From: an uncultured Maribacter sp.
GTDB taxonomy: Bacteria > Bacteroidota > Bacteroidia > Flavobacteriales > Flavobacteriaceae
Direction: 5' to 3'
DNA length: 64,000 bases
Assembly (NCBI GenBank): GCA_947504045.1
Contig: CANNFY010000001.1
Coordinates: 558,001 to 622,000 of the forward strand
Shown: in pieces, positions 1 to 64,000 of the stretch
Numbering within the stretch: position 1 is the first letter of the stretch
Layout of the letters: each line of letters begins with the position of its first letter
Translations under genes and position numbers: made by a program
The notes under the pieces: model-generated
Database searches by the model: none
What the model saw: only the letters and a program-made list of their open reading frames with translations
Told to the model about the DNA's origin: nothing

Positions 1-1736
1 AGGTTGTAAAACGAACTAAAAATTTGTGGTTTAAAGCCTAATGCATTTCCAAATTCTATGAGGTTTTTTTGAGTATCTAGGTGTTTATTATTTCCCCAGA
101 ATGTTTTCCAACGTTTAATCTTTTGTTTTTGTTTTTTCTGAGACGCAACAAGAGCACCTATAGAGCTGTAATTTTTAAGTACACCTTTATTTTTGTTCTC
201 TTTTAAAAGGCCATAAATACTATCATTTATTTGTAATGCACTTTCTAAATTATTACCGTAAGCAGCTGCATAGATAGATTTTGAACCAATATCTGTTAGT
301 GCTTCTAAATTATTTCGAGCATTTAATAATACTTTAGGTTCGTAGTTCATCTTAGCAATATCTGTATTAAACAACACCTTATTATAGGTAAAAATGCTAA
401 CAACTAATGCTAAAGCTATACCAGAAAGAACAATTTTATTTTTATGAATTTGATATGATGCTACACGGTCTAAAATATTCTTTTTAGAAACCTTTTCTTT
501 CTTAGCCTTATATATTTGCGGAATTAATAGCAGAGCAAAAAACGATGCTCCTAAAACACTTATAGCTGCAAAAATACCAAGGTCTTGTAATGCTTGCGAT
601 TTTATAAATAGCAAACACAAAAAAGCACTAGCCGTAGTTACACTACTCATTAAAATTGATGGAGCAACATCTACATACAAACTTTTTATACTCTTATTGT
701 TTCTTATATGTGTAAGTATATGTAAAGAATAATCTAAGGTTACTCCTAAAAGCACAGAACCTATGCCTAATGATATTGCTGAAATTTTACCGCGCAATAA
801 ATATAAAATTGCAATAGATACTAATCCTCCAAAAACAGTTGGCAAAAAAAGAACAATAGGAACTGTAAGTTTACGATAAAAGAAAATAAGTATAACCAAA
901 AGTAGCGTTAATGCTATTCCTACTGTAAATTGAATATCTTTTTTAATTTGATTAGCATTTGCTACTGCAACTAAGGCTGCTCCAAAATATTCGCTGCTTA
1001 CTTTGCCTTTAAATTGTGCATTTAAATGGTCTTGTATTTTATATAACGATTTAGAAAAAACAGTGTTTTTATCTGTTTCACTAGAAGGATATTTTGGGGT
1101 TACAAAAAGTAATATATGCTGTTCATCTTTACTTAGTAAAAAACCGTCTTTTAATACAAAATCATCGCCAACACCTAAACTCTGTAGTTTTTTCATTGCT
1201 ATAAAAGAAAGGCCTAATGGGTCTTTTAAAATTGTTTTCTTAGCAACTATTCCTGTAGGAGAAATAAGGGTTTTATAATTTTGCTTAGTTATACTTTCTA
1301 AGCTATCTCTTGTAATTTTTTGTTCTATTATTTTATAATCCGATTCCTCTAAAAAAAGTGGTAAGTTTTCGTAAATAAAATCAATAGTATTAAAAATTGT
1401 AGTGTCCGAAATTTTGCCTTGAATATTTTTTATATAATCAGACTCCTTAGCTAAACTATCTAAAAAAGTGTTTGCATAGGCAGTAATATCAGAAACCTTA
1501 CTATTGGGTTCTCTTTTTATGTTTATGATAATTTTATCTGTAAACTTTACGGTCTGTAATACTTTTTGGTAGTCTTTATTATCGGTATTTACAGGAATAA
1601 GCTTTGTAATATCTTCCTCAAAAGTAATTTTACTTGCTACATACCCAAAAGCAACTAAAACAAATAATAAGACTATTAAGCCCACCACTTTATGGTTACG
1701 TATTTGTTTGTATATGTTGTATAGAAATTTACCCAT
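1..1736 (-). CDS. MMPL/RND-family exporter of the flexirubin locus (3' end cut by window edge)
   Basis: The ATG is at 1736 and the frame is open to base 1, giving about 578 residues without a stop; family members are usually about 750-850 aa, so the C-terminus is outside the window. One N-terminal membrane helix (about residues 18-38) is followed by a large periplasmic loop, then a block of helices containing GIGSVLLGVTLDYSLHI, typical of MMPL proteins, and the start of a second periplasmic loop. It overlaps the preceding glycosyltransferase by 8 nt (ATGGGTAA). MMPL proteins are constant members of aryl polyene clusters, where they are thought to move the lipid-like pigment across the inner membrane. 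That role is inferred from family and context. Confidence 0.9.
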   Translation of the reverse strand, partial: MGKFLYNIYKQIRNHKVVGLIVLLFVLVAFGYVASKITFEEDITKLIPVNTDNKDYQKVLQTVKFTDKIIINIKREPNSKVSDITAYANTFLDSLAKESDYIKNIQGKISDTTIFNTIDFIYENLPLFLEESDYKIIEQKITRDSLESITKQNYKTLISPTGIVAKKTILKDPLGLSFIAMKKLQSLGVGDDFVLKDGFLLSKDEQHILLFVTPKYPSSETDKNTVFSKSLYKIQDHLNAQFKGKVSSEYFGAALVAVANANQIKKDIQFTVGIALTLLLVILIFFYRKLTVPIVLFLPTVFGGLVSIAILYLLRGKISAISLGIGSVLLGVTLDYSLHILTHIRNNKSIKSLYVDVAPSILMSSVTTASAFLCLLFIKSQALQDLGIFAAISVLGASFFALLLIPQIYKAKKEKVSKKNILDRVASYQIHKNKIVLSGIALALVVSIFTYNKVLFNTDIAKMNYEPKVLLNARNNLEALTDIGSKSIYAAAYGNNLESALQINDSIYGLLKENKNKGVLKNYSSIGALVASQKKQKQKIKRWKTFWGNNKHLDTQKNLIEFGNALGFKPQIFSSFYN

Positions 1737-2898
1737 TATGGCTTACCAACTTTTTTTTCTCAAAAACAGTTAAAAATAAATATGCTGATAATCCAAATAA
1801 AATTGCACCTATAGTAGCTAAAGTTAAACTACCTACTATATAGGTTTTTAAATGCTTTAAACCTTCAAAATTAGTAGTCATTTCTTCTAAAGTGTAAGAA
1901 TAATATTCTCCTAACATAAATTGACCAACCTTAGAACTTGCATATAATACAAAAGGTATAAAAGGTGGCAAACTAATATTAGAAAAGGTAAATGCCAACA
2001 CTTTATTTAAATTTAAAAGAATAGCTAAAGAAATAACTATTACCGTATGTAAACCCCACAATGGAGAAAGGCCAATAAAAATTCCTAATGCTATAGAAAG
2101 TGCTTTTTTTCTTGGAGAATCGTTATTATGTAAAAAATCTTCCCTTATAAATCGTTTAAAGCCTTTTTTTTTAAAACGCCTGTATAAATCTCTTGGTTTT
2201 ATATATAATAATGCAATTAATACCAGCCATGTATTTAAAATACTTATTCTAGTAAAATCTTTAAAAGGTCTAAAATGCGATACTCTTTCCTCTTCGTTAT
2301 AGGTAATTTTAACTGGTAAATTTTTAACCAAAGTACCTCTCCATGCTGCTCTGACTATAATTTCTATTTCAAACTCGAACTTAGGAGTGTAAAATTTTAA
2401 ATCCATTAATTCTGCCAGCGGATATAGTCTAAAACCGCTTTGGGTATCTTTTAGTTTTACTCCTGTTTCAAACCAAAACCAAAAATTGGAAAATTTATTA
2501 CCAAAGCTACTTTTTTTAGGCACATCGGTCTGTCCCATATTACGAGCACCTATATAAAGAACATTTTTAGTTTCTTCTTTTTCTAGTGCATTAATAAAAA
2601 CAGGAATGTCTTCTGGAAAATGTTGCCCATCAGAATCTATAGTAATTGCATAGGTAAAACCTAACTCTAAGGCTTTTTTAAAACCTAGCTTTAAGGCGTT
2701 TCCCTTGCCTTTATTTTTTTCTAACTGTATACAAGTTAAGTGGCTAAACTCTTCTAATACCTGAGCAGTATTATCTGTAGAACCATCATTAATTATAATA
2801 ATATCTTGCGTATAAGCAAGCACCCCTAAAACAACTCTTTTTAAGGTTTTTTGATTATTATAGGTGGGGATAACTACACAGCATTTTAGCTGCTCCAT
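1729..2898 (-). CDS. Family 2 glycosyltransferase fused to a DUF2062 membrane domain
   Basis: 389 aa from the ATG at 2898; the open frame extends to a TTG at 2931, but the ATG lies directly before the GT2 fold. The N-terminal half is a GT-A glycosyltransferase: VVIPTYNNQKTL, NDGSTDN and DSDGQHFPED give the nucleotide- and metal-binding aspartates. The C-terminal part, with RKKALSIALGIFIGLSPLWG and further hydrophobic segments, is a DUF2062 domain of about four helices. The GT2-DUF2062 combination recurs in aryl polyene and flexirubin loci. It may glycosylate a lipid or the pigment; the acceptor is unknown. It heads a two-gene unit with the MMPL gene behind its own promoter at 2978-3008. Confidence 0.88.
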   Translation of the reverse strand: MEQLKCCVVIPTYNNQKTLKRVVLGVLAYTQDIIIINDGSTDNTAQVLEEFSHLTCIQLEKNKGKGNALKLGFKKALELGFTYAITIDSDGQHFPEDIPVFINALEKEETKNVLYIGARNMGQTDVPKKSSFGNKFSNFWFWFETGVKLKDTQSGFRLYPLAELMDLKFYTPKFEFEIEIIVRAAWRGTLVKNLPVKITYNEEERVSHFRPFKDFTRISILNTWLVLIALLYIKPRDLYRRFKKKGFKRFIREDFLHNNDSPRKKALSIALGIFIGLSPLWGLHTVIVISLAILLNLNKVLAFTFSNISLPPFIPFVLYASSKVGQFMLGEYYSYTLEEMTTNFEGLKHLKTYIVGSLTLATIGAILFGLSAYLFLTVFEKKKLVSHNG

Positions 2899-2977
2899 AG
2901 ACTCCTTTATAGATAATGTGTTTTCTACCAAAAATATATGCGTTGTGGGAGTCTTTTACAAAGACTTTAGTTTTGCA

Positions 2978-3008
2978 CAAAGATAACAATTGAAAATACT
3001 AAAACAAC
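2978..3008 (-). promoter_or_regulatory. Internal Bacteroidota-type promoter for the glycosyltransferase-exporter pair
   Basis: On the minus strand the -7 element TATCTTTG occupies 2985-2978, a perfect TAnnTTTG. A GTTG (-33 element, consensus TTTG) occupies 3008-3005, with a 19-nt spacer. Transcription would start near 2971, leaving a leader of about 70 nt before the ATG at 2898. The leader holds a 7-bp perfect hairpin, AGTCTTT-GTA-AAAGACT, at 2966-2950. The -33 part lies inside the end of the upstream gene. Confidence 0.6.
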
Positions 3009-3484
3009 TTCTTTTCAGAAGCATCAAAAAGAGAAGATTGTGCAACGTAATCTTTTACAAACTTCTTGATAGCCTTATTTGTGTTTTTTTTATAATGATC
3101 TATTAAGAATTGTTTGTCTTCTTCTATTTTACTCTTGTACTTTAAAATTTTTGGAGAATGCTCTTGCACACTTAAACGAAGGCAACGTATTTCTATATTT
3201 TTAGGGGCTTTCTCCACAGAAAACTCCAAATACTCTACACCTTTTTTAAAATACTCTTTTTTTTGTTTGATAGTTTTACTGTGCTTTGCTTTTAACGTAG
3301 CAGATGCCCCTTTATAGGCTACCAAAATTGGTTTACTTTCTTTAGTAATATTTTCTAGTGCAGTATATAGTTTTTCTGAAACCTCTTTACTATCGCTTGC
3401 TAATATAAAATTGTTCCTAATCTCCGATAAATTAAGACCAAGTAAACTAACCATTAAAAGTATTGAAGCTATAAACGACTTCAT
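2999..3484 (-). CDS. Small exported protein of the flexirubin locus, function unknown
   Basis: 161 aa with an N-terminal hydrophobic segment (residues 1-20) that looks like a Sec signal peptide. The rest is Lys/Glu-rich and probably helical, with no recognised domain or catalytic motif. The stretch around residues 75-115 (VEYLEFSVEKAPKNIEIRCL) hints at a helical-repeat protein. It begins 1 nt after the stop of the dehydratase gene and is the last gene before the internal promoter. Its place among envelope proteins (LolA-like carrier, lipoprotein, beta-barrel) suggests a periplasmic helper in pigment transport, but that is inference only. Confidence 0.75.
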   Translation of the reverse strand: MKSFIASILLMVSLLGLNLSEIRNNFILASDSKEVSEKLYTALENITKESKPILVAYKGASATLKAKHSKTIKQKKEYFKKGVEYLEFSVEKAPKNIEIRCLRLSVQEHSPKILKYKSKIEEDKQFLIDHYKKNTNKAIKKFVKDYVAQSSLFDASEKKLF

Positions 3485-3485
3485 A

Positions 3486-3854
3486 TTAGCTTACTATTTT
3501 AAAAGTTGCACTTAATTTTAACGCTAGAGTGTCTTCAAAAAAAGTAGTGTTTTTTACTTTTATTACTCCTTCCTCTTCTTTAAGGTTTAAAGTCAGTTTT
3601 AGCCTATCATTTTTTTCAGGGTTAATAATTGCCATAAATTTAATATTAGAAGATACCGATAAGAACAACTGTTTTTCTGTTGCTTTTTCTGTAAGTTCTT
3701 TTATTATCTGGATCATACAAACGCCTGGCATAACAGGGTTACCAGGAAAATGACCTTTAAATATATCGTGTTCTTTATATATTTTTATAGTAGCATTTAC
3801 TACATTTTCTTCATTTGTAAAATTCTCTATACTATATAGTCCTTCTATCAACAT
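3486..3854 (-). CDS. Hotdog-fold 3-hydroxyacyl-ACP dehydratase subunit (His-only, ApeI/FabZ-like)
   Basis: 122 aa with the FabZ active-site stretch GHFPGNPVMPGVCMIQ. The catalytic His is His35; the residue 14 places later, Glu in FabZ, is Gln49. In FabZ the His of one subunit works with the Glu of the other. Two other hotdog proteins in this operon (15702-16151 and 16158-16595) keep the Glu region but lack the His, which suggests this one works in a heterodimer, as described for ApeI:ApeP in aryl polyene synthesis. It would dehydrate beta-hydroxyacyl-ACP to give the conjugated polyene. It lies 3 nt after the preceding beta-barrel gene. Confidence 0.85.
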   Translation of the reverse strand: MLIEGLYSIENFTNEENVVNATIKIYKEHDIFKGHFPGNPVMPGVCMIQIIKELTEKATEKQLFLSVSSNIKFMAIINPEKNDRLKLTLNLKEEEGVIKVKNTTFFEDTLALKLSATFKIVS

Positions 3855-3857
3855 ATT

Positions 3858-4466
3858 TTAAATCTTAAATTTATACGCAATTCCTACTTGAAAAACGTTG
3901 TTTAAACTTGGGTTACCAGAATCGTTTTCATCCTCCGTATCAGAATACCAAAAGTAATCGTCAAACAAATCTATATTAATTAATCCTTGTTTATATCTTG
4001 CTTCAATAATTAATCCGAACGGAAATTCATATCCAATTCCAAAAAACAAAGATAGGTCTACCGGAGTTACATCTGAGTCATCTGTACCGCCATTAATCAG
4101 ATTAATAAAATTGTTATCAAAATCAAAATCGATGCTAGGTCCTAAAATAAAATGTAAGCCTTGTTTAGGAATTACATAAAATTTATTTGCAGCTGCTATA
4201 GATATATAATTAATATTTAAATCTTCTTGATTAAAAGAAGATTCGCCACCTTGGTTAGAAAAACTTATTTCTGGTTGTAAGGCATAAAAATCTGACAACC
4301 TTACATCTAAAAAAACAGCTCCATTTAGTCCTATTTTATTTTCTAAATTGGTATTAGATATATTTGCGCTATTTAATCCTAAACGTATTCCAGGGTTTAC
4401 TCTAGACTGAGCAAAACCTAGTATAGAAAAACTAAAAAACAGAATTAGAAAAAGTATTTTTTTCAT
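3858..4466 (-). CDS. PorT-like outer-membrane beta-barrel protein
   Basis: 202 aa with a clear signal peptide (hydrophobic residues 4-18, cleavage after GFA). The mature part has the alternating pattern of a small outer-membrane barrel: NPGIRLGLNSANIS, ALQPEISFSNQG, LHFILGPSIDF and GIGYEFPFGLIIEARY, ending in a short strand VGIAYKFKI with an aromatic near the C-terminus. This matches the OMP_b-brl_2 group common in Flavobacteriaceae. Position 2 nt after the lipoprotein gene places it among envelope functions of the pigment locus. It could be an outer-membrane partner for flexirubin deposition, but I see nothing specific. Confidence 0.8.
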   Translation of the reverse strand: MKKILFLILFFSFSILGFAQSRVNPGIRLGLNSANISNTNLENKIGLNGAVFLDVRLSDFYALQPEISFSNQGGESSFNQEDLNINYISIAAANKFYVIPKQGLHFILGPSIDFDFDNNFINLINGGTDDSDVTPVDLSLFFGIGYEFPFGLIIEARYKQGLINIDLFDDYFWYSDTEDENDSGNPSLNNVFQVGIAYKFKI

Positions 4467-4468
4467 AA

Positions 4469-5077
4469 TTAAATTCCTTTTAAATGTATTTTTAATTTAA
4501 TGTTTTTATGCTCTATTAGTATTTGTTGTGCAATGCTATTTTTACTATTGGAAAAGTAGTACACCACTTTTTCTTTTCCATTATCTACTCTTACAATTTT
4601 TGTTAAAGTAGTAGAATCGTAAAAATAAAAATGTGTTTTATCTAATACTTTTGTTTCTTGAATTTTTACGTTTTGCTTTAAAAAATTTGCTCTACTATAA
4701 TTATACTCTTTTAGTAAGCTAGTAAAATCTCTTTGCAGGGTATTAAGAATAATTTTCTTATTCATATCTTCCAAAATATGATTTACTTTAAAAGTATTTT
4801 TATAAAATGAAAAATCGAAAATCTTATTTCCCATTTCTGTAGTAAAAACCAATCGGTGTTCTTGATCTGAAATTTTTTTTATAATAACAATTCCAGAAAA
4901 CTTTTTTTTATAAAACTCCAAATTAGCCTTATAAACATAATCTTTTGTTACATTAGAAAAATAAGGATTATAAACTTGTGTTGTGTTTATTTCACTTTTT
5001 ACAAAGTTATTTTTTTTTGGATAACTTACACAAGAAACCATAATTAACAAGCTAATACTACTGAGCAAATACCGCAT
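4469..5077 (-). CDS. Lipoprotein of the flexirubin locus, function unknown
   Basis: 202 aa beginning with a lipoprotein signal; LLIMVSC is the lipobox, so Cys16 would be lipidated. The body is beta-rich and polar (IVIIKKISDQEHRLVFTTEMG, THFYFYDSTTLTKIVRV), resembling small outer-membrane lipoproteins that accompany LolA-like carriers. Its start overlaps the LolA-like gene by 20 nt, implying translational coupling. Aryl polyene clusters of Proteobacteria also have a lipoprotein beside their LolA-like protein; this may be the counterpart, but I recognise no specific family. Confidence 0.75.
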   Translation of the reverse strand: MRYLLSSISLLIMVSCVSYPKKNNFVKSEINTTQVYNPYFSNVTKDYVYKANLEFYKKKFSGIVIIKKISDQEHRLVFTTEMGNKIFDFSFYKNTFKVNHILEDMNKKIILNTLQRDFTSLLKEYNYSRANFLKQNVKIQETKVLDKTHFYFYDSTTLTKIVRVDNGKEKVVYYFSNSKNSIAQQILIEHKNIKLKIHLKGI

Positions 5078-5681
5078 CTGGAATTACTTTATTTATTTCT
5101 CGATTAGAAAAAATAATCTGCGTATAATCATTAGAAGGCTCTACCATTTTTAATTCCAAAACATCGCCATTACTATTAAAAGTAATGTGAAAAACTTTTA
5201 TAAAATCGGATAGCTTAGGGTCTTTAGGTGCAAAATGTACCTCGCTATTTTTATCTTTCTTAAAATAAGTAATAGCAAAATAATCGGTATTAAACATATC
5301 GCCTTTTATACTTGCTGCAATAAGTGTATTTAACTCTTTAAATAATTTATTGGAACCAATATCTACATTACTTTTATCGCCTTCATTATTTATATATAAA
5401 GTTTCACCTTTAAATAATACAGAATAAGCAAAAGGCTTTACATATTCCCATTTTACCGTATTTGGAGCTTTAAAATATAACTTTCCGGTAGATTCTATAT
5501 CATTAGACAAAAAATCTAAATGCTTGTATTGTGTAAAATTACTAGATATAGATTGGGTTTTATCTGCTGTATTTTTTACTTTGCTCTTTAACACCTCGGC
5601 CTCTTGATGGCTCATTTTTGTTTGTGCTGTAGCAACTGTTCCTAAAGCAATAAAAAAAATAAAATATACGATCTTATTCAT
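5058..5681 (-). CDS. LolA-like periplasmic lipid/lipoprotein carrier
   Basis: 207 aa with a signal peptide ending near ATAQ (residue 20). The mature sequence follows the LolA fold: SISSNFTQYKHLDFL, STGKLYFKAPNTVKWEYVKPFAYSVLFKGETLYINNEG and a late ITFNSNGDVLELKM. The segment G-x-L-Y-F-x-x-P matches the LolA pattern. Aryl polyene and flexirubin clusters encode a dedicated LolA-like protein, thought to shuttle the hydrophobic product or an intermediate across the periplasm. It overlaps the deacetylase by 8 nt and the next lipoprotein by 20 nt. Confidence 0.87.
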   Translation of the reverse strand: MNKIVYFIFFIALGTVATAQTKMSHQEAEVLKSKVKNTADKTQSISSNFTQYKHLDFLSNDIESTGKLYFKAPNTVKWEYVKPFAYSVLFKGETLYINNEGDKSNVDIGSNKLFKELNTLIAASIKGDMFNTDYFAITYFKKDKNSEVHFAPKDPKLSDFIKVFHITFNSNGDVLELKMVEPSNDYTQIIFSNREINKVIPDAVFAQ

Positions 5682-6450
5682 ACGCTAATATATCTAGCAA
5701 TTTATTTACAGTTATAGACTGCATTTTTTTCTGTTGTAAAAATAACAATAACTGTTCCAAAACCGCTACGCTTTTAGCACTTGTATCATGTAAAAGAATA
5801 ATATCGCCTTTTTTTAAGTTTCTGGTTATTCTACGCAACACCATATTTTTTGACCTTTTGGTAGTATCTAAAGAACGAACACTCCATCCTATTGAAATTA
5901 AATTAACTTCTTTTAAAGCTTTTTTAATTCTAGGATTTGTTACCCCAAAAGCTGGCCTATATAAACGTAATTTTTTATTAAAAATAGATTTTACAAGAGC
6001 ATTTGTTTGCTCTAATTCTTGCTTAACTTTTTTAGTGCTTAAAAAACCAAAATTACGCGTATGTGAGTATGTATGATTACCTATTGTATGGCCTTCTTTT
6101 AATATTCTATCAGCAATAGCTTGGTTCTCTTTTATATGTTTACCTACGCAAAAAAAAGTGGCTTTTGCATTATATTTTTCTAATAGTTCTAAAACCTGAG
6201 GCGTAAATTCTGGATGCGGACCATCATCAAAAGTAATTGCGACCTTGTTTTCTGCTATATTTTGATTTTTATGGTGCGATTTGATATGATAATTCCATTG
6301 TATAAAGAAAGAGCCACAAACAGTAATAGCAAACCATATAAAAGCGATAATACCATATAAAAAAAGAGGTATTGAAAACCAATAATTTAAAATAAGTAAT
6401 ACACCGAAAAGTACAATTACAATTCTATTTATAACGCCAAACCTTAGCAT
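5674..6450 (-). CDS. NodB-type polysaccharide deacetylase family protein, membrane anchored
   Basis: 258 aa. Two N-terminal hydrophobic segments (about residues 8-50) are followed by a NodB domain: VAITFDDGPHPEFTP supplies the catalytic Asp and the first metal Asp, and IGNHTYSHTR the two metal-binding His. Later motifs RLYRPAFG and DIILLHD are also typical. Such enzymes remove N- or O-acetyl groups from sugars. Its presence in a pigment operon suggests that a sugar or an ester in the final product or its lipid carrier is trimmed. It overlaps the upstream KS-like gene by 7 nt and the LolA-like gene by 8 nt. Confidence 0.88.
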   Translation of the reverse strand: MLRFGVINRIVIVLFGVLLILNYWFSIPLFLYGIIAFIWFAITVCGSFFIQWNYHIKSHHKNQNIAENKVAITFDDGPHPEFTPQVLELLEKYNAKATFFCVGKHIKENQAIADRILKEGHTIGNHTYSHTRNFGFLSTKKVKQELEQTNALVKSIFNKKLRLYRPAFGVTNPRIKKALKEVNLISIGWSVRSLDTTKRSKNMVLRRITRNLKKGDIILLHDTSAKSVAVLEQLLLFLQQKKMQSITVNKLLDILAYE

Positions 6451-7508
6451 TGCTTTAGTAAAGTGAAGCTATGGTTTTCTCCCCTATACTGGTTGTACAA
6501 TAAAATAGTTTTTAAAGCGCTTGTTTTCTTTTGGTTTAATTTAACTACTTCAGGAATAGATTGGGTTTTAAGTATTTTGCCTCCCAACCAAAATGCAAAA
6601 GATGATGCGGTATTATATTCACCGCTTAAATGTTTATAATACACTTGTTGTGTATTTGCAAAAATACCTTCTGATAGTAAATTATAGTACCCATCAAAAT
6701 CTACATCGCCATTATTACCTAAAACAACAGCGTCTATTTCAGATACATTAGAACCGTTTTCTTCTAAAAAGGCAACTATTTTATTTTCTAAATTTTCTTT
6801 AGACAATGTATTTAGCGTTTCTACAGCTATAACTTGCGCATAAGAACTTTCTTGTTGTTTGGTAGAAAGCATAAAAAAACCAGCTCCTTCTCCAAAAATT
6901 GCTCCAGAAGTGTTACTCTCTAATAAAGAAGATGTATCTGTATTTTCTTCTTTAACAAAGCCTATTAATTGATGAATTTTAACTGTATGCGGTGCATTTT
7001 CGTCTACTCCTCCAACTAATATATTTTCTTCCTCGCCTAAAGTTAACTGCAATTGCGCATCTAACAAAGCCGACTCAAAAGATGCGCCAGAATGTACGTA
7101 TGTAAAATTATACCCTTTACATTGTATACCTAAAGCTATTTGACCACCAACTGTATTGTGTGTAGATTGTATAAATGAAGTTGGAGTTAAAAACTCCTCT
7201 TTATTATCTATTAATTTGCTTAAGAATTTTTCGGAATCTATTAAACACCCCATTCCTGTTCCTGTAATAATAGCATCTACATTTTCTAGCTGTGCTTCTT
7301 TCATAGCTATATTAGAAGCTACTACACCCATTTTTACTCCTAAAGCCATTCTACGAGCTGCGCCGCCAGAAATATAGTCTTTATAAACAGGGTTTATAAC
7401 AGGAATAACCCTATCATTATAAGTAATTACCTCCTCTAAAAACTTTGAATTATCAAAAGTATTTTGAGCAGAAATAACACCACAACCGTTTATAAAAACT
7501 TTTTTCAT
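6444..7508 (-). CDS. Chain-length-factor-like ketosynthase lacking all catalytic residues
   Basis: 354 aa with a thiolase/FabF-like fold (MKKVFINGCGVISAQ, VDAIITGTGMGCLIDSEKF). All three active-site positions are changed: the Cys position reads HSGASF (Ala142), the first His motif is LGNNGDVD, and the K...GH motif reads KHLSGEYNTAS with Glu instead of His. This is the picture of a chain length factor, the inactive half of a KS-CLF heterodimer in type II polyketide synthases. It overlaps the active KS gene (7508-8704) by a single base, so the two are translationally coupled and probable partners. Confidence 0.85.
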   Translation of the reverse strand: MKKVFINGCGVISAQNTFDNSKFLEEVITYNDRVIPVINPVYKDYISGGAARRMALGVKMGVVASNIAMKEAQLENVDAIITGTGMGCLIDSEKFLSKLIDNKEEFLTPTSFIQSTHNTVGGQIALGIQCKGYNFTYVHSGASFESALLDAQLQLTLGEEENILVGGVDENAPHTVKIHQLIGFVKEENTDTSSLLESNTSGAIFGEGAGFFMLSTKQQESSYAQVIAVETLNTLSKENLENKIVAFLEENGSNVSEIDAVVLGNNGDVDFDGYYNLLSEGIFANTQQVYYKHLSGEYNTASSFAFWLGGKILKTQSIPEVVKLNQKKTSALKTILLYNQYRGENHSFTLLKQC

Positions 7509-8704
7509 TATTTAGAAAATATTACAGTGGAACAATTTCCTCCAAACCCTAAAGAGTTGGATAAAACCGTATTTAATTCTTTTTCTTTAAGTTCTTTTTG
7601 AGGCGTTATAGCAAACTCCTTCATTGGAGTTTTAAAATTTAAATTTGGAAATATAACATTATTCTGAAGCGCTAAAATAGAGTATACTGCCTCTATACCA
7701 CCTGCTGCTGCTAAAGTATGCCCTGTATAAGGCTTTGTTGAGCTAAAATCTGGAACAGCATTTTTAAAAACCCTTAATATGGCTCTACCTTCAGACAAAT
7801 CGTTATTTCCAGTAGCAGTGCCATGTGCATTTATATAATCTATTGCATCTGCTTTTATATTAGCCACTTTTAGTGCTTTTTGCATTGCCAAAGTAGCTCC
7901 ATCTCCATTTTCAGAAGATGCTGTTTGGTGGTAAGCATCATTAGCATTACCATAGCCTTTTACATAAGCTAAAACTTTTTTATTCTCTTTTTCTACTATA
8001 GCATCAGACTCTAAAACTAAAAAAGCTGCTGCTTCTCCTAAATTTAGACCTTTTCTATTTTCATCAAAAGGAGTATTATAAGTATCCGACAAAATCATTA
8101 AGGTTTTAAAACCATTAATGGTAAATTTAGATAAGCAATCTGCACCACCAACTACAACACGATCTAATTTTCCTGCCTTTATAAGTCGGGCACCATACAT
8201 TATGGCATTTGCTGCCGATGAACATGCAGTACTAATAGTTGTAACTAAGCTTTCTTTAATACCTAACTCTTCTGCTATTTTCTGGGTAGAATCTCCTGCA
8301 TGGTGGCCTTCTATATATTTTCTATTCGCATCACTTTCTAGATAGTCATAATAATACTTCTCTGTCATATCCATTCCGCCAACACTAGTTGCCGAAATTA
8401 ATCCAGTTTTGTGCGCCGTAATATCTAGAATATTAGCATTTGCTATTGCTTCTTTAGCTGCTACCAGCCCTAAAAGAGCTGTTCTAGAATAGTTATTGTT
8501 TAATGGTATTCCTAATTGTTCTTCTAACTCTTTATTAGTTAAAGTAATTTCTCCAACCATTATTGCATTCTTATGAATAGTGTCTAATTTAGAAATTCTA
8601 TAAATTCCTTTGTTGCCAGAAATTAAAGAATTATAGTTTTCTTCTACATTGTTTCCAATCGCAGAAATAATTCCCATTCCAGTTATTGCAACTCCTTTAC
8701 TCAT
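7508..8704 (-). CDS. Beta-ketoacyl-ACP synthase (FabF-like) of the polyene PKS
   Basis: 398 aa, the usual FabF length. The catalytic set is intact: Cys161 in ISTACSSAAN, His294 in INAHGTATGNND, Lys324 and His329 in STKPYTGHTLAAAGG. It should catalyse decarboxylative Claisen condensation of malonyl-ACP with the growing aryl polyene chain. Directly downstream, overlapping by one base, is the KS-like gene without catalytic residues, suggesting a KS-CLF pair that sets chain length. An ACP gene lies 38 nt upstream. Confidence 0.93.
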   Translation of the reverse strand: MSKGVAITGMGIISAIGNNVEENYNSLISGNKGIYRISKLDTIHKNAIMVGEITLTNKELEEQLGIPLNNNYSRTALLGLVAAKEAIANANILDITAHKTGLISATSVGGMDMTEKYYYDYLESDANRKYIEGHHAGDSTQKIAEELGIKESLVTTISTACSSAANAIMYGARLIKAGKLDRVVVGGADCLSKFTINGFKTLMILSDTYNTPFDENRKGLNLGEAAAFLVLESDAIVEKENKKVLAYVKGYGNANDAYHQTASSENGDGATLAMQKALKVANIKADAIDYINAHGTATGNNDLSEGRAILRVFKNAVPDFSSTKPYTGHTLAAAGGIEAVYSILALQNNVIFPNLNFKTPMKEFAITPQKELKEKELNTVLSNSLGFGGNCSTVIFSK

Positions 8705-8742
8705 AAGTTTTTAAAAAAGAATACACCCTATTTATAAGATAC

Positions 8743-9000
8743 TTATTTAGAACTATTGGCTGTAATATAAGTAGCCATAGTTTCTATAGATTCAAAGATT
8801 TTTTTTCCTTCTTTTGGATCCGATAATTTAATACCATAATCTTTATCTAACATTACAATAAGCTCTAAAGCATCTATAGAATCTAAGCCTAAACCTTCTC
8901 CAAATAAAGGATCACTATCTGCAATTTCATCTACAGAAACATCTTCTAAGTTTAGTTGCTCTATAATTTTATTTTTTAACTCTTCTTTTAACGCTTCCAT
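8743..9000 (-). CDS. Acyl carrier protein
   Basis: 85 aa, acidic and helical. The phosphopantetheine attachment serine is Ser41 in GLGLDSIDALEL, the classical DSL/DSI motif. It would carry malonyl and polyene intermediates for the neighbouring ketosynthases. A second ACP is encoded at 19547-19789; aryl polyene systems usually use two ACPs, and dialkylresorcinol synthesis also has its own, so the two may serve separate branches. Start at ATG 9000, 5 nt after the preceding gene. Confidence 0.94.
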   Translation of the reverse strand: MEALKEELKNKIIEQLNLEDVSVDEIADSDPLFGEGLGLDSIDALELIVMLDKDYGIKLSDPKEGKKIFESIETMATYITANSSK

Positions 9001-9005
9001 TATAT

Positions 9006-9611
9006 TTAAAATCTACTATTTATTTCTTTAATTGTATGAGGCATTATCCCCTTTTCTTTTGTTACAAGATAAAGAAAAGCTGTATACTCCTCTTTATCAA
9101 CATTTACCCACCCACATAAAACTTTCTCTGCTTTATTTTCTTTTATTAAACCTTCGCTATATGCATATAGATATTCTGGGTTAAAGTTTTCAAAGATAAA
9201 GAAACTATTTTCAGAATACAGTTTATGTTTAATACTAATTTCTCCCATACAAATATTAGGCAAAGTATACACAAAGACTGCTGGGCTTGGATAAAAATTA
9301 TTATTATCCTCTATGGATTTTTGATATTTTCTATCGGTATCTAAGCTTGATGCATTATTAGAAAAAACAAGGGCAATATTTTCTTCGTTTTCTGGCTCTA
9401 CATTTTCTTGTTTTAACAACACGTCTGCTCCTAAAAAAGCTAACTTACTTAGGTTATCCATTTTAAAAAATTTAGAATAATCTGTTTCTAAATCTTTATA
9501 TGCTAACTTAATAAACTCTTTAAAAGAGTGTTCTTGCTGTCCTTTAAAAATAAGTTCTCCATTTAATAAAATGGCATTGTTTTTAATATGACAATAGCTT
9601 TTTATGAACAT
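9006..9611 (-). CDS. Truncated ketosynthase-like protein (ApeC-like, ketoacyl-synt_2)
   Basis: 201 aa from ATG 9611 (a GTG at 9623 is four codons upstream). It resembles only the N-terminal half of a ketosynthase: LAFLGADVLL, ENIALVFSNNASSLDTD, PSPAVFVYTLPNICMGEISI and KHKLYSENSFFI, where the last segment takes the place of the catalytic Cys loop and has no Cys. Such short proteins (Ketoacyl-synt_2) accompany aryl polyene KSs; ApeC, as I recall, pairs with ApeO as a chain-length-factor-like subunit. A structural partner role for one of the three active KSs is therefore likely. It lies 5 nt before the ACP gene. Confidence 0.8.
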   Translation of the reverse strand: MFIKSYCHIKNNAILLNGELIFKGQQEHSFKEFIKLAYKDLETDYSKFFKMDNLSKLAFLGADVLLKQENVEPENEENIALVFSNNASSLDTDRKYQKSIEDNNNFYPSPAVFVYTLPNICMGEISIKHKLYSENSFFIFENFNPEYLYAYSEGLIKENKAEKVLCGWVNVDKEEYTAFLYLVTKEKGIMPHTIKEINSRF

Positions 9612-9623
9612 TTTAGAACTCAC

Positions 9624-10691
9624 TTATACATTTCTTTTTTTACAAACTAAAATGGTATGGTATTCTCCTATAGCAATATCTTCTTTAATATAAAGTCCGG
9701 CTTTTTCTGCTAATCTAATCATAACTTCGGCTCTATACATTTTACTATTACCATTTGCTAACACTGTAAAATATAAAGAGGTGGCTTCTAAAATAAATTT
9801 AGCATTATCAAACCTTTGTCTGTCTGTAAAAGTTTCCATAATAAGAAGCTCGGTATCCTCAGTCATACCTTCTACACAGGTAGATAATATTTTTACAATT
9901 TCATCTTCTGAAAAACAATCTAAAAACTGACTCATCCAAATTGCATCGGCTCCAGTGCCAACTTTGGGCTTTTCGGATAGCCAATCTATTTCTTGACCTG
10001 TAATTCTATGATCTAAGTTATTCTTTTTAGCATTATTTAATGCAACATTTAGTTGTCCCGGAAGGTCAAATATTTTAACCTTAACATCTGGGTCATGTTT
10101 GCAACAAAGTAAAGCACATTTTCCTGTGTTTCCTCCTATATCAAAAATTTGTTTTGGTTTATTTCTAAAAAGAACTTTTAAAGCCTCTTCAAAAGCACCA
10201 TCTGAATAATGGTGGTCAAACTCAAACCAAGATTTTTTAATTTCATCTGGTAACAAAGATAACCCTTCATAAATGGTGTCCCATTTACCAAGCTCTTTTA
10301 AACCAGAAGGTTTTCCTGTTTTTATAGAGTCGTTTAAATGGTATAGACCTTTAAAACATACATCATTAGTAAAATTCATGTTTACTCTTGCAGTCTCATT
10401 AAATGCTAAAAAGTATCCTACTTTAGTAAGCTCATACTTTTGCGCTTCGTTTACATAAACAATATCAGAGCTTTCTGCCATTTCTAACAAAACACCTAAA
10501 CCGTACTCGCTAACAGATAAGTCTTTAGCTATTTCAGCTATAGTTGTTCCTCCGGATTTATTTTTTTCAAATATGTAGTCTAATACTCCTAATTTTTTTA
10601 AAGAAACAGACGTCTGAAATATAAAAGGTGCAAAAGCAATTTTTTGAGCTTCCTCCAGTGCATCTATTGCTTTTATGTGTTTTTGTGGCAT
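9624..10691 (-). CDS. SAM-dependent methyltransferase (O-methyltransferase family)
   Basis: 355 aa. The N-terminal region (residues 10-110) is a winged-helix dimerisation domain with a pattern like EIAKDLSVSEYGLGVLLEMA. The C-terminal Rossmann domain has IFDIGGNTGKCALLC as the SAM motif I, VKIFDLPGQL for the acidic residue, and MSQFLDCFSEDEIVKIL. This is the PF00891-like fold of O-methyltransferases and some C-methyltransferases. Flexirubin carries a ring methyl group next to the phenol, so methylation of the aryl head is the likely role, though O-methylation cannot be excluded from sequence. Confidence 0.88.
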   Translation of the reverse strand: MPQKHIKAIDALEEAQKIAFAPFIFQTSVSLKKLGVLDYIFEKNKSGGTTIAEIAKDLSVSEYGLGVLLEMAESSDIVYVNEAQKYELTKVGYFLAFNETARVNMNFTNDVCFKGLYHLNDSIKTGKPSGLKELGKWDTIYEGLSLLPDEIKKSWFEFDHHYSDGAFEEALKVLFRNKPKQIFDIGGNTGKCALLCCKHDPDVKVKIFDLPGQLNVALNNAKKNNLDHRITGQEIDWLSEKPKVGTGADAIWMSQFLDCFSEDEIVKILSTCVEGMTEDTELLIMETFTDRQRFDNAKFILEATSLYFTVLANGNSKMYRAEVMIRLAEKAGLYIKEDIAIGEYHTILVCKKRNV

Positions 10692-10708
10692 TTATTTATT
10701 TTTGAAAA

Positions 10709-11857
10709 TTAATCTATTACTTTTTTAAAAATTGCTGCTGTATTACACCCTCCAAAACCCGAGGCTGTTTTTAGAAAAATATTTAAATCCTCGGGGGCTG
10801 AATTCTTAATAATATTTATAGTTTTACTTACTCCTATTTCATCAAACCCTAAAGAAGCAAATAGTGTATTTTGCTGCATAGAATGCATACCTACAATGGT
10901 TTCTAATAAACCTGAAGCTCCTAAAGTATGTCCAAAATAGCCTTTAAGACTATTAAGTGGTGTTTTGTTCATTTTTAATCTATCAAAAGCTATTGCTTCC
11001 ATTTCATCATTAAAAATTGTTGCTGTTCCGTGCGCAGAAATATAGTCTATCTCCGATGCGGTAATATTTGCTTCTTTTAATGCAGAATTTACACTACGTA
11101 CCAAACCTTCTCCTGTTCTTGATGGTCCAGATATATGGTTAGCATCATTTGCAGTACCATCTCCTAAAATTTCTACGGCCTCTAAAGCTAGGTTTTCTTG
11201 ATCTTTAGTTACCAAAATACTTGCTGCAACCTCTCCAATATTTATTCCGGACCTATTTTTACTATATGGCCTACAAGGCTCGTTACTTAATGCTTGAAAG
11301 GAATTAAAACCTGAAATAATAAATTTAGTAACCAAATCTCCACTTACAATAAAAACATTATCAAACACATCTTGCGCAATTAAACGTTTTGCAATAGACG
11401 TTGCTAAAACACCAGAAACACATGCGTTAGACAATACTATAGGTTCTTTTACAAATCCGAAATATGCCTGAATAACTTTACTTAATTCTGATAAATAAGC
11501 TTTTTCTTTTTTATGCGGAGAATTTAGCTCTAAAGCATCTATATTACCTTTGGTTGTAGATACAATTAACCCTGTACGTTCTGTAATTGTAATATTACTT
11601 TTAGATATAATTTTACTTAAAGAAAGTAGCATCATTTTTTCTAAAGTAGTATACGAACTTTTAGAACTTAAATTTTTAAATTCTTTATCTAACTTTTCTT
11701 TATTTATTAAAGAAGTAAAAAATGGGTCTGGCATTAAACTCTTATCCTTTACTAAACGTAGACTTGTAACTTCATCTTTAATATTTTCAACAGCGCTTTT
11801 ACTATCAAAGCCATAAGACGAAATTATATTGTTATGTGAAAGGTAAATTTTATGCAT
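10709..11857 (-). CDS. Beta-ketoacyl-ACP synthase (third FabF-like KS)
   Basis: 382 aa. The active-site Cys lies in VLSNACVSGVLA, the first His in YISAHGTATIFND, and the Lys/second His in NSLKGYFGHTLGASG, so the triad is complete. It is more divergent and shorter than the other two KSs and lacks the usual VVITGxG start (it begins MHKIYLSHNNIISSYG). It may perform a first condensation with the coumaroyl starter or work in the dialkylresorcinol branch; sequence alone does not decide. It overlaps the downstream end of the thioesterase gene by 8 nt. Confidence 0.9.
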   Translation of the reverse strand: MHKIYLSHNNIISSYGFDSKSAVENIKDEVTSLRLVKDKSLMPDPFFTSLINKEKLDKEFKNLSSKSSYTTLEKMMLLSLSKIISKSNITITERTGLIVSTTKGNIDALELNSPHKKEKAYLSELSKVIQAYFGFVKEPIVLSNACVSGVLATSIAKRLIAQDVFDNVFIVSGDLVTKFIISGFNSFQALSNEPCRPYSKNRSGINIGEVAASILVTKDQENLALEAVEILGDGTANDANHISGPSRTGEGLVRSVNSALKEANITASEIDYISAHGTATIFNDEMEAIAFDRLKMNKTPLNSLKGYFGHTLGASGLLETIVGMHSMQQNTLFASLGFDEIGVSKTINIIKNSAPEDLNIFLKTASGFGGCNTAAIFKKVID

Positions 11858-12299
11858 CTAACAAACCTACTTTTCTTTTCCATTTCATAAAAAATTCTGG
11901 AATAGTTAAAGATAATTCTCCTCCTAACTCTACAAAAACCTGTACTGTTTCGCCAGTACAAACTACTTCTCCTTCAGGATTAAAAATTTCGTATCTAAAT
12001 ATCATTTTTGCAGCAGGACAATCTACATAGGTTGTTTTAATAGTTGCTATATCGCCATAACGCAAGGGTAATTTATGCTCGCTACTAGATTTTACTATTG
12101 GAGTAGAAAAATTATATTCTTTTTGATCTAAATAGGAAATACCATGGTGCCTACCAAAAGCTTCTCTACCATCTTCAAAATACTGTATATAATTTCCGTG
12201 CCAAACAATACCTAATGGATCTGTTTCTACAAAACGCACACGAATTTCACTAGTGTAACAAATGTCTATAGAAGATTTAGATGGCGTTTTTTTTCTCAT
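11850..12299 (-). CDS. Acyl-CoA/ACP thioesterase, 4HBT (YbgC-like) family
   Basis: 149 aa with the hotdog thioesterase motif RVRFVETDPLGIVWHGNYIQYFEDGREAFG; the Asp of TDPLGIVWHGNY is the catalytic residue of the YbgC/4-hydroxybenzoyl-CoA thioesterase group. It probably releases or edits acyl-ACP or acyl-CoA intermediates in pigment synthesis. Thioesterases of this type are regular members of aryl polyene clusters. It overlaps the ABC permease gene by 23 nt and the KS gene by 8 nt. Confidence 0.9.
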   Translation of the reverse strand: MRKKTPSKSSIDICYTSEIRVRFVETDPLGIVWHGNYIQYFEDGREAFGRHHGISYLDQKEYNFSTPIVKSSSEHKLPLRYGDIATIKTTYVDCPAAKMIFRYEIFNPEGEVVCTGETVQVFVELGGELSLTIPEFFMKWKRKVGLLDA

Positions 12300-13548
12300 T
12301 ATAAATTATAGCTATTGTTGTTGTTATTATAAAAAATAAAAACAGAAGTGTAATTTCAGGAATTATTTCAATAAAACCTACGCTTCTTAAAAAAACATCA
12401 TAAAAAGCATTTAAACCCCAATTCATTGGAGATACATTTGAAAGTAGTTGCATAAATTTTGGCATTGCAAAAACTGGTACCCAAACCCCTCCTAAAGCAG
12501 CAAGAATTACTACTAATGTAGCGCCAAAAGGAGCAGATTGTTCATGTGTTTTAAATACTGTTCCTAATAACAATCCTAAGCCAATTGCTGCCAAACCTGC
12601 AAAAAAAGCAACTACCAATAAAAGCGGAAGTTTTCCTGTAATATTAATTTCTGGAAGTGAAATAACGGGGAACACATATAACCCAACTAAAAGCATAAGT
12701 AAAAACTGCGTTAAACAAACTCCTAAATAAACTATAGTTTTACCACCTAACACCGTAGCATAAGAAACAGGGTTTGTACGTAAACGCACAAAAGTACCTT
12801 GGCTTTTTTCTTTTACCATATTTATAGAAAGTGGTAGAATAATAAAAAATATAGCAAACAATGCCCACGCAGGAATGTTATGTTGACTTGCGTTTGGTAT
12901 AAAGTCTTTTTTACTTTTAGGTGTTATTTCTTTAAAAGTAATAAAACTATTAGTGTCAAAAATTGGCTCTTTAGATGGCTCTTCAGACAACTGTTTTTCA
13001 AAAGCCTTATAAATGGTTTGTATTTCTATACCAGATATTACCCTATCAATTCCATTTTTTACCGAACTTTTAAAAGATTGTTGGGTAGCAGGATCAAAAT
13101 AAAGCTTTATTTCTTTCTCTTTTTTAAATTTTGATGTGTTAGGTATTTCTTCATTTTCCTCTAGTCCAAACTTAGAAAGAATACCTTCTACATTATAATT
13201 TACTTTTTTTTTTAAATCTACAGATAAATTTTCTGGTATTACAATTGCTAATTGATAGCTACCTTTAAAAACTAAATCTTTAGCTTCTTGTTCAGATGTT
13301 TTATTAATAATTTCAAATGCCTTGGTATTTTCAAGCCCTTGATTTACTTGTTTAGAAACAGACCCTTTATCCATATCTACAATAAGTATAGGAATTTTAG
13401 AATCTTTAATTGTTTTAAAGGTATTATTCTGTATTAATGTAATGGTAATTAACAAAATTAATGGCATAACAAAAAGTATAGCCAAACCTCCAATATCTCT
13501 TATTAAAAGCAAAAACTCTTTATATGTAGACACCCAAAGTTTATACAT
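12277..13548 (-). CDS. ABC-2 type exporter permease
   Basis: 423 aa. One N-terminal helix (about residues 20-40) precedes a large extracytoplasmic domain (about 45-215, with PILIVDMDKGSVS and LAIVIPENL), followed by five hydrophobic segments (about 225-415, including ALFAIFFIILPLSINMVKEK). This is the ABC2_membrane_3 layout of YhhJ/NatB-like permeases. The ATPase gene immediately upstream overlaps by 8 nt. Together they form an exporter, plausibly for an intermediate or the pigment, in addition to the MMPL protein. Confidence 0.9.
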   Translation of the reverse strand: MYKLWVSTYKEFLLLIRDIGGLAILFVMPLILLITITLIQNNTFKTIKDSKIPILIVDMDKGSVSKQVNQGLENTKAFEIINKTSEQEAKDLVFKGSYQLAIVIPENLSVDLKKKVNYNVEGILSKFGLEENEEIPNTSKFKKEKEIKLYFDPATQQSFKSSVKNGIDRVISGIEIQTIYKAFEKQLSEEPSKEPIFDTNSFITFKEITPKSKKDFIPNASQHNIPAWALFAIFFIILPLSINMVKEKSQGTFVRLRTNPVSYATVLGGKTIVYLGVCLTQFLLMLLVGLYVFPVISLPEINITGKLPLLLVVAFFAGLAAIGLGLLLGTVFKTHEQSAPFGATLVVILAALGGVWVPVFAMPKFMQLLSNVSPMNWGLNAFYDVFLRSVGFIEIIPEITLLFLFFIITTTIAIIYNEKKNAI

Positions 13549-14284
13549 AATCTCTTAGTGCTTTTCCCGTTTTTGCAATAAAAACTTCTTCTAAATTACG
13601 AGCTCCTTTTTCTTGATCTATTAATTCTGTTGGTTTTCCTTTACAAATAAGTTTTCCGTGGTCAATAATACCTACTCTAGTACAAAAATGCTCTGCTTCG
13701 TTTAAATGATGCGATGTATATACTATAGTTGTACCATTTTTATTTAATTCTTTTAAATGATGTATAATGGCATTTTTAGATTGTACATCTACTCCTACTG
13801 TTGGCTCATCTAAAAACAAAACTTTAGGATTGTGTAAAATACTGCCTATTAAATTAACTCTTCTTTTCATTCCGCCAGAAAAGTGAACAATTTTTTTATT
13901 TAAAAACTCTGTAAGCCCTAAAACTTGTATATGTTGCTCTATTAAACCCTTAAGGTTATTACCTTTTAACCCATACATACTACCTAAGTAAAAAAGATTT
14001 TCATATGCGGTTAAAGATGGATACAAGGCATATTCCTGAGGAACAATTCCTATTATTTGTTTAAGCTTATTTTTATCTTTCTTATAGGTTAGCCCATTTA
14101 TAGAAAAAGAACCCTCTGTTGGTTTTAGCAAAGAGCTAAGCATAGAAATTAAAGTAGTTTTACCTGCCCCATTAGGACCAAGTAATCCAAAAATTTCTTG
14201 ATTTTCTATAACCAAATCTATACCAGATACCGAATAATTTTCTGCACCCTTATATTTTTTAGATAATTGGTTAATAGTAATCAT
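13541..14284 (-). CDS. ABC transporter ATP-binding protein
   Basis: 247 aa. It has a Walker A GPNGAGKTTL, Q-loop IVPQEYALYPS, signature HFSGGMKRRVNL, Walker B VLFLDEPTVGVD and switch His in YTSHHLNEAE. The YPSLTAYENL and VDVQSKN segments fit the drug-export/NodI-type ATPases. It pairs with the permease downstream (8-nt overlap) and starts 13 nt after the BtrH-like gene. It energises an exporter within the pigment operon. Confidence 0.94.
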   Translation of the reverse strand: MITINQLSKKYKGAENYSVSGIDLVIENQEIFGLLGPNGAGKTTLISMLSSLLKPTEGSFSINGLTYKKDKNKLKQIIGIVPQEYALYPSLTAYENLFYLGSMYGLKGNNLKGLIEQHIQVLGLTEFLNKKIVHFSGGMKRRVNLIGSILHNPKVLFLDEPTVGVDVQSKNAIIHHLKELNKNGTTIVYTSHHLNEAEHFCTRVGIIDHGKLICKGKPTELIDQEKGARNLEEVFIAKTGKALRDYV

Positions 14285-14297
14285 ATATTATAAAATA

Positions 14298-15293
14298 TTA
14301 GACTGCCTTTTTTAACTTCTTAAAAAAAGCCTCTTCTTTATCTGCAATTATAGCTAATTGGTCTGCTACTTTATTATAAGCATCTTTTGTGGCACTTCTA
14401 TTTTTATATATACGAGAAGCATCTACTGCAAAATCTCTCCATAAATCTCCAATTTGAGTAATTTCTTTAGAAAGTAAGGATAGTTGCTCATTTTCTAAAA
14501 CTTTACTTGCTTCTTGCAAAAATGCTCCATAAATATACCTAAAACCACCACCTCCAGTACCAATTTCTTCTTGCATACGAACAATTTGACCAAGGTAATG
14601 ATTGGCTGTTTTTATTCCTTTTTTTTCTGGCCATTTACGAATTAGCTTTGCTATTTTACGTATCGCCTTTACACCAACAATTGGAACAGGTGCTGTCATA
14701 TCTTTACAGGTATGTTTAATACCTTTTACAATTGCTTTTTTTAGTTCTAATTTTTCAGGAAATTGTATTGGATAGTACATGTGCCCTTTAGGTGCAAATG
14801 CACCTTTTGCAAAACGAACTTTTTCTAGCTCTTTTTCTGACAATGATGTAACCTCCTCCATAACGGGGTCACTTATTAAATACCTTCCATCTTTTTTCCC
14901 ATAAACAACCATATTATGGGCATTAAAATGAAACCTATATTCTTCTGGAAAATACACCAAACTATACACGCCAACTTGTAGCCCTACAGGATTATTTTTT
15001 TCTAAATTTTCATCTAACCTAGCTTTTGCTTTTTGCGGACTATTAAACTTTTCTCGCTTAATTTTTACGCCAGTACGTTTTGCAAAACGTTTAAAAATTG
15101 TTCCTGGCAAAGCACGATACGTAACTACAGGGGCATGATTAACTTTTAGAAAAGGAAGGTAACAAAATAATAACCCAGAGCCAATTCCAAAAACCATTGG
15201 TTCGCTTACCTCAAAACCATTATAGCGCATTAAATTAGATACTACTCCATTTTCGCAATGTGCAGATTGTTTGTGCGTAAAATTTATTTCCAT
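14298..15293 (-). CDS. BtrH-like acyltransferase (BtrH N-terminal domain plus DUF4872)
   Basis: 331 aa from ATG 15293 (the open frame reaches a TTG at 15308, inside the gap to the preceding gene). The N-terminal half matches butirosin BtrH: AHCENGVVSNLMRYNG, SEPMVFGIGSGLLFCYLP and AHNMVVYGKKDGRYLISDP. Cys13, His126 and Asp142 fall where a papain/C39-like triad is expected. The C-terminal half is helical, with a Gly-rich turn IGTGGGGFRYIYGAFLQEA. BtrH transfers an acyl group from an ACP to an amine, so here the protein is a candidate for moving the polyene acyl chain from ACP to an acceptor such as the dialkylresorcinol hydroxyl. This is inference. Confidence 0.82.
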   Translation of the reverse strand: MEINFTHKQSAHCENGVVSNLMRYNGFEVSEPMVFGIGSGLLFCYLPFLKVNHAPVVTYRALPGTIFKRFAKRTGVKIKREKFNSPQKAKARLDENLEKNNPVGLQVGVYSLVYFPEEYRFHFNAHNMVVYGKKDGRYLISDPVMEEVTSLSEKELEKVRFAKGAFAPKGHMYYPIQFPEKLELKKAIVKGIKHTCKDMTAPVPIVGVKAIRKIAKLIRKWPEKKGIKTANHYLGQIVRMQEEIGTGGGGFRYIYGAFLQEASKVLENEQLSLLSKEITQIGDLWRDFAVDASRIYKNRSATKDAYNKVADQLAIIADKEEAFFKKLKKAV

Positions 15294-15297
15294 GGAT

Positions 15298-15699
15298 TTA
15301 TTTATCAATATCCTTTAGTTGTTCAATAGAAACCTCAAAAATATCGGCATATTTTTGGAGTGTTTTTTTATTTAACTTTTTAAATACGGAAGGTTTAAAA
15401 TGTCTTTTTACTCGCCATGTCCACATACCAACATAACTGGCTAAAATACCTATATCCATTTTATGAAGTTCCATATAATATTCTATAGGACTTGTTGTAT
15501 TTTGTAAAACTTTTTGTCTTGCTTTTTCTGTTCTTTCTTCAATATCTTTAATTGCATTATTTAAAGCTATTGTTTTGGGATCCCAACCAGTACTTAACTC
15601 TGTAGTGTATTCTCCATTTTCATCTACTGCATAATACATTTCTTTAATATTCGCAGACTCTAGATTACTTTTATCTTGAGGTACTTCGTTTTTCTTCAT
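15298..15699 (-). CDS. Small conserved protein with a helix-turn-helix-like C-terminus
   Basis: 133 aa from ATG 15699, 2 nt after the dehydratase-like gene; the longer frame to a TTG at 15735 would overlap it. The N-terminal part is polar (MYYAVDENGEYTTELSTGWD). The C-terminal 60 residues (MDIGILASYVGMWTWRVKRH then LQKYADIFEVSIEQLKDID) follow the rhythm of Cro/C1-type HTH domains, which often end in a helix like VSIEQL. It might regulate the operon, but the HTH core is degenerate and it sits in mid-operon beside the BtrH-like gene (4 nt gap), so a role as a protein partner is equally possible. Confidence 0.72.
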   Translation of the reverse strand: MKKNEVPQDKSNLESANIKEMYYAVDENGEYTTELSTGWDPKTIALNNAIKDIEERTEKARQKVLQNTTSPIEYYMELHKMDIGILASYVGMWTWRVKRHFKPSVFKKLNKKTLQKYADIFEVSIEQLKDIDK

Positions 15700-15701
15700 C
15701 T

Positions 15702-16151
15702 CTATATTTCGTGAATTAGAAAGTTTAGAGTACAAGCTACAATTAATTCATCATTATTAAAAATTGTGCCCTCTATAGTACAAATACTAACTCCCTCTGT
15801 ATCAAATCTTGAGACTAATTTAGCTTTAGTTACAATCGTATCTCCTACATTTGGCAACTCATGTATTACCACCTTTTTTATAGCGCTTATGTAACCTGTA
15901 ATATTATTAGTTTTACCTTCTAAATCTCCTTTTTCAAAAAAGCTCTGCCCTACTACAGCCGAACTAACTTGTGCTGCATTTTCTATAAGTCCTGGTTCTT
16001 GTAATTTATTTTCCTTTACAAAAACACCATCTTCTGCTATAAAAAATTCTCCTATAGCAGCATCTTCCTCAATATTGGTAAGATGAGAGACCATTAACAT
16101 TGGGTCTCTATGCGGCAGAAAGTTTTTAATTCCAATTTTCTTTTTGTCCAC
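15702..16151 (-). CDS. Hotdog dehydratase-like subunit (Glu-only, ApeP/FabZ-like)
   Basis: 149 aa from GTG 16151. The N-terminal FLPHRDPMLMVSHL matches the LPHRYPFLLVD motif of FabZ, and EPGLIENAAQ matches PGVLILEAMAQ, keeping the Glu (Glu57). The catalytic-His loop is shortened to FVKENKLQ and has no His. It is thus complementary to the His-only subunit at 3486-3854. ApeP-type proteins of aryl polyene systems have the same character and, as I recall, form an active heterodimer with ApeI. It starts 6 nt after the next hotdog gene upstream. Confidence 0.83.
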   Translation of the reverse strand: MDKKKIGIKNFLPHRDPMLMVSHLTNIEEDAAIGEFFIAEDGVFVKENKLQEPGLIENAAQVSSAVVGQSFFEKGDLEGKTNNITGYISAIKKVVIHELPNVGDTIVTKAKLVSRFDTEGVSICTIEGTIFNNDELIVACTLNFLIHEI

Positions 16152-16157
16152 GGAATT

Positions 16158-16595
16158 TTATTTAGCTAATACGGTTTTCATTTCGCTTAGTGCAATTATT
16201 TTTTCTTCACACAAAACTTCAATTTTTACTAGAGTTACTCCCATTATATCATGTAAAATAGTAACGGTAGTTTTAAGTTCTTGTCCTACTTTAGGAAGTT
16301 TAAATATTTCTGCTTTTTTAATTGAGCCTATATAACCAGTAGGAGCTTTTTTATTTTTAAGAAAATAGGAATATCCTGTATGCAATGCAACGGTTTGCGC
16401 CATATTTTCTATTAATCCGGGAGCTTGAAAATACCCTTTACTAGAAAACAAATTTTCTTCTTTTATTTTAAAGCCCGATATTATTTTTTCATTAGAAAAA
16501 TAGAACAACGTACTAACCATTACAAATGGCCATTTTTGGGGAATTAAGCTTTGTATAAAACTTTCATCGGTAATTGGTTGATCTACTAAATTCAT
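16158..16595 (-). CDS. Second Glu-only hotdog dehydratase-like subunit
   Basis: 145 aa, paralogous to the neighbour at 15702-16151: LIPQKWPFVMVSTL replaces LPHRYPFLLVD, and APGLIENMAQ keeps the Glu (Glu63). Where FabZ has GHFPG it has SSKGYFQAPG, so the catalytic His is absent. It may form an alternative heterodimer with the His-only dehydratase (3486-3854) or act as a scaffold. The two adjacent copies could give different chain-length or branch specificity. It directly follows the DarB-like gene with no gap. Confidence 0.82.
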   Translation of the reverse strand: MNLVDQPITDESFIQSLIPQKWPFVMVSTLFYFSNEKIISGFKIKEENLFSSKGYFQAPGLIENMAQTVALHTGYSYFLKNKKAPTGYIGSIKKAEIFKLPKVGQELKTTVTILHDIMGVTLVKIEVLCEEKIIALSEMKTVLAK

Positions 16596-17729
16596 TTAAC
16601 ACACGGTTAAATATGCATAGGTATATGAAAAACGAGCGCTTTCTGGTACATGAAGAAGTATTTTATCTCCTTTTTTAAGTTTACCGGAGGCTACTAACTC
16701 TTCTAACATTACATATATTGATGCTGCCCCTACATTACCTACATTCTCTAAGTTTAAAAACCATTTACTCCAAGGTATTTCTACACCTTGTAGTTTAAGT
16801 TCATCATAAAGGCCTTGCTTAAAATAATAGGAAGATATATGTGGCAAATAATAGTCTACATCGTCTGGAGTAATATTATTTTTTTCAAAAGCTAATTTTA
16901 AACTATCCACTCCTTTTACTAAAATGTTTTCCCCTAATAAACGAGTATCTTGTTTCATTGCGAATAAAGATATTTTTCCCCATTCTTTAGCAGGAAACTC
17001 ACTCCATGGCTTTAAATTACCATTTTCTAATTTATCTGCTCCAGCATACATACATGCCTCTATTTCATGTGCGTAAGAGTACCCTTCCATCCACTCTACT
17101 TTTAACGGCAATTTTCCTTTTGGTTCACTCTCTAAAAGTACTGCTCCAGCACCATCTGAAAGCATCCAACGTAAAAAATCTTTATTAAAAGCCAAAATAG
17201 GACTATCCTCTAATTCTTTAAGTTCTTCTATTTCATTCTCAAAAACATCTGCACGCATCCAGCTAGAGGTTCTTTCTGATCCCGCACATACCGCATTTTC
17301 TACCTGCCCAGTTTTAACAGAAAGAAAACCATACTTTAACGCATTCATTCCGGAACAACACGCTCCTGACGGAGAGTTAATTTCCATATTTCCATTCTTT
17401 AAAAAACCATGAACCATTGCCGTATGTGAAGGTAAAATTTGGTCAGGACTAGATGTTCCACAAGATAGTAACTGTATATCTGCTGTGGTAAAATTAGCAT
17501 CACATAAATTTTCCACAGCTTCTTTTGTTAACTGTGCATTATTATGCGTTACCTCACCATTTTTATTAATGGCATAATACCTTGTTTTAATTTTATTATT
17601 TCGCAAAACAATACGTCTTGCTTTAGATGTTTTTCCACCAATTAGTCCAAGTTTCTCTTCCATTTGATCATTATCAACTGGTTCGTTAGGTAAAAACTTA
17701 GATATTCTTGTTATGTATACTTCTTTCAT
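16596..17729 (-). CDS. darB: DarB-like ketosynthase III (dialkylresorcinol synthesis)
   Basis: 377 aa with the FabH/KASIII layout: Cys125 in SPSGACCSGMNALK, His in YYLPHISSYYFKQGL (PHQANxR position) and Asn in ENVGNVGAASIYVML. The triad C-H-N is complete. DarB joins two beta-keto acyl units into a cyclohexanedione, which DarA converts to a dialkylresorcinol. The DarA-like gene lies immediately upstream with a 4-nt overlap (ATGA), the usual darA-darB arrangement. FabH itself is about 320 aa; the extra length is typical of DarB. Assigned mainly from context and the KASIII motifs. Confidence 0.85.
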   Translation of the reverse strand: MKEVYITRISKFLPNEPVDNDQMEEKLGLIGGKTSKARRIVLRNNKIKTRYYAINKNGEVTHNNAQLTKEAVENLCDANFTTADIQLLSCGTSSPDQILPSHTAMVHGFLKNGNMEINSPSGACCSGMNALKYGFLSVKTGQVENAVCAGSERTSSWMRADVFENEIEELKELEDSPILAFNKDFLRWMLSDGAGAVLLESEPKGKLPLKVEWMEGYSYAHEIEACMYAGADKLENGNLKPWSEFPAKEWGKISLFAMKQDTRLLGENILVKGVDSLKLAFEKNNITPDDVDYYLPHISSYYFKQGLYDELKLQGVEIPWSKWFLNLENVGNVGAASIYVMLEELVASGKLKKGDKILLHVPESARFSYTYAYLTVC

Positions 17730-18655
17730 GAATTTTCCTTTAAATAAACCGAAGAAAAATATTCTTTCTCTCTCTTTCTTTTAAGGCGCGTAGGCAAATA
17801 AGACAACAAAAATACAATAAAAACTATTGGTGCAATAACCCATATTGCAAATAATAAATAATACTTAAATACCTTAAGAAGTTTTACCCTTTTAGGGTCT
17901 CCAGATTGCCCTTTTTTTATAATAAGATTAGCCCACTTAGAAAATATAGCATTGCCTCTTTCATCTGTTTTTATTAAATAAGGATTAACAATTACACCTC
18001 CTAATTGTTTAAATTCTTTTTGAAGTGATGAGTAATCGTCTTTTAACAATGCATTTTTAATAGATGGCCCATACTTAAAGGCCTCTTTAATATCTTTATC
18101 TGATACTCCTGGTTTTGGAAAAATACCAAGGTAACGGTCTTTTTTACCAGAAAGCATCCAATATTCTATAGTAATAACACTTATGTGGTTTATATGTTTA
18201 TCTACAAAAGCAAGATGGCCAACCAATTTAGCATTAGCGTTTACCAAAAGCCTTTTTACTTTTTCTTGAGCTTGAAGCCACATATTCCTACATGCTACAA
18301 CCGTAATTACTGGTGTATCGCCTAATATTTTTTTAGCAAAATCTGATTTTAAAAAAGAATTAATAGGTATAGAAGGGGTTAAAAACCATACTTGATACCC
18401 CAAAACTACTAAGTCATATTTTTTGTTCAAAATTTCTTCTGGAGGAGTTTCTATTTCCGATGGTATTTGCAAAAAAGTTTCTGGAAAAACATCATAAAAA
18501 CTATCTGGCTTCCACGGAAAATCAAAAGGTTTTTTAGGCTTAATTTCGTAATAAGTAACGTTAATATCTTCCTTAAAAATTGGGGTAATCATATTTTTAA
18601 GAATAGTAGTTAACTGCCCTGTCTGAGAGTAATGAATAACTAATATTTCTTTCAT
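17726..18655 (-). CDS. darA: DarA-like dialkylresorcinol-forming enzyme (flavodoxin-like)
   Basis: 309 aa. It opens with EILVIHYSQTGQL, the FMN phosphate-binding loop of flavodoxin-like folds, and continues with YDLVVLGYQVWFLTPSIPINSFL. A single hydrophobic segment near the C-terminus (about residues 262-290) and a basic tail anchor it in the membrane. Proteins of this kind are annotated as the dialkylresorcinol condensing enzyme DarA in flavobacteria, where DarA is the aromatase that oxidises DarB's cyclohexanedione. The 4-nt overlap with the DarB-like gene supports this. Confidence 0.83.
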   Translation of the reverse strand: MKEILVIHYSQTGQLTTILKNMITPIFKEDINVTYYEIKPKKPFDFPWKPDSFYDVFPETFLQIPSEIETPPEEILNKKYDLVVLGYQVWFLTPSIPINSFLKSDFAKKILGDTPVITVVACRNMWLQAQEKVKRLLVNANAKLVGHLAFVDKHINHISVITIEYWMLSGKKDRYLGIFPKPGVSDKDIKEAFKYGPSIKNALLKDDYSSLQKEFKQLGGVIVNPYLIKTDERGNAIFSKWANLIIKKGQSGDPKRVKLLKVFKYYLLFAIWVIAPIVFIVFLLSYLPTRLKRKREKEYFSSVYLKENS

Positions 18656-18660
18656 TTTAC

Positions 18661-19539
18661 TTATTTAGAGTTCCAAAATTTAAAATAATTAAACCATTGT
18701 AATGGATATTTTTCTATCATCCACTCCATGCTTTCTGTATATTCTTTTAATAAAGCTAAGGCGTTTCTGCTTTGCACATTTGCTTTTCTTGCAAATAGAT
18801 GATAATGTTTTTTTGGTTCTTTCATTACATACACAAAAAGAACAGGAACATTTAACCTAGAGGCCATTAAAAAAGGCCCAGCAGGAAACTCTGCCTCTTC
18901 TCCCAATAATTTTTGAGTAAGAGTTTTATTTCCTTCAAAATAACGATCTCCAGTAAAACATACTAAACCACCTTGATCTAGAGCTGTTTTTATTTCAAAA
19001 ATGTGATTTAAACCCTCTTTAACCAATATAAATTTTATACTAGACTTTACCGTTACACTTTCTAAATATTCTTTTATTTTTTCGTGCTCATTATCTGTAG
19101 TAACAAGATGAATTTGCGAATTATGATCTATTTCATCAAAAAAGAAATCTGCAATTTCAAAATTTCCAATATGGGCACTAATTAAAATACCACCTTGTTT
19201 TTTTTTTAAGAGTTTATTAATCTCCTCTACACCATCAAATTCATATGTAAACTTATTTCTTAAACCACTTGATATAGCTACTTTGTCTATTATGGTTTGC
19301 CCAAAAACATAGGTGTTTTTTAATACACTTATTGTGCTTTTTAACTTAGAATATTTTAAATGATTTTTAAAATAATCGTAACTAGAAGATCTTCCCTCTC
19401 TAGAAAATAGAAAGAAATAAAAAACAACAAAGTTTAGTATAAAATAAGCAAAAGAAAGGCCTAAAGTTTTTATAAAAAAAACAAAGATCCTATACCCTAA
19501 TACGGTTCCTTTGGATTTTCCTTCCCACTTTTTTGCCAT
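18661..19539 (-). CDS. LpxL/HtrB-like acyltransferase
   Basis: 292 aa with a membrane helix near residues 18-45 and the LpxL active-site motif SAHIGNFEIADFF, an HX4E arrangement. Later segments CFTGDRYFEGNKT and AGPFLMASRLNVPVLFVYV fit the lipid A lauroyl acyltransferase family (about 300 aa). Aryl polyene clusters carry such an enzyme, thought to attach an acyl or aryl-polyenoyl group to a lipid or sugar. It is one of two candidates in this locus, with the BtrH-like protein, for the ester link between polyene and acceptor. It lies 5 nt before darA. Confidence 0.88.
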   Translation of the reverse strand: MAKKWEGKSKGTVLGYRIFVFFIKTLGLSFAYFILNFVVFYFFLFSREGRSSSYDYFKNHLKYSKLKSTISVLKNTYVFGQTIIDKVAISSGLRNKFTYEFDGVEEINKLLKKKQGGILISAHIGNFEIADFFFDEIDHNSQIHLVTTDNEHEKIKEYLESVTVKSSIKFILVKEGLNHIFEIKTALDQGGLVCFTGDRYFEGNKTLTQKLLGEEAEFPAGPFLMASRLNVPVLFVYVMKEPKKHYHLFARKANVQSRNALALLKEYTESMEWMIEKYPLQWFNYFKFWNSK

Positions 19540-19546
19540 TGCAATG

Positions 19547-19789
19547 TTACCCTAATTTTTGCTCAATAAGATTGTAAAAATGTTGCAATGTAGTAACGTT
19601 GATAAAATCTTCACCAACAAGTTTTACTCCAAAATTAGATTCAACAGCAACTACAAGGTCTACAAAATCTAAACTATCTAATTCTAAAGTATCTTTAAGG
19701 TTAGCTTCAGGATGAATATCCTCTTCTTCTACCTCAAATTCATCTATAAGAAAGTCGTTTATCTTTTCAATAATAACTTCTTTATCCAT
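19547..19789 (-). CDS. Acyl carrier protein (second)
   Basis: 80 aa; the phosphopantetheine serine is Ser39 in TLELDSLDFVDLVVAVE. It is very acidic. It starts directly after the KS gene stop (no gap) and 7 nt before the LpxL-like gene, which suggests it works with that KS and possibly donates acyl groups to the acyltransferase. The two ACPs of the locus share the DSxD core but differ in flanking residues, so they probably have different partners. Confidence 0.94.
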   Translation of the reverse strand: MDKEVIIEKINDFLIDEFEVEEEDIHPEANLKDTLELDSLDFVDLVVAVESNFGVKLVGEDFINVTTLQHFYNLIEQKLG

Positions 19790-21010
19790 CTATTTTATTG
19801 TTTTTATTACAAGAGCAGAGTTTGTTCCCCCAAACCCAAAAGAATTGGATAAAAATACATCAATTTTTTTATTTATGGTTTTGGTTGCTAAATTTAATTT
19901 AGCGGAATCTTCATCTGTGTTTTCTAAATTTATATTTGGAGCTACAAATGAGTTTTGCATCATTAACATAGAATATATTATTTCACTAGCTCCTGCCATC
20001 CAACATTCATGCCCAGTCATAGATTTTGTTGAGCTTACCAAAGGCTTATGTTTTCCAAAAACTTCATAAATTGCTTTTGCCTCATTAGCATCGCCTACTG
20101 GTGTAGAAGTTGCATGCGCATTAACATAATCTATTTGCGAAGCATCTATGTTAGCATCTTCTAAAGCTCTTAGCATTGCTTTTGAAGGTCCGTCTACGTT
20201 TGGTGTAGATATATGCCCACCATTGGATGAAAATCCGTAGCCTACAACCTCTCCTAAAATTGGCGCTCCTCTTTTTATGGCAGATTCGTAACTTTCTAAT
20301 ATTACAGTAGCTCCACCTCCACTTGGTACCAAGCCACTCCTATCTTTATCAAAAGGGCGCGATGCCTTAGTTGGGTTTTCATTATTTATTGCAAAAACCC
20401 CAAGACCATCAAAACTAGCCATTGCTAACGGATTAATTTCTTGTGCTCCTCCTGATATAATACAATCTTGCATGCCACTCTTAATTAAATGGTACGCCAT
20501 ACCTATTGCATGGGAACCACTTGCACACGCTGCACTAACTGTAAAATTAACACCTGTTAATCTATATATAGTAGATAGGTTCATGGTAATTGTAGAGTTC
20601 ATTGCTTTAAAAATAGCACCTGAACCAACAAGTGTTGTATCTTTCTTTTCTCTAACTGTATCTATAGAGTCTATTACAGATTTTGCAGTACTATCATTAC
20701 CATAAATAATACCTACTTCATTTGCATCTAAATATTCTTGTGAAATTTTAGCATTAGCCAACGCTTCTGCTGTAGCTACGTATGCATAGGCACCTTCTTG
20801 TCCTAAACTAATACGCTGCCTTCTAGAAAGTATTTTTTTTAAAATAGGAGGATCCACCATTCCTGTTAGGGGAGATCTATACCCTAAATCTTTTCTTTCT
20901 TGATCAAAAACAATTCCAGATTTACCCTCATATAAAGAGGATTTTACCTCATCTAGGTTTTTTCCTATACAAGAATATATTCCCATTCCAGTAATTACAA
21001 CTCTTCTCAT
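19790..21010 (-). CDS. Beta-ketoacyl-ACP synthase (ApeO-like, FabF family)
   Basis: 406 aa. The catalytic residues are intact: Cys162 in VSAACASGSHAIG, His299 in VNAHATSTPVGD, Lys329 and His334 in STKSMTGHECWMAGASE. The GHECWMAG variant in place of GHTLGAAG is characteristic of the aryl polyene KS subfamily as I know it. It would elongate the polyene chain together with the adjacent ACP (no gap) and ketoreductase (15-nt gap). A CLF-like partner is probably one of the KS-like proteins at 6444-7508 or 9006-9611. Confidence 0.93.
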   Translation of the reverse strand: MRRVVITGMGIYSCIGKNLDEVKSSLYEGKSGIVFDQERKDLGYRSPLTGMVDPPILKKILSRRQRISLGQEGAYAYVATAEALANAKISQEYLDANEVGIIYGNDSTAKSVIDSIDTVREKKDTTLVGSGAIFKAMNSTITMNLSTIYRLTGVNFTVSAACASGSHAIGMAYHLIKSGMQDCIISGGAQEINPLAMASFDGLGVFAINNENPTKASRPFDKDRSGLVPSGGGATVILESYESAIKRGAPILGEVVGYGFSSNGGHISTPNVDGPSKAMLRALEDANIDASQIDYVNAHATSTPVGDANEAKAIYEVFGKHKPLVSSTKSMTGHECWMAGASEIIYSMLMMQNSFVAPNINLENTDEDSAKLNLATKTINKKIDVFLSNSFGFGGTNSALVIKTIK

Positions 21011-21025
21011 TATCTACAAACTCCT

Positions 21026-21778
21026 TTAAGAGTATATCCCTCCATTTATATTTATTACTTCTCCTGTAATATAAGAAGCTTTTTTAGAAATTAAAAAAGA
21101 AACTAGGTCTGCTACTTCTTGAGCTTCTCCAAACCTGTTGGCAGGTATCATTTTTTTTAACTCTTTTTCGTTAAGCTCCCCTGTCATATCTGTTTTAATA
21201 AAACCTGGAGCTACTGCATTAACCGTAACATTTCTTTTAGCTACTTCTTGTGCTAATGCTTTTGTTGCTGCTATAATTGCACCTTTTGCTGCAGAATAAT
21301 TTGTTTGCCCTGGTGTTCCTTTAAGACCAGAAACAGAAACCATATTTACTATTCTTCCGTATTTATTTACTAGTAATTTTTGAATAAGATGATTTGTCAC
21401 ATTAAAAAAGCCATTTAAACTTGTATTAATAACCGTAGACCAATCTTCTGGCTTCATCCACATAAATAAGCCGTCTTTAGTTATTCCTGCATTATTTACA
21501 ATTGCTTCTATAATAGCATTTTCATTTGCTTGTTGCCAAGCATCTAATTTTGCTTTAACATCCTCTAAATTACCAACATTAAATTGAATAATTTCCCCAG
21601 AACCTCCTGCGTTTTCTACTTCTTTTAAAGTATTGTCTGCGGCTTCTTTATTACTATTATAGTTAATAAGAATTTTATAATCTGAATCTTTTGCTAATTG
21701 AATGCATACTGCTTTTCCTATTCCACGAGAGCCTCCTGTTACTAGAGCATACTTTTTAGGTTCAATTTTCTCCTTCAT
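21026..21778 (-). CDS. 3-oxoacyl-ACP reductase (FabG-like SDR, ApeQ-like)
   Basis: 250 aa short-chain dehydrogenase. The NADPH-binding motif is ALVTGGSRGIGKAVC, NNAG is present in AIVNNAGITKDG, and the catalytic Ser-Tyr-Lys lies in MVSVSGLKGTPGQTNYSAAK. It should reduce beta-ketoacyl-ACP to the hydroxy form before dehydration by the hotdog subunits. Placement between the tyrosine ammonia-lyase side and the KS gene fits the aryl polyene cycle. A role in general fatty acid synthesis is less likely given the operon. Confidence 0.93.
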   Translation of the reverse strand: MKEKIEPKKYALVTGGSRGIGKAVCIQLAKDSDYKILINYNSNKEAADNTLKEVENAGGSGEIIQFNVGNLEDVKAKLDAWQQANENAIIEAIVNNAGITKDGLFMWMKPEDWSTVINTSLNGFFNVTNHLIQKLLVNKYGRIVNMVSVSGLKGTPGQTNYSAAKGAIIAATKALAQEVAKRNVTVNAVAPGFIKTDMTGELNEKELKKMIPANRFGEAQEVADLVSFLISKKASYITGEVININGGIYS

Positions 21779-21799
21779 TTATTTTTAATGCTTTCTAAT

Positions 21800-22930
21800 T
21801 TATTTACTAGTATTTACAAAGTTTTCTGCATTCTGAAACCATTTTCCTCCAAGAACCTCTCCTTTTTCATTAATAAAGCCCCACATTTTTTTGTATTTTA
21901 CTTTTGCTAAGCCATTAATAAACCCTTTTTTAAAACCAGACATTACAAAAGAAAAACCGCCAGATATATCATACTCCATAGGAATAACTAAGGTTCCTGA
22001 AGTATTAATAAACCCCCATTTTTTATCTCTTACAGGAGCTAAACCTTTGTCTCCAAAAATTTCTGCGTCTTTATAATCAAAAGCTATTACCTCTTCGCCT
22101 TTTTCATTTATATACCCCCATGTTTTTTCTTTTAAAACAGGAGCTAATCCACCTACAAAAGCTTTTGCTTTATTATACACTGGCTCTATAACCCACTCGC
22201 CTTTTGCATTAATAAAACCCCACATTTTACCTTTTCTTGCATAGGTAAGGCTAGAAGAATCATGAAAATCCCAAATTTTAGTAGCACCAGGTACAACTTG
22301 TAATTTACCATTAACTATTACACCAAAATCTTCGCCTTTTCTTCCCCATATACCATTACTATTATACCTGCTAATTTCTTTATATTCTGCAGGTATAACC
22401 AAATCTCCTTTTTTATTAATTAAGCCCCAAGACTCTCCTACTTTAACCTTGGCATGACCTTCCCAAAAGTTTTTTACTATAGTATATTTAGGTTCTAAAA
22501 TAAGTTTACCATCGGTTCCTAAAATTCCTATTTTTTCTCCTTTTTTAAATAGCGCTACACCATCTTTAAAATCGTAATATTTATCTGGAATAGGGGTTTC
22601 TAATTGTTTTCCTGTTCCGTCTATATATTTCCAAACCTCATTACTAAACACTAAGGCATATCCAGAATTAAATCTTTTTACTTTATCGTATTCTGGTTTA
22701 ATTACCCACTCTCCTTTTGTATTAATAAAGCCCCATTTTTCATTTTTTCTAGCTGCTGCATATTTGCCAGAAAAACTTGCTGCTTTTTCAAATTGTGGCT
22801 CAATTACATATGCTCCAGATTTATTAATGTACCCAAACATATCGTTCTCTCTAACCAATGCAAGTTCTTGTGCATAGGTAAATGATATGGATAATAAAAT
22901 AGTTAAAATGAATAAAAGCCCCCTTTTCAT
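21800..22930 (-). CDS. Exported WG-repeat protein
   Basis: 376 aa with a signal peptide (residues 1-20, cleavage after TYA). The rest is about nine imperfect repeats of roughly 35-45 residues, each like KWGFINTKGEWVIKPEYDKV, i.e. WG repeats that form a beta-propeller-like or solenoid surface. Such proteins have no known enzymatic activity and may bind partners in the envelope. Its location between the ammonia-lyase (6-nt gap) and ketoreductase genes is unexpected for a biosynthetic operon and may indicate a structural role in pigment placement. Function is not established. Confidence 0.9.
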   Translation of the reverse strand: MKRGLLFILTILLSISFTYAQELALVRENDMFGYINKSGAYVIEPQFEKAASFSGKYAAARKNEKWGFINTKGEWVIKPEYDKVKRFNSGYALVFSNEVWKYIDGTGKQLETPIPDKYYDFKDGVALFKKGEKIGILGTDGKLILEPKYTIVKNFWEGHAKVKVGESWGLINKKGDLVIPAEYKEISRYNSNGIWGRKGEDFGVIVNGKLQVVPGATKIWDFHDSSSLTYARKGKMWGFINAKGEWVIEPVYNKAKAFVGGLAPVLKEKTWGYINEKGEEVIAFDYKDAEIFGDKGLAPVRDKKWGFINTSGTLVIPMEYDISGGFSFVMSGFKKGFINGLAKVKYKKMWGFINEKGEVLGGKWFQNAENFVNTSK

Positions 22931-22936
22931 AATATT

Positions 22937-24463
22937 TTAGTTTTCGTTGTTAATAATAAAATCTTTTACTTGATTAACAAAAGGATACATTACTGGATCC
23001 TCTTTAAACGGGGGTACTATTTTTCTTATTTTAGAATATAAAGCTTTTGTTTTAGATGAAATTTTATCTTGAACTTCTAAATACTCTATAGCTTGTGTAA
23101 TTGTAATTAGTTCTATTGCCATAACTTCAAAAGCATTTTCAATTACTCTTTTAGTTATTAATGCTGCATTTGTTCCCATACTAACAATATCTTGATTATC
23201 GTTATTATTTGGTATACTATGCACATACATTGGGTTAGATAGCATTTGGTTTTCTGCTGTAGTAGAAGTTGCGGTAAATTGCACTCCTTGCATACCAAAA
23301 TTTAAACCTAACTCACCAAGGTTAACAAACGGAGGAAGTATATCATTTAACTTAGAGTTCATTAAAAAATTAAGTTGCCTTTCTGCCAACATACTGGTTT
23401 TTGCAACTACTATTTTTAACTTATCCATTTCTAATGAAACATAATCTCCATGAAAATTACCACCATGATAAACATGCTTTTTTTCTACATTAACTATGGG
23501 ATTATCATTAGCAGAATTTACTTCTTCAATCATTATTTTTTCCACACCATTTAGGGTATCTAAAACAGGCCCTAATATTTGCGGAACACACCTAATGGAA
23601 TAATATTCTTGTACTTTTTCTTCAAAAACAGAAACATTATCATTATTAGTATATAAATGATGTTCTCTTTTTCTTGTTAGTTGGCTATCTTTTAAATGAC
23701 TACGCATAGAACGCGCAATTTCTCGCTGCCCTTTATGCATTTTTGTATTATTTAGCTCTTCGGACAAATGATCATCATAAGCCTGCATAATTTCATTTAT
23801 TGCAGATGAAGAAGCAATCATCCATTCTAATAACCTACGGGTATATATTGTATTTACAATACCTATACCTGTCATTACAGATGTACCATTAATAAGACCT
23901 AAGCCCTCTCTAAGTTCTACCGTAATTGGCTTTAAACCTTCCTTTTTAAATATTTCTTTTGTGGTCTTTCTTTCTCCTTTATAAAAGACCTCACCTTCTC
24001 CTATTAAAACTAGTGCTAATTGTGCTAATTGCACCAAATCTCCACTAGCTCCTACACCACCATGCTCATATATTAAAGGTGTTATATCTCTATTAATTAA
24101 CTCTATCATTAATTCTACAACAGAAATATGTATTCCAGAGTTTCCTAAACTTAATGTATTAAGTCTAGCTAACATAGCTGCTTTTACATATTGAGGTGCA
24201 ATGGGATTTCCTGTTCCAGAAGCATGGCTTCTGATAAGGTTGTATTGTAATTTAATTCTTTCGGAGTCTTTAATCTTATACTGAGCCATTGGCCCAAATC
24301 CTGTATTAACTCCGTAAATTACTTTGTTTTTAGAAAATTCTTTTAAAAACTCATGACTTTCATTAATTGTGTCTACAGCTTTTTGATCAATAGTTAATTT
24401 TTCTCCTTTGAAAATTACATCATAAAATTCTGCAATTCCTAACTTTCCTTTAATTTTTGGCAT
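22937..24463 (-). CDS. Tyrosine ammonia-lyase (MIO-type aromatic amino acid lyase)
   Basis: 508 aa. The MIO cofactor forms from Ala139-Ser140-Gly141 in GGVGASGDLVQLAQ; the catalytic Tyr50 lies in VIYGVNTGFGPMAQ. The selectivity pair is Ser79-His80 (LIRSHASGTG), which looks like histidine ammonia-lyase, yet the whole sequence resembles, from memory, the F. johnsoniae tyrosine ammonia-lyase, which also has SH. It deaminates tyrosine to 4-coumarate, the aryl starter of flexirubin. As first gene of the operon it follows a consensus promoter at 24525-24554, with a leader of about 55 nt. Confidence 0.93.
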   Translation of the reverse strand: MPKIKGKLGIAEFYDVIFKGEKLTIDQKAVDTINESHEFLKEFSKNKVIYGVNTGFGPMAQYKIKDSERIKLQYNLIRSHASGTGNPIAPQYVKAAMLARLNTLSLGNSGIHISVVELMIELINRDITPLIYEHGGVGASGDLVQLAQLALVLIGEGEVFYKGERKTTKEIFKKEGLKPITVELREGLGLINGTSVMTGIGIVNTIYTRRLLEWMIASSSAINEIMQAYDDHLSEELNNTKMHKGQREIARSMRSHLKDSQLTRKREHHLYTNNDNVSVFEEKVQEYYSIRCVPQILGPVLDTLNGVEKIMIEEVNSANDNPIVNVEKKHVYHGGNFHGDYVSLEMDKLKIVVAKTSMLAERQLNFLMNSKLNDILPPFVNLGELGLNFGMQGVQFTATSTTAENQMLSNPMYVHSIPNNNDNQDIVSMGTNAALITKRVIENAFEVMAIELITITQAIEYLEVQDKISSKTKALYSKIRKIVPPFKEDPVMYPFVNQVKDFIINNEN

Positions 24464-24524
24464 CTAATGTTGGCTATACTTAAATAAGCGGCAATTTATA
24501 AATAAAAATGATTAATTTGGTGTG

Positions 24525-24554
24525 CAAATTTATATTATTTAATAAATACCCAAT
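24525..24554 (-). promoter_or_regulatory. Main promoter of the flexirubin operon
   Basis: On the minus strand TAAATTTG (24532-24525) matches the Bacteroidota -7 element TAnnTTTG exactly. ATTG (24554-24551) is a near match to the -33 TTTG, with an 18-nt spacer. Transcription would begin about 24518, some 55 nt before the ATG at 24463. All genes down to 2999 are within 38 nt of each other or overlap, so this may be the only promoter for 27 genes. The element lies in the short divergent region shared with the FAD enzyme gene. Confidence 0.6.
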
Positions 24555-24567
24555 TTTAAATTACAAG

Positions 24568-25806
24568 ATGATTCAAGAAAATGTTGAAGTATTAATCATA
24601 GGAGCAGGTCCTTCTGGCTCAGTAGCAGCTTCTTATTTACATAATAATGGCTTTAACGTAAAAGTTGTTGAAAAAAACCTATTCCCAAGATTTGTTATTG
24701 GCGAAAGCCTTCTGCCAAGGTGTATGGATCATTTTGAGGAAGTAAACTTATTACAACCTTTAAAAGATTATGGATTTGAAGTTAAGTCTGGTGCACGGTT
24801 TATGAGAGGCAAAGAAATTTGTAATTTTGATTTTGGAAAAAAACACGGAGAAGGCTGGGACTGGACGTGGCAAGTACCTAGAGCAGATTTTGACACCGTT
24901 CTAACCAACACTCTTATAGATAGAGGTGTAGATATTGCTTTTGAACAAGAGGTTACCAATGTAGAAATTACAGACAAAGGATCCTTAGTTACCATTAAAA
25001 AAAGTAACGGAGAAATTTCAGAAATCTCTGCAAAATTTATAATAGATTCTAGTGGATACGGTAGAGTACTACCTAGGTTATTAGATTTAGAAAAACCATC
25101 TCCACTACCAAAACATTCTTCTATTTTTGCTCATGTTAAAGAAACAAAAAGACCAGAAGGAGTAGAGGGTACATTAATAACTTTTGATGTTTTAAGTAAA
25201 GAAACCTGGTTATGGGTAATACCTTTTTCTAACGGCCATACTAGCATTGGTCTTGTAGGCCCTACAGAGTATATGGAGTCTTTTAAAGGCACAAATGAAG
25301 AAAAGCTAAAAGAAATAATAAAACTATCTACTTATTACAGAGACCGTTTTGATGGTTTAGATTTTGACTTTGAACCAAAACTTATAAAAAATTATTCTAA
25401 ATCTGTAAAACAAATTCACGGTAAGGGATATGCGCTTACAGGAAATAGCGCAGAATTCTTAGATCCTGTATTTTCTTCAGGAGTAACATTTGCAACCGAA
25501 TCTGCTTTACTTGCTGCAAAATTAGCTGCAAAACAATTAAAAGGAGAAGAAGTTAATTGGGAAAAAGAGTACTATGGTTATATAAAAGAAGGAGTAGATG
25601 TATTTTCTACCTATGTAAAAGAATGGTATACTGGAAATTTACAGAAAATATTTTTTCATAGACCTGAAAATCCTGAGATAAAAAAACAAATATGTGCTGT
25701 ATTAGCTGGTTATGTTTGGGATAAAACAAACCCATTTGTAAAAAACCATAATCGATTGGTTAGGACCGTTGCCAAAGTAATAGACATGGAAAACCAAACT
25801 GTGTGA
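24568..25806 (+). CDS. FAD-dependent halogenase-like oxidoreductase
   Basis: 412 aa from the ATG at 24568; a longer frame to 24508 would place the start upstream of the dinucleotide fold and over the divergent promoter. The FAD motif is VLIIGAGPSGSVAASYL. It has GESLLPRC, TWLWVIPFSN (the WxWxIP motif of flavin-dependent halogenases) and Lys73 in FEVKSGARF, aligned with the catalytic lysine of tryptophan halogenases. It could halogenate or hydroxylate the aryl head or resorcinol of the pigment; chlorinated flexirubins exist. It is divergent from the operon and followed by a terminator at 25813-25843. No flavin reductase gene is seen nearby. Confidence 0.88.
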   Translation: MIQENVEVLIIGAGPSGSVAASYLHNNGFNVKVVEKNLFPRFVIGESLLPRCMDHFEEVNLLQPLKDYGFEVKSGARFMRGKEICNFDFGKKHGEGWDWTWQVPRADFDTVLTNTLIDRGVDIAFEQEVTNVEITDKGSLVTIKKSNGEISEISAKFIIDSSGYGRVLPRLLDLEKPSPLPKHSSIFAHVKETKRPEGVEGTLITFDVLSKETWLWVIPFSNGHTSIGLVGPTEYMESFKGTNEEKLKEIIKLSTYYRDRFDGLDFDFEPKLIKNYSKSVKQIHGKGYALTGNSAEFLDPVFSSGVTFATESALLAAKLAAKQLKGEEVNWEKEYYGYIKEGVDVFSTYVKEWYTGNLQKIFFHRPENPEIKKQICAVLAGYVWDKTNPFVKNHNRLVRTVAKVIDMENQTV

Positions 25807-25812
25807 CAATAA

Positions 25813-25843
25813 AAAAGAGAGCAATTAATAATTGCTCTCTTTT
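25813..25843. terminator. Bidirectional hairpin terminator
   Basis: GAGAGCAATTA and TAATTGCTCTC form a perfect stem flanked by A-run and T-run on either side, so it can end transcription in both directions. It lies between the convergent halogenase-like gene (ends 25806) and the exported protein gene (ends 25865). Confidence 0.88.
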
Positions 25844-25864
25844 AATATAACGTGATAAAATATA

Positions 25865-26470
25865 TTATTTTAAAGCTTTCTTTTTAAGAAACGCTGCAAA
25901 AGATTTAGCTGCTTTAGCATAACATTCTGATATTCTATAACCAGTATTAAAATCATACCCCATAGCTCCTTCTCCTTGTACATCGTAAAACTTTCCAGAG
26001 AATAAAACATTTCCAGGGTTTGCAGTTTCATATATACTAAAAGTTACATCTATTTCTGCATTGTGTCTTACAATACCAACATTGTAACCTGCATATATTT
26101 TATTAGAATGTACTTTCATAGTGTATTCTGCTTCTTCATTATCTTTAGAAACAGACAATACACCTTCTTTAAATCTTTTATTAAAAGACTCTATAAACTT
26201 AGGCTCATAGTGCTCTTCTCTATCAGAAAACCAAGAATTTTTAAATTTTTCTCCTGCGCCAGCTTCTTTTTCTTCTCTCTTCTTCATTTTATCTGCTAAG
26301 AAATCTTCTTCCGAATCGTACTTAGGAATTTCTAAATCAGAATAATCAAACTCTAGAGCATACTCTTTAATGTCTTTTAAATCTTTTGGATTACCGTCTA
26401 TTTCCTTTAATTTTTGAGCCTGTGTTGCTCCTGCAATTAATAAAAATGCTACTAGTGCAATTTTTTTCAT
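25865..26470 (-). CDS. Exported protein of unknown function
   Basis: 201 aa with a signal peptide cleaved near GATQA (residue 18). The mature part starts acidic (EFDYSDLEIPKYDSEEDF), has a charged central helix, and ends with a beta-rich domain with NKIYAGYNVGIVRHNAEIDV and a helical tail SECYAKAAKSFAAFLKKK. The C-terminal pattern resembles flavobacterial exported proteins with DUF4136-like character, but the match is weak. It stands alone between a terminator and the PAP2 gene. Function unknown. Confidence 0.75.
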   Translation of the reverse strand: MKKIALVAFLLIAGATQAQKLKEIDGNPKDLKDIKEYALEFDYSDLEIPKYDSEEDFLADKMKKREEKEAGAGEKFKNSWFSDREEHYEPKFIESFNKRFKEGVLSVSKDNEEAEYTMKVHSNKIYAGYNVGIVRHNAEIDVTFSIYETANPGNVLFSGKFYDVQGEGAMGYDFNTGYRISECYAKAAKSFAAFLKKKALK

Positions 26471-26553
26471 GTGTGATTTTTTTAATGGTTGTTAATTATT
26501 GTTAATTTCTATTAAAGAGAACGAGCAATATAATTTTTAAGTATAAAAAAAAA

Positions 26554-27429
26554 TTAAAAAGAACCAACAACTCCAATTTGCCCTGGGGAAAAATTAAGAT
26601 TCCAACTAATTTTCTTGGTCCCATTGTTATACTTATTGTTATATCTAGAATCTAAATAGCGATCAATAGACTCTACTGTAAATATACTTATTGCCACGCC
26701 TAAAGCAATATCTGAAAGCCAATGCTTACCTTCCCACAACCTAGAAATAGCTGGTACAGAACCTATAGTATAAACACCTGTTTTTATCCAAGGATTTTTA
26801 AATTGCTTGGCTATAGCATGCGCATTTGTCATAGCCAAAATAGTATGCCCAGAAGGAAAAGAATGGTATTCTTTATTACCTCCCCAGAATGGTTTAAATG
26901 TATCGTTAGATTTTCCGCTTAATGGCCTTGCTCTACCAACTGCAGATTTTAATACTTGCTGTAAAAGCCCCGCTGAAGTAGCGGAAGCTATTAATAAAAC
27001 CCCTGTTCTTCTTAACTTTTCATCTTTTAAAATAATACCAGTTGCATAAATTGCTCCTGTTATCATATAATTATTGGTAGGACTGCCAACTCTGGCGCCA
27101 TAATTTCTTATCCCAATTGGAACATCTTCTCTTATTCCAATAAAATAATCGGACACAGGTTCTTCCATTAAATAAATTAAACCAGTGCCCGCCATAGTAT
27201 ATCCAAAATTTTTCCATTGCTCTCCTTGCCAATGCAACGGTCTTGTATATGAGTAGCCCACTCCTTTAAATACGCTACCCAAATCATAAGCTACCATTTT
27301 CCATCTGGTTTCTGGCATTTTTATAATACTGTCTTGCGCAAAAGACTTTGTGCCAAAAAACAAAATAACCATTACTAGTATTTTTAAGATACTAAGTAAC
27401 CCGATTCTACTGTTGTTTTTAAAATTCAT
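26554..27429 (-). CDS. PAP2-family phosphatase
   Basis: 291 aa with an N-terminal signal-like segment. The three PAP2 motifs are present: KSAVGRARP (KxxxxxxRP), YHSFPSGHT (PSGH) and SRLWEGKHWLSD (SRxxxxxHxxxD). Such enzymes dephosphorylate phosphatidate, undecaprenyl pyrophosphate or similar lipids at the outer face of the membrane. It starts 6 nt after tex, so the two may be cotranscribed. Confidence 0.9.
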   Translation of the reverse strand: MNFKNNSRIGLLSILKILVMVILFFGTKSFAQDSIIKMPETRWKMVAYDLGSVFKGVGYSYTRPLHWQGEQWKNFGYTMAGTGLIYLMEEPVSDYFIGIREDVPIGIRNYGARVGSPTNNYMITGAIYATGIILKDEKLRRTGVLLIASATSAGLLQQVLKSAVGRARPLSGKSNDTFKPFWGGNKEYHSFPSGHTILAMTNAHAIAKQFKNPWIKTGVYTIGSVPAISRLWEGKHWLSDIALGVAISIFTVESIDRYLDSRYNNKYNNGTKKISWNLNFSPGQIGVVGSF

Positions 27430-27435
27430 ATTTGG

Positions 27436-29553
27436 TTACTTATGCAAAGCTAGTTGAATCCTTTTTCTAGGCACATCTACCTCTAAAACTTTTACTATAA
27501 TTTGTTGTTGTAAACTCACATGTTCATTCACATCTTTTACAAAAGTATCTGCTAAATTAGAAACATGTATTAAGCCACTTTCTTTTATACCTATATCTAC
27601 AAAACAACCAAAATTGGTTATGTTATTTACTATTCCTGGTAAAAGTTGCCCTTCTCTTAGGTCTGTTATAGATTTTATATTTTGATTAAATGTAAATACT
27701 TTTGCCTTTTCTCGTATATCTAAACCAGGTTTTTCTAATTCCTTTACAATATCTTTTAAAGTTAATAAACCTACATTGTCTGACGTGTATTTATGAAGAT
27801 CAATAGCATCTAACTCTTTTTTATCTCCTATAAGCTTTTCTATTTTCACTCCTTTATCTTTAGCCATTTTTTCTACAATAGCATAACTTTCTGGGTGTAT
27901 AGCAGAATCATCTAAAGGATTTTTTGCTTTTTTAATACGCAAAAAAGCTGCACCTTGCTCAAAAGCTTTACCCCCTAGCCTTGGTACTTTTTTTATTGCT
28001 ACTCTACTTTTAAAAGGCCCATTTTCATTTCTATATGTTACAATATTTTCGGCTAGTTTAGGCCCTATACCTGAAACGTAACTTAATAAAGAGGTACTTG
28101 CTGTATTTATATTTACTCCAACAAAATTTACACAACTTTCCACCACAGTATCTAACGAGTTCTGTAATTTTGTTTGATCCACATCGTGCTGGTATTGCCC
28201 TACTCCAATAGATTTTGCGTCAATTTTTACTAGTTCTGCTAAAGGGTCTGCCAGCCTTCTTCCGATAGATACTGCCCCTCTTACGGTAACATCATAATTA
28301 GGAAACTCTTCTCTTGCAATTTTTGATGCGGAATATATAGATGCTCCTGCTTCACTAACCACAAAAACTTCTATATCGTTTTTAAAATGAATTCTTTTAA
28401 TTAACTGTTCTGTTTCTCTAGATGCTGTACCGTTACCTATTGCAATTGCTTCTATTTTGTATGCATCTGCTAAAGAGCTAATTTTTTTTATTGCTCCAGA
28501 GCTATCATTTTGTGGCGCATGCGGATAAATAGTTTCATTATGCTCCAAATCGCCTTGCGCACTTAAACACACTACTTTGCAACCGGTTCTAAACCCTGGA
28601 TCAATAGCTAAAATTCTTTTTTCTCCTACAGGAGAACCTAATAATAATTGTTTTAGATTTTTTGAAAAAACTGTTATTGCTGCATCGTCTGCTTTTTCTT
28701 TTGCTAGTTTTAATCTTTCATTAGATAATGAAGGGTACAATAACCTTTTATACGCATCTTTTATAGCTATTGAAATTTGAGTGCTACATGCATTATTACT
28801 TTTTATAATACGATTTTCTATTTTAGATAAAGCTCGTTCAGCATCAATCTCTATTTTAACACGAATATAACCTTCATTTTCTGCTCTTAAAATAGCTAAT
28901 AATCTATGAGAAGGGCACCTAACCAAAGACTCACTCCAATCAAAATAATCTCGAAATTTTTGTGCCTTTTCTTCTTCCTTTTTTGTTCCTATTACTTTGG
29001 TAGTAATTTGGGCAAATTTTTCTAATTGATATCTTATTTGGTTTCTAATATCTGAACGTTCATTAACCCATTCTGCAATAATATAACGAGCTCCTTCTAA
29101 AGCCGCCTCCTCGTCTTCTATATCTGCACTTACATATTTTGATGCAGTAAACTCCACATCTGTAACATTCTGCGCCATTATTATTTTAGCCAATGGTTCT
29201 AGTCCTTTAGCTCTGGCAGCATCTGCTTTTGTTTTTTTACTTTTTTTATACGGAAGATAAATATCTTCTAAAGTAGTTAAATCTGACGTTATAGAAATTT
29301 TTTCGCGAAGCTCAAGAGTTAAAACCTCTTGTTCTTTTAAAGCTTTTAGTATTGCTTTTTTTCGTTTCTCTAATGCTTCAAACTGCGTTTTATAAGCTAC
29401 TATTTGGCCAATTTGTACCTCATCTAAATTTCCGGTACGTTCTTTTCTATATCTAGAAATAAAAGGAACTGTACAATCTTCTTTTAGCAGTGCTATTGTA
29501 TTTATTATACCTTTTTCTGGAAGATTGGTGTGTTTTTGTATATAATTTATCAT
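27436..29553 (-). CDS. tex: Tex-family RNA-binding protein
   Basis: 705 aa. The N-terminal helical region with STFISRYRKERTGNLDEVQI-like content (VPFISRYRKERTGNLDEVQ) is the Tex N domain; ILAIDPGFRTGCKVV begins the YqgF/RNase H-like domain; the helix-hairpin-helix region contains YVSGIGPKLAENIVTYRNE; the C-terminal S1 domain has LLPGIVNNITNFGCFVDIG. Tex binds nucleic acid and influences transcription. It is a core gene here, somewhat shorter than the 773-aa E. coli protein. A terminator for the gene upstream lies just before it. Confidence 0.95.
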   Translation of the reverse strand: MINYIQKHTNLPEKGIINTIALLKEDCTVPFISRYRKERTGNLDEVQIGQIVAYKTQFEALEKRKKAILKALKEQEVLTLELREKISITSDLTTLEDIYLPYKKSKKTKADAARAKGLEPLAKIIMAQNVTDVEFTASKYVSADIEDEEAALEGARYIIAEWVNERSDIRNQIRYQLEKFAQITTKVIGTKKEEEKAQKFRDYFDWSESLVRCPSHRLLAILRAENEGYIRVKIEIDAERALSKIENRIIKSNNACSTQISIAIKDAYKRLLYPSLSNERLKLAKEKADDAAITVFSKNLKQLLLGSPVGEKRILAIDPGFRTGCKVVCLSAQGDLEHNETIYPHAPQNDSSGAIKKISSLADAYKIEAIAIGNGTASRETEQLIKRIHFKNDIEVFVVSEAGASIYSASKIAREEFPNYDVTVRGAVSIGRRLADPLAELVKIDAKSIGVGQYQHDVDQTKLQNSLDTVVESCVNFVGVNINTASTSLLSYVSGIGPKLAENIVTYRNENGPFKSRVAIKKVPRLGGKAFEQGAAFLRIKKAKNPLDDSAIHPESYAIVEKMAKDKGVKIEKLIGDKKELDAIDLHKYTSDNVGLLTLKDIVKELEKPGLDIREKAKVFTFNQNIKSITDLREGQLLPGIVNNITNFGCFVDIGIKESGLIHVSNLADTFVKDVNEHVSLQQQIIVKVLEVDVPRKRIQLALHK

Positions 29554-29560
29554 AATAAAA

Positions 29561-29590
29561 AAAAGCCTTATAAATTAATTTATAAGGCTT
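29561..29590 (-). terminator. Terminator of the small Cys-rich protein gene
   Basis: On the minus strand AGCCTTATAAATTAATTTAT-AAGGCT folds into a long palindromic stem followed by a run of eight T. It lies between the end of the Cys-rich gene (29638) and the ATG of tex (29553), so tex needs its own promoter or readthrough. Confidence 0.85.
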
Positions 29591-29637
29591 GTAATATATT
29601 TAACTCTATTGAGAAAATAGAATATATTTTAAAATAA

Positions 29638-29793
29638 TTAAGCAACTTTCTTAAGTAAATCAAAACAAGGGCATTTACCACAACGCTTACTTTCCGATTT
29701 TTTGTACTTGTTGCAACATTTACTCTTTAGCTTGTTTGGTTTAATAGAAACCGTTTTTGCTAATCTTTTTATTGCTTTTTTATTTTTTCCCAA
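29638..29793 (-). CDS. Small basic Cys-rich protein
   Basis: 51 aa if translation starts at the TTG at 29793 (GKNKKAIKRLAKT follows). A longer frame starts at a TTG at 29820, but that codon lies within a perfect -7 box (29818-29825). It is Lys-rich and has five Cys in KSKCCNKYKKSESKRC and CGKCPCFDLL, a C-C-x(n)-C-x2-C-x-C pattern that could bind zinc or iron. I believe similar small proteins are common in Flavobacteriaceae, always hypothetical. It sits next to ferritin. No ATG is available in frame. Confidence 0.68.
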   Translation of the reverse strand: MGKNKKAIKRLAKTVSIKPNKLKSKCCNKYKKSESKRCGKCPCFDLLKKVA

Positions 29794-29817
29794 AACAACA
29801 TTATTATTTGCTGGCAA

Positions 29818-29825
29818 CAAATATA
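29818..29825 (-). promoter_or_regulatory. -7 promoter element before the Cys-rich protein gene
   Basis: TATATTTG on the minus strand is a perfect TAnnTTTG match. I see no convincing TTTG 19-20 nt upstream. Transcription would start near 29811, 18 nt before the TTG at 29793. Confidence 0.5.
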
Positions 29826-29865
29826 TGTTATTTTAATTTAATCTAAATAAGTAATTGTGAAAAAT

Positions 29866-30384
29866 TTACTCTGGAGTATCCATAGATGCAGAAGTAACGG
29901 TTATTTGCTCTATGTCTCTATCAAACAAATACAACCCACCTTTATCATCTCCAATAAGGTTTATTTTATCTAATATAGTACGAGCCATTGCCTCTTCTTC
30001 TATTTGTTCTGAAACATACCATTGTAAAAAGTTATGTGTAGCATAGTCTCTTTCTTCTAAAGTTATATGCACCAAATCATTAATACTACTAGAAACAAAA
30101 ACTTCATGTTCAAATAATTTTTCAAACATTTCTTTAAAGGAAGTAAAAGTTACATTAGGAGCTGCTAATTGTGATATTTGTGCATGACCACCACGCTCGT
30201 TAACAAACTTTACTAACTTAAGCATATGATCACGTTCTTCTTGCGATTGATCATACATAAAACCTGCAACACCTTCTAAACCTTTAACTTCTGCCCAACA
30301 AGCCATTGCTAAATATATTTGAGAAGATTCTGCTTCTATTTTAATTTGACTATTTAACGCTTTTTCTATTTTTTTTGATAACAT
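29866..30384 (-). CDS. Ferritin (non-heme, FtnA-like)
   Basis: 172 aa four-helix bundle. The ferroxidase ligands are visible in IKIEAESSQIYLAMACWAE (Glu and Tyr), SQEERDHMLKLVKF (Glu-x-x-His) and YVSEQIEEEAMA. It stores iron as a 24-mer shell in the cytoplasm. It begins 29 nt after metG, so the two may share a transcript, although ferritin usually has its own iron-responsive promoter and I could not identify one in the gap. Confidence 0.95.
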   Translation of the reverse strand: MLSKKIEKALNSQIKIEAESSQIYLAMACWAEVKGLEGVAGFMYDQSQEERDHMLKLVKFVNERGGHAQISQLAAPNVTFTSFKEMFEKLFEHEVFVSSSINDLVHITLEERDYATHNFLQWYVSEQIEEEAMARTILDKINLIGDDKGGLYLFDRDIEQITVTSASMDTPE

Positions 30385-30413
30385 ATTTTTTTCTTTTTTA
30401 TAAAATTACAATT

Positions 30414-32480
30414 TTAATTTATTGTTTCCCCATTAGAAACCTCTTCTTCATCTGGATTTACAAAAACAAGTTTTCCATCTTTATTTTCGGTCATTAATAT
30501 CATTCCTTCACTCTCTACACCACGTAATGCTCTTGGTGCAAGGTTTACCAATACAGTTACTTTTTTACCAACAATATCTTCTGGTTTAAAACTTTCTGCT
30601 ATACCAGAAACTATGGTTCTAGTGTCTATACCTGTATCTACTTTTAAAACCAATAATTTTTTGGCTTTTGGCATTTTTTCTGCCTCTATAATAGTACCAA
30701 CTCGCATATCTAACTTAGAAAAATCGTCAAAAGTTATGGTGTCTTTTTGTGGAGCAACTTCTTTATTGGCATTTTCATTTGCTTTCTTGGTAGCTTCTAA
30801 CTTATCTAATTGCGCTTGCACTTCTTTATCTTCTATTTTTCTAAATAATAATTCTGCTTTATTAATTTGATGCTTTGGAGCTATTAATACATTATTTACA
30901 GCTACATTATTCCATTTTAAAGTATCTAATTGTAAAATACCTTTTAGTTTGGTTGATGTAAATGGTAAAAATGGCTCACTTAATACTGCAAGTGCAGATG
31001 CTATTTGCAATGCTACATACATTACTGTTTTTACGCGCTCTTCATCTGTTTTAATTAGTTTCCAAGGCTCTTCATCTGCAAGGTATTTATTTCCTAAACG
31101 TGCTAAGTTCATAAGTTCTTGCCCTGCCTCTCTAAAACGGTACCTTTCTATAGAGCTAGAAATTATTTCTGGATACTTTTTTACCTCTGCCAAGGTAGTA
31201 GAATCTACTTCTGTATATGCGCCAGGTTCTGGAATAATACCGTTGTAATATTTATGTGTTAGTACTGCTACACGGTTTACAAAGTTACCAAAAATGGCTA
31301 CTAACTCATTATTATTACGCGCCTGAAAATCTTTCCATGTAAAATCGTTATCCTTAGTTTCTGGAGCATTTGCTGTTAAAGTATAACGTAAAACATCTTG
31401 CATATCTGGAAATTCTTCTAAATACTCATGCAACCAAACTGCCCAATTTTTAGAGGTAGAAAGTTTGTTTCCTTCTAAGTTTAAAAACTCGTTTGCAGGA
31501 ACATTTTCTGGTAAAATATATCCGCCATGTGCTCTTAAAATGGCAGGAAATATGATACAGTGAAAAACAATATTATCTTTTCCTATAAAATGTACCATTT
31601 TGGTATCGTTAGATTTCCAATATGGTTCCCAATCTTTACCCTCACGAGCGGCCCATTCTTTGGTTGAAGATATATACCCAATAGGCGCATCAAACCAAAC
31701 ATAAAGTACTTTACCTTCTCCGCCTGGTACAGGCACCGGAATACCCCAATCCAAATCTCTAGTTACAGCTCTAGGTTTTAACCCATCATCTATCCAAGAT
31801 TTACATTGCCCATAAACATTAGGTTTCCAATCTTTTTTATGACCTTCTAAAATCCAATCTTTTAAAAAAGCCTCGTGCTTATCTAACGGTAAAAACCAAT
31901 GCTTAGTTTCTTTTAATGTTGGTACTGCTCCTGTTATGGTAGATTTTGGATTAATTAAATCTGTTGCGTTAAGAGAAGACCCACAACTTTCGCATTGGTC
32001 TCCATACGCTTCTTCGTTACCGCATTTTGGACAAGTACCAATTACAAAACGATCTGCTAAAAATTGTTTTGCTTCTTCATCGTATAACTGCGCTGTTGTT
32101 TCTTCAATAAATTCTCCTTTTTCATCTAAAGTTTTAAAAAAATCAGATGCTGTTTTATGATGAATTTCTGCCGATGTTCTAGAGTAATTATCAAATGTAA
32201 TTCCAAAATCTTGGAACGACTTTTTAATAATACCATTGTATTTATCTATTACATCTTTTGGAGTAATGCCTTCTTTTTTTGCTTTCATTGATATGGCAAC
32301 TCCATGCTCATCACTACCACACACAAAAGCCACATCATTATTTGTTAATCGTAAATAACGTGCATAAATATCTGCAGGAACATAAACCCCTGCTAAATGC
32401 CCAATATGTATTGGTCCGTTAGTATATGGTAATGCTGCTGTTATAGTGTATCTGGCTGGTTTATTTTGTTCTGTAGACAT
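30414..32480 (-). CDS. metG: Methionine-tRNA ligase
   Basis: 688 aa class I synthetase. The HIGH motif is in [13 protein letters not shown], the KMSKS motif reads KLSTSKN, and the zinc knuckle has [18 protein letters not shown], two CxxC pairs. A C-terminal tRNA-binding OB domain (about residues 585-688) starts at [18 protein letters not shown]. Length and layout match the E. coli-type dimeric enzyme. A -7 box lies at 32501-32508 upstream. Confidence 0.97.
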
Positions 32481-32500
32481 GTAAAAATTAAATTAAACCA

Positions 32501-32508
32501 CAAAAATA
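32501..32508 (-). promoter_or_regulatory. -7 element of the metG promoter
   Basis: TATTTTTG on the minus strand fits TAnnTTTG exactly, about 14 nt from a predicted transcription start to the metG ATG. No good TTTG at the -33 spacing is seen. A TTTTTCGATGA motif lies about 80 nt upstream (32585-32600). Confidence 0.5.
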
Positions 32509-32584
32509 CAGATTTTGAGGCTAGTTGTTACCATTCTGCAGCAAATGAAATTGGAAAACAAAAGTTGTTATTACGTAAAATGTG

Positions 32585-32600
32585 TTACTCATCGAAAAAG
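32585..32600 (-). promoter_or_regulatory. TCGATGA-type intergenic motif (copy A)
   Basis: CTTTTTCGATGAGTAA on the minus strand, between metG and the 53-codon gene. It resembles motifs at 36281, 52359, 56565 and 57320. Possible regulator binding site; the protein is unknown. Confidence 0.35.
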
Positions 32601-32659
32601 TATACGAAATATAAAGTATTGCAGTTACATTATAAGATAAATCTTACAATTTTAAATTT

Positions 32660-32821
32660 ATGAGCGTTGGAAATCCAAAAAAGTTTATCCTAGATAAAAA
32701 TATAGCAAAGGAAAAAGAAAAAATTAACTCTGATATTACTAGAGTGCATAAAGACAAACAGTATAAAGTTAAAAAGGAATTAACTTTTTCTACAAAAAGA
32801 AACAAATCTAAATTAGCATAA
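32660..32821 (+). CDS. Small basic protein of 53 residues
   Basis: ATG at 32660, TAA at 32819-32821. The product, MSVGNPKKFILDKNIAKEKE and onward, is rich in Lys (about 14) and hydrophilic, with no Cys and no signal peptide. The frame occupies an otherwise empty 404-nt interval and is stopped just at the start of the minus-strand terminator. Codon usage looks like neighbouring genes (AAA, TTA). I do not recognise a family; it could be a small nucleic-acid- or ribosome-associated protein. The overlapping minus-strand frame (32644-32850) is less likely. Confidence 0.5.
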   Translation: MSVGNPKKFILDKNIAKEKEKINSDITRVHKDKQYKVKKELTFSTKRNKSKLA

Positions 32822-32858
32822 AAAAAAGCCTTCTTAGTACCAAAGTACACAGAAGGCT
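32820..32858 (-). terminator. Terminator of the DUF1501 gene
   Basis: On the minus strand AGCCTTCT...AGAAGGCT forms an 8-bp stem, with an inner GTAC/GTAC pairing, followed by eight T. It lies 27 nt after the stop of the DUF1501 gene (32885). In the plus direction there is no T-run, so it would not end the small gene efficiently. Confidence 0.8.
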
Positions 32859-32884
32859 AAGTACATAACATAGTGGGGATTTGG

Positions 32885-34624
32885 TTAAGCAACCATAACG
32901 GACTTGCTCATTTTTTTATTCTGTACATTTATTCTATAAATATATTTTCCGGTTGCTAAATAATTTGGCAACATTTCTCTAATATTAATTTCTGTAGAGC
33001 CTTCAGACATTCTTTCGCTATACACAGTACCTACATTTTGCCCCATTATATTGTATAACTTAATATCTACTACTGCAGAAAAAGGCATTTCTATGTATAT
33101 ATGCGGATTTTGTTCTGTAGGGTAAAATGGTTTATGAACTATAGCATTTAATAATTCTGAACTAACTTCCTCGTCTTCCTCCGACCCTGGTTGTGTTGGT
33201 AAGGTTGCATCTTCATCACTCATAGCAATATCTGGAAATACCGTTTCTGAATGGCACTGAAAACCTAAATCTACCGGAGTATAATTATACCCTGGTATAT
33301 TGGTAGGGTTCAGGTGTTGATTTACTGTTGTTGGATCCACACATAACCACTCTGCAAGAACGGTACCGTATAAATCTCTAAAATCCATAGTATATTCTAA
33401 ATTACCTCTACCATCTGGATCGTCTAATGTTGGGTGTTCCCCTACAAAGGCACTGCCTTGTAATCCTGATCCAAAGAATAAGGTTGGTGCAGCTTTACCA
33501 TGATCGGTACCATTAGAGCCATTCTCAAAAATTCGTCTTCCAAATTCAGAAAAAGTCATACTTAAAACTTTTTCATCTTGGCCTGTACATTTTAAATCTT
33601 CATAAAAATTATTAACGGCAACCGATAGGTTGGTCATTAATCTTTCATGTGCTAAAGGTTGGTTCCCATGGGTATCAAAACCTCCCATAGAAATCATATA
33701 TACTTTAGTTCCTAAGTTTCCTTTTATAAGTTTTGCTAAAAGTTCTAATTGTTTAGCAAAAGAGTTGTCTTGGTATTCTACACATTGTAAATCATGACCT
33801 CTTAAATACGCTTCATGTATTGTTCCTGCATACTCATTTGTAACATTAGAAACACCTCTTAAAAAACGTAATTGATTGCCATACATACAGTTATCAAAAA
33901 GAGCTTGATCTACAGGAAATTGTACACCTGTTTCTGCAATTTGTTGTAACTGATCTACATTATTTGTTACAAAAGCATAATTAGTTTCTTCACCCTGAAA
34001 CACTAAATTACCGTAACTTCCAATTTGTATTGCCGCAGGACCGTCTGGTCTACTTCCAGGAAAATCTGCTAAATAATCTGGGTATAGGTTTTCAAAATGT
34101 CTACCCATCCATCCTGTATTAGTTCCACTAAAACCTGTTGTGGCTAAATCTGTATTTGCAAAAATATCGGACCCTGTAAAGTGAGAAAGACTTTGCCCTT
34201 CATACCCTACACCATGTACGGCTTTAAATTGCCCTTCTCCCCACATAGGTTCTAAAGAACTCATATAAGAGGGTACACCAAAATCATCGGTAAGTTTTAA
34301 TATTTTACTTTCTGGTATATATATATTTGGTCTTGCATTTGCATAGGTATCATACTGTTCTATTGGTATTACAGTACTAAGCCCATCATTACCACCAGAT
34401 AATCGTATTAAAATTAAGATATTGTCTGTTTCTACATCTGCCAAAGCATTTGTTAAGCGAGATGGCGCTGATGCTGTTAATAAATTTGAACCAAGCATCA
34501 TACTTCCAGAACCTGCAATTCCTAATGTTTGTAAAAAAGAACGACGACTCCATTTTGCATGTTCTTCATTATGTCCTTTATGTTCTTTTCCTTTATGAGG
34601 AGAATTATGGTGAGTATCGCACAT
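32885..34624 (-). CDS. DUF1501 protein, Tat-exported, with type IX sorting tail
   Basis: 579 aa from ATG 34624 (12 nt after the DUF1800 stop; a longer frame would overlap that gene). The N-terminus is polar, then AKWSRRSFLQTLGIAGSG is a twin-arginine signal. The DUF1501 body (sulfatase/phosphatase-like) includes LILIRLSGGNDGLSTVIP, MGGFDTHGNQ and TFSEFGRRIFENGSNGTDHG. The last 80 residues (YPTEQNPHIYIEMPFSAVVD to MSKSVMVA) are a type A T9SS sorting domain. The protein therefore crosses the inner membrane folded and the outer membrane by T9SS. It pairs with the DUF1800 gene upstream. Confidence 0.92.
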   Translation of the reverse strand: MCDTHHNSPHKGKEHKGHNEEHAKWSRRSFLQTLGIAGSGSMMLGSNLLTASAPSRLTNALADVETDNILILIRLSGGNDGLSTVIPIEQYDTYANARPNIYIPESKILKLTDDFGVPSYMSSLEPMWGEGQFKAVHGVGYEGQSLSHFTGSDIFANTDLATTGFSGTNTGWMGRHFENLYPDYLADFPGSRPDGPAAIQIGSYGNLVFQGEETNYAFVTNNVDQLQQIAETGVQFPVDQALFDNCMYGNQLRFLRGVSNVTNEYAGTIHEAYLRGHDLQCVEYQDNSFAKQLELLAKLIKGNLGTKVYMISMGGFDTHGNQPLAHERLMTNLSVAVNNFYEDLKCTGQDEKVLSMTFSEFGRRIFENGSNGTDHGKAAPTLFFGSGLQGSAFVGEHPTLDDPDGRGNLEYTMDFRDLYGTVLAEWLCVDPTTVNQHLNPTNIPGYNYTPVDLGFQCHSETVFPDIAMSDEDATLPTQPGSEEDEEVSSELLNAIVHKPFYPTEQNPHIYIEMPFSAVVDIKLYNIMGQNVGTVYSERMSEGSTEINIREMLPNYLATGKYIYRINVQNKKMSKSVMVA

Positions 34625-34635
34625 AGTAGTAGGTT

Positions 34636-36135
34636 TTATTTTAGTTGAAATTCTGGTTGTCTTCCTAAGTGTTGTAGTAAAAGATACACCTGAGTTGGGG
34701 AATCTGGTAACATCATATTCCATGAAAAAGTTCCACTAGGATCATCTTCATAAACACCATTATCTTCATAAGGACCTCTAAATATACCTATTGCAGTATC
34801 GTAATCTGCTTGGGTTAAAAGACCTTTAGGTAATATTTTATTAATAATTGCAGTAGCAACCGCTGCTGGATCGTTAGTAGTTGCACCACCTGGATCTGCA
34901 GCTTGTATTCCGTATGTTCTAAATTGTTCTGGATCGCTATCATAAAAACCCTGAAGAATAGTTTCAACAGTTAACCAACGGCCAATCATAAAATTGGTGT
35001 TGATCCAAGAACGGTCTCTTTGCCAACCCGCAACATCAAAAGGATCAAACAGGGTTTGCCCTAATAATGAAGTATAATTAATTGCTTCATTTATGTTTGT
35101 ATCTGTAACCGTAAAATTTATTTCATTATAAAGGTTAAAATAAAGATCATACGGGCTTTTAATTATTACGCCAACAGCTTCATCATCAAAAAAGTGTTGG
35201 CTTTTAAATAATTGGCGAAGCACTGGAGCTATTTCAAAACTTTCAGCTATAAAAGTTGCTGCCATTCCATCAATTATGGTTTGGGCATTATTAGCATCAT
35301 CTCTAGAGTCTGGATGCACAAAAAACTCATATAATTTTCTACAAATAAACTCTGCAATTTCATTAGATCTTTGTGCAAAAAGATTATCTATTACTCCTTG
35401 GTAATCGAACGTATCTGTTTGTCCAAAAATAGTTTTAGAACCAGCATCGTATTTAGTAACATCAAATTGCACAGGTTCACACCCTATTTCTCCTCTTTCT
35501 ACATATCCTGTGAGTGCTCTTGCCGTATCAATAATATCTTCTTCTGTATAATTATTGCCTTCTCCTAAGGTAAAAAGCTCATAAAGCTCTCTTGCATAAT
35601 TCTCATTAGGGTTATTACCATTATTATACACACCATCTAAATAATATAGCATGGCATTTGTTAATCCTATTTCTTCTACAAAAGTTTTAAAATTACCTAA
35701 GGCATTTCTTTGCAAACAATTGGTATAATGGTATAAGAAAGAATTACACTCGTAAATATCTATTTCTGTTACAAAATGGTTACTCCAAAAGAAACTCATT
35801 CTTTCTTTTAGGTTATTACTTAGCATATTTTTTGCATAGGCTAAATACCATTCTTGTCTTTGTGTATTTTGTAATTGGCGAGCAGCATCACTATCCTCAG
35901 GATAGTTACTTCTATTCCAATCTGCCCAAGTTGGTGCAGTTGTAGCTGGCGTATTAAGAGCTTCATCTACTAAAGCATCTACCAAATTACTTGCCGATTG
36001 TGTAGCTGCATTATTAATAGTATCTAAAGAAGCACTAAATCCTAGTCTTCTGTAAAGGTGTACTGCTTTTTGCTGATCCATTGGACCAGTATATACAGCT
36101 AAAGAAGAAGTATTACAATTAATGAAATATTCCAT
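34636..36135 (-). CDS. DUF1800 protein
   Basis: 499 aa. It begins with the conserved AVHLYRRLGFSAS region and contains RMSFFWSNHFVTE, YYLDGVYNNGNNPNENYARE, ELFTLGEGNNYTEEDIIDTARALTG (in part) and YDAGSKTIFG, all typical of DUF1800. It has no signal peptide. DUF1800-DUF1501 pairs are common in Bacteroidota and Planctomycetota; their function is unknown, though a catalytic or envelope role is suspected. Cotranscribed with the DUF1501 gene, 12 nt before its ATG. Confidence 0.92.
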   Translation of the reverse strand: MEYFINCNTSSLAVYTGPMDQQKAVHLYRRLGFSASLDTINNAATQSASNLVDALVDEALNTPATTAPTWADWNRSNYPEDSDAARQLQNTQRQEWYLAYAKNMLSNNLKERMSFFWSNHFVTEIDIYECNSFLYHYTNCLQRNALGNFKTFVEEIGLTNAMLYYLDGVYNNGNNPNENYARELYELFTLGEGNNYTEEDIIDTARALTGYVERGEIGCEPVQFDVTKYDAGSKTIFGQTDTFDYQGVIDNLFAQRSNEIAEFICRKLYEFFVHPDSRDDANNAQTIIDGMAATFIAESFEIAPVLRQLFKSQHFFDDEAVGVIIKSPYDLYFNLYNEINFTVTDTNINEAINYTSLLGQTLFDPFDVAGWQRDRSWINTNFMIGRWLTVETILQGFYDSDPEQFRTYGIQAADPGGATTNDPAAVATAIINKILPKGLLTQADYDTAIGIFRGPYEDNGVYEDDPSGTFSWNMMLPDSPTQVYLLLQHLGRQPEFQLK

Positions 36136-36182
36136 AGCGATTTAAGCATTAGTATTTTAGTTCTTAGAGTTGGGGCTCTATA

Positions 36183-36245
36183 GTAACGTTACAAAAGCTT
36201 AGATAGTATTATAATCTAATTTTATTATACGTTAATTTCGAAATT
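36183..36245. repeat. Two short perfect palindromes upstream of the DUF1800 gene
   Basis: GTAACGTTAC (36183-36192) and AATTTCGAAATT (36234-36245) are perfect inverted repeats without a loop, lying in the 181-nt divergent region between the DUF1800 and YraN genes. They are candidate dimer-binding operators; no TAnnTTTG box of good quality is seen for DUF1800. Confidence 0.4.
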
Positions 36246-36280
36246 ACAATGTTTTAGCATTAAAAACGTTGAACTTCATA

Positions 36281-36294
36281 TATTTTCGATGAAC
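36281..36294 (+). promoter_or_regulatory. TCGATGA-type intergenic motif (copy B)
   Basis: TATTTTCGATGAAC, 23 nt before the YraN start codon; related to copies at 32585, 52359, 56565 and 57320. Confidence 0.35.
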
Positions 36295-36316
36295 TACATA
36301 GTTAACACTTATTTTA

Positions 36317-36676
36317 ATGGCCAAGCATAATGAATTTGGTAAAAAAGGAGAGCAATTAGCGGAAGAATATTTACGTAATAAAGGATATTCTATTCGTGAA
36401 AAAAACTACAGATATTTAAAAGCTGAAGTAGATATTATTGCCCAAAAAGGAGATGTATTAGCTATTGTAGAAGTACGCTCTAGAAGTACAAATTTTATAG
36501 AAAACATACAAGACACCGTAACAAAAAAGAAAATACAATTACAGATATTGGCAGCAGATTATTATGTTACACATTTTGAATTAGATGTAGAGGTGCAGTT
36601 TGATATTATTACAATTCGTAAGGAAAAAAACAATTTTATTATAAATCATATAGAAAATGCATATTATCATTTTTGA
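36317..36676 (+). CDS. YraN/UPF0102 family nuclease-like protein
   Basis: 119 aa. The restriction-endonuclease-like core is visible: GKKGEQLAEEYLRNKGY, then KAEVDIIAQKGDVLAIVEV with the catalytic D...E-x-K-like arrangement (VDII, VEVRSR). The family is widespread and may resolve DNA structures, but no firm role is established. Next is the promoter of the ACT-like protein gene, overlapping the end by none (4 nt gap to its -33 element). Confidence 0.9.
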   Translation: MAKHNEFGKKGEQLAEEYLRNKGYSIREKNYRYLKAEVDIIAQKGDVLAIVEVRSRSTNFIENIQDTVTKKKIQLQILAADYYVTHFELDVEVQFDIITIRKEKNNFIINHIENAYYHF

Positions 36677-36679
36677 CAA

Positions 36680-36711
36680 TTTGTTTTATTTATAACAGTT
36701 TGTTATATTTG
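36680..36711 (+). promoter_or_regulatory. Consensus Bacteroidota promoter
   Basis: TTTG (36680-36683), 20-nt spacer, TATATTTG (36704-36711). Both elements match the consensus fully. Transcription would start near 36718, 14 nt before the ATG of the ACT-like gene at 36732. Confidence 0.75.
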
Positions 36712-36731
36712 CAGTATAATACCACAACCAA

Positions 36732-37391
36732 ATGAAAACAATATCTTCTGTTGTAGAACAGTACATTAAAAAAAAGCCATTTTTACAGAGTGCTCTTGCA
36801 CAAGGCATTATTAACTTAACTTCTTTATCTAGAATAGTAAAGCCCGAAATAGAAGACGAGCTAGGAAAAGATATTAGAAATGGAGCTATTGTAATGGCTC
36901 TGAAGCGTTTATCTGATGATTTAGAGTTTAGAGCAACACATAAAATTATTAAAGTCTTAAAAAATATAGGAGAAATTACGGTGCGCTCTTCTTTAACAGA
37001 CTATACCTTTTTAGCATCCGACACTATTTTAAGACAACAGGCAAAACTGTTAGAAGAAATAAATGCCAACCAAGATGTTTTTTACACCTCATCTAGGGGA
37101 GTAAATGAAATTAATATTGTGATAAGCAATTTAATGGATAGTGTTGTAGAAAACTTATTTGTAGGAGAAAAGTGTACGCAAAAAGCGCAAGATTTATCTT
37201 CTATTACCGTAAAATTACCAGCAGAAAATGTATCAGTTCCTGGTATATATTACTTTATTTTTCAGCGTTTAGCATGGGAAGGCATTGTTTTATACGAAGT
37301 AATATCTACTACTAATGAATTTACTATTCTGGTTGATGATGCTCAAGTAGATATAGCCTTTAAAACTATTAAGGATTTAAAAACCCTATAA
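36732..37391 (+). CDS. ACT-like regulatory protein (flavobacterial, often labelled aspartate kinase)
   Basis: 219 aa without a kinase domain. Residues 1-70 are helical and could be a winged-helix-like segment (QGIINLTSLSRIVKPEIEDE, IRNGAIVMALKRL). Residues 75-150 and 155-219 look like two ACT-type domains, the second with LPAENVSVPGIYYFIFQRLA, ISTTNEFTILVDDAQ. Similar proteins in flavobacteria are annotated as aspartate kinase, but the catalytic KFGG motif is absent. A small-molecule-sensing regulator is a reasonable view; the ligand is unknown. It has its own strong promoter and converges with the TlpA-like gene (2 nt apart). Confidence 0.82.
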   Translation: MKTISSVVEQYIKKKPFLQSALAQGIINLTSLSRIVKPEIEDELGKDIRNGAIVMALKRLSDDLEFRATHKIIKVLKNIGEITVRSSLTDYTFLASDTILRQQAKLLEEINANQDVFYTSSRGVNEINIVISNLMDSVVENLFVGEKCTQKAQDLSSITVKLPAENVSVPGIYYFIFQRLAWEGIVLYEVISTTNEFTILVDDAQVDIAFKTIKDLKTL

Positions 37392-37393
37392 TA

Positions 37394-38716
37394 TTAGTTT
37401 TTATTTAGGTACTCTACCACCTGCTTATCATTTTCTGGTTTTGCAATAAACCTCTTATTACTGTCTAATATAAAGTATGTAGGGGTTTGGTTTATTGCAT
37501 ATAACTTTGCATAATTACTCTCCCATTTTCCTAGGGCAATGGCATGCTTAAAATTAGGCAATTTTACTTTTTCTATACTCCAAGTAGTACTATCGTCTTC
37601 CATACCAACTGCTATAACAGTAGTATTTTCATTCTTTTTAAGCTCCTTATGCAATGCCGGTAGTTCTTTTAAACAATGCGAACAGGTACTACTCCAAAAA
37701 ACTAAAATATAATTTTTACTACCTTCTAATGCACTTAGTTTTTTTGTGCCGTTTTCTTCTTTCCAACTAATTTCAGGAGCAATAGCTCCTATTCTTAATC
37801 TATTATGAAGCTCTATTTCCTCTACAATATCTTTTTTACCTAAATCTTCTGCTAATGTTTTTAAATAGGTAGAAAACACATAATCTGAAGTTAGATTAAA
37901 TTGGCTTGCTGCTGCCTGAGACCATATTGTATAAAATAAATGCAATCTGTAATTAGAATCTATATTTTTAGTTTCTAAATTAACTTTGTCTACGTTTTTT
38001 TGTATTATTTTTTCTGTAGCTTCTTTTGTAATTTGCTCTAAAGGCAAGGCTGTAAACACATAATTAAGAGTCTTATCGGTTAAAAAACCCGAAGCTTGTA
38101 ATGTAGTATTTGTATAATCTAATCCATTAAAATAATTTTTTTTCTTTTCTGAAATAAAAGTAAACACATCTACATAACTTTCTGGCAAGTGTAACCTATT
38201 TGCCTTTATAAATGTATTTGCCATTAAACCATCAGAAGAGGTTTCAAATGCAGTTTGGGTCTTTTTTAATTTTTTTATAAGAGCATTGTATTGATTTTTA
38301 CTAGAGCTACCTGAAGAATAAAATTCAATTATTTCGTTTTCAATTGCTCTTATTTCTTTAAAGTAACTACTAAAGACTTTATTTTCTTCAGACTTTAAAA
38401 AATTAACTCCTTTTTCTGTGGTAAAATGTAGTTTAATATCTTCCTTACCATTATAAACCACATCAAAATAAAATTCTTCTTGTGGTACCGCATAAACCAG
38501 TCTATAAATTCCTTTAGGAGAACTTTCTGGAATATTTAATGTAAAAACTCCATCTTTAATAGCGGAATCTGCTACATAAACTTGTGTTCCAGGTTTTAAT
38601 CTATACGCAATAATCCAACTATAGTCTTTTATTGGCGAAAAAGCTCCTGAAATAGTGTGCTGTGCAAAAATAAATGTGCTAAAAAGCATTAAGAAACTAA
38701 GAAGAATTTTTTTCAT
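37394..38716 (-). CDS. TlpA-like thiol-disulfide oxidoreductase with DUF4369-like N-terminus
   Basis: 440 aa. Signal peptide at residues 1-18 (cleavage after IFA). The N-terminal region (about 20-115, YSWIIAYRLKPGTQVYVADS) resembles DUF4369; a helical middle follows. The C-terminal thioredoxin domain (about 305-440) has FWSSTCSHCLKELPALH with the CSHC active site and TPTYFILDSNKRF with the cis-Pro. It acts in the periplasm as a thiol reductase or isomerase. It converges with the ACT-like gene. Confidence 0.9.
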   Translation of the reverse strand: MKKILLSFLMLFSTFIFAQHTISGAFSPIKDYSWIIAYRLKPGTQVYVADSAIKDGVFTLNIPESSPKGIYRLVYAVPQEEFYFDVVYNGKEDIKLHFTTEKGVNFLKSEENKVFSSYFKEIRAIENEIIEFYSSGSSSKNQYNALIKKLKKTQTAFETSSDGLMANTFIKANRLHLPESYVDVFTFISEKKKNYFNGLDYTNTTLQASGFLTDKTLNYVFTALPLEQITKEATEKIIQKNVDKVNLETKNIDSNYRLHLFYTIWSQAAASQFNLTSDYVFSTYLKTLAEDLGKKDIVEEIELHNRLRIGAIAPEISWKEENGTKKLSALEGSKNYILVFWSSTCSHCLKELPALHKELKKNENTTVIAVGMEDDSTTWSIEKVKLPNFKHAIALGKWESNYAKLYAINQTPTYFILDSNKRFIAKPENDKQVVEYLNKN

Positions 38717-38797
38717 GACATTACTATTTTCAAAAGCTAGTGTATTTTTTATCTAGCAACATTAATTATATTTCAAAAACAATACCACAATTTGGCA

Positions 38798-41700
38798 TTA
38801 TTCTATTTTTAAGGGCTGTAAAACTTTTAGTGCTTTTTCTACTTTATTTATATTTTCAAAAACTAACAATAACCTAAGACCATTTCTTGTTTGTTTTTCT
38901 TTCATTTTACAAACTCTTGAGTTTGCCTGTACAAACTGCAATACTCTTGTAAATACTGGACTTTGATAAAAATCGGATTGTTGGTCTGCTATAAAGTAGC
39001 CGATAAGTTTTTTCTTTTTCATTACAATTTTTTCTAACCCAATTTGGTTAGCAATCCATTTTATACGAACAGAGTTTAATAAATCTACCGCAGGTGTTGG
39101 CAGTTCTCCAAAACGGTCTACCAATTCTTTCTCAAATTTTACCAATTCTTGTTCCTCTTTAAGGTTATTTAAATTGGTGTATAATGTAAGACGCTCTGTA
39201 ATATTATTTATATAATCATCCGGAAAAAGAAGTTCAAAATCAGAATCAATCTGTGTTTCTTTTACATAAATTTTTTCCTGAGCTCCTTCTACTTCATCAT
39301 ACAGATCTTTAAATTCATTCTCTTTTAACTCGCTTATAGCTTCAGAAAGAATTTTTTGGTAGGCATCAAACCCAATTTCATTTATAAATCCGCTTTGTTC
39401 TCCTCCAAGAATATCCCCAGCACCTCTAATTTCTAAATCTTTCATTGCAATATTAAATCCGCTGCCTAAATCTGTAAATTGCTCTAAAGCTTGTATTCTT
39501 TTACGGGCATCATTTGTCATAACCTCATAAGGCGGAGTTATAAAATAACAAAATGCTTTTTTATTGCTACGACCAACACGTCCGCGCATTTGGTGTAAAT
39601 CGCTTAAGCCAAAATTATTGGCGTTATTTATAAAAATGGTATTGGCGTTGGTTACATCTAATCCACTTTCTATAATGGTAGTAGAAACCAAAACATCAAA
39701 CTCGCCATTCATAAAAGAAAGCATTAATGCTTCTAATTTTTTTCCATCCATTTGCCCATGCCCTACAGCTATTTTGGCATCTGGTACTAAACGTTGGATC
39801 ATACCCGCAACTTCTTTAATATTTTCTATTCTATTATGAATAAAAAAGGATTGTCCTCCTCTTTGTATTTCATACGAAATTGCATCTCTTATAGTTTCTT
39901 CAGAAAAACGAATTACCTCACTCTCTATTGGATACCTATTTGGTGGTGCAGTATTTATTTGCGATAAATCTCTTGCTGCCATTAAGCTAAACTGTAGTGT
40001 TCGTGGTATTGGTGTTGCTGTTAAGGTTAAAACATCTACATTTTCTTTTATAGACTTTAGCTTGTCTTTTACAGATACTCCAAACTTTTGCTCCTCATCT
40101 ACAATTAATAACCCTAAATCTTTAAATTTTACATTTTTATTTACAAGTTGGTGTGTTCCAATAATAATATCTACCCTGCCTGCTTCTAATTTTTCTAAGG
40201 TTACTTTTCTTTCTTTAGCCGTTTTAAATCTATTAAGATAATCTACCGTTACAGGCATTTCTTTAAGGCGTTCTGAAAAAGAACGCGCATGTTGAAAAGC
40301 TAAAATTGTAGTTGGCACTAAAACGGCAACTTGTTTTCCATTATCTACTGCTTTAAATGCTGCTCTAATGGCAACTTCTGTTTTACCAAAACCAACATCG
40401 CCACAAACCAAACGATCCATAGGACGTTCGCTTTCCATATCTTTTTTAATATCTTCTGTTGCTTTGCTTTGGTCTGGAGTATCTTCATAAATAAAAGAAG
40501 CTTCCAACTCGTGCTGCAAATAACTATCTGGTGCGTATTGAAACCCTTTTTGTAACCTTCTTTTTGCGTATACTTTAATTAAATCGAAAGCTATTTTCTT
40601 AACTCTAGATTTTGTTTTTTGTTTTAGTTTTTTCCAAGCTGCAGAACCTAACTTAAAAACCTTAGGAGGGGTACCGTCTTTACCAGTAAATTTAGATATT
40701 TTGTGTAGAGAATGTATACTAACATATAGTATGTCTCTTTCGCCATACATTAACTTTATAGCTTCTTGTTTTTTTCCTTCAACATCAATCTTTTTTAGGC
40801 CACCAAATTTTCCAATTCCGTGATCTATATGAGTTACATAATCTCCTATTTCTAGTTTTGTTAACTCTTTTAGCGTTATTGCCTGCTTTTTAGCATATCC
40901 ATTTTTTAAATGGAACTTATGGTAGCGCTCAAAAATTTGATGGTCTGTATAACAGGCTATTTTTAAGTTTTCGTTTATAAAACCTTGGTGTAAAGAAAAA
41001 ACAATGGTTTTATAATGTACTTGTTCTTCTGCCTCATCAAAAATATCATGAAAACGTTGTGCTTGTTGGTCTGTTGCACAAAATATATAATTTGTATACC
41101 CCTTGTTATTATTACTATTTAACTCGTTAATTAATAAATCAAACTTTTTGTTAAAAGAAGGTTGTGGTTTTGTTTTATATACAATTTCTTCTACGGGTCT
41201 TGTAGAAAACTTGGTTAGTGCAGATGCATTTTTACCAGAAGTTAATATTCTAAAATCTCCTAGTTGCTTTTTTAATAAAGTTGCATTTACAAAAAGCTCT
41301 AGTGGTTCTGCATGTTTTATGTCTTCCGATAATTTTGAAAAAGCGGTAATTGCTTTTGCAAAAAAAGTATCTAACCTATCTAATACAAAATCTAAGTTTT
41401 TTGCAAAAACCACAGTGTCTTTTGCAATGTATTTTAAAAAGCTTTCTCTAGTTTCATTTAAAAATTTATTTTCCACATTTGGAATAATGGTAATTTTTGT
41501 AATTTTTTTTAAAGAAAGTTGCGTTTCTACATCAAAGGTTCTAATACTATCTATTTCATCTCCAAAAAACTCTATTCTAAATGGCTGATCATGGGAGAAA
41601 GAAAAAACATCTACAATACCTCCACGAACAGAAAATTCGCCAGGTTCTGTAACAAAGTCTACTCTTTTAAACTTGTATTCAAATAATACTTCATTTAAAA

Positions 41701-42163
41701 AATCTAGGGTTAGAGTATCTTCTACTTTTATTTTTAATGTATTTTTTTCTAAATCTTTTCTAGTTACTACTTTTTCAAAAATTGCATCTGGGTAGGTAAC
41801 TATAATGGCCGGTTTTTTTCTAGAATTTATTCTATTTAAAACTTCTGCTCTTAAAAGAACATTTGCATTATCTGTTTCCTCTATTTGGTACGGTCTACGA
41901 TAGCTGCCAGGATAAAAAAGAACATCATTATCTCCAATAAACTGTTCTAAATCGTTTAAATAATAGGCAGCTTCTTCTTTATCATCAAAAAGAAGTAAAA
42001 ATGGGCTTTCCGTTTTTTTAAAAGCATCTGCTAAAATAAAAGATAATGCAGAGCCTGTAGTGCCTGTTAATGCTATATTTCTTTCGGATTGGATAATAGT
42101 TTTTTGCAGTTTCTGCGATTGCGGAGACTGTGCAAAACCTTGTTGAATAGTAGAATAGGTCAA
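38798..42163 (-). CDS. mfd: Transcription-repair coupling factor Mfd
   Basis: 1121 aa if started at TTG 42163 (TYSTIQQGFAQSP follows). The longest frame starts at a TTG at 42181, but this codon is part of a perfect -7 box (42179-42186), so it is probably untranscribed; there is no in-frame ATG nearby. Domains: UvrB-like N-terminus (residues 1-320; SFILADAF, FYPGSYRRPYQIEE), CarD-like RNA polymerase interaction domain (about 445-520; LEIGDYVTHIDHGIGKFGG), RecG-like motor (Walker A CGDVGFGKTEVA, DEEQ box IVDEEQKFG), and the C-terminal TRCF domain. It removes stalled RNA polymerase and recruits UvrA. Confidence 0.96.
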   Translation of the reverse strand: MTYSTIQQGFAQSPQSQKLQKTIIQSERNIALTGTTGSALSFILADAFKKTESPFLLLFDDKEEAAYYLNDLEQFIGDNDVLFYPGSYRRPYQIEETDNANVLLRAEVLNRINSRKKPAIIVTYPDAIFEKVVTRKDLEKNTLKIKVEDTLTLDFLNEVLFEYKFKRVDFVTEPGEFSVRGGIVDVFSFSHDQPFRIEFFGDEIDSIRTFDVETQLSLKKITKITIIPNVENKFLNETRESFLKYIAKDTVVFAKNLDFVLDRLDTFFAKAITAFSKLSEDIKHAEPLELFVNATLLKKQLGDFRILTSGKNASALTKFSTRPVEEIVYKTKPQPSFNKKFDLLINELNSNNNKGYTNYIFCATDQQAQRFHDIFDEAEEQVHYKTIVFSLHQGFINENLKIACYTDHQIFERYHKFHLKNGYAKKQAITLKELTKLEIGDYVTHIDHGIGKFGGLKKIDVEGKKQEAIKLMYGERDILYVSIHSLHKISKFTGKDGTPPKVFKLGSAAWKKLKQKTKSRVKKIAFDLIKVYAKRRLQKGFQYAPDSYLQHELEASFIYEDTPDQSKATEDIKKDMESERPMDRLVCGDVGFGKTEVAIRAAFKAVDNGKQVAVLVPTTILAFQHARSFSERLKEMPVTVDYLNRFKTAKERKVTLEKLEAGRVDIIIGTHQLVNKNVKFKDLGLLIVDEEQKFGVSVKDKLKSIKENVDVLTLTATPIPRTLQFSLMAARDLSQINTAPPNRYPIESEVIRFSEETIRDAISYEIQRGGQSFFIHNRIENIKEVAGMIQRLVPDAKIAVGHGQMDGKKLEALMLSFMNGEFDVLVSTTIIESGLDVTNANTIFINNANNFGLSDLHQMRGRVGRSNKKAFCYFITPPYEVMTNDARKRIQALEQFTDLGSGFNIAMKDLEIRGAGDILGGEQSGFINEIGFDAYQKILSEAISELKENEFKDLYDEVEGAQEKIYVKETQIDSDFELLFPDDYINNITERLTLYTNLNNLKEEQELVKFEKELVDRFGELPTPAVDLLNSVRIKWIANQIGLEKIVMKKKKLIGYFIADQQSDFYQSPVFTRVLQFVQANSRVCKMKEKQTRNGLRLLLVFENINKVEKALKVLQPLKIE

Positions 42164-42178
42164 CGATATAAATTTGTA

Positions 42179-42210
42179 CAAATATAACTTGTAGATATAG
42201 CGTTTACAAA
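42179..42210 (-). promoter_or_regulatory. Consensus promoter of mfd
   Basis: On the minus strand TTTG (42210-42207), 20-nt spacer, TATATTTG (42186-42179). Both elements are perfect. Start of transcription near 42172 leaves a leader of about 9 nt to TTG 42163. Confidence 0.72.
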
Positions 42211-42271
42211 AAGCTTTGTCCTTTTTTTACACTAAAAAATAATTGCAATATAAATAGTTATTATAAAAATT

Positions 42272-42279
42272 TATATTTG
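42272..42279 (+). promoter_or_regulatory. -7 element before the TerB-like gene
   Basis: TATATTTG fits TAnnTTTG exactly, 21 nt before the ATG at 42301. No TTTG at the right distance is seen. Confidence 0.5.
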
Positions 42280-42300
42280 TGCTCTTAAACTATAAAAAAT

Positions 42301-42723
42301 ATGTCATTTAAAGATTTATACGGTAATAGCGAACACAGAAGCAATTTAGCTCATTTTGCTGCTATGGCCACTTTAGCAGCGTCTGACGGCGTAATTTCTG
42401 AACAAGAAAAAACACTTTTAGACCGTTTTGCTAATAAACTTGATATTTCGGAAGAAGAATATAATGAGGTTATGAAACCTACAAATAAGTATCCTATTGA
42501 GCCTCCGGTAAATTCTGAAAAAAGATTAGAGCGCTTGTATGATTTGTTTAGAATAATCTTTTCTGATCATTTTATTGATAATGAAGAAATGGTTCTTTTA
42601 AAAAAGTATGCTATTGGCCTAGGGTATTCTTCGGATATTGCTAATAAGTTAATAGAACGTTCTATTGCAATTTTTAGTGGAAGAATAGATTTTGAAGATT
42701 ACCAGTATTTATTAAAAAATTAA
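42301..42723 (+). CDS. TerB-like protein
   Basis: 140 aa, all-helical. HFAAMATLAASDGVISEQEKTLLDRFANKL matches the TerB/DjlA-N fold with its acidic DG motif (ASDGVISEQE), repeated later as DHFIDNEEMVLL. The domain binds metal in tellurite-resistance proteins, but single-domain TerB-like proteins occur widely in flavobacteria without any ter operon. No other ter gene is nearby, so tellurite resistance should not be assumed. Confidence 0.87.
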   Translation: MSFKDLYGNSEHRSNLAHFAAMATLAASDGVISEQEKTLLDRFANKLDISEEEYNEVMKPTNKYPIEPPVNSEKRLERLYDLFRIIFSDHFIDNEEMVLLKKYAIGLGYSSDIANKLIERSIAIFSGRIDFEDYQYLLKN

Positions 42724-42763
42724 GTAAAAAATAGATTTTTACTTAATAGATATTTGTTAAAAT

Positions 42764-42802
42764 AAAAAAGCTCAACAGGAATATTTCTTGTTGAGCTTTT
42801 TT
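42764..42802. terminator. Bidirectional terminator between the TerB-like gene and fbp
   Basis: AAAAAAGCTCAACA and TGTTGAGCTTTTTT form a strong stem with A-run on one side and T-run on the other. It separates convergent genes ending at 42723 and 42808. Confidence 0.88.
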
Positions 42803-42807
42803 ATTAT

Positions 42808-43815
42808 TTAGGCATTTTTAGCCATAAATTCATGCAGTTTATTTACCATATTTTTACTACCGCAAAAGAAAGGTACCCTTTGGTGTAGTTCTGTTGGCTC
42901 TATATCTAAAATTCTTCTAAAACCATCGGTAGCAACACCGTTAGCTTGTTCTGCTAAATATGCCATAGGGTTACACTCATACAACAAACGTAGTTTGCCA
43001 TTTTCTGCAATACTACTTTTTGGATACATATAAATTCCTCCTTTAATCATGTTCCTATGAAAATCAGAAACTAAAGAACCAATATACCTAGAGGTATAAG
43101 GCCTGTCTCCTTCTTCTTTTTGGCAATATTTAATATAGTCTTTTACCCCTTGTAAAAAGTGCACATAATTACCTTCGTTTACAGAATATATTTTTCCATC
43201 CTCAGGAAATTCCATATTCGGGTGCGATAAATAAAATGTTCCTAATGCAGGGTTTAATGTAAAACCATTTACTCCAGCACCAGTACTATAAACTAACATT
43301 GTAGATGTGCCATAAACAACATAACCAGCTGCAACCTGCTCACTTCCTTTTTGTAAAAAATCTTTCATTTCTACAGGAGAACCTACTGGAGTTATTCTTC
43401 TGTATATAGAAAAAATAGTACCTACAGATACATTTACATCTATATTAGAAGATCCATCTAAAGGATCAATTAATACTACATATTTATTCTGGTTTCTATC
43501 ATCGCTACTATTAATAGATATAAAATCGTCTTCCTCCTCTGATGCTATACCGCAAACTATTTCTCTATTTTTAAGTGTTTGTATAAACTTATCATTAGCC
43601 ATAACATCTAATTTCTGTTGGTCTTCACCCTGAATATTAGTGTCGCCTGCTGCACCTAAAATATCTACTAATCCTGCTTTGTTTACTTCGTGGTTTACAA
43701 CCTTAGCAGCAAGCCTAATAGCATTTATAAGTTTGGAAAGCTCTCCGGATGAGTATTGAAAAGAGGATTGATTTTCAATAATAAATTCTCCTAGTGTTTT
43801 GTTTTTTTTTGGCAT
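42808..43815 (-). CDS. fbp: Fructose-1,6-bisphosphatase class I
   Basis: 335 aa. The metal and phosphate motif [20 protein letters not shown] is intact (DPLDGSSN), preceded by ASEEEDDFI with acidic metal ligands. Substrate-binding residues are seen in [17 protein letters not shown] and the active-site region [20 protein letters not shown]. It catalyses the committed step of gluconeogenesis. Monocistronic; flanked by the terminator downstream and a possible promoter (43842-43849). Confidence 0.97.
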
Positions 43816-43841
43816 TGTAATGATTGTGTTTATTTAGTTTA

Positions 43842-43849
43842 CAAATATC
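43842..43849 (-). promoter_or_regulatory. Possible -7 element of fbp
   Basis: GATATTTG on the minus strand matches TAnnTTTG at all but the first base and lies 27 nt before the fbp ATG. Confidence 0.4.
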
Positions 43850-43889
43850 GCATATTTTGTGAAACTATAACGTTTTCGGTTTTTTTTGA

Positions 43890-43920
43890 TTTTTAAATTT
43901 ATAACTATGTGTTATATTTG
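43890..43920 (+). promoter_or_regulatory. Promoter before the GNAT gene
   Basis: TATATTTG at 43913-43920 is a perfect -7 element; TTTT at 43890-43893 lies at a 19-nt spacer and matches TTTG in three positions. The leader to ATG 44005 would be about 78 nt. Confidence 0.55.
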
Positions 43921-44004
43921 TAACATGAATTTAATGCATACGCATAGTATATGGGTTAAACGCCCTTTTTAATTGCTAATTGTATTAAAAATAAAAAATA
44001 AAAA

Positions 44005-44487
44005 ATGAATTTTTCTATTAGAGATAGTAAAATAGTAGATATGCCTCAGGTATTAAATTTAATTAATGAGCTTGCTATTTATGAAAAAGAAGAAGATGCT
44101 GTTGAAGTAACTGTAGAACAATTAATAGCTGATGGTTTTGGAGAAAAGCCATTGTTTCATTGCTTTGTTGCAGAAAACGAAGCAAAAATTGTTGGCATGG
44201 CACTAGTTTACCCTAGATATTCGACTTGGAAAGGTCCTGTTTTACATTTAGAGGATTTAATTGTAACAAAGCAATACAGAGGCACAGGACTTGGGTCTGC
44301 CTTATTAACCTCTGTAGTTAAATATGGAAAAGAATTAGATGTAAAAAGAATTAGCTGGGAAGTTATAGATTGGAACGAATCTGCAATTGCCTTTTACGAA
44401 TCTAAAGGGGCTAACGTAATGAGAAACTGGGACGTTGTTCAATTAAACGAAGAAGGTATTCATAATTTTTTAAAAAATAATAACTAA
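44005..44487 (+). CDS. GNAT-family N-acetyltransferase
   Basis: 160 aa. The acetyl-CoA loop is in LEDLIVTKQYRGTGLGSALL (Q-x-x-G-x-G pattern as QYRGTGLG), followed by VVKYGKELDVKRISWEVIDWNESAIAFYESKGA, the end of the fold. It resembles the diamine/thialysine acetyltransferase group (SAT-like), with DMPQVLNLINELA at the N-terminus. Acetyl acceptor unknown. 36 nt before lysC, so likely cotranscribed. Confidence 0.9.
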   Translation: MNFSIRDSKIVDMPQVLNLINELAIYEKEEDAVEVTVEQLIADGFGEKPLFHCFVAENEAKIVGMALVYPRYSTWKGPVLHLEDLIVTKQYRGTGLGSALLTSVVKYGKELDVKRISWEVIDWNESAIAFYESKGANVMRNWDVVQLNEEGIHNFLKNNN

Positions 44488-44523
44488 AATATAGCCCTTT
44501 AATGGGTATTAAAAATAAGCTTA

Positions 44524-45774
44524 ATGAGAGTTTTTAAATTTGGAGGAGCATCTGTAAAAGATGCTAATGGAGTAAAAAATGTTGTAAAAGTATTACAAGA
44601 AGTAGGTTACAAAAATACCTTAGTAGTTGTTTCTGCTATGGGCAAAACCACTAATGGTATGGAGGCTATTGTTGGAGCCTATTTTAACGAAAAATCTAGT
44701 TTATCTTCTAAAATACAAGAAGTTATAGATTACCATTCTGTTATTTTACAAGACTTATTTCCGAATAAAGAACATGCTGTTTACTCTAGAGTAAAAATTT
44801 TATTTGATGAAGTACAAGGTTTTTTAGCTTGGAACAAATCTCCAAATTACAACTTTGTATATGATCAAGTTGTAGGCTATGGAGAGTTAATATCTACCAG
44901 TATTATAAGTGCCTATTTAAATGAAATTGGCATGGAAAACAATTGGCTAGATGTTCGTACCCTAATAAAAACCAATAATATATACAGAGACACCACAGTA
45001 AATTGGGACAAAACACAAGAACAAATTAACCAAGGTGTAAACAAAAAAATATTAAATATAACACAAGGTTTTCTAGGTAGTGATGATAACAACTTTACTA
45101 CAACCTTAGGTAGAGAAGGTTCCGATTATACTGCAGCAATATTAGCATATTGTTTAAATGCAGATTCTGTAACTATTTGGAAAGATGTTCCAGGAGTTTT
45201 AAATGCTGACCCTAGGTATTTTAAAGAAACCCAATTATTAAACAAAATATCGTACAAAGAAGCTATAGAACTTGCTTTTTACGGTGCTTCTGTAATACAC
45301 CCAAAAACACTACAACCTTTACAACGTAAAGAAATACCATTACATGTAAAATCTTTTATAAAACCAAAAGATAATGGAACCACAGTAGGTAAAGGAAACG
45401 GAATAGAACCTAAAGTGCCTTGTTTTATAGTTAAAAAAGACCAAGTTTTAATGAAACTATCTTCGTTAGATTTTTCTTTTATAGTAGAAGATAATATTAG
45501 CGAACTATTTAAGCTTTTTCATGAATATAAAATGAAAGTAGATTTAATACAAAACTCTGCCATTAGTTTTTCTGTATGTTTAGATAACAGATTTGGACGT
45601 TTAGAAGAGTTATTAAATATCTTAAAAAGACGTTTTAAAGTAGTACACCAAGAAGGGGTTTCTTTATACACTATTCGTCATTTTAATTCTGAAGCAATAG
45701 CTTCTTTACAAAATGGTAACGAAGTTCTATTAGAACAAAGAGCAAAAGAAACGGTACAACTTGTAGTAAAATAA
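44524..45774 (+). CDS. lysC: Aspartate kinase (monofunctional)
   Basis: 416 aa. Kinase motif MRVFKFGGASVKDA, then TTTLGREGSDYTAAIL and VPGVLNADPRYF, all diagnostic. The C-terminal ACT region (about 300-416; LMKLSSLDFSFIVEDNISEL) is shorter than in E. coli LysC. It phosphorylates aspartate at the head of the lysine/threonine/methionine pathways. A 16-bp hairpin follows at 45786-45826. It may be cotranscribed with the GNAT gene. Confidence 0.94.
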   Translation: MRVFKFGGASVKDANGVKNVVKVLQEVGYKNTLVVVSAMGKTTNGMEAIVGAYFNEKSSLSSKIQEVIDYHSVILQDLFPNKEHAVYSRVKILFDEVQGFLAWNKSPNYNFVYDQVVGYGELISTSIISAYLNEIGMENNWLDVRTLIKTNNIYRDTTVNWDKTQEQINQGVNKKILNITQGFLGSDDNNFTTTLGREGSDYTAAILAYCLNADSVTIWKDVPGVLNADPRYFKETQLLNKISYKEAIELAFYGASVIHPKTLQPLQRKEIPLHVKSFIKPKDNGTTVGKGNGIEPKVPCFIVKKDQVLMKLSSLDFSFIVEDNISELFKLFHEYKMKVDLIQNSAISFSVCLDNRFGRLEELLNILKRRFKVVHQEGVSLYTIRHFNSEAIASLQNGNEVLLEQRAKETVQLVVK

Positions 45775-45785
45775 AAAACTACACT

Positions 45786-45826
45786 ATATATTAAAAAACA
45801 GGAAGAAGAACTGTTTTTTAATATAT
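45786..45826 (+). terminator. Strong hairpin after lysC
   Basis: Arms 45786-45801 and 45811-45826 are perfectly complementary over 16 bp, ending in AAAAAACAG / CTGTTTTTT, with a 9-nt purine loop. It begins 12 nt after the lysC stop. The T-run lies in the 3' arm, so it could act as an attenuating terminator, or as an mRNA-stabilising structure before the acyltransferase gene at 45853. Confidence 0.7.
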
Positions 45827-45852
45827 TTATAGTTCCGAAATTATTAAAATCT

Positions 45853-47658
45853 ATGGGTTTAGTAACCGCTAAGGAAGTAGCTAAGGCTATTAATCTTGAT
45901 AAATATGGATTTCTAGGTACTTTCATTAGTTGGATACTAATGAAAGTTACTAGAATTTCTAGTATGAACAGGTGCTATAATAAATACAAACATTTAGAAG
46001 GCATTCCTTTTTTAGAAGCCATTTTAAAGCATTATGAAATAGATTTTGAAATACCTGAGGAAGATTTTAAACGATTACCAAAAGATGGTGCTTTTATAAC
46101 CATATCTAATCATCCTTTAGGTGGTATTGATGGTGCGCTACTTTTAAAACTTTTATTAGCGCATAAAAAAGATTTTAAAATTATTGCAAACTTTCTTTTG
46201 CATAGGTTAGAGCCTTTAAAACCTTATATTTTACCAGTAAATCCTTTTGAAAATCATAAAGATGCCAAAAGCAATGTTGCTGGTTTTAAAAATGCTATGC
46301 AACATTTAAAAAACGGACATCCGCTTGGCATTTTTCCTGCAGGTGAAGTTTCTACCTATAAAGATGGAAAATTAATTGTAGACAAACCATGGGAAGAACC
46401 CGCTTTAAAACTTATTAAAAAAGCCGAAGTACCTGTTGTTCCTATTTATTTTCATGCAAAAAACAGTAACCTTTTTTACCGTTTGTCCAAAATAAATGAC
46501 ATTTTTAGAACCGCTAAGTTACCCTCAGAAGTATATTCACAAAAAAATCGTCGTATAAAAGTACGCATAGGGCAACCCATTTCTGTAAAAACACAAAAAG
46601 AACAAACTACTTTAGAAGAGTTTACAGCGCTTTTAAGAAGAAAAACATACATTCTATCTAACGCCTATGAAAAAGAGCGCCTAATAGACCAAATACCAAG
46701 CACTCTTAAAATACCTAAAGCTCCTAAGAAAATTGCCTCTGCAATACCTGCTGAAGTAATGGAAGGAGAAATTAAAAAATTAAGAGAAAAAGAATGTAGG
46801 CTTTTAGAGAGTAAAAATTACGAGGTCTTTTTAGCGCAAGAAAAAGATATGCCCTTTATTTTAAAAGAAATTGGCAGACAAAGAGAAATAACTTTTAGAG
46901 CTATAGGGGAAGGTACTAACAAGGCTATAGATCTAGATATTTTTGATTCTTATTACTACCACCTTTTTCTTTGGGATAATACCGAAAAATGTATAGTAGG
47001 TGCGTATAGAATGGGAATGGGTTCTAAAATTTTTCCAAAACATGGTATAAATGGTTTTTATTTACAAGATTTATTTAGAGTAGAACCAGAGTTGTATGGA
47101 ATGATGGAGAACTCTATTGAAATGGGTAGAGCGTACATAATAAAAGAATACCAACAAAAACCTATGCCATTATTTTTATTATGGAAAGGAATTGTACATA
47201 CTACATTAAGACACCCTGAGCATAAATATTTAATTGGTGGTGTAAGCATTAGTAACCAGTTTTCAAATTTCTCAAAATCTTTAATGATCGAGTTTATGAA
47301 ATCTAATTACTGGGATCCGTATGTAGCACAATACATAAGACCTAAAAAAGAATTTAAAGTTAAACTTAAAGATGCTGACAAAGAGTTTGTTTTTGATGAA
47401 ACACAAGCCGATTTAAATAAGTTTGATAGACTGATTAATGAAGTAGAGCCTGGTAATTTAAGATTACCTGTACTTATAAAAAAATACATTAAACAAAATG
47501 CAAAAGTAATTGCATTTAATGTTGACCCACTTTTTAACAATTCTGTTGATGGCTTAATGTATATAAAAATTTCCGACTTACCAGAAAGCACTGTTAAACC
47601 TGTTATGGAAGAATTTCAGGCAGAAATAGAACGTAAGCTAACAGAAAACCCAGAATAA
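45853..47658 (+). CDS. OlsF-like bifunctional acyltransferase (PlsC domain plus GNAT-like domain)
   Basis: 601 aa. The N-terminal PlsC-like domain (about 60-290) has FITISNHPLGGIDGALL, where the usual HX4D box is HX5D (His87, Asp93), and GIFPAGEVS as the phosphate-binding block. The C-terminal part (about 320-520) is a GNAT-like hemolysin/OlsB-type N-acyltransferase (EKCIVGAYRMGMG, ENSIEMGRAYIIKEYQ). Such fusions (OlsF, also described in Flavobacterium) make aminolipids: the C-terminal part N-acylates an amino acid (ornithine or glycine) and the N-terminal part adds the second acyl chain. The amino acid here cannot be told from sequence. Confidence 0.88.
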   Translation: MGLVTAKEVAKAINLDKYGFLGTFISWILMKVTRISSMNRCYNKYKHLEGIPFLEAILKHYEIDFEIPEEDFKRLPKDGAFITISNHPLGGIDGALLLKLLLAHKKDFKIIANFLLHRLEPLKPYILPVNPFENHKDAKSNVAGFKNAMQHLKNGHPLGIFPAGEVSTYKDGKLIVDKPWEEPALKLIKKAEVPVVPIYFHAKNSNLFYRLSKINDIFRTAKLPSEVYSQKNRRIKVRIGQPISVKTQKEQTTLEEFTALLRRKTYILSNAYEKERLIDQIPSTLKIPKAPKKIASAIPAEVMEGEIKKLREKECRLLESKNYEVFLAQEKDMPFILKEIGRQREITFRAIGEGTNKAIDLDIFDSYYYHLFLWDNTEKCIVGAYRMGMGSKIFPKHGINGFYLQDLFRVEPELYGMMENSIEMGRAYIIKEYQQKPMPLFLLWKGIVHTTLRHPEHKYLIGGVSISNQFSNFSKSLMIEFMKSNYWDPYVAQYIRPKKEFKVKLKDADKEFVFDETQADLNKFDRLINEVEPGNLRLPVLIKKYIKQNAKVIAFNVDPLFNNSVDGLMYIKISDLPESTVKPVMEEFQAEIERKLTENPE

Positions 47659-47841
47659 TTAAAACCAATAGGTATATAAAATATTCAACCCTCTTCTTTA
47701 AAAAAAATATAACCACAAGTATATTTTTTAAATAATTGTAAATAAATACATTATAGTTAAAATTTTTAAACATATTTTCTATTTGCAATAGTATAAATTA
47801 CTATCATAAAATACTTTAGAAAATACATACCTTTTAGTATA

Positions 47842-49206
47842 TTACTTAGCAAAAAACCTATTTACAGCTCTTAATAGTAGTCTTGCTCTATGCAAATTAG
47901 ATTTTTTAATATGACTGTACGACCTGTCTAAATAATATTGCACACTTGCATTATTTGCAAATTGTTTTCTGGCATTATAAAGATCTAATGCAGTTTGTAA
48001 ATCTTCTGGAACATAAGAAACTCCAGTATATTCTTGAAGCAATTGTACGTTTAAAAAACCATATTCATCTGTAGGTTCTAGCATTGTTCCTTCTCCAAAA
48101 TCATTCCATGTTACTAATTGGATAAAATCCGCAGCTTCATGGTGGGAATAATTTAGTGTTTCTACAAAAGTAGTACCATCTGCATGATTAATATTCCAGT
48201 TATGATGTAAACCCCAACCTCCATTTTCATAAAAACTATTAAAACCAGGATAACTACTACCAACCGTAACTAAATTATTAGTCAAATACGTAGAATAATA
48301 ATAATCATGAGCTAAAAGGTGATCACTTGCAACCCATAAAAACTCTCCAGAAGCGCTATTACCAACCATATTTTGAGCAGCCCAAAGTGTTAAAAAATAA
48401 GGTTCTTGATCTTGATTAAAAACAGAAAAAATAGAATCCCAATCAGATGTTGTAGTAATTGTACCAGGACCAAAAACAAATAGCAATTCTTTATTATTAT
48501 GTTTAAGAAAATTAGTCTTACCAAAATAGGTGTCTTTTATATATTCAAAATCCATTTTAGCCGCATCTACAACACTAGAAGAAAGACCAGAATTATAAAT
48601 ATCTTGTGCTACTCTATCTTCATACATAATAGAAAATTCCATACCTAAATCGTCTATTCTATTCATAAAAGATTCTGTAGATTCTTTTATTAGTTGATAA
48701 TCGTATACATTTTTACTACCATACCAATCAAAAATAACACCATCTATGCCAGATAATTTCATCATTAAAAAATGATATTCTTGCAAATCTGGGTCGTTAG
48801 AAGAATAAGGCCCAATAATAGGATAATAAAAAGAGGCTATCTCTCTCTTACCATCAGCATCAATAATATTTGGGTTTTTGTTGGCCATAGTCCAATGTTG
48901 TCCCCAATAACCATCATAATCAAGACTTTGAAACCATGGCATATAATGCGCGTAAACTTTTTTAGGATTATCTTTTACAACGTCCATACCAGAAACATCT
49001 ACAATTCTTCCTGCTAGAATAGCTTCTTTAAACACATCTTCTTCATCTAAAATTGAAAGTAATAACGAGTCGGAAACTATAGTGTCTGTTTCTACATTAT
49101 ACACATTATTAGTAGCATTAGTAGACTGTATATTATCTTTCTCGCAAGAAAAAACAACAACTAACAATCCTAATAAGATTAAAACTATCTTCTTATTATA
49201 AAACAT
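47842..49206 (-). CDS. GH71/GH99-like glycoside hydrolase family lipoprotein
   Basis: 454 aa from ATG 49206, which sits directly before a lipoprotein signal (GLLVVVFSC, Cys at residue 20); the frame to 49239 adds an unlikely leader. The catalytic domain begins with KVYAHYMPWFQSLDYDGYWG and includes ASFYYPIIGPYSSNDPD, GVIFDWYGSKN and LVTWNDFGEGTMLEPT, typical of the GH71/99-like fold (alpha-mannan or alpha-glucan enzymes). No susCD pair is nearby, so it is not part of a standard polysaccharide locus. Substrate not assigned. Confidence 0.83.
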   Translation of the reverse strand: MFYNKKIVLILLGLLVVVFSCEKDNIQSTNATNNVYNVETDTIVSDSLLLSILDEEDVFKEAILAGRIVDVSGMDVVKDNPKKVYAHYMPWFQSLDYDGYWGQHWTMANKNPNIIDADGKREIASFYYPIIGPYSSNDPDLQEYHFLMMKLSGIDGVIFDWYGSKNVYDYQLIKESTESFMNRIDDLGMEFSIMYEDRVAQDIYNSGLSSSVVDAAKMDFEYIKDTYFGKTNFLKHNNKELLFVFGPGTITTTSDWDSIFSVFNQDQEPYFLTLWAAQNMVGNSASGEFLWVASDHLLAHDYYYSTYLTNNLVTVGSSYPGFNSFYENGGWGLHHNWNINHADGTTFVETLNYSHHEAADFIQLVTWNDFGEGTMLEPTDEYGFLNVQLLQEYTGVSYVPEDLQTALDLYNARKQFANNASVQYYLDRSYSHIKKSNLHRARLLLRAVNRFFAK

Positions 49207-49347
49207 ATAATTAAAATTTAATTTAACTTGAAGGTGCAAAACAAATATTATAAGTTTTTTCTTACTAAAATTAAAATTAACAAAATTTTAACATATGTAA
49301 CCACATCCAAATCAACACATTAAACCTATTTTTTAACAAATTAAAAA

Positions 49348-49920
49348 ATGCAGCAACCTTTTATTATTGATAAAACATACACAAAAGAAAAATTTAATTT
49401 AAATAAATTAAATAGAGCAGAATATGAAAATTGCCATTTTATAGAATGTAATTTTGAAAATGGCATGTTAGATAATCAGAACTTTATGGAGTGTACTTTT
49501 GTAGACTGCAATTTAAGTTCTACAACTATTACAAATACAATTTTTAAAGAAGTAGAATTTAAAAATTGTAAAATGTTAGGTCTAAAATTTGAAACCTGTA
49601 ATACTTTTTTAATTAATATCTTATTTATTAATTGTAACCTAAATTTTTCATCGTTTTACGGACTTACATTAAAACAACAAAAATTTACAGACTGTAGCTT
49701 AAAAGAGGTAGAATTTGCAAATACAAACTTAAACCAAGCAAAGTTTGAAAATTGCGATTTAAAAAACGCTAATTTTGAAAGAACAAACCTAGAGAAAAGT
49801 AATTTTATTACATCTTATAATTTTATAATTAACCCAGAAAGAAATAAAATTAAAAAGGCTAAGTTTTCTAAAGAAAATATAAAAGGTTTATTATATGCTT
49901 ATGATATTACTATTGAATAA
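49348..49920 (+). CDS. Pentapeptide-repeat protein
   Basis: 190 aa, nearly all made of five-residue repeats of the A(D/N)LxX type: CHFIECNFEN, CTFVDCNLSS, VEFKNCKMLG, KFENCDLKNANFERTNLEKSNF. This makes a right-handed quadrilateral beta-helix. Qnr and MfpA proteins that protect gyrase share this fold, and Qnr-like proteins of about 200 aa are chromosomal in many marine bacteria, but the repeats alone do not prove gyrase binding. A short C-terminal tail (LLYAYDITIE) follows. Confidence 0.9.
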   Translation: MQQPFIIDKTYTKEKFNLNKLNRAEYENCHFIECNFENGMLDNQNFMECTFVDCNLSSTTITNTIFKEVEFKNCKMLGLKFETCNTFLINILFINCNLNFSSFYGLTLKQQKFTDCSLKEVEFANTNLNQAKFENCDLKNANFERTNLEKSNFITSYNFIINPERNKIKKAKFSKENIKGLLYAYDITIE

Positions 49921-49980
49921 GCTAAAAAACTACCTATAAAACTTTATTGTATCTTGTAATATATCTAAAGGGTTTTTAAA

Positions 49981-50472
49981 ATGAAATATTCTTATTTACT
50001 TATATTCTTTTTTTCGCTTAGCGGATTTTGTCAAAAAACAAAACAATTAACAGAAGGGCAAAAATCTCCAAAAGCAAGCTTAGAAAGTGTTTCTTGGATA
50101 GCTGGGCATTGGAAAGGTGAAGCCTTTGGTGGTATTACAGAAGAAATATGGAGTCCGCCATTAGGTAACTCTATGATGTTTGTTTTTAAATTAGTGGCAG
50201 AAGGTAAAATTCAATTTTACGAAATAGGCCATATTCAAGAAAATAAAGAAACACTTATTTTACAACTAAAACATTTTGATGGTAACTTAAAAGGTTGGGA
50301 AAACAAAGAGGAAACTGTAAATTTTAAGTTGGTTAAGATTGAAAAGAACATTGTATATTTTGAAGGGTTTACTATAGAAAGAATAAATGACTCCGAAATT
50401 AATTTATATGTTCTTATTAAAAATGAAGACGGCACAAAAAAAGAAGAGAAATTTAATTACAAAAGAGTGTAG
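49981..50472 (+). CDS. DUF6265-like exported protein
   Basis: 163 aa with a signal peptide (cleavage near GFC-Q, residue 18). The mature part begins VSWIAGHWKGEAFGGITEEI and WSPPLGNSMMFVFKLV, characteristic of DUF6265, predicted to be a beta-barrel of calycin type that may bind a small lipid. It is 60 nt after the pentapeptide gene and 3 nt before the zinc-ribbon gene. Confidence 0.83.
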   Translation: MKYSYLLIFFFSLSGFCQKTKQLTEGQKSPKASLESVSWIAGHWKGEAFGGITEEIWSPPLGNSMMFVFKLVAEGKIQFYEIGHIQENKETLILQLKHFDGNLKGWENKEETVNFKLVKIEKNIVYFEGFTIERINDSEINLYVLIKNEDGTKKEEKFNYKRV

Positions 50473-50475
50473 TTA

Positions 50476-50826
50476 ATGAAAAAAGAATGTTTAGAATGTA
50501 CTACAGAAATACATGGTAGAATAGATAAAAAGTTCTGTTCTGACTATTGTAGAAATGCCTATAATAATAAAGTAAATAAAGACAGTAAAAATTTAATTAG
50601 AAATATTAATAATAGACTGCGCAAAAATTATAGAATACTAGATAGTTTTTCTTTAAAAGACGGAAAAACAAATACCACTAGAACAAAGTTATTAGATAAA
50701 GGCTTTGATTTTGATTTTATTACTAACCTATATACCACAAAAAAAGGCACCACCTATTTCTTTGTATATGATTTAGGATACCTGCCTTTAGATAATGATT
50801 ATTATATGATTGTTAAAAGAGAGTAA
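50476..50826 (+). CDS. Small zinc-ribbon (MYM/DUF2116-like) protein
   Basis: 116 aa. The N-terminal CLECTTEIHGRIDKKFCSDYCRNAYNN has a C-x2-C...C-x3-C zinc site, common to small FCS/MYM-type ribbons. The rest is Lys/Asn-rich with a beta segment GTTYFFVYDLGYLPLDNDYYMIV. Function unknown; possible nucleic-acid binding. It starts 3 nt after the DUF6265 gene and converges with the CBS gene. Confidence 0.82.
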   Translation: MKKECLECTTEIHGRIDKKFCSDYCRNAYNNKVNKDSKNLIRNINNRLRKNYRILDSFSLKDGKTNTTRTKLLDKGFDFDFITNLYTTKKGTTYFFVYDLGYLPLDNDYYMIVKRE

Positions 50827-50831
50827 AAGAA

Positions 50832-51296
50832 TTACTTATAATTTTGCCCACTTAACTTAAGTGCTGCAACAACAATATCTTTTCTACTAATTTGACCAAC
50901 AAGAATACCATTTTTCATTACCGGTAATCTTCGTCTATTACTATTATAAAAAATACCAGCAGCATCAAAAATACTAATATTGTAATCTATAGTTTCTACG
51001 TTTTTAGTCATAAATTTTTCAACTCTTTTATCTAATATTGGTTGATTAAAATAACGGCTTTCAGAAATTTGTTTCATGCAATCCGCCTCAGAAATAATAC
51101 CAACAAGAAACCCATTAGAATCTATTACTGGACCACCAGAAATATGATTTTTAGCAAAAAGTTCCATTACTTCTAAAATAGATTGTTCAGGACTAAACGT
51201 AAGAAGTTTTTTAGTCATATAATCCTCTACCAAAAAAGGAGCGTCAAAATCTTTTTTTATCGTTTTTCTTACTCCTTGAAAACTCTTAATTCCCAT
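50832..51296 (-). CDS. CBS-domain protein
   Basis: 154 aa, two CBS domains: VEDYMTKKLLTFSPEQSILE through GPVIDSNGFLVGIISEADC and VEKFMTKNVETIDYNISIFD through RRLPVMKNGILVGQISRKDI. CBS pairs bind adenine nucleotides and act as energy or redox sensors. No partner enzyme is fused; partner unknown. Confidence 0.93.
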   Translation of the reverse strand: MGIKSFQGVRKTIKKDFDAPFLVEDYMTKKLLTFSPEQSILEVMELFAKNHISGGPVIDSNGFLVGIISEADCMKQISESRYFNQPILDKRVEKFMTKNVETIDYNISIFDAAGIFYNSNRRRLPVMKNGILVGQISRKDIVVAALKLSGQNYK

Positions 51297-51427
51297 ACAC
51301 GTTATTTTTAGGTTGATTAATGAAGATAGGAAATAAATACGAATAAATCAATAAAAATGTGAAAATTAAATGCTATTCACATAAAAACAAGCATAAAAAA
51401 AGAAAATTAACAATGTTTACTTAAACG

Positions 51428-51458
51428 TTTAAAAGCTGTATAATACCCCCTATCTTTA
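51428..51458 (+). promoter_or_regulatory. Probable promoter of the SDR gene, overlapped by a palindrome
   Basis: TTTA (51428-51431), 19-nt spacer, TATCTTTA (51451-51458), each one base from consensus. A perfect 12-bp palindrome TTAAACGTTTAA at 51421-51432 covers the -33 element and could be a repressor or activator site. The leader to ATG 51480 is about 15 nt. Confidence 0.5.
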
Positions 51459-51479
51459 CTGTAAACATTACTAAACTTA

Positions 51480-52298
51480 ATGAAAACAATTGGTGTATTA
51501 GGATGCGGTTGGCTTGGTTTTCCTTTAGCAAAGGAATTACAAAAAAATAAATACAAAGTTTATGGTACCACCACAACTGTAGAAAAAATAGAAGTATTAG
51601 ATAAAAATGGTATAATTGCTAGTAAAATAAGTCTTTTTGAGGATACTATTGAAGGAGAAATTACCGAATTTTTAAAAAATATAGACGTTCTAATACTAAA
51701 TGTTCCTCCACGTTTAAGAGGTGCAAAAAAAGAAAATTTTGTAAAAAAAATGACTCTTTTACACGCTACTATTAAAAAAACAAAATGTGTACCTATACTA
51801 TTTATTAGTAGTACTGCAGTATATGGCAATACACCTGGAGTAGTTACAGAAGAGACTGTTACACAACCAAACACAGAATCTGGAAGGCAATTAGTATTAA
51901 GTGAGGAAATTTTTTTTAAAGATCCTGCACTACAAACAACTGTTATAAGATTTGGAGGTTTAATAGGACCTAACAGACACCCGGTAACAATGTTATCTAA
52001 AAAAGAAAACCTAACAAATGGTAAAGCCGCAGTTAACTTAATACATTTAGATGATTGCATTTCTATAATTATAAATTGTATATATAATAATTGGTGGAAT
52101 AAAATTATTAATGGTGTATACCCTTTGCATCCTACAAAAGAAGAATATTATACAAAAGAGGCCATGCTAAGAGGCATAAAAGCCCCAAAATATATTGGTA
52201 CTAGCGGAGTAAACTCTAAAAAAGTAAACTCTAATTGGCTTATAAATGTTAAAAAGTATCATTTTCAAACATCAATAAACAGTAATATAACATCATAA
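51480..52298 (+). CDS. NAD(P)-binding SDR/epimerase-like protein
   Basis: 272 aa. The nucleotide loop is TIGVLGCGWLGFPLAKEL (GxGxxG). The catalytic region includes ILFISSTAVYGNTPGVVTEE with the Tyr of SSTAVYG, and VIRFGGLIGPNRHP. It belongs to the YeeZ-like branch of extended SDRs; substrate unknown. The last part (TKEAMLRGIKAPKYIGTS) is typical of the group. Confidence 0.88.
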   Translation: MKTIGVLGCGWLGFPLAKELQKNKYKVYGTTTTVEKIEVLDKNGIIASKISLFEDTIEGEITEFLKNIDVLILNVPPRLRGAKKENFVKKMTLLHATIKKTKCVPILFISSTAVYGNTPGVVTEETVTQPNTESGRQLVLSEEIFFKDPALQTTVIRFGGLIGPNRHPVTMLSKKENLTNGKAAVNLIHLDDCISIIINCIYNNWWNKIINGVYPLHPTKEEYYTKEAMLRGIKAPKYIGTSGVNSKKVNSNWLINVKKYHFQTSINSNITS

Positions 52299-52342
52299 AA
52301 GAAGATTTTCACAACAAAATGGCTGTTTTAATGTTAATTATA

Positions 52343-52375
52343 TCGTTGATAAACAGGCTTTTATCGACGAAATGC
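52343..52375 (+). promoter_or_regulatory. Inverted repeat and TCGACGA motif (copy C)
   Basis: TCGTTGATAAA (52343-52353) and TTTATCGACGA (52360-52370) pair at 10 of 11 positions; the right half extends to TTTTATCGACGAAATGC (52359-52375). It lies 36 nt before the next gene. The same TCGA(T/C)GAAATGC core recurs at 57320-57336. Confidence 0.45.
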
Positions 52376-52410
52376 ATAATTTTACACTAAACATATAAAA
52401 TATAAATGCC

Positions 52411-52785
52411 ATGAAAAATTCAAATTTAAAAAGGAGAATTTTACTGGATATAGAAAATCTAATTTCCCGTAGCTGCTCCTTTAAAGAAACAAGCTCTAAC
52501 TATAATAAACTACATGTTGCACTATTAAAAAAACATTATAATGCAGTAGACGTAATAATAGATTATCATAGAAACAGAGTTAATATGAATATAATTGTAG
52601 ATGACAAACAGTATAATCCAAAAACGGTAAATACAAACCTATCTACAATCTATACAAATCTGTTTTTTAAAAATCTAAACAAATTTTTACTAAGCTGTAT
52701 AGATAAGGATACTAAAAGTATTGCTTTCTATTCTAGCCTATTACGTTCTTTTACACAAAAAGAAGAGGTTTTAATTACAGTTTAA
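52411..52785 (+). CDS. Hypothetical protein of 124 residues
   Basis: It is basic, with no signal peptide or membrane segment. It opens RRILLDIENLISRSCSFKET and has a central beta-like HYNAVDVIIDYHRNRVNMNI and helices LSTIYTNLFFKNLNKFLLSC. I do not recognise a family. The gene stands alone between an inverted repeat upstream and a strong terminator (52808-52840), so it is probably transcribed by itself. Confidence 0.68.
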   Translation: MKNSNLKRRILLDIENLISRSCSFKETSSNYNKLHVALLKKHYNAVDVIIDYHRNRVNMNIIVDDKQYNPKTVNTNLSTIYTNLFFKNLNKFLLSCIDKDTKSIAFYSSLLRSFTQKEEVLITV

Positions 52786-52807
52786 ACAAATTTTAATAAT
52801 AAATTTT

Positions 52808-52840
52808 AAAAAAAGGGATGCTTAGAGCATCCCTTTTTTT
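52808..52840 (+). terminator. Hairpin terminator
   Basis: AAAAAAGGGATGC and GCATCCCTTTTTTT form a stem with a short TTAGA loop and T-run; it ends the 52411-52785 gene. Confidence 0.9.
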
Positions 52841-52922
52841 ATGAATAATCTGTTTTAAAGATAATATTAACAAAAAACTCTAATTTATTTAATAGTTTAG
52901 TGCACCAAAAAAAATAACAAAA

Positions 52923-53624
52923 ATGAAAAACATATTTTTTGCCTTTATTTTTCTTTTAGGCGTTTCTGCAATTGCGCAAACTAAAACTGAATTACAAAAA
53001 CATTACGAAGCCTTTTATACAGAAATGAGGTTGCAAGGCGATGTAACAGGCGTTATAAATGCGCTAACACATTTAAATGTTATAGCACCATCTCAACAAA
53101 GAAAAGATACTTTAGCGTTTATTTATGCAAATGACAATCAACATTTACAAGCATTAAATACTATAGGTATAGAAAAACTTGACACCGATTCTGATTTAGC
53201 CGTGCAAGTAAAAGGGATTTCTTTAAAAGCATTAAACCAACCTAAAAGAGCTTTAGAGCAATTTGAAGTTTTAAATAAAAGAACTCCTAATGTATATTTA
53301 GCTTACGAAATTGCGGATTTAAAAATACAAACAGGAGATAAAGAAGGTGCTAAAGCTAATATAGAATATGGTATTGCTAATGCAAAAGAAGATATGAAAT
53401 ATGCTTTTTATGAACGCCAACAACCTTATGAAGTAAATTTAAAAGCTGCTTTTTTACATTTAAAAGCATTAGCTATTTATAATACAAATGGTAGTAATAT
53501 TGATGAAGCTATAGCTTTAATAGACAAGTCTCTTGTATTGGCTCCAAACTTTAATTTAGCTAGCTTAAGTAAACAAGCTTTAGTTGCTAGAAAAGAAAAG
53601 CCCGCTACGGAAAATAAAAAATAG
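52923..53624 (+). CDS. Exported TPR-like protein
   Basis: 233 aa with a signal peptide (cleavage near AIAQ, residue 18). The rest is helical and repeats at about 34 residues (LAFIYANDNQHLQALNTIGI; VKGISLKALNQPKRALEQFE; VYLAYEIADLKIQTGDKEGA; IDEAIALIDKSLVLAPNFNL), consistent with tetratricopeptide-like repeats. Such proteins act as scaffolds in the periplasm. Followed by a bidirectional terminator. Confidence 0.85.
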   Translation: MKNIFFAFIFLLGVSAIAQTKTELQKHYEAFYTEMRLQGDVTGVINALTHLNVIAPSQQRKDTLAFIYANDNQHLQALNTIGIEKLDTDSDLAVQVKGISLKALNQPKRALEQFEVLNKRTPNVYLAYEIADLKIQTGDKEGAKANIEYGIANAKEDMKYAFYERQQPYEVNLKAAFLHLKALAIYNTNGSNIDEAIALIDKSLVLAPNFNLASLSKQALVARKEKPATENKK

Positions 53625-53647
53625 TACCCTTATACAATAACGTATAC

Positions 53648-53679
53648 AAAAAAGGAAGAGCAAAACTCTTCCTTTTTTT
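53648..53679. terminator. Bidirectional terminator
   Basis: AAAGGAAGAG and CTCTTCCTTT with A- and T-runs, between convergent genes ending at 53624 and 53698. Confidence 0.9.
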
Positions 53680-53697
53680 GTGTGCTATACGTAAACT

Positions 53698-54171
53698 TTA
53701 CTTTCTTTTTTCCTCTTTTTTTAAAAGCAGAACCTCATTAATTTTATCATTAGGTATTGTAATAGACAATACGTAGTGTGCAATTTTCCACTCTTTATTT
53801 ACCTTTTTTACTATTCCAGAACCTCTGCAAATTCCCATTTGGGTATTTAAAAGCTCATCAAACCAAACTATATTTTTTTCTTTACAATAAATATTTCTTT
53901 CTAGAGCAGTAAAACTCCATGCTTTTCCTTTATCAAAATAAGGTTTACAAAATTCTCTAAACTCTTTGTTGTTCCAATTTTCCGAAGCATCTGTTCCAAT
54001 AAAAACAGCATCTAAAGTCATTTTATTAAAATACGCATTAAAATCTGCATTAGAAGCTGCCTGGTGCCAAGAGGTTATAAGCTTATCTATTTTTTCCTTT
54101 TTAGCAGTCTGAGAAAAAGAACTAAAAGTACTTAAAGTAATACATATGAAGAAGAGTAGTTTATTTTTCAT
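53698..54171 (-). CDS. Exported SnoaL/NTF2-like protein
   Basis: 157 aa with a signal peptide (cleavage near SFSQ). The mature part is the NTF2 cone fold: LITSWHQAASNADFNAYFNK, LDAVFIGTDASENWNNKEFR, FCKPYFDKGKAWSF and KEWKIAHYVLSITIPND. Members of this DUF4440/SnoaL_3 group lack a defined reaction. It overlaps the upstream lipoprotein by 11 nt. Confidence 0.87.
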   Translation of the reverse strand: MKNKLLFFICITLSTFSSFSQTAKKEKIDKLITSWHQAASNADFNAYFNKMTLDAVFIGTDASENWNNKEFREFCKPYFDKGKAWSFTALERNIYCKEKNIVWFDELLNTQMGICRGSGIVKKVNKEWKIAHYVLSITIPNDKINEVLLLKKEEKRK

Positions 54172-54658
54172 CTAAAATAAGTTTATTATCTAACGGGTTA
54201 TTTAATATTACATTAAACTGATTGCGCATAGCATTGTTAGCATCTATAAGTTCTAATATAGAATTTTCTGCTTTTACACGATTTTGTAAATCTCCTTTTG
54301 TTTTTAATAAATAGGTAAGTACAATTTTTTGTCTACTTTTTATTTGCGGTGTATTAAACTCTTCTGGATATTTAGATTTTTCTAGTAATTTTTGTTTTTC
54401 TATTAAATCTTCAATCACTAAAATTATATCTTCTATTTCTTCTACCTTATACAAAGGATCAAAACTAGACGTAAAAGCATTATACTCTGGCCATGTTTCT
54501 AAAATTTCTCTAGCCTTTCTGGTAACAGGAGTTTTTTTAGGCCATTTTTTTGCATCAATTTTTACACTATTATTAGTTGCTACACTAACTTCTTTTTTTG
54601 CATTAGAACAGCTAAAAAGAATAAAAAAAACTGCTCCTAAAATAAATACACTTCTCAT
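54161..54658 (-). CDS. Small lipoprotein
   Basis: 165 aa from ATG 54658 (a TTG-started frame to 54673 adds five residues). Signal with lipobox VFFILFSC, Cys17 as the lipid site. The remainder is helical and charged, ending NQFNVILNNPLDNKLILDEK. No known family. Overlaps the NTF2-like gene by 11 nt, so likely cotranslated and perhaps functionally linked. Confidence 0.75.
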   Translation of the reverse strand: MRSVFILGAVFFILFSCSNAKKEVSVATNNSVKIDAKKWPKKTPVTRKAREILETWPEYNAFTSSFDPLYKVEEIEDIILVIEDLIEKQKLLEKSKYPEEFNTPQIKSRQKIVLTYLLKTKGDLQNRVKAENSILELIDANNAMRNQFNVILNNPLDNKLILDEK

Positions 54659-54715
54659 ATTGCGAAGGTACAAATTTTAAGAGCAGTTCGTATAATCTTA
54701 CGATTATAGTAAAAT

Positions 54716-56104
54716 TTATTGTGCCATATTAGCTGAAAATTTTAATTTATTTTCAATAGCAACAATCATACTATTTGCAATATCTTTTCCGGTAGCATTT
54801 TCTATACCTTCTAAACCAGGAGAAGAGTTTACCTCTAGTAATAACGGTCCTTTATTTGATCTAATAATATCTACTCCTGCAACTGCAAGGCGCAAGGCCT
54901 TTGCTGCTTTAATAGCTAGCTTTTTTTCTTCTAGGGTTATTTTAACTAAAGAAGCTTTGCCACCTTGATGAATATTTGCTCTAAATTCTCCTTTTTGTGC
55001 TTGTCTTTGCATAGATGCAACTACTTTACCATTAACCACAAAGCAACGTATATCTTGCCCATTGGCTTCTTTTATAAATTCTTGAACCAATATATTTGTT
55101 TGCACACTTTTAAACGCATTTATTACACTTTCTGCGGCTTTATTTGTTTCTGCTAAAACCACACCTTTACCTTGTGTACTTTCTAATAGTTTAATTATTA
55201 ATGGTGCTCCATTTACCATTCTAATTAAATCTTTAGTATCCATTGGAGATTTTGCAAAACCAGTTATAGGTATTTGAATATCATTTTTAGAAAATAATTG
55301 AGAAGCAAATAATTTATCTCTAGACTGTGTTATTGCTTCTGCAGAATTTTGACAATATGCTCCTAAAAAATCAAATTGTCTAATTAAAGCACAACCGTAA
55401 AATGTTACTGCAGGTTTAATTCTTGGTATTACCGCATCAAAATCGTTTAAAATAGTACCTCCTCTATATCTCATTTCTGGAGACTTAGCATCTAACTTCA
55501 TATATGCCTGTTCTACATTTAAGAAAATAATTTCATGCCCCCTTGCTTCTGCGGCTTCCATTATTCTTTTATTACTATATAAATTAGGGTTACTGGCAAG
55601 TAATGCAATCTTTAATCCTGTCTTTTCTTTAAAATAAGGCTTATATTTTAAATTTATTTCTTCCTCTGTAAAACCTTGAATTAAAAAATTTTCGGCAGAG
55701 TTTACCATATAGCGTTGGTTAATTGCCTCTCTACCTAAAAGCATTCTAAACTCCATTGTATCTCTATTGGCAAGTGTTAACTCTACCTCAAAAGTTGCAT
55801 CGCCTAATGTTACAGGTGCTTTTATTACTAAACGCTCTTCAGAAATACCAGAAGAACTTTTTACCATTCTACGATCTATAAGTTTAGCATCGCATTTTAT
55901 ATTTATACTTCTATTATCTTGTAAAGGATGAACATCAAACTTAACCCATTCTTGAGCTCCTTTAGAATATACTTTAATATTTGTTGCTTGTATAGAAGAT
56001 GTTTTTGCGCCAGAATCTACTCTAGCTTTAATGGCAGGAACTCCTAAATCTTTAAAAACACACCATTCTTCGCTACCAATAATTTTTAATTCATTTGTTG
56101 TCAT
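54716..56104 (-). CDS. RimB-like retropepsin domain fused to RimK-like ATP-grasp ligase
   Basis: 462 aa, two domains. Residues 1-140 match the ATP-dependent zinc protease/RimB family: KARVDSGAKTSSIQA (DSGA, Asp30) and LLGREAINQRYMV. Residues 155-455 form an ATP-grasp ligase like RimK: GLKIALLASNPNLYSNKRIM, LIIKLLESTQGKGVVLAET, LVQEFIKEANGQDIRCFVV and LLEVNSSPGLEGIE. RimK adds glutamates to a protein C-terminus (S6 in E. coli) and RimB-like proteins cleave such tails; fusing both gives a writer and an eraser in one chain. The target here is unknown. Confidence 0.9.
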   Translation of the reverse strand: MTTNELKIIGSEEWCVFKDLGVPAIKARVDSGAKTSSIQATNIKVYSKGAQEWVKFDVHPLQDNRSINIKCDAKLIDRRMVKSSSGISEERLVIKAPVTLGDATFEVELTLANRDTMEFRMLLGREAINQRYMVNSAENFLIQGFTEEEINLKYKPYFKEKTGLKIALLASNPNLYSNKRIMEAAEARGHEIIFLNVEQAYMKLDAKSPEMRYRGGTILNDFDAVIPRIKPAVTFYGCALIRQFDFLGAYCQNSAEAITQSRDKLFASQLFSKNDIQIPITGFAKSPMDTKDLIRMVNGAPLIIKLLESTQGKGVVLAETNKAAESVINAFKSVQTNILVQEFIKEANGQDIRCFVVNGKVVASMQRQAQKGEFRANIHQGGKASLVKITLEEKKLAIKAAKALRLAVAGVDIIRSNKGPLLLEVNSSPGLEGIENATGKDIANSMIVAIENKLKFSANMAQ

Positions 56105-56726
56105 ACTCGTATTCTTAGCCTTGCTTATTTTTAATTCTTGCTCTTAAATTTCTCCTATATATTATATGGTAGTAAAAACAAAAAATAGCTCCTTATTTTT
56201 TGGCAAATGAAAACAAAAAAAAGGAAATACTATTCTTTTAGTTTAAAAAAAAGATGGAATTAATCTTCTCTTAACAAAAAAGAGAAGCACCTAATATGCT
56301 AGTTTATAAAACCAATATTAAATATGTAAGAATAAAAATTAGTATACATATATATTTTCTTACTCATAAATTTTAGAATTTACATTTAATCTTACATTAA
56401 TTTATGTAAGAAAGGATTTTATAAAAAAGTAATTTACCTCAAATTAAAAGACTTTGTATGTTTTTTAGCAGATAAAAATATCCGTTTATCGAGATGTATT
56501 TTTTAAACAAACGATAAAAGACAAATAAGCTAGATTAAAAGCAAAAAAACGGATAAAATACCTCTTTTTATCGATGAAAATATTCAAAAATTCAATTTTA
56601 TAGTTTTGATTATCAGTTATTTACACTTTACCGAGTAAAATAATACTTACACATAGTTTTTGCCTCAAGTTTTAAGAATCGCTGTTCTTTTGTTAGAGAA
56701 TTAACAAACAATAAATTTTTAAAGCT
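56105..56726. other. 622-nt noncoding region with short repeats
   Basis: No open frame of note. It contains four copies of a TATGTAAG-type element (56323-56330 and 56403-56410 direct; CTTACTCATA 56359-56368 and CTTACATTAA 56391-56400 inverted), and further on GTTTATCGAGATG (56484-56496) and TTTTTATCGATGAAAA (56565-56580). It separates divergent genes (RimB/RimK-like and CAP lipoprotein), so both promoters must lie here; no perfect TTTG/TAnnTTTG pair is visible. Confidence 0.55.
56565..56580 (+). promoter_or_regulatory. TCGATGA-type intergenic motif (copy D)
   Basis: TTTTTATCGATGAAAA, 147 nt before the CAP-domain gene; compare copies at 32585, 36281, 52359 and 57320. A related GTTTATCGAGATG lies 80 nt upstream. 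Confidence 0.4.
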
Positions 56727-57209
56727 ATGGTACGATTTAACTTTTTAACCCTAATTTTTTCAGTAGTAGTATTAACATTAACTTCTTGTTCTTCAACAAG
56801 TGTTATAGAAGAAGAAAATTTATACGTACAAACTTCAATTTCTCCAATGGAGCAAGAAGTTATTGATTTAGTAAATGAGTATAGAAGCGAACAAGGATTA
56901 GAAACTTTAGAATTTGGAACACCTGCTTACGAATTTGCAGACTCTCATAATACATATATGATCTCTAAAGGAGAAATTAGCCATGATAATTTTGCTACTC
57001 GTTCTTCTAACTTAACTGTAAAAGCAAATGCAAATTTTGTATCAGAAAATGTAGGTAAAGATTTTGTTACTGCTAAAGGTGTTGTTAATGCATGGATAAA
57101 TAGTACTACTCATAAAAATGTAATGGAAGGAGAATTTAAATATACAGCTGTTAGTGTTAAAGCAGATGCAGATGGTGTTCTTTACTTTACTCAATTATTT
57201 TACCAATAG
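56727..57209 (+). CDS. CAP-domain lipoprotein
   Basis: 160 aa. Lipobox VVLTLTSC, Cys21. The CAP/SCP fold follows: MEQEVIDLVNEYRSEQGLET, ADSHNTYMISKGEISHDNF, ENVGKDFVTAKGVVNAWINS and THKNVMEGEFKYTAVSV; the two His of the SCP cavity are in DSHNTYM and ISHDNF. CAP proteins of bacteria are exported and their roles vary. Downstream of the repeat-rich region. Confidence 0.9.
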   Translation: MVRFNFLTLIFSVVVLTLTSCSSTSVIEEENLYVQTSISPMEQEVIDLVNEYRSEQGLETLEFGTPAYEFADSHNTYMISKGEISHDNFATRSSNLTVKANANFVSENVGKDFVTAKGVVNAWINSTTHKNVMEGEFKYTAVSVKADADGVLYFTQLFYQ

Positions 57210-57319
57210 AATAAACAACTTACTACTGCCCATAACTAAAACGTAGCTTAAAAATTTAGTACCTGCTTAACCATACTATAAATATTTTATTTTCAAAAAC
57301 CAACCAACTAGCTTAAAAG

Positions 57320-57336
57320 GCATTTCATCGAAAAAA
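57320..57336 (-). promoter_or_regulatory. TCGATGA-type intergenic motif (copy E)
   Basis: On the minus strand TTTTTTCGATGAAATGC, 84 nt before the adhesin-like gene. Its core TCGATGAAATGC differs from copy C (52359-52375) by one base. Confidence 0.4.
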
Positions 57337-57419
57337 CATAATAAAAAAAAATAATATCTATATACGTGTCGTTATATTATAAGTTTATTCCTACTTAAGT
57401 AGAGTCCAAATCTTATAAT

Positions 57420-60400
57420 ATGAAAATAAAACTACACTTAACCCATAAAAAGAAAGCGCTTCTTTTTATCGTATTTTTTACAATACAACTACAACTACAT
57501 GCGCAAAACCCAGTTTATGCATCTAGCATTATTACTGAAAACAATGTAGATTCTTCTGCAAATGCAATAGATCAAGACTTAAACACAAGTGCTAGTGTTA
57601 GAGCAAATTCTGGTCTTGCTCTAGGCATAGGAGCTTATAACGGTAATTTAGAATTACAATACCCTACATCTGTACCAGCAAATACAACTACTTTTTTAAA
57701 AGTAGAATCTGAAGATGATTTATTACCATATTTATTAGGTGGTAATCTTGGTAATTTATTAGCAGATATTGGTGGCAGTCTTCTTATAGGTAATCAAGAA
57801 TTTTCTATAGAAGCTAAAGATGCAAACACCACTGTATTAGAAGGAAGATCTACGAATGTTGCTGATTTTTCTTCCAATGCTATGCGTGTTGTAACTAATA
57901 GTGGTAATGAGCATTTTATTGCTATTTCTCCAACACAAGAATATGATAGAATTAGTATTACTAATGAAGTTGGATCATTAATTGGGTTAAACAACACAAA
58001 AGAATTAGAGGTTTATGAAGCTTATTATAACACTACAGCTGATCCTTGTGGTACACCATCCTTTACTTCTTATGATGGTAATGGAATAACATTAGATCTA
58101 ATAAACTTAGGAGGTGCAGGAGTAGAAAACCCTGGTTTTGCAATAGATGGCGACCCAAGCACCTATTCTAATTTAGGGTTAGGTGTTATTAGTGTTTTAG
58201 GCAATATGGAACAAACATTTTACTACGGTTCTACACTAAACCCAACTGATGTTGTTTATATGACAATTGCAATGAACCCATCTTTATTACAATTAGGTAT
58301 TGCTGATAATATACAAGTACAAGGGTATAATGGTTCTGAAGAAGCATTTACATCTAACCTTTCTAGTCTTTTAGACTTAGATGTTCTAGGCCTATTAGAA
58401 AGTGGAGACCCAACTACTATTTCTTTTACACCAGGAGAAGATGTAGATAGAGTTACTGTAAACCTATCTTCTTTATTAAACGTTGCATTAGAACAAGAGT
58501 TACAAATATATGATGTTTTTAGAGCCCCTGCAGAACCAACTATAGCTGCAGATTCTCAAAATGTATCTATATGCAGCGGTTCTAGTGTAGATTTGGTTGC
58601 TACCACACAAGAAACTTCTTCTGAATTAAGATGGTATGATGCAGAAACAGGAGGAACCCTTTTGGCTACAACAAATTCTGGAGATGCCTTTACAACTCCT
58701 ATTTTAAATACTACTACTACCTATTACGTTGCGGCGGCAAATTTAACTTGCCCAGAAGAGTCTCCACGTGTTGCGGTAGAAGTAAATGTGGTTCCTATAC
58801 CAACAGCAAATGATATTAATGTAACAGGAAACGAAAACCCTATTTGCTCTTCTAGCGATGTTATTTTAAACCCGTCTAGTGAAATAGATGGAGAATTTAC
58901 CTGGTATTTTGATGCTAATAAAACTATGCCAATAACAGATGGTTTAGTTGTAGATGACGTTACCTACTCTATTGATAGTAACGGTATCTTAACCATATCT
59001 GGACTTGATGACACTAATAGCCCTTACTCTTTTTATGTAAACATTACAGAAGAAACAGCAGGTTGCCAAAATGTTCCTGGCGATTTAAAAATGGTAGATG
59101 TAACTATTGTAGACTCTAACACAAATGTATCAATAAACTTAGATTCAAATATTACAATTGCTAATTTATTAGATATTTTAAGTGGAAACCCAACAACAAA
59201 TATTTCAGGTGCAGTAACCGGAAATGCTAATGTAGGAGACAACGTTTCTATTATTTTAGATGGTAATACCTACACCAGCACATTAGACAGCGATTTAAAT
59301 TTTAATGTTGCTGTAGATGGTAATGATTTATTATCCGATATTGATGGTTTAGTAGATGCATTTATTGGCATTGGTTCATGTACACAAACTGGCTTAATAC
59401 CTATAGAGTTTCCTCCTTTAATTATAGACGATATTTTACAAATATTTTGTGCATCAGACAATCCTACTATTGCAGATATAAATGTGGACAGCAATATTAC
59501 TTTTTTTGATAGTCTTTTAGGAGACACAGAATTAGATGTAAAAACCCCATTAGTAGACGGGCAAGTATATATAGCTGGTCTATTAGATATTCCTGTTTCA
59601 CTTGTAAATAGAGTACAAATAACTATTTCTTTAATAGACGTTCCGCCACCTACTACAAATTCTACAAATCAATCTTTTTGTGAAAGTAGTTCCCCCACCG
59701 TTGCAGATATTCAAGTAAATGAGTCTTCTGTTGTTTTTTATGACCAAGAAACTGGCGGCAATGCAATAAACCCTTCTACGCCTATAACGGACAATACCAC
59801 TTACTACGTTGCAAACGTAGAAAATGGATGCGAAAGTACTACTAGGTTAGCAATTACGGTAAGTATTGGCGAAACTAGAAATGCAATAATTACTGGAGCT
59901 ACTGAAGATGTTTGTATAGATCGTCCAATTACCTATACTACAGAAGGTGGTATGCAAAATTATATTTGGGTAATTGTTGGAGGTACAATAACCGAAGGAG
60001 GCACAAATACCGATGATTTTGTTACTGTAAATTGGGATGAGCTACAAGATACATCTATTAGCGTAAGCTATGAAGACGGAATAAACTGTACCTCTGAAGA
60101 AACTGTTGCCATTGCAACTATACGTTGTGGAGAGGTTTTAGGAGAAGAGTTTAGCCTATTGGTTTATAATGAGTTTTCTCCAAATAACGATGGTTTTAAT
60201 GATTTCTTTGAAGTAGAAGGTATTATGGATTTTTCTTCAACCGTAAAAATTTATAATCGAAACGGAAATCTTGTATTTGAAACTATTAATTACCAAAATA
60301 ATTGGGATGGTGTAGCATCTGTATCAGGAGTTTTTCAAAAAGGAGAAAAGCTACCTTCCGGAACCTATTACTATATAATTAATATTCCAGAGTTACAAAG

Positions 60401-60434
60401 AAACCTAAATGGCTGGATCCAATTAGCTAGATAA
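57420..60434 (+). CDS. Large secreted protein with type B (gliding-type) T9SS sorting domain
   Basis: 1004 aa with a signal peptide (residues about 12-29, LHAQ). The body has repeated Ig-like segments with short cysteine motifs (VSICSGSSVDLVAT, RWYDAETGGTLLATT, TYYVAAANLTCPEES; again SFCESSSPTVADI, VFYDQETGGNAI), which are common in flavobacterial adhesin-like proteins. The C-terminal 95 residues (YNEFSPNNDGFNDFFEVEGI ... LPSGTYYYIINIPELQ, GWIQLAR) are a type B sorting domain. It is followed by PorP/SprF-like and OmpA-like genes, the usual partners that secrete type B cargos to the cell surface. Confidence 0.93.
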   Translation: MKIKLHLTHKKKALLFIVFFTIQLQLHAQNPVYASSIITENNVDSSANAIDQDLNTSASVRANSGLALGIGAYNGNLELQYPTSVPANTTTFLKVESEDDLLPYLLGGNLGNLLADIGGSLLIGNQEFSIEAKDANTTVLEGRSTNVADFSSNAMRVVTNSGNEHFIAISPTQEYDRISITNEVGSLIGLNNTKELEVYEAYYNTTADPCGTPSFTSYDGNGITLDLINLGGAGVENPGFAIDGDPSTYSNLGLGVISVLGNMEQTFYYGSTLNPTDVVYMTIAMNPSLLQLGIADNIQVQGYNGSEEAFTSNLSSLLDLDVLGLLESGDPTTISFTPGEDVDRVTVNLSSLLNVALEQELQIYDVFRAPAEPTIAADSQNVSICSGSSVDLVATTQETSSELRWYDAETGGTLLATTNSGDAFTTPILNTTTTYYVAAANLTCPEESPRVAVEVNVVPIPTANDINVTGNENPICSSSDVILNPSSEIDGEFTWYFDANKTMPITDGLVVDDVTYSIDSNGILTISGLDDTNSPYSFYVNITEETAGCQNVPGDLKMVDVTIVDSNTNVSINLDSNITIANLLDILSGNPTTNISGAVTGNANVGDNVSIILDGNTYTSTLDSDLNFNVAVDGNDLLSDIDGLVDAFIGIGSCTQTGLIPIEFPPLIIDDILQIFCASDNPTIADINVDSNITFFDSLLGDTELDVKTPLVDGQVYIAGLLDIPVSLVNRVQITISLIDVPPPTTNSTNQSFCESSSPTVADIQVNESSVVFYDQETGGNAINPSTPITDNTTYYVANVENGCESTTRLAITVSIGETRNAIITGATEDVCIDRPITYTTEGGMQNYIWVIVGGTITEGGTNTDDFVTVNWDELQDTSISVSYEDGINCTSEETVAIATIRCGEVLGEEFSLLVYNEFSPNNDGFNDFFEVEGIMDFSSTVKIYNRNGNLVFETINYQNNWDGVASVSGVFQKGEKLPSGTYYYIINIPELQRNLNGWIQLAR

Positions 60435-60464
60435 AATAGTACATCATTCATCAAAAAAATATCT

Positions 60465-61388
60465 ATGAAATTATTTAATATAAAAATAGTAATGGCAGCC
60501 ATTGCGTTTCTATTACAACTTTACAAAATAAGTGCGCAAGAACCGCCACAATATACCCAATATATGTATAATACTATGCAATTAAACTCTGGGTATACAG
60601 GTACAAATGGCACATTAGACGCTGCATTATTACACCGATCACAATGGGTTGGTATAGATGGTGCCCCAGAAAACCAGTCTTTTTCTATTCACGGAAAAGT
60701 TAAAGACAAAATTGGTTTAGGATTAACAGCAACAAACGATAATCTTGGAGCTTCTAATGCAATAAATGTAAATGCAAATTTTGCTTACGAAATTAAAACG
60801 GGGTACTATACCAAACTTTCATTAGGTATAAATGCCGGTATAAACATATTAAATATAGACTGGTCTAAAGGTATTTATGCCAATAATTTAGACCCTATGT
60901 TTAGTGAAAACTTAAGCTCTACAAGACCTGTTTTTGGAGCAGGAGCATACTTTTATAGTACAAATTGGTATGTAGGTTTGTCTTCTCAAAACTTATTAAG
61001 CTCTGAAGTTTATAATAATGAAGATGCTATGGTTACCAATAGAAAAAGTCAGTACTATTTTATGGGTGGTTATGTTTTTCAGTTATCAGAAAACTTAAAA
61101 TTTAAACCTGCATTTTTAACAAAACATGTTGCAGGAGCACCTATTACAGTAGACCTTTCTGGAAACTTTTTAATTAAAGATAAGCTTAGTTTAGGGGCAG
61201 CTTATAGGTATAATGATGCCATAAGTGCTTTAGCCGGATTTTATATTACACCTAAATTTTTTCTAGGTTATGCATATGATTATTCTACAACTGCGTTAGG
61301 AGACTATAATAATGGTTCTCATGAAATTATACTTAAGTATACTGTTTTTAACAGTAAAAAAAGAGCATTATCCCCTAGATTCTTTTAA
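60465..61388 (+). CDS. PorP/SprF family type IX secretion outer-membrane protein
   Basis: 307 aa, signal peptide cleaved near ISAQ (residue 25). Diagnostic start PPQYTQYMYNTMQLNSGYTGT, then a beta-barrel with LLHRSQWVGIDGAPENQSFS, GLGLTATNDNLGASNAINVN and FFLGYAYDYSTTALGDYNNG. SprF is required for secretion of the type B protein SprB; this copy is directly downstream of a type B cargo (30 nt), so it is likely its dedicated partner. Confidence 0.94.
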   Translation: MKLFNIKIVMAAIAFLLQLYKISAQEPPQYTQYMYNTMQLNSGYTGTNGTLDAALLHRSQWVGIDGAPENQSFSIHGKVKDKIGLGLTATNDNLGASNAINVNANFAYEIKTGYYTKLSLGINAGINILNIDWSKGIYANNLDPMFSENLSSTRPVFGAGAYFYSTNWYVGLSSQNLLSSEVYNNEDAMVTNRKSQYYFMGGYVFQLSENLKFKPAFLTKHVAGAPITVDLSGNFLIKDKLSLGAAYRYNDAISALAGFYITPKFFLGYAYDYSTTALGDYNNGSHEIILKYTVFNSKKRALSPRFF

Positions 61389-61399
61389 AAAACCACAAC

Positions 61400-63331
61400 A
61401 TGAAAAAAGTTTTATTATATATATGTATATTCTCTTCTAGCATAATGCTAGCACAATCAAAAGAGGAACGAGCAGACGATTTTTTTAAAGATTTTAAATT
61501 TGATAAAGCCATAGATCTTTATAAAAGTTTAGCATCCGAAAAGAAAAAACCATCATTACATATTATTCAAAATTTAGCGGATAGTTATTTTAACATAAAT
61601 GAATATCATAATGCAAAAGAATGGTATTCTAAACTCTATAAAATTCAAGGAAAAAAAATAGAAGAAGGTAACTTAATAAAGTTAGTACAATGCCTTAAAG
61701 CCGATTTAGAAATTAATAAGGCCGATGCTTTATTAAATGAGTACTATACAGACCCTGTTAAGCTAAAAATGATTTTAGCACAAAAAGCATATTTAGATAG
61801 TATCTCTAAAGAAAACCCAAAATATGCTATTAGTAACATGCCTTTTAATAGCAAAAAATCGGACTTTGGACCAACATATTATAAAAATGGTTTGGTGTTT
61901 TCCTCGACTAGAGACTCTATAAAATCAAACAAAATTTATCCTTGGAACAAACAACCCTATTTAGATTTATATTTTACAAACCCAATGGTAACAGATTTTG
62001 TGCCAGAAAAATTTTTAGAGAACATACAATCAAATTTTCATGATGCTACTATCTCTTTCACAAGAGATACTAAACTTATATATTTTACTAGAAATTTTTT
62101 AAAAAAGAATAAATTAAGTGCAAACGAGGATGGGCTTTCTAATATGCAAATATTAAAAGGAACTATTGTAGACAACCATATTGTTAATATTACCTCATTA
62201 GATTTTAATAGTAAAGATTACTCTTGCGGACACCCTGCATTAACCCCTGATGGAAAATATATGTATTTTACATCAAATATGCCAGGCGGTTACGGAGAAA
62301 CAGATATTTATGTTGTAGAATTAACAGCAGCAGGAGACCCAGTAGGCCCTCCATTAAACCTAGGAGCTACTATTAACACTAGAGGACGAGAAATGTTCCC
62401 TTTTGTATTAAATAACGTACTCTCTTTTTCTTCCGATGGGCATTATGGCCTTGGTGGTTTAGATGTTTTTGGTTCCGTTATTTTATCTAAAACAGAATAC
62501 TCCCTACCATTAAACCGTGGCATACCAATAAATAGTAATATGGATGACTTTTCTTATATAAGAGAAGTTGCAACCAATAATGGTTATTTTGCTTCTAATA
62601 GAACAGGTGGTAAAGGAGATGATGATATTTATTATTTTGAAGGTATTAAGCCAACAGATTGTTTAGAATATTCTGGTAATGTATTAAATAGTAAAACAAA
62701 CGAAACTATTGCAGATACTACTGTAGAAGTTTATGATTCTGAAGATGGTTTAATACTAGCAACAAAAACAGATGAAAATGGTTTTTACAGTTTTATTTTA
62801 CCGTGTAATAATAAGAGTAGACTCGTATTTTCTAAAAATAAATATTCTAAAAAAACAGTTGAAATAGAAACTGGAGAAAACCCAGAAAAACCATCTATAA
62901 ACAATAAGGTATTCTTAACCCCTTTTGAAAGTGTTATTGTAAAAGAAGGTACCATAGAAAAAATAATTGTAGAGCCCATCTATTTTGATTACGACAAATC
63001 TAATATTACTGCAAGAGCAGAAATAGAATTAGAAAAAGTACTTTTTGTACTTCGTGAGTTTCCTGAAATTAAAATAAAAATAGAATCGCATACAGACTCT
63101 AGAGGAAAAGATAGTTATAATTTAAAATTGTCCGATGCTAGAGCAAAATCTACACGTAATTATTTAATTTCGAAAGGAGTTGCCACAGAACGCATTACAA
63201 GTGCTAATGGTTATGGCGAAAGTCAGCTTAAAAACGAGTGTAGTAATGGGGTTAAATGTTCCGAACAAAAGCATTTAATAAACAGGCGCTCCGACTTTAT
63301 TATTGTAGAAAAAAAACTGGTACGACTATAA
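61400..63331 (+). CDS. OmpA-family protein with PD40-like and carboxypeptidase-regulatory-like domains
   Basis: 643 aa. Signal peptide (about residues 1-18). A TPR-like region follows (FKFDKAIDLYKSLASEKKKP), then WD40/PD40-like segments (GPTYYKNGLVFSSTRDS; CGHPALTPDGKYMYFTSNMP; GYGETDIYVVEL; SFSSDGHYGLGGLDVF). Residues about 420-490 form a CarboxypepD_reg-like fold (YSGNVLNSKTNETIADTTVE). The last 110 residues are an OmpA peptidoglycan-binding domain (YFDYDKSNITARAEIELEKV; ESHTDSRGKDSYNLKLSDAR). In T9SS loci such proteins anchor secretion components to the wall. 11 nt after the SprF-like gene. Confidence 0.93.
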   Translation: MKKVLLYICIFSSSIMLAQSKEERADDFFKDFKFDKAIDLYKSLASEKKKPSLHIIQNLADSYFNINEYHNAKEWYSKLYKIQGKKIEEGNLIKLVQCLKADLEINKADALLNEYYTDPVKLKMILAQKAYLDSISKENPKYAISNMPFNSKKSDFGPTYYKNGLVFSSTRDSIKSNKIYPWNKQPYLDLYFTNPMVTDFVPEKFLENIQSNFHDATISFTRDTKLIYFTRNFLKKNKLSANEDGLSNMQILKGTIVDNHIVNITSLDFNSKDYSCGHPALTPDGKYMYFTSNMPGGYGETDIYVVELTAAGDPVGPPLNLGATINTRGREMFPFVLNNVLSFSSDGHYGLGGLDVFGSVILSKTEYSLPLNRGIPINSNMDDFSYIREVATNNGYFASNRTGGKGDDDIYYFEGIKPTDCLEYSGNVLNSKTNETIADTTVEVYDSEDGLILATKTDENGFYSFILPCNNKSRLVFSKNKYSKKTVEIETGENPEKPSINNKVFLTPFESVIVKEGTIEKIIVEPIYFDYDKSNITARAEIELEKVLFVLREFPEIKIKIESHTDSRGKDSYNLKLSDARAKSTRNYLISKGVATERITSANGYGESQLKNECSNGVKCSEQKHLINRRSDFIIVEKKLVRL

Positions 63332-63360
63332 CACCAAAAAAACATATAAAAATTACTCCA

Positions 63361-63391
63361 AAGCCTTTGCATTTCTGCAAAGGCTTTTTTA
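63361..63391 (+). terminator. Terminator of the adhesin/SprF/OmpA operon
   Basis: AAGCCTTTGCA and TGCAAAGGCTTTTTT form a stem with a TTTC loop and T-run, 29 nt after the OmpA-family stop. Confidence 0.9.
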
Positions 63392-63483
63392 TGCTTTAAA
63401 TCTACCCTTAGTTTATTTATAAAATTCTAAAAATTGTAATATCTTATGAGAATTAATCACCTTTAAAAGAAAATAATAAACTT

Positions 63484-64000
63484 ATGACTTCTAAAATTAA
63501 CTTAATCCTCTTTTTATTAGTATGCACCGTAATTTCTTCTTGCAACTCACAAGAAAAAGTTGGTGGCTTAGCTCTGTATACCGTAAGGGATGCTATGGGA
63601 GTAGACGCAAAAGAAACTTTAAAACAAATAGCAAACACTGGCTATAAAAATATAGAAGCTGCAGGGTATAAAGATGGTAAGTTTTACAACATGACACCTG
63701 AAGACTTTAAATCCTTTTTAAAAGAAGTAGAACTAAACCCAATTAGTAGCCACCATAGTAGTGTAACACTTGAAAATGCTGATAAAATGATGGCAGACGT
63801 TAAAGCTGCAGGCTTTACTTATTTTGTTGTACCAATACCTCCAATGGGAATGTTTCAATACAACAATAAAAATAATACTATGAGCATGAAAGGTACTGCT
63901 CTAGAGTTGTCTAAAATTTTAGATATCTTGGGTAAAAAAGCAAATGCTGCTGGTTTAGAGTTACTATATCATAATCATGATTTTGAATTCCAAAAAAACA
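63484..64000 (+). CDS. Sugar phosphate isomerase/epimerase family lipoprotein (3' end cut by window edge)
   Basis: ATG at 63484; 172 residues up to the edge. Lipobox VCTVISSC (Cys18). The fold is the xylose-isomerase-like TIM barrel: GGLALYTVRDAMGVDAKETL, TGYKNIEAAGYKDGKFYNMT, SSHHSSVTLENADKMMADVK, YFVVPIPPMGM and GLELLYHNHDFEF, where the HNHDFEF motif supplies metal ligands. Exported members are common in Bacteroidota and may act on sugars or inositols. About 120 residues are missing, judging from the usual length of around 290. Confidence 0.9.
   Translation, partial: MTSKINLILFLLVCTVISSCNSQEKVGGLALYTVRDAMGVDAKETLKQIANTGYKNIEAAGYKDGKFYNMTPEDFKSFLKEVELNPISSHHSSVTLENADKMMADVKAAGFTYFVVPIPPMGMFQYNNKNNTMSMKGTALELSKILDILGKKANAAGLELLYHNHDFEFQKN

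Follow-up and report, generated by a model that had tools for sequence, protein, structure and literature searches.

A flexirubin locus in an uncultured Maribacter, with DarH as a candidate enzyme for joining polyene and dialkylresorcinol

The left part of the window (the whole stretch of DNA analysed here, 64,000 nucleotides from an uncultured Maribacter) carries 29 minus-strand open reading frames between positions 3 and 24463 and one divergent reading frame at 24508-25806(+), in agreement with the gene count of the original prediction. The locus goes on for about 7.3 kb to the left of the window, to about position -7342, as far as a FlxY-like ligase; the minus-strand genes then number 33, four of them wholly left of the window, with intergenic gaps of -34 to 67 bp that exceed 25 bp only twice. 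The assignment as a flexirubin locus stood, whereas the description "nearly complete" reflected the window edge. The same edge cuts the MMPL exporter, which was rightly recognized but whose reading frame at 3-1736 is only part of a gene for an MMPL protein with a PlsC-type domain. A Rfam scan of the whole window gave 0 matches. The features are as follows.

1..1736 (-), MMPL/RND exporter, reading frame from 3, truncated at the window edge; the complete gene has 1224 aa, with a PlsC-type acyltransferase domain at its end
1729..2931 (-), GT2 glycosyltransferase that also carries DUF2062; polyene module
2999..3484 (-), small protein without a match in Pfam or NCBIfam; in 28/30 DarB regions
3486..3854 (-), FabA/ApeI-like dehydratase subunit; His35 conserved, Gln49 where FabZ has Glu
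3858..4466 (-), beta-barrel protein of the outer membrane; weakly conserved, 17/30
4469..5077 (-), LolB2, flexirubin lipoprotein; NCBIfam NF053540, 241.8 bits, cut-off 60
5058..5681 (-), LolA-like carrier; polyene module
5674..6450 (-), NodB-type deacetylase; D75, D76, H126 and H130 conserved; polyene module
6444..7508 (-), KS-like protein without catalytic residues; putative chain-length factor
7508..8704 (-), ApeO-like ketosynthase; C161, H294, H329 conserved
8743..9000 (-), acyl carrier protein; S41
9006..9623 (-), inactive KS-like protein, short
9624..10691 (-), FlxJ-like methyltransferase; NF053543, 444.2 bits, below the cut-off of 560
10709..11857 (-), ketosynthase; C146, H276, H310 conserved
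11850..12299 (-), YbgC/FadM-type thioesterase (Pfam/NCBIfam)
12277..13548 (-), ABC-2 permease; DAR module
13541..14284 (-), ABC ATPase; DAR module
14298..15308 (-), DarH, BtrH-related acyltransferase; NF053550, 516.7 bits, cut-off 300; C18, H131, D147
15298..15735 (-), DarG; NF053545, 211.5 bits, cut-off 170
15702..16151 (-), hotdog dehydratase subunit with Glu57; the FabZ His site is without His (H14 lies elsewhere)
16158..16595 (-), hotdog dehydratase subunit with Glu63; Tyr where FabZ has His; putatively ApeP-like
16596..17729 (-), DarB; NF053539, 657.9 bits, cut-off 550; C124, H297, N332 conserved
17726..18655 (-), DarA; adjoins DarB in 30/30 loci; no curated model above cut-off
18661..19539 (-), acyltransferase resembling LpxL; polyene module
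19547..19789 (-), acyl carrier protein; S39
19790..21010 (-), FabB/ApeR-like ketosynthase; C162, H299, H334
21026..21778 (-), ketoreductase
21800..22930 (-), WG-repeat protein, accessory
22937..24463 (-), FlxA tyrosine ammonia-lyase; NF053541, 878.1 bits, cut-off 700; S140 of an Ala-Ser-Gly triad conserved
24508..25806 (+), halogenase-like flavoenzyme; K93 and W234-x-W236 conserved in 24 relatives compared
about -6056 to -4371, outside the window, C45-type lipoprotein with AAT domain; C181 conserved; in 27/30 DarB regions
cluster end, left of the window, FlxY-like ligase (AMP-binding protein); in 22/30 DarB regions

FlxA, DarB, DarG, DarH and LolB2 passed the curated NCBIfam cut-offs for flexirubin and dialkylresorcinol (DAR) families. 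Pfam and NCBIfam also backed the lyase, ketoreductase (KR), ketosynthases (KS), acyl carrier proteins (ACP), hotdog proteins, DarB, LolA, MMPL, GT2, the ABC exporter, the thioesterase, the methyltransferase and the flavoenzyme (Trp_halogenase-type). Two genes had been described as BtrH-like and HTH-like; the domain likeness holds, but the genes do have names, since they belong to the NCBIfam families DarH and DarG. We compared the locus with 54 other genomes, of which 30 bear DarB; in 3 of these 30 the tyrosine ammonia-lyase (TAL) and DarB lie apart. Eleven locus genes occur in the DarB region of all 30 relatives, and a further 17 do so in 26 to 29 of them, where the counts for the ketosynthase at 19790 and for the ketoreductase include a few weak paralogue matches. 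This synteny excludes a chance assembly of genes. Common gene content extends to 80 named loci, each spanning up to about 21 kb, from Maribacter, Aequorivita, Arenibacter and others. Part of the locus was seen in Maribacter thermophilus (L146), a species that is reported to be flexirubin-positive (PMC10942906). Family matches and synteny agree with the scheme published for Chitinophaga pinensis (PMC3992019), and no sign was seen that the nearest homologues lie in a polyketide cluster of another kind. Positions 1-25806 and the leftward extension thus very probably encode a flexirubin, in which an ester bond links an aryl-polyene acid to a 2,5-dialkylresorcinol. The cluster is ordinary but complete-looking; flexirubin is an orange-yellow bacterial pigment, and the host is probably marine.

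The aryl head would derive from tyrosine, converted by FlxA to 4-coumarate, which the FlxY-like ligase encoded left of the window would activate; an AMP-binding (FlxY-like) gene also lies near FlxA in further genomes. The FlxA match, with S140 in an Ala-Ser-Gly triad that we take to be the MIO motif, bears out the tyrosine origin that had been predicted for a methylated head. Methylation of the ring, probably by the FlxJ-like enzyme, is less sure, because FlxJ scored below its family cut-off. The FlxJ-like gene occurs in the loci of 59 of 110 relatives, several copies being truncated; the FlxJ aryl-head methyltransferase is variable among flexirubins. The flavoenzyme matches 3nix chain A (477.6 bits), PltA and CmlS, and it has K93, W234 and W236 at the places of the catalytic Lys and the WxWxIP motif, which we assume to be the marks of flavin-dependent halogenases. 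By motif and fold family the protein encoded at 24508-25806 is of this halogenase-like type; halogenation is predicted, and the enzyme may act on the aryl ring. Near the end of the locus a JmjC-type gene is inserted, which is present in 4 of 8 congeners.

A type II polyene synthase set (KS, KS-like partner, KR, dehydratase and ACP) is present in the locus. Three active ketosynthases had been proposed, and all three have the Cys-His-His residues, conserved at least to 99% (106, 109 and 107 relatives compared); the one at 7508-8704 matches 6qsp chain A (E 4.9e-48). Two KS-like proteins had been called inactive, which an alignment with the three active ketosynthases confirmed: in 6444-7508 Gly takes the place of the Cys and both His are missing, and 9006-9623 is without the Cys and the first His. 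In a sequence search of the PDB no ApeC chain matched 6444-7508, so that its putative role in setting the chain length is an inference. The match of the dehydratase subunit 3486-3854 to 6qsr chain A is weak. The half-sites of the dehydratase-like proteins are complementary, with H35 and Q49 in 3486-3854 against Tyr and E63 in 16158-16595, and no His but E57 in 15702-16151. This is what is expected for an ApeI:ApeP-like heterodimer, and such a pairing is predicted. The ApeO-like ketosynthase and its KS-like partner, the FabB/ApeR-like ketosynthase, the ketoreductase and the complementary hotdog dehydratase would then extend the starter to the polyene.

Natural splits of the locus among relatives separate the genes into a polyene module and a DAR module. 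In split loci, the GT2, deacetylase, LolA, MMPL and LpxL-like genes fall to the polyene module and the ABC exporter to the DAR module. Three genomes are polyene-only: they keep 17 polyene genes, with the MMPL, GT2 and LpxL-like genes in 3/3, while DarA and DarH are absent. In G081 and G283, DarH is found together with DarG, DarA, DarB and the genes of the ABC exporter, and the small protein (2999-3484) adjoins DarA. Among 19 genomes from the window's family, 18 have the WG-repeat gene, against 0 of 11 others; by its distribution it is a family-level accessory. The dialkylresorcinol would be made by DarB and DarA, the latter being 30% identical to the neighbour of DarB on a Streptomyces plasmid. 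The set of LolA, LolB2, MMPL, GT2 and deacetylase probably exports the polyene through the envelope; the ABC exporter may serve the resorcinol side.

Of the pathway, the initial two steps on the polyene side and the making of the resorcinol are established, whereas for the joining step there is a proposal (PMC3992019). DarH follows the meeting of the two modules closely. Across the order, 56 of 196 genomes had DarH above the cut-off, with FlxA in all 56 and DarB above its cut-off in 55 and broken in one, and at E 1e-30 DarH was absent from both genomes of the order that have FlxA but no DarB. In a sample of the phylum, 18 of 247 genomes had DarH, and all 18 had FlxA and a DarB match, although only two of them were not already part of the order sample. 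Since FlxA and DarB are seldom found apart, the co-occurrence test of DarH rests on a handful of exceptions. One genome (G404) has FlxA and no DarH although it encodes a protein resembling DarB (498.9 bits, under the cut-off), and at first it counted as a counter-example; however, its DarB-like gene follows what we read as a TetR-like gene, and there is no DarA match in the genome. DarB-like genes also follow TetR or HTH genes on plasmids of Bacteroides, Phocaeicola and Prevotella.

Sequence searches of the PDB, with DarH alone and with a DarH profile, gave no relative; matches came from the fold search only. The AF2 model of DarH (pLDDT 80.8, pTM 0.83) matches AziU3, CtaG and CcbD along its length (Foldseek; TM 0.57-0.71; 11-13% identity), and the protein carries the Pfam domains BtrH_N and DUF4872. 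A papain-like fold with a helical C-terminal part is predicted. The DarH of Maribacter vaceletii DSM 25230 is 94% identical to the one described here. C18, H131 and D147 do not vary among 23 aligned sequences, and over 110 loci their conservation is at least 99%; deposited CtaG variants (C11A, H128A and D144N, according to their titles) give a His-to-Asp spacing of 16, as in DarH. This Cys-His-Asp pattern is that of the papain-fold, carrier-protein-dependent acyltransferases, and DarH would likewise transfer a carrier-bound acyl group. DarG adjoins DarH in 30/30 relatives and 80/80 named loci; its moderate-confidence model shows an N-terminal hairpin and a long helix, followed by an XRE-like helix-turn-helix. 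From fold model, residues and distribution, we see about an even chance that DarH joins polyene and DAR, i.e., that it is the missing flexirubin ester synthase, an ACP-dependent, ester-forming, papain-fold member of the BtrH/CtaG/CcbD group, with DarG as its partner or regulator. The polyene would pass from the carrier protein to Cys18 of DarH and on to a phenol oxygen of the resorcinol, forming the ester. In the flexirubin literature retrieved with BtrH, FlxA, DarH or acyltransferase, mostly from outside subscription journals and in its accessible parts, the ester step is assigned to no BtrH-like protein.

Other proteins could join the two halves. Acyltransferase domains occur in the LpxL-like protein (18661-19539) and as the PlsC domain of the MMPL protein, and Schoner et al. 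proposed the ligase-like FlxW for this step (PMC3992019). It is nevertheless unlikely that a lipid-type acyltransferase or FlxW makes the ester while DarH is otherwise engaged: the LpxL-like and MMPL genes are retained in 3/3 polyene-only genomes, and E. coli acyltransferase mutants stay partly pigmented, which reads as a sign of anchoring enzymes (PMC8253772). Flexirubin being an outer-membrane pigment (cited in PMC3992019), the ester might instead be formed there or in the periplasm, once polyene and resorcinol have been exported separately, by the C45-type lipoprotein, whose AAT domain, conserved C181 and presence in 27/30 DarB regions fit this idea. However, the 3/3 polyene-only genomes without DarA and DarH keep this gene too, so that the lipoprotein follows the polyene and not the resorcinol, and we consider its role in joining improbable. 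It is because of these polyene-only genomes that the C45, LpxL-like and MMPL-PlsC proteins rank below DarH for the joining.

A function of DarH within resorcinol formation or resorcinol export would agree with the arrangement in G081 and G283, where it is grouped with DarG, DarA, DarB and the ABC genes, but the chance of this is slim: heterologous expression of darA and darB gave the resorcinol (cited in PMC3992019), and DarH was not matched on three Streptomyces plasmids that carry DarA and DarB (the search covered the plasmids only, and these are perhaps near copies of each other). Finally, the JmjC-type protein and the halogenase-like gene could modify the product, yet with a conserved gene set and a flexirubin-positive relative that has the locus, it is very improbable that the product is some other polyene conjugate or that the locus is silent.

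Known systems show the same building blocks. C. pinensis (flxA-flxY, with a separate dar cluster) and Flavobacterium johnsoniae share the TAL, a CoA ligase, several ketosynthases, darA and darB, as well as reductase, dehydratase and thioesterase genes and the LolA/GT2/deacetylase/exporter set (PMC3992019), whereas here, compared by published description, there is one run of 33 minus-strand genes with the divergent flavoenzyme and the JmjC-type insert. The ape clusters of E. coli, Xenorhabdus and Acinetobacter have a KS-chain-length-factor pair, a FabB-like KS, two ACPs, a KR, two dehydratases, LolA, a LolB-like protein, an RND exporter and a glycosyltransferase/acyltransferase (PMC8253772, PMC8358021). 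In contrast, the locus studied here has a tyrosine-derived starter, not 4-hydroxybenzoate, and an added resorcinol module; this comparison rests on PDB matches and published descriptions. The arc/dar system of Azoarcus also makes a polyene-DAR ester (arcuflavin), and its dar cluster has a BtrH-like gene (named darE), ABC transporter genes and an ACP, but its starter is hydroxybenzoate from an XanB2-type enzyme (PMC3949708). Gene letters differ between the systems, and Azoarcus darG and darH are therefore described otherwise than NCBIfam DarG and DarH. BtrH (by Pfam domain), CtaG, AziU3 and CcbD resemble DarH in predicted fold and Cys, His, Asp pattern. These four proteins are amide-forming or peptidyl-transferring, whereas DarH would form a phenol ester and would thereby add an ester-forming member to the group.

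Flexirubins are a standard chemotaxonomic marker. An antiSMASH survey counted 1,234 flexirubin clusters in 2,680 Flavobacteriaceae genomes (PMC10734526). Since polyene-only relatives exist, finding a flexirubin-type TAL is by itself not enough to predict flexirubin. The natural splits of the locus assign accessory genes to modules and single out darH for the joining step; if this is true, DarH would occur at the junctions of polyene and resorcinol modules, and perhaps in the arcuflavin system of Azoarcus too.

We assigned the core proteins with NCBIfam models at their own cut-offs, and five exceeded them: the tyrosine ammonia-lyase FlxA (878.1 bits; cut-off 700), DarB (657.9; 550), DarG (211.5; 170), DarH (516.7; 300) and LolB2 (241.8; 60). 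The FlxJ-like methyltransferase reached 444.2 bits, below its cut-off of 560, and for this reason we regard it, by sequence, only as a relative of the FlxJ family. The ORF listing for the first 25.8 kb of the window (C1:558001-622000 of a 3.46-Mb genome) agreed with the original prediction of 29 minus-strand genes and one divergent gene, and the adjoining DNA revealed that the locus continues beyond the left edge of the window:

MMPL gene, spanning the left edge, minus strand; the whole encodes 1224 aa with a C-terminal PlsC-type acyltransferase domain
CrtI-like flavoenzyme, left of the window after the MMPL gene, minus strand
JmjC/cupin-8 protein, left of the window after the CrtI-like gene, minus strand
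C45-type (AAT) protein, left of the window after the JmjC/cupin-8 gene, minus strand; its signal was read as lipoprotein-like
AMP-ligase, left of the window at the apparent locus end, in the position of FlxY, minus strand

From the ligase to flxA, 33 minus-strand genes follow one another with gaps of -34 to 67 bp. The next gene on the left, transglutaminase-like and on the same strand, lies 17 bp off; a search of 30 relatives' DarB regions gave no match to it. The JmjC/FIH-like protein, a member of the 2-oxoglutarate oxygenase family inserted in the locus (L002:8631-9503), possibly performs a hydroxylation step on the pigment.

DarB exceeded its cut-off in 55 of 196 genomes of the order, the window's own included, and we compared 40-kb DarB regions from 30 of the other 54. 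All 30 contained DarA, DarB, DarG, DarH, both ABC genes, the ketosynthases (KS) at 7508-8704 and 10709-11857, the KS-like protein at 6444-7508 and the ACP at 8743-9000. The LpxL-like, C45, CrtI-like and GT2 genes, the ACP at 19547-19789 and the 3486-type hotdog subunit occurred in 27 regions, LolA, LolB2 and the deacetylase in 26, FlxA in 26 (with a 27th, G165, once a further stretch was added), and the ligase in 22, with the remainder in part beyond the 40-kb stretches. Counts for three further genes were as follows: the WG-repeat gene (in the window's family 18 of 19 genomes, elsewhere none of 11), the FlxJ-like gene (two of 30 regions; 57 of 80 named loci, several of these incomplete) and the JmjC-type gene (one region, in G094, and also G066; four of eight genomes of the window's genus, its own counted, at E 1e-30, with FlxA in all eight). 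G094 also has, beside its normal darB, a second DarB-like gene (C12:543156-544262; 394.7 bits) in an unusually long frame of 617 aa.

Three genomes (G066, G123 and G404) have polyene-only loci, each keeping 17 genes, some with just 27-35% identity: FlxA, the ketoreductase, LpxL-like, the 16158-type and 3486-type hotdog subunits, thioesterase, KS 10709, the short KS-like protein, ACP 8743, KS 7508, KS-like 6444, deacetylase, LolA, GT2, MMPL, C45 and ligase. DarA had no match in these genomes, and neither the ABC pair nor DarG turned up in the stretches around the loci (L182-L186 and L190-L192); the FabB-like KS and the CrtI-like gene (G066) and the halogenase-like gene (G404) were not seen beside FlxA. 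The product of these flexirubin-type loci should be a tyrosine-derived aryl polyene other than a flexirubin. Polyene genes lie near FlxA and apart from DarB in G081, G095 and G162 (fewer in G162 than in the other two within the 60 kb taken); in G081 a DarA-DarB-DarG-DarH-ABC-ACP-KS-KS-like group is ~350 kb from FlxA. DarA-DarB, DarG-DarH and FlxA occupy three separate places in G210, and in G283 a plus-strand run of dialkylresorcinol genes stands beside minus-strand polyene genes. Judged from gene content, these natural splits (the polyene-only genomes, G081, G210, G283) place the ABC exporter with the resorcinol module and assign GT2, deacetylase, LolA and MMPL to the polyene module.

DarH exceeded its cut-off in 56 of the 196 genomes, all with FlxA and 55 with DarB; the remaining one, G062, has a broken darB. 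Both genomes with FlxA but without DarB (G066, G123) lack DarH (E 1e-30). In a phylum sample of 247 genomes, overlapping in part with the order sample, each of the 18 genomes with DarH also has FlxA and matches DarB; G404, which encodes FlxA and a DarB-like protein (498.9 bits), has no DarH (E 1e-60). The DarH model (AF2, 23 sequences; pLDDT 80.8, pTM 0.83) matched AziU3, CtaG and CcbD in Foldseek (341-376 alignment columns, E 1e-8 to 1.4e-5), followed by a C39-like peptidase. In the model, C18 lies at a helix start, H131 within a strand, and D147 directly follows the next strand; all three show at least 99% conservation across 110 loci and do not vary among the 23 aligned sequences. The CtaG matches include deposited variants C11A, H128A and D144N, and the spacing from His to Asp is 16 residues in both proteins, that from Cys to His 113 in DarH and 117 in CtaG. 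A passage of PMC6772006 proposes that CtaG transfers a hydroxybenzoyl group, bound to a carrier, to a peptidyl carrier, and one of PMC10318531 places the BtrH_N domain in an ACP:aminoglycoside acyltransferase that belongs to the papain-like superfamily. Because of the co-occurrence, the predicted fold, the Cys/His/Asp residues and these roles of CtaG and BtrH_N, we infer that DarH may join polyene and resorcinol.

In G062 (C1:3279975-3282020) darA and darB are both broken and the darH and flxA matches uninterrupted, possibly a recent loss of the resorcinol half. Forty-five Acinetobacter plasmids encode a BtrH_N-type protein, ~28% identical to DarH among the matches listed.

DarG adjoins DarH on the same strand in all 30 genome regions, in all 80 named loci (a set collected by DarH similarity), as well as in G210 and G283. 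The C-terminal part of its model, of moderate confidence (pLDDT 73.2, pTM 0.49), resembles XRE-type DNA-binding domains, with no structural match at E 0.001 or better, and DarG could therefore be either a regulator or a partner of DarH.

The three hotdog subunits are complementary when aligned together: the FabA/ApeI-like subunit (3486-3854) keeps His35, with Gln49 replacing the FabZ glutamate (43 relatives); the second (16158-16595) retains Glu63 and carries Tyr in place of the His (109 relatives); and the third (15702-16151) retains Glu57 and has no His there (108 relatives). Together with a weak match of 3486-3854 to 6qsr chain A (E 0.0012), which we take to be the ApeI:ApeP heterocomplex of Xenorhabdus, these half-sites suggest a heterodimeric dehydratase with the two Glu-type subunits as alternatives. 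KS 7508 matched chain A of 6qsp, the published ApeO-ApeC entry (E 4.9e-48), and FabF structures score higher; the KS at 19790-21010 is FabB-like, as is ApeR. The divergent flavoenzyme (24508-25806) scored 477.6 bits with 3nix chain A, far above PltA and CmlS, and this close relative of solved structure is titled only Flavoprotein/dehydrogenase.

DarB-like ketosynthases also occur immediately after a TetR-like or HTH gene in G404 (L188, ~11400-13131) and on Prevotella/Bacteroides plasmids (L209, L210); none of them has a neighbour annotated as DarA-like, and they may make another product. Among plasmid records, DarA matched only three from Streptomyces, all with DarB-like genes and distinct from the three Streptomyces plasmid records with DarH-like proteins. 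One of the plasmids matching DarA (L211) has an ACP-DarB-DarA group accompanied by genes for P450, monooxygenase and fabF/fabG and lacks annotated polyene genes; this is likely a dialkylresorcinol-type pathway.

By DarH, the closest named record among the 80 loci kept is Maribacter vaceletii DSM 25230 (94%); the other 79 are mainly from Flavobacteriaceae, e.g., Aequorivita, Arenibacter, Kriegella and Pricia. This makes Maribacter, or a near relative of it, the probable source of the window. A record titled Bifidobacterium breve (MAG; L162) holds a Bacteroidota-type flexirubin locus and is probably mislabelled or contaminated. Maribacter thermophilus HT7-2 carries the locus (L146, 21 kb), and a passage of PMC10942906 gives M. 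thermophilus and M. halichondriae as flexirubin-positive and four other Maribacter type strains as negative both for the pigment and by antiSMASH prediction. The locus is a complete-looking, ordinary flexirubin locus of a known kind, and what this analysis adds is the split into modules, the proposed role of DarH and the interpretation of the dehydratase subunits as carrying half-sites.
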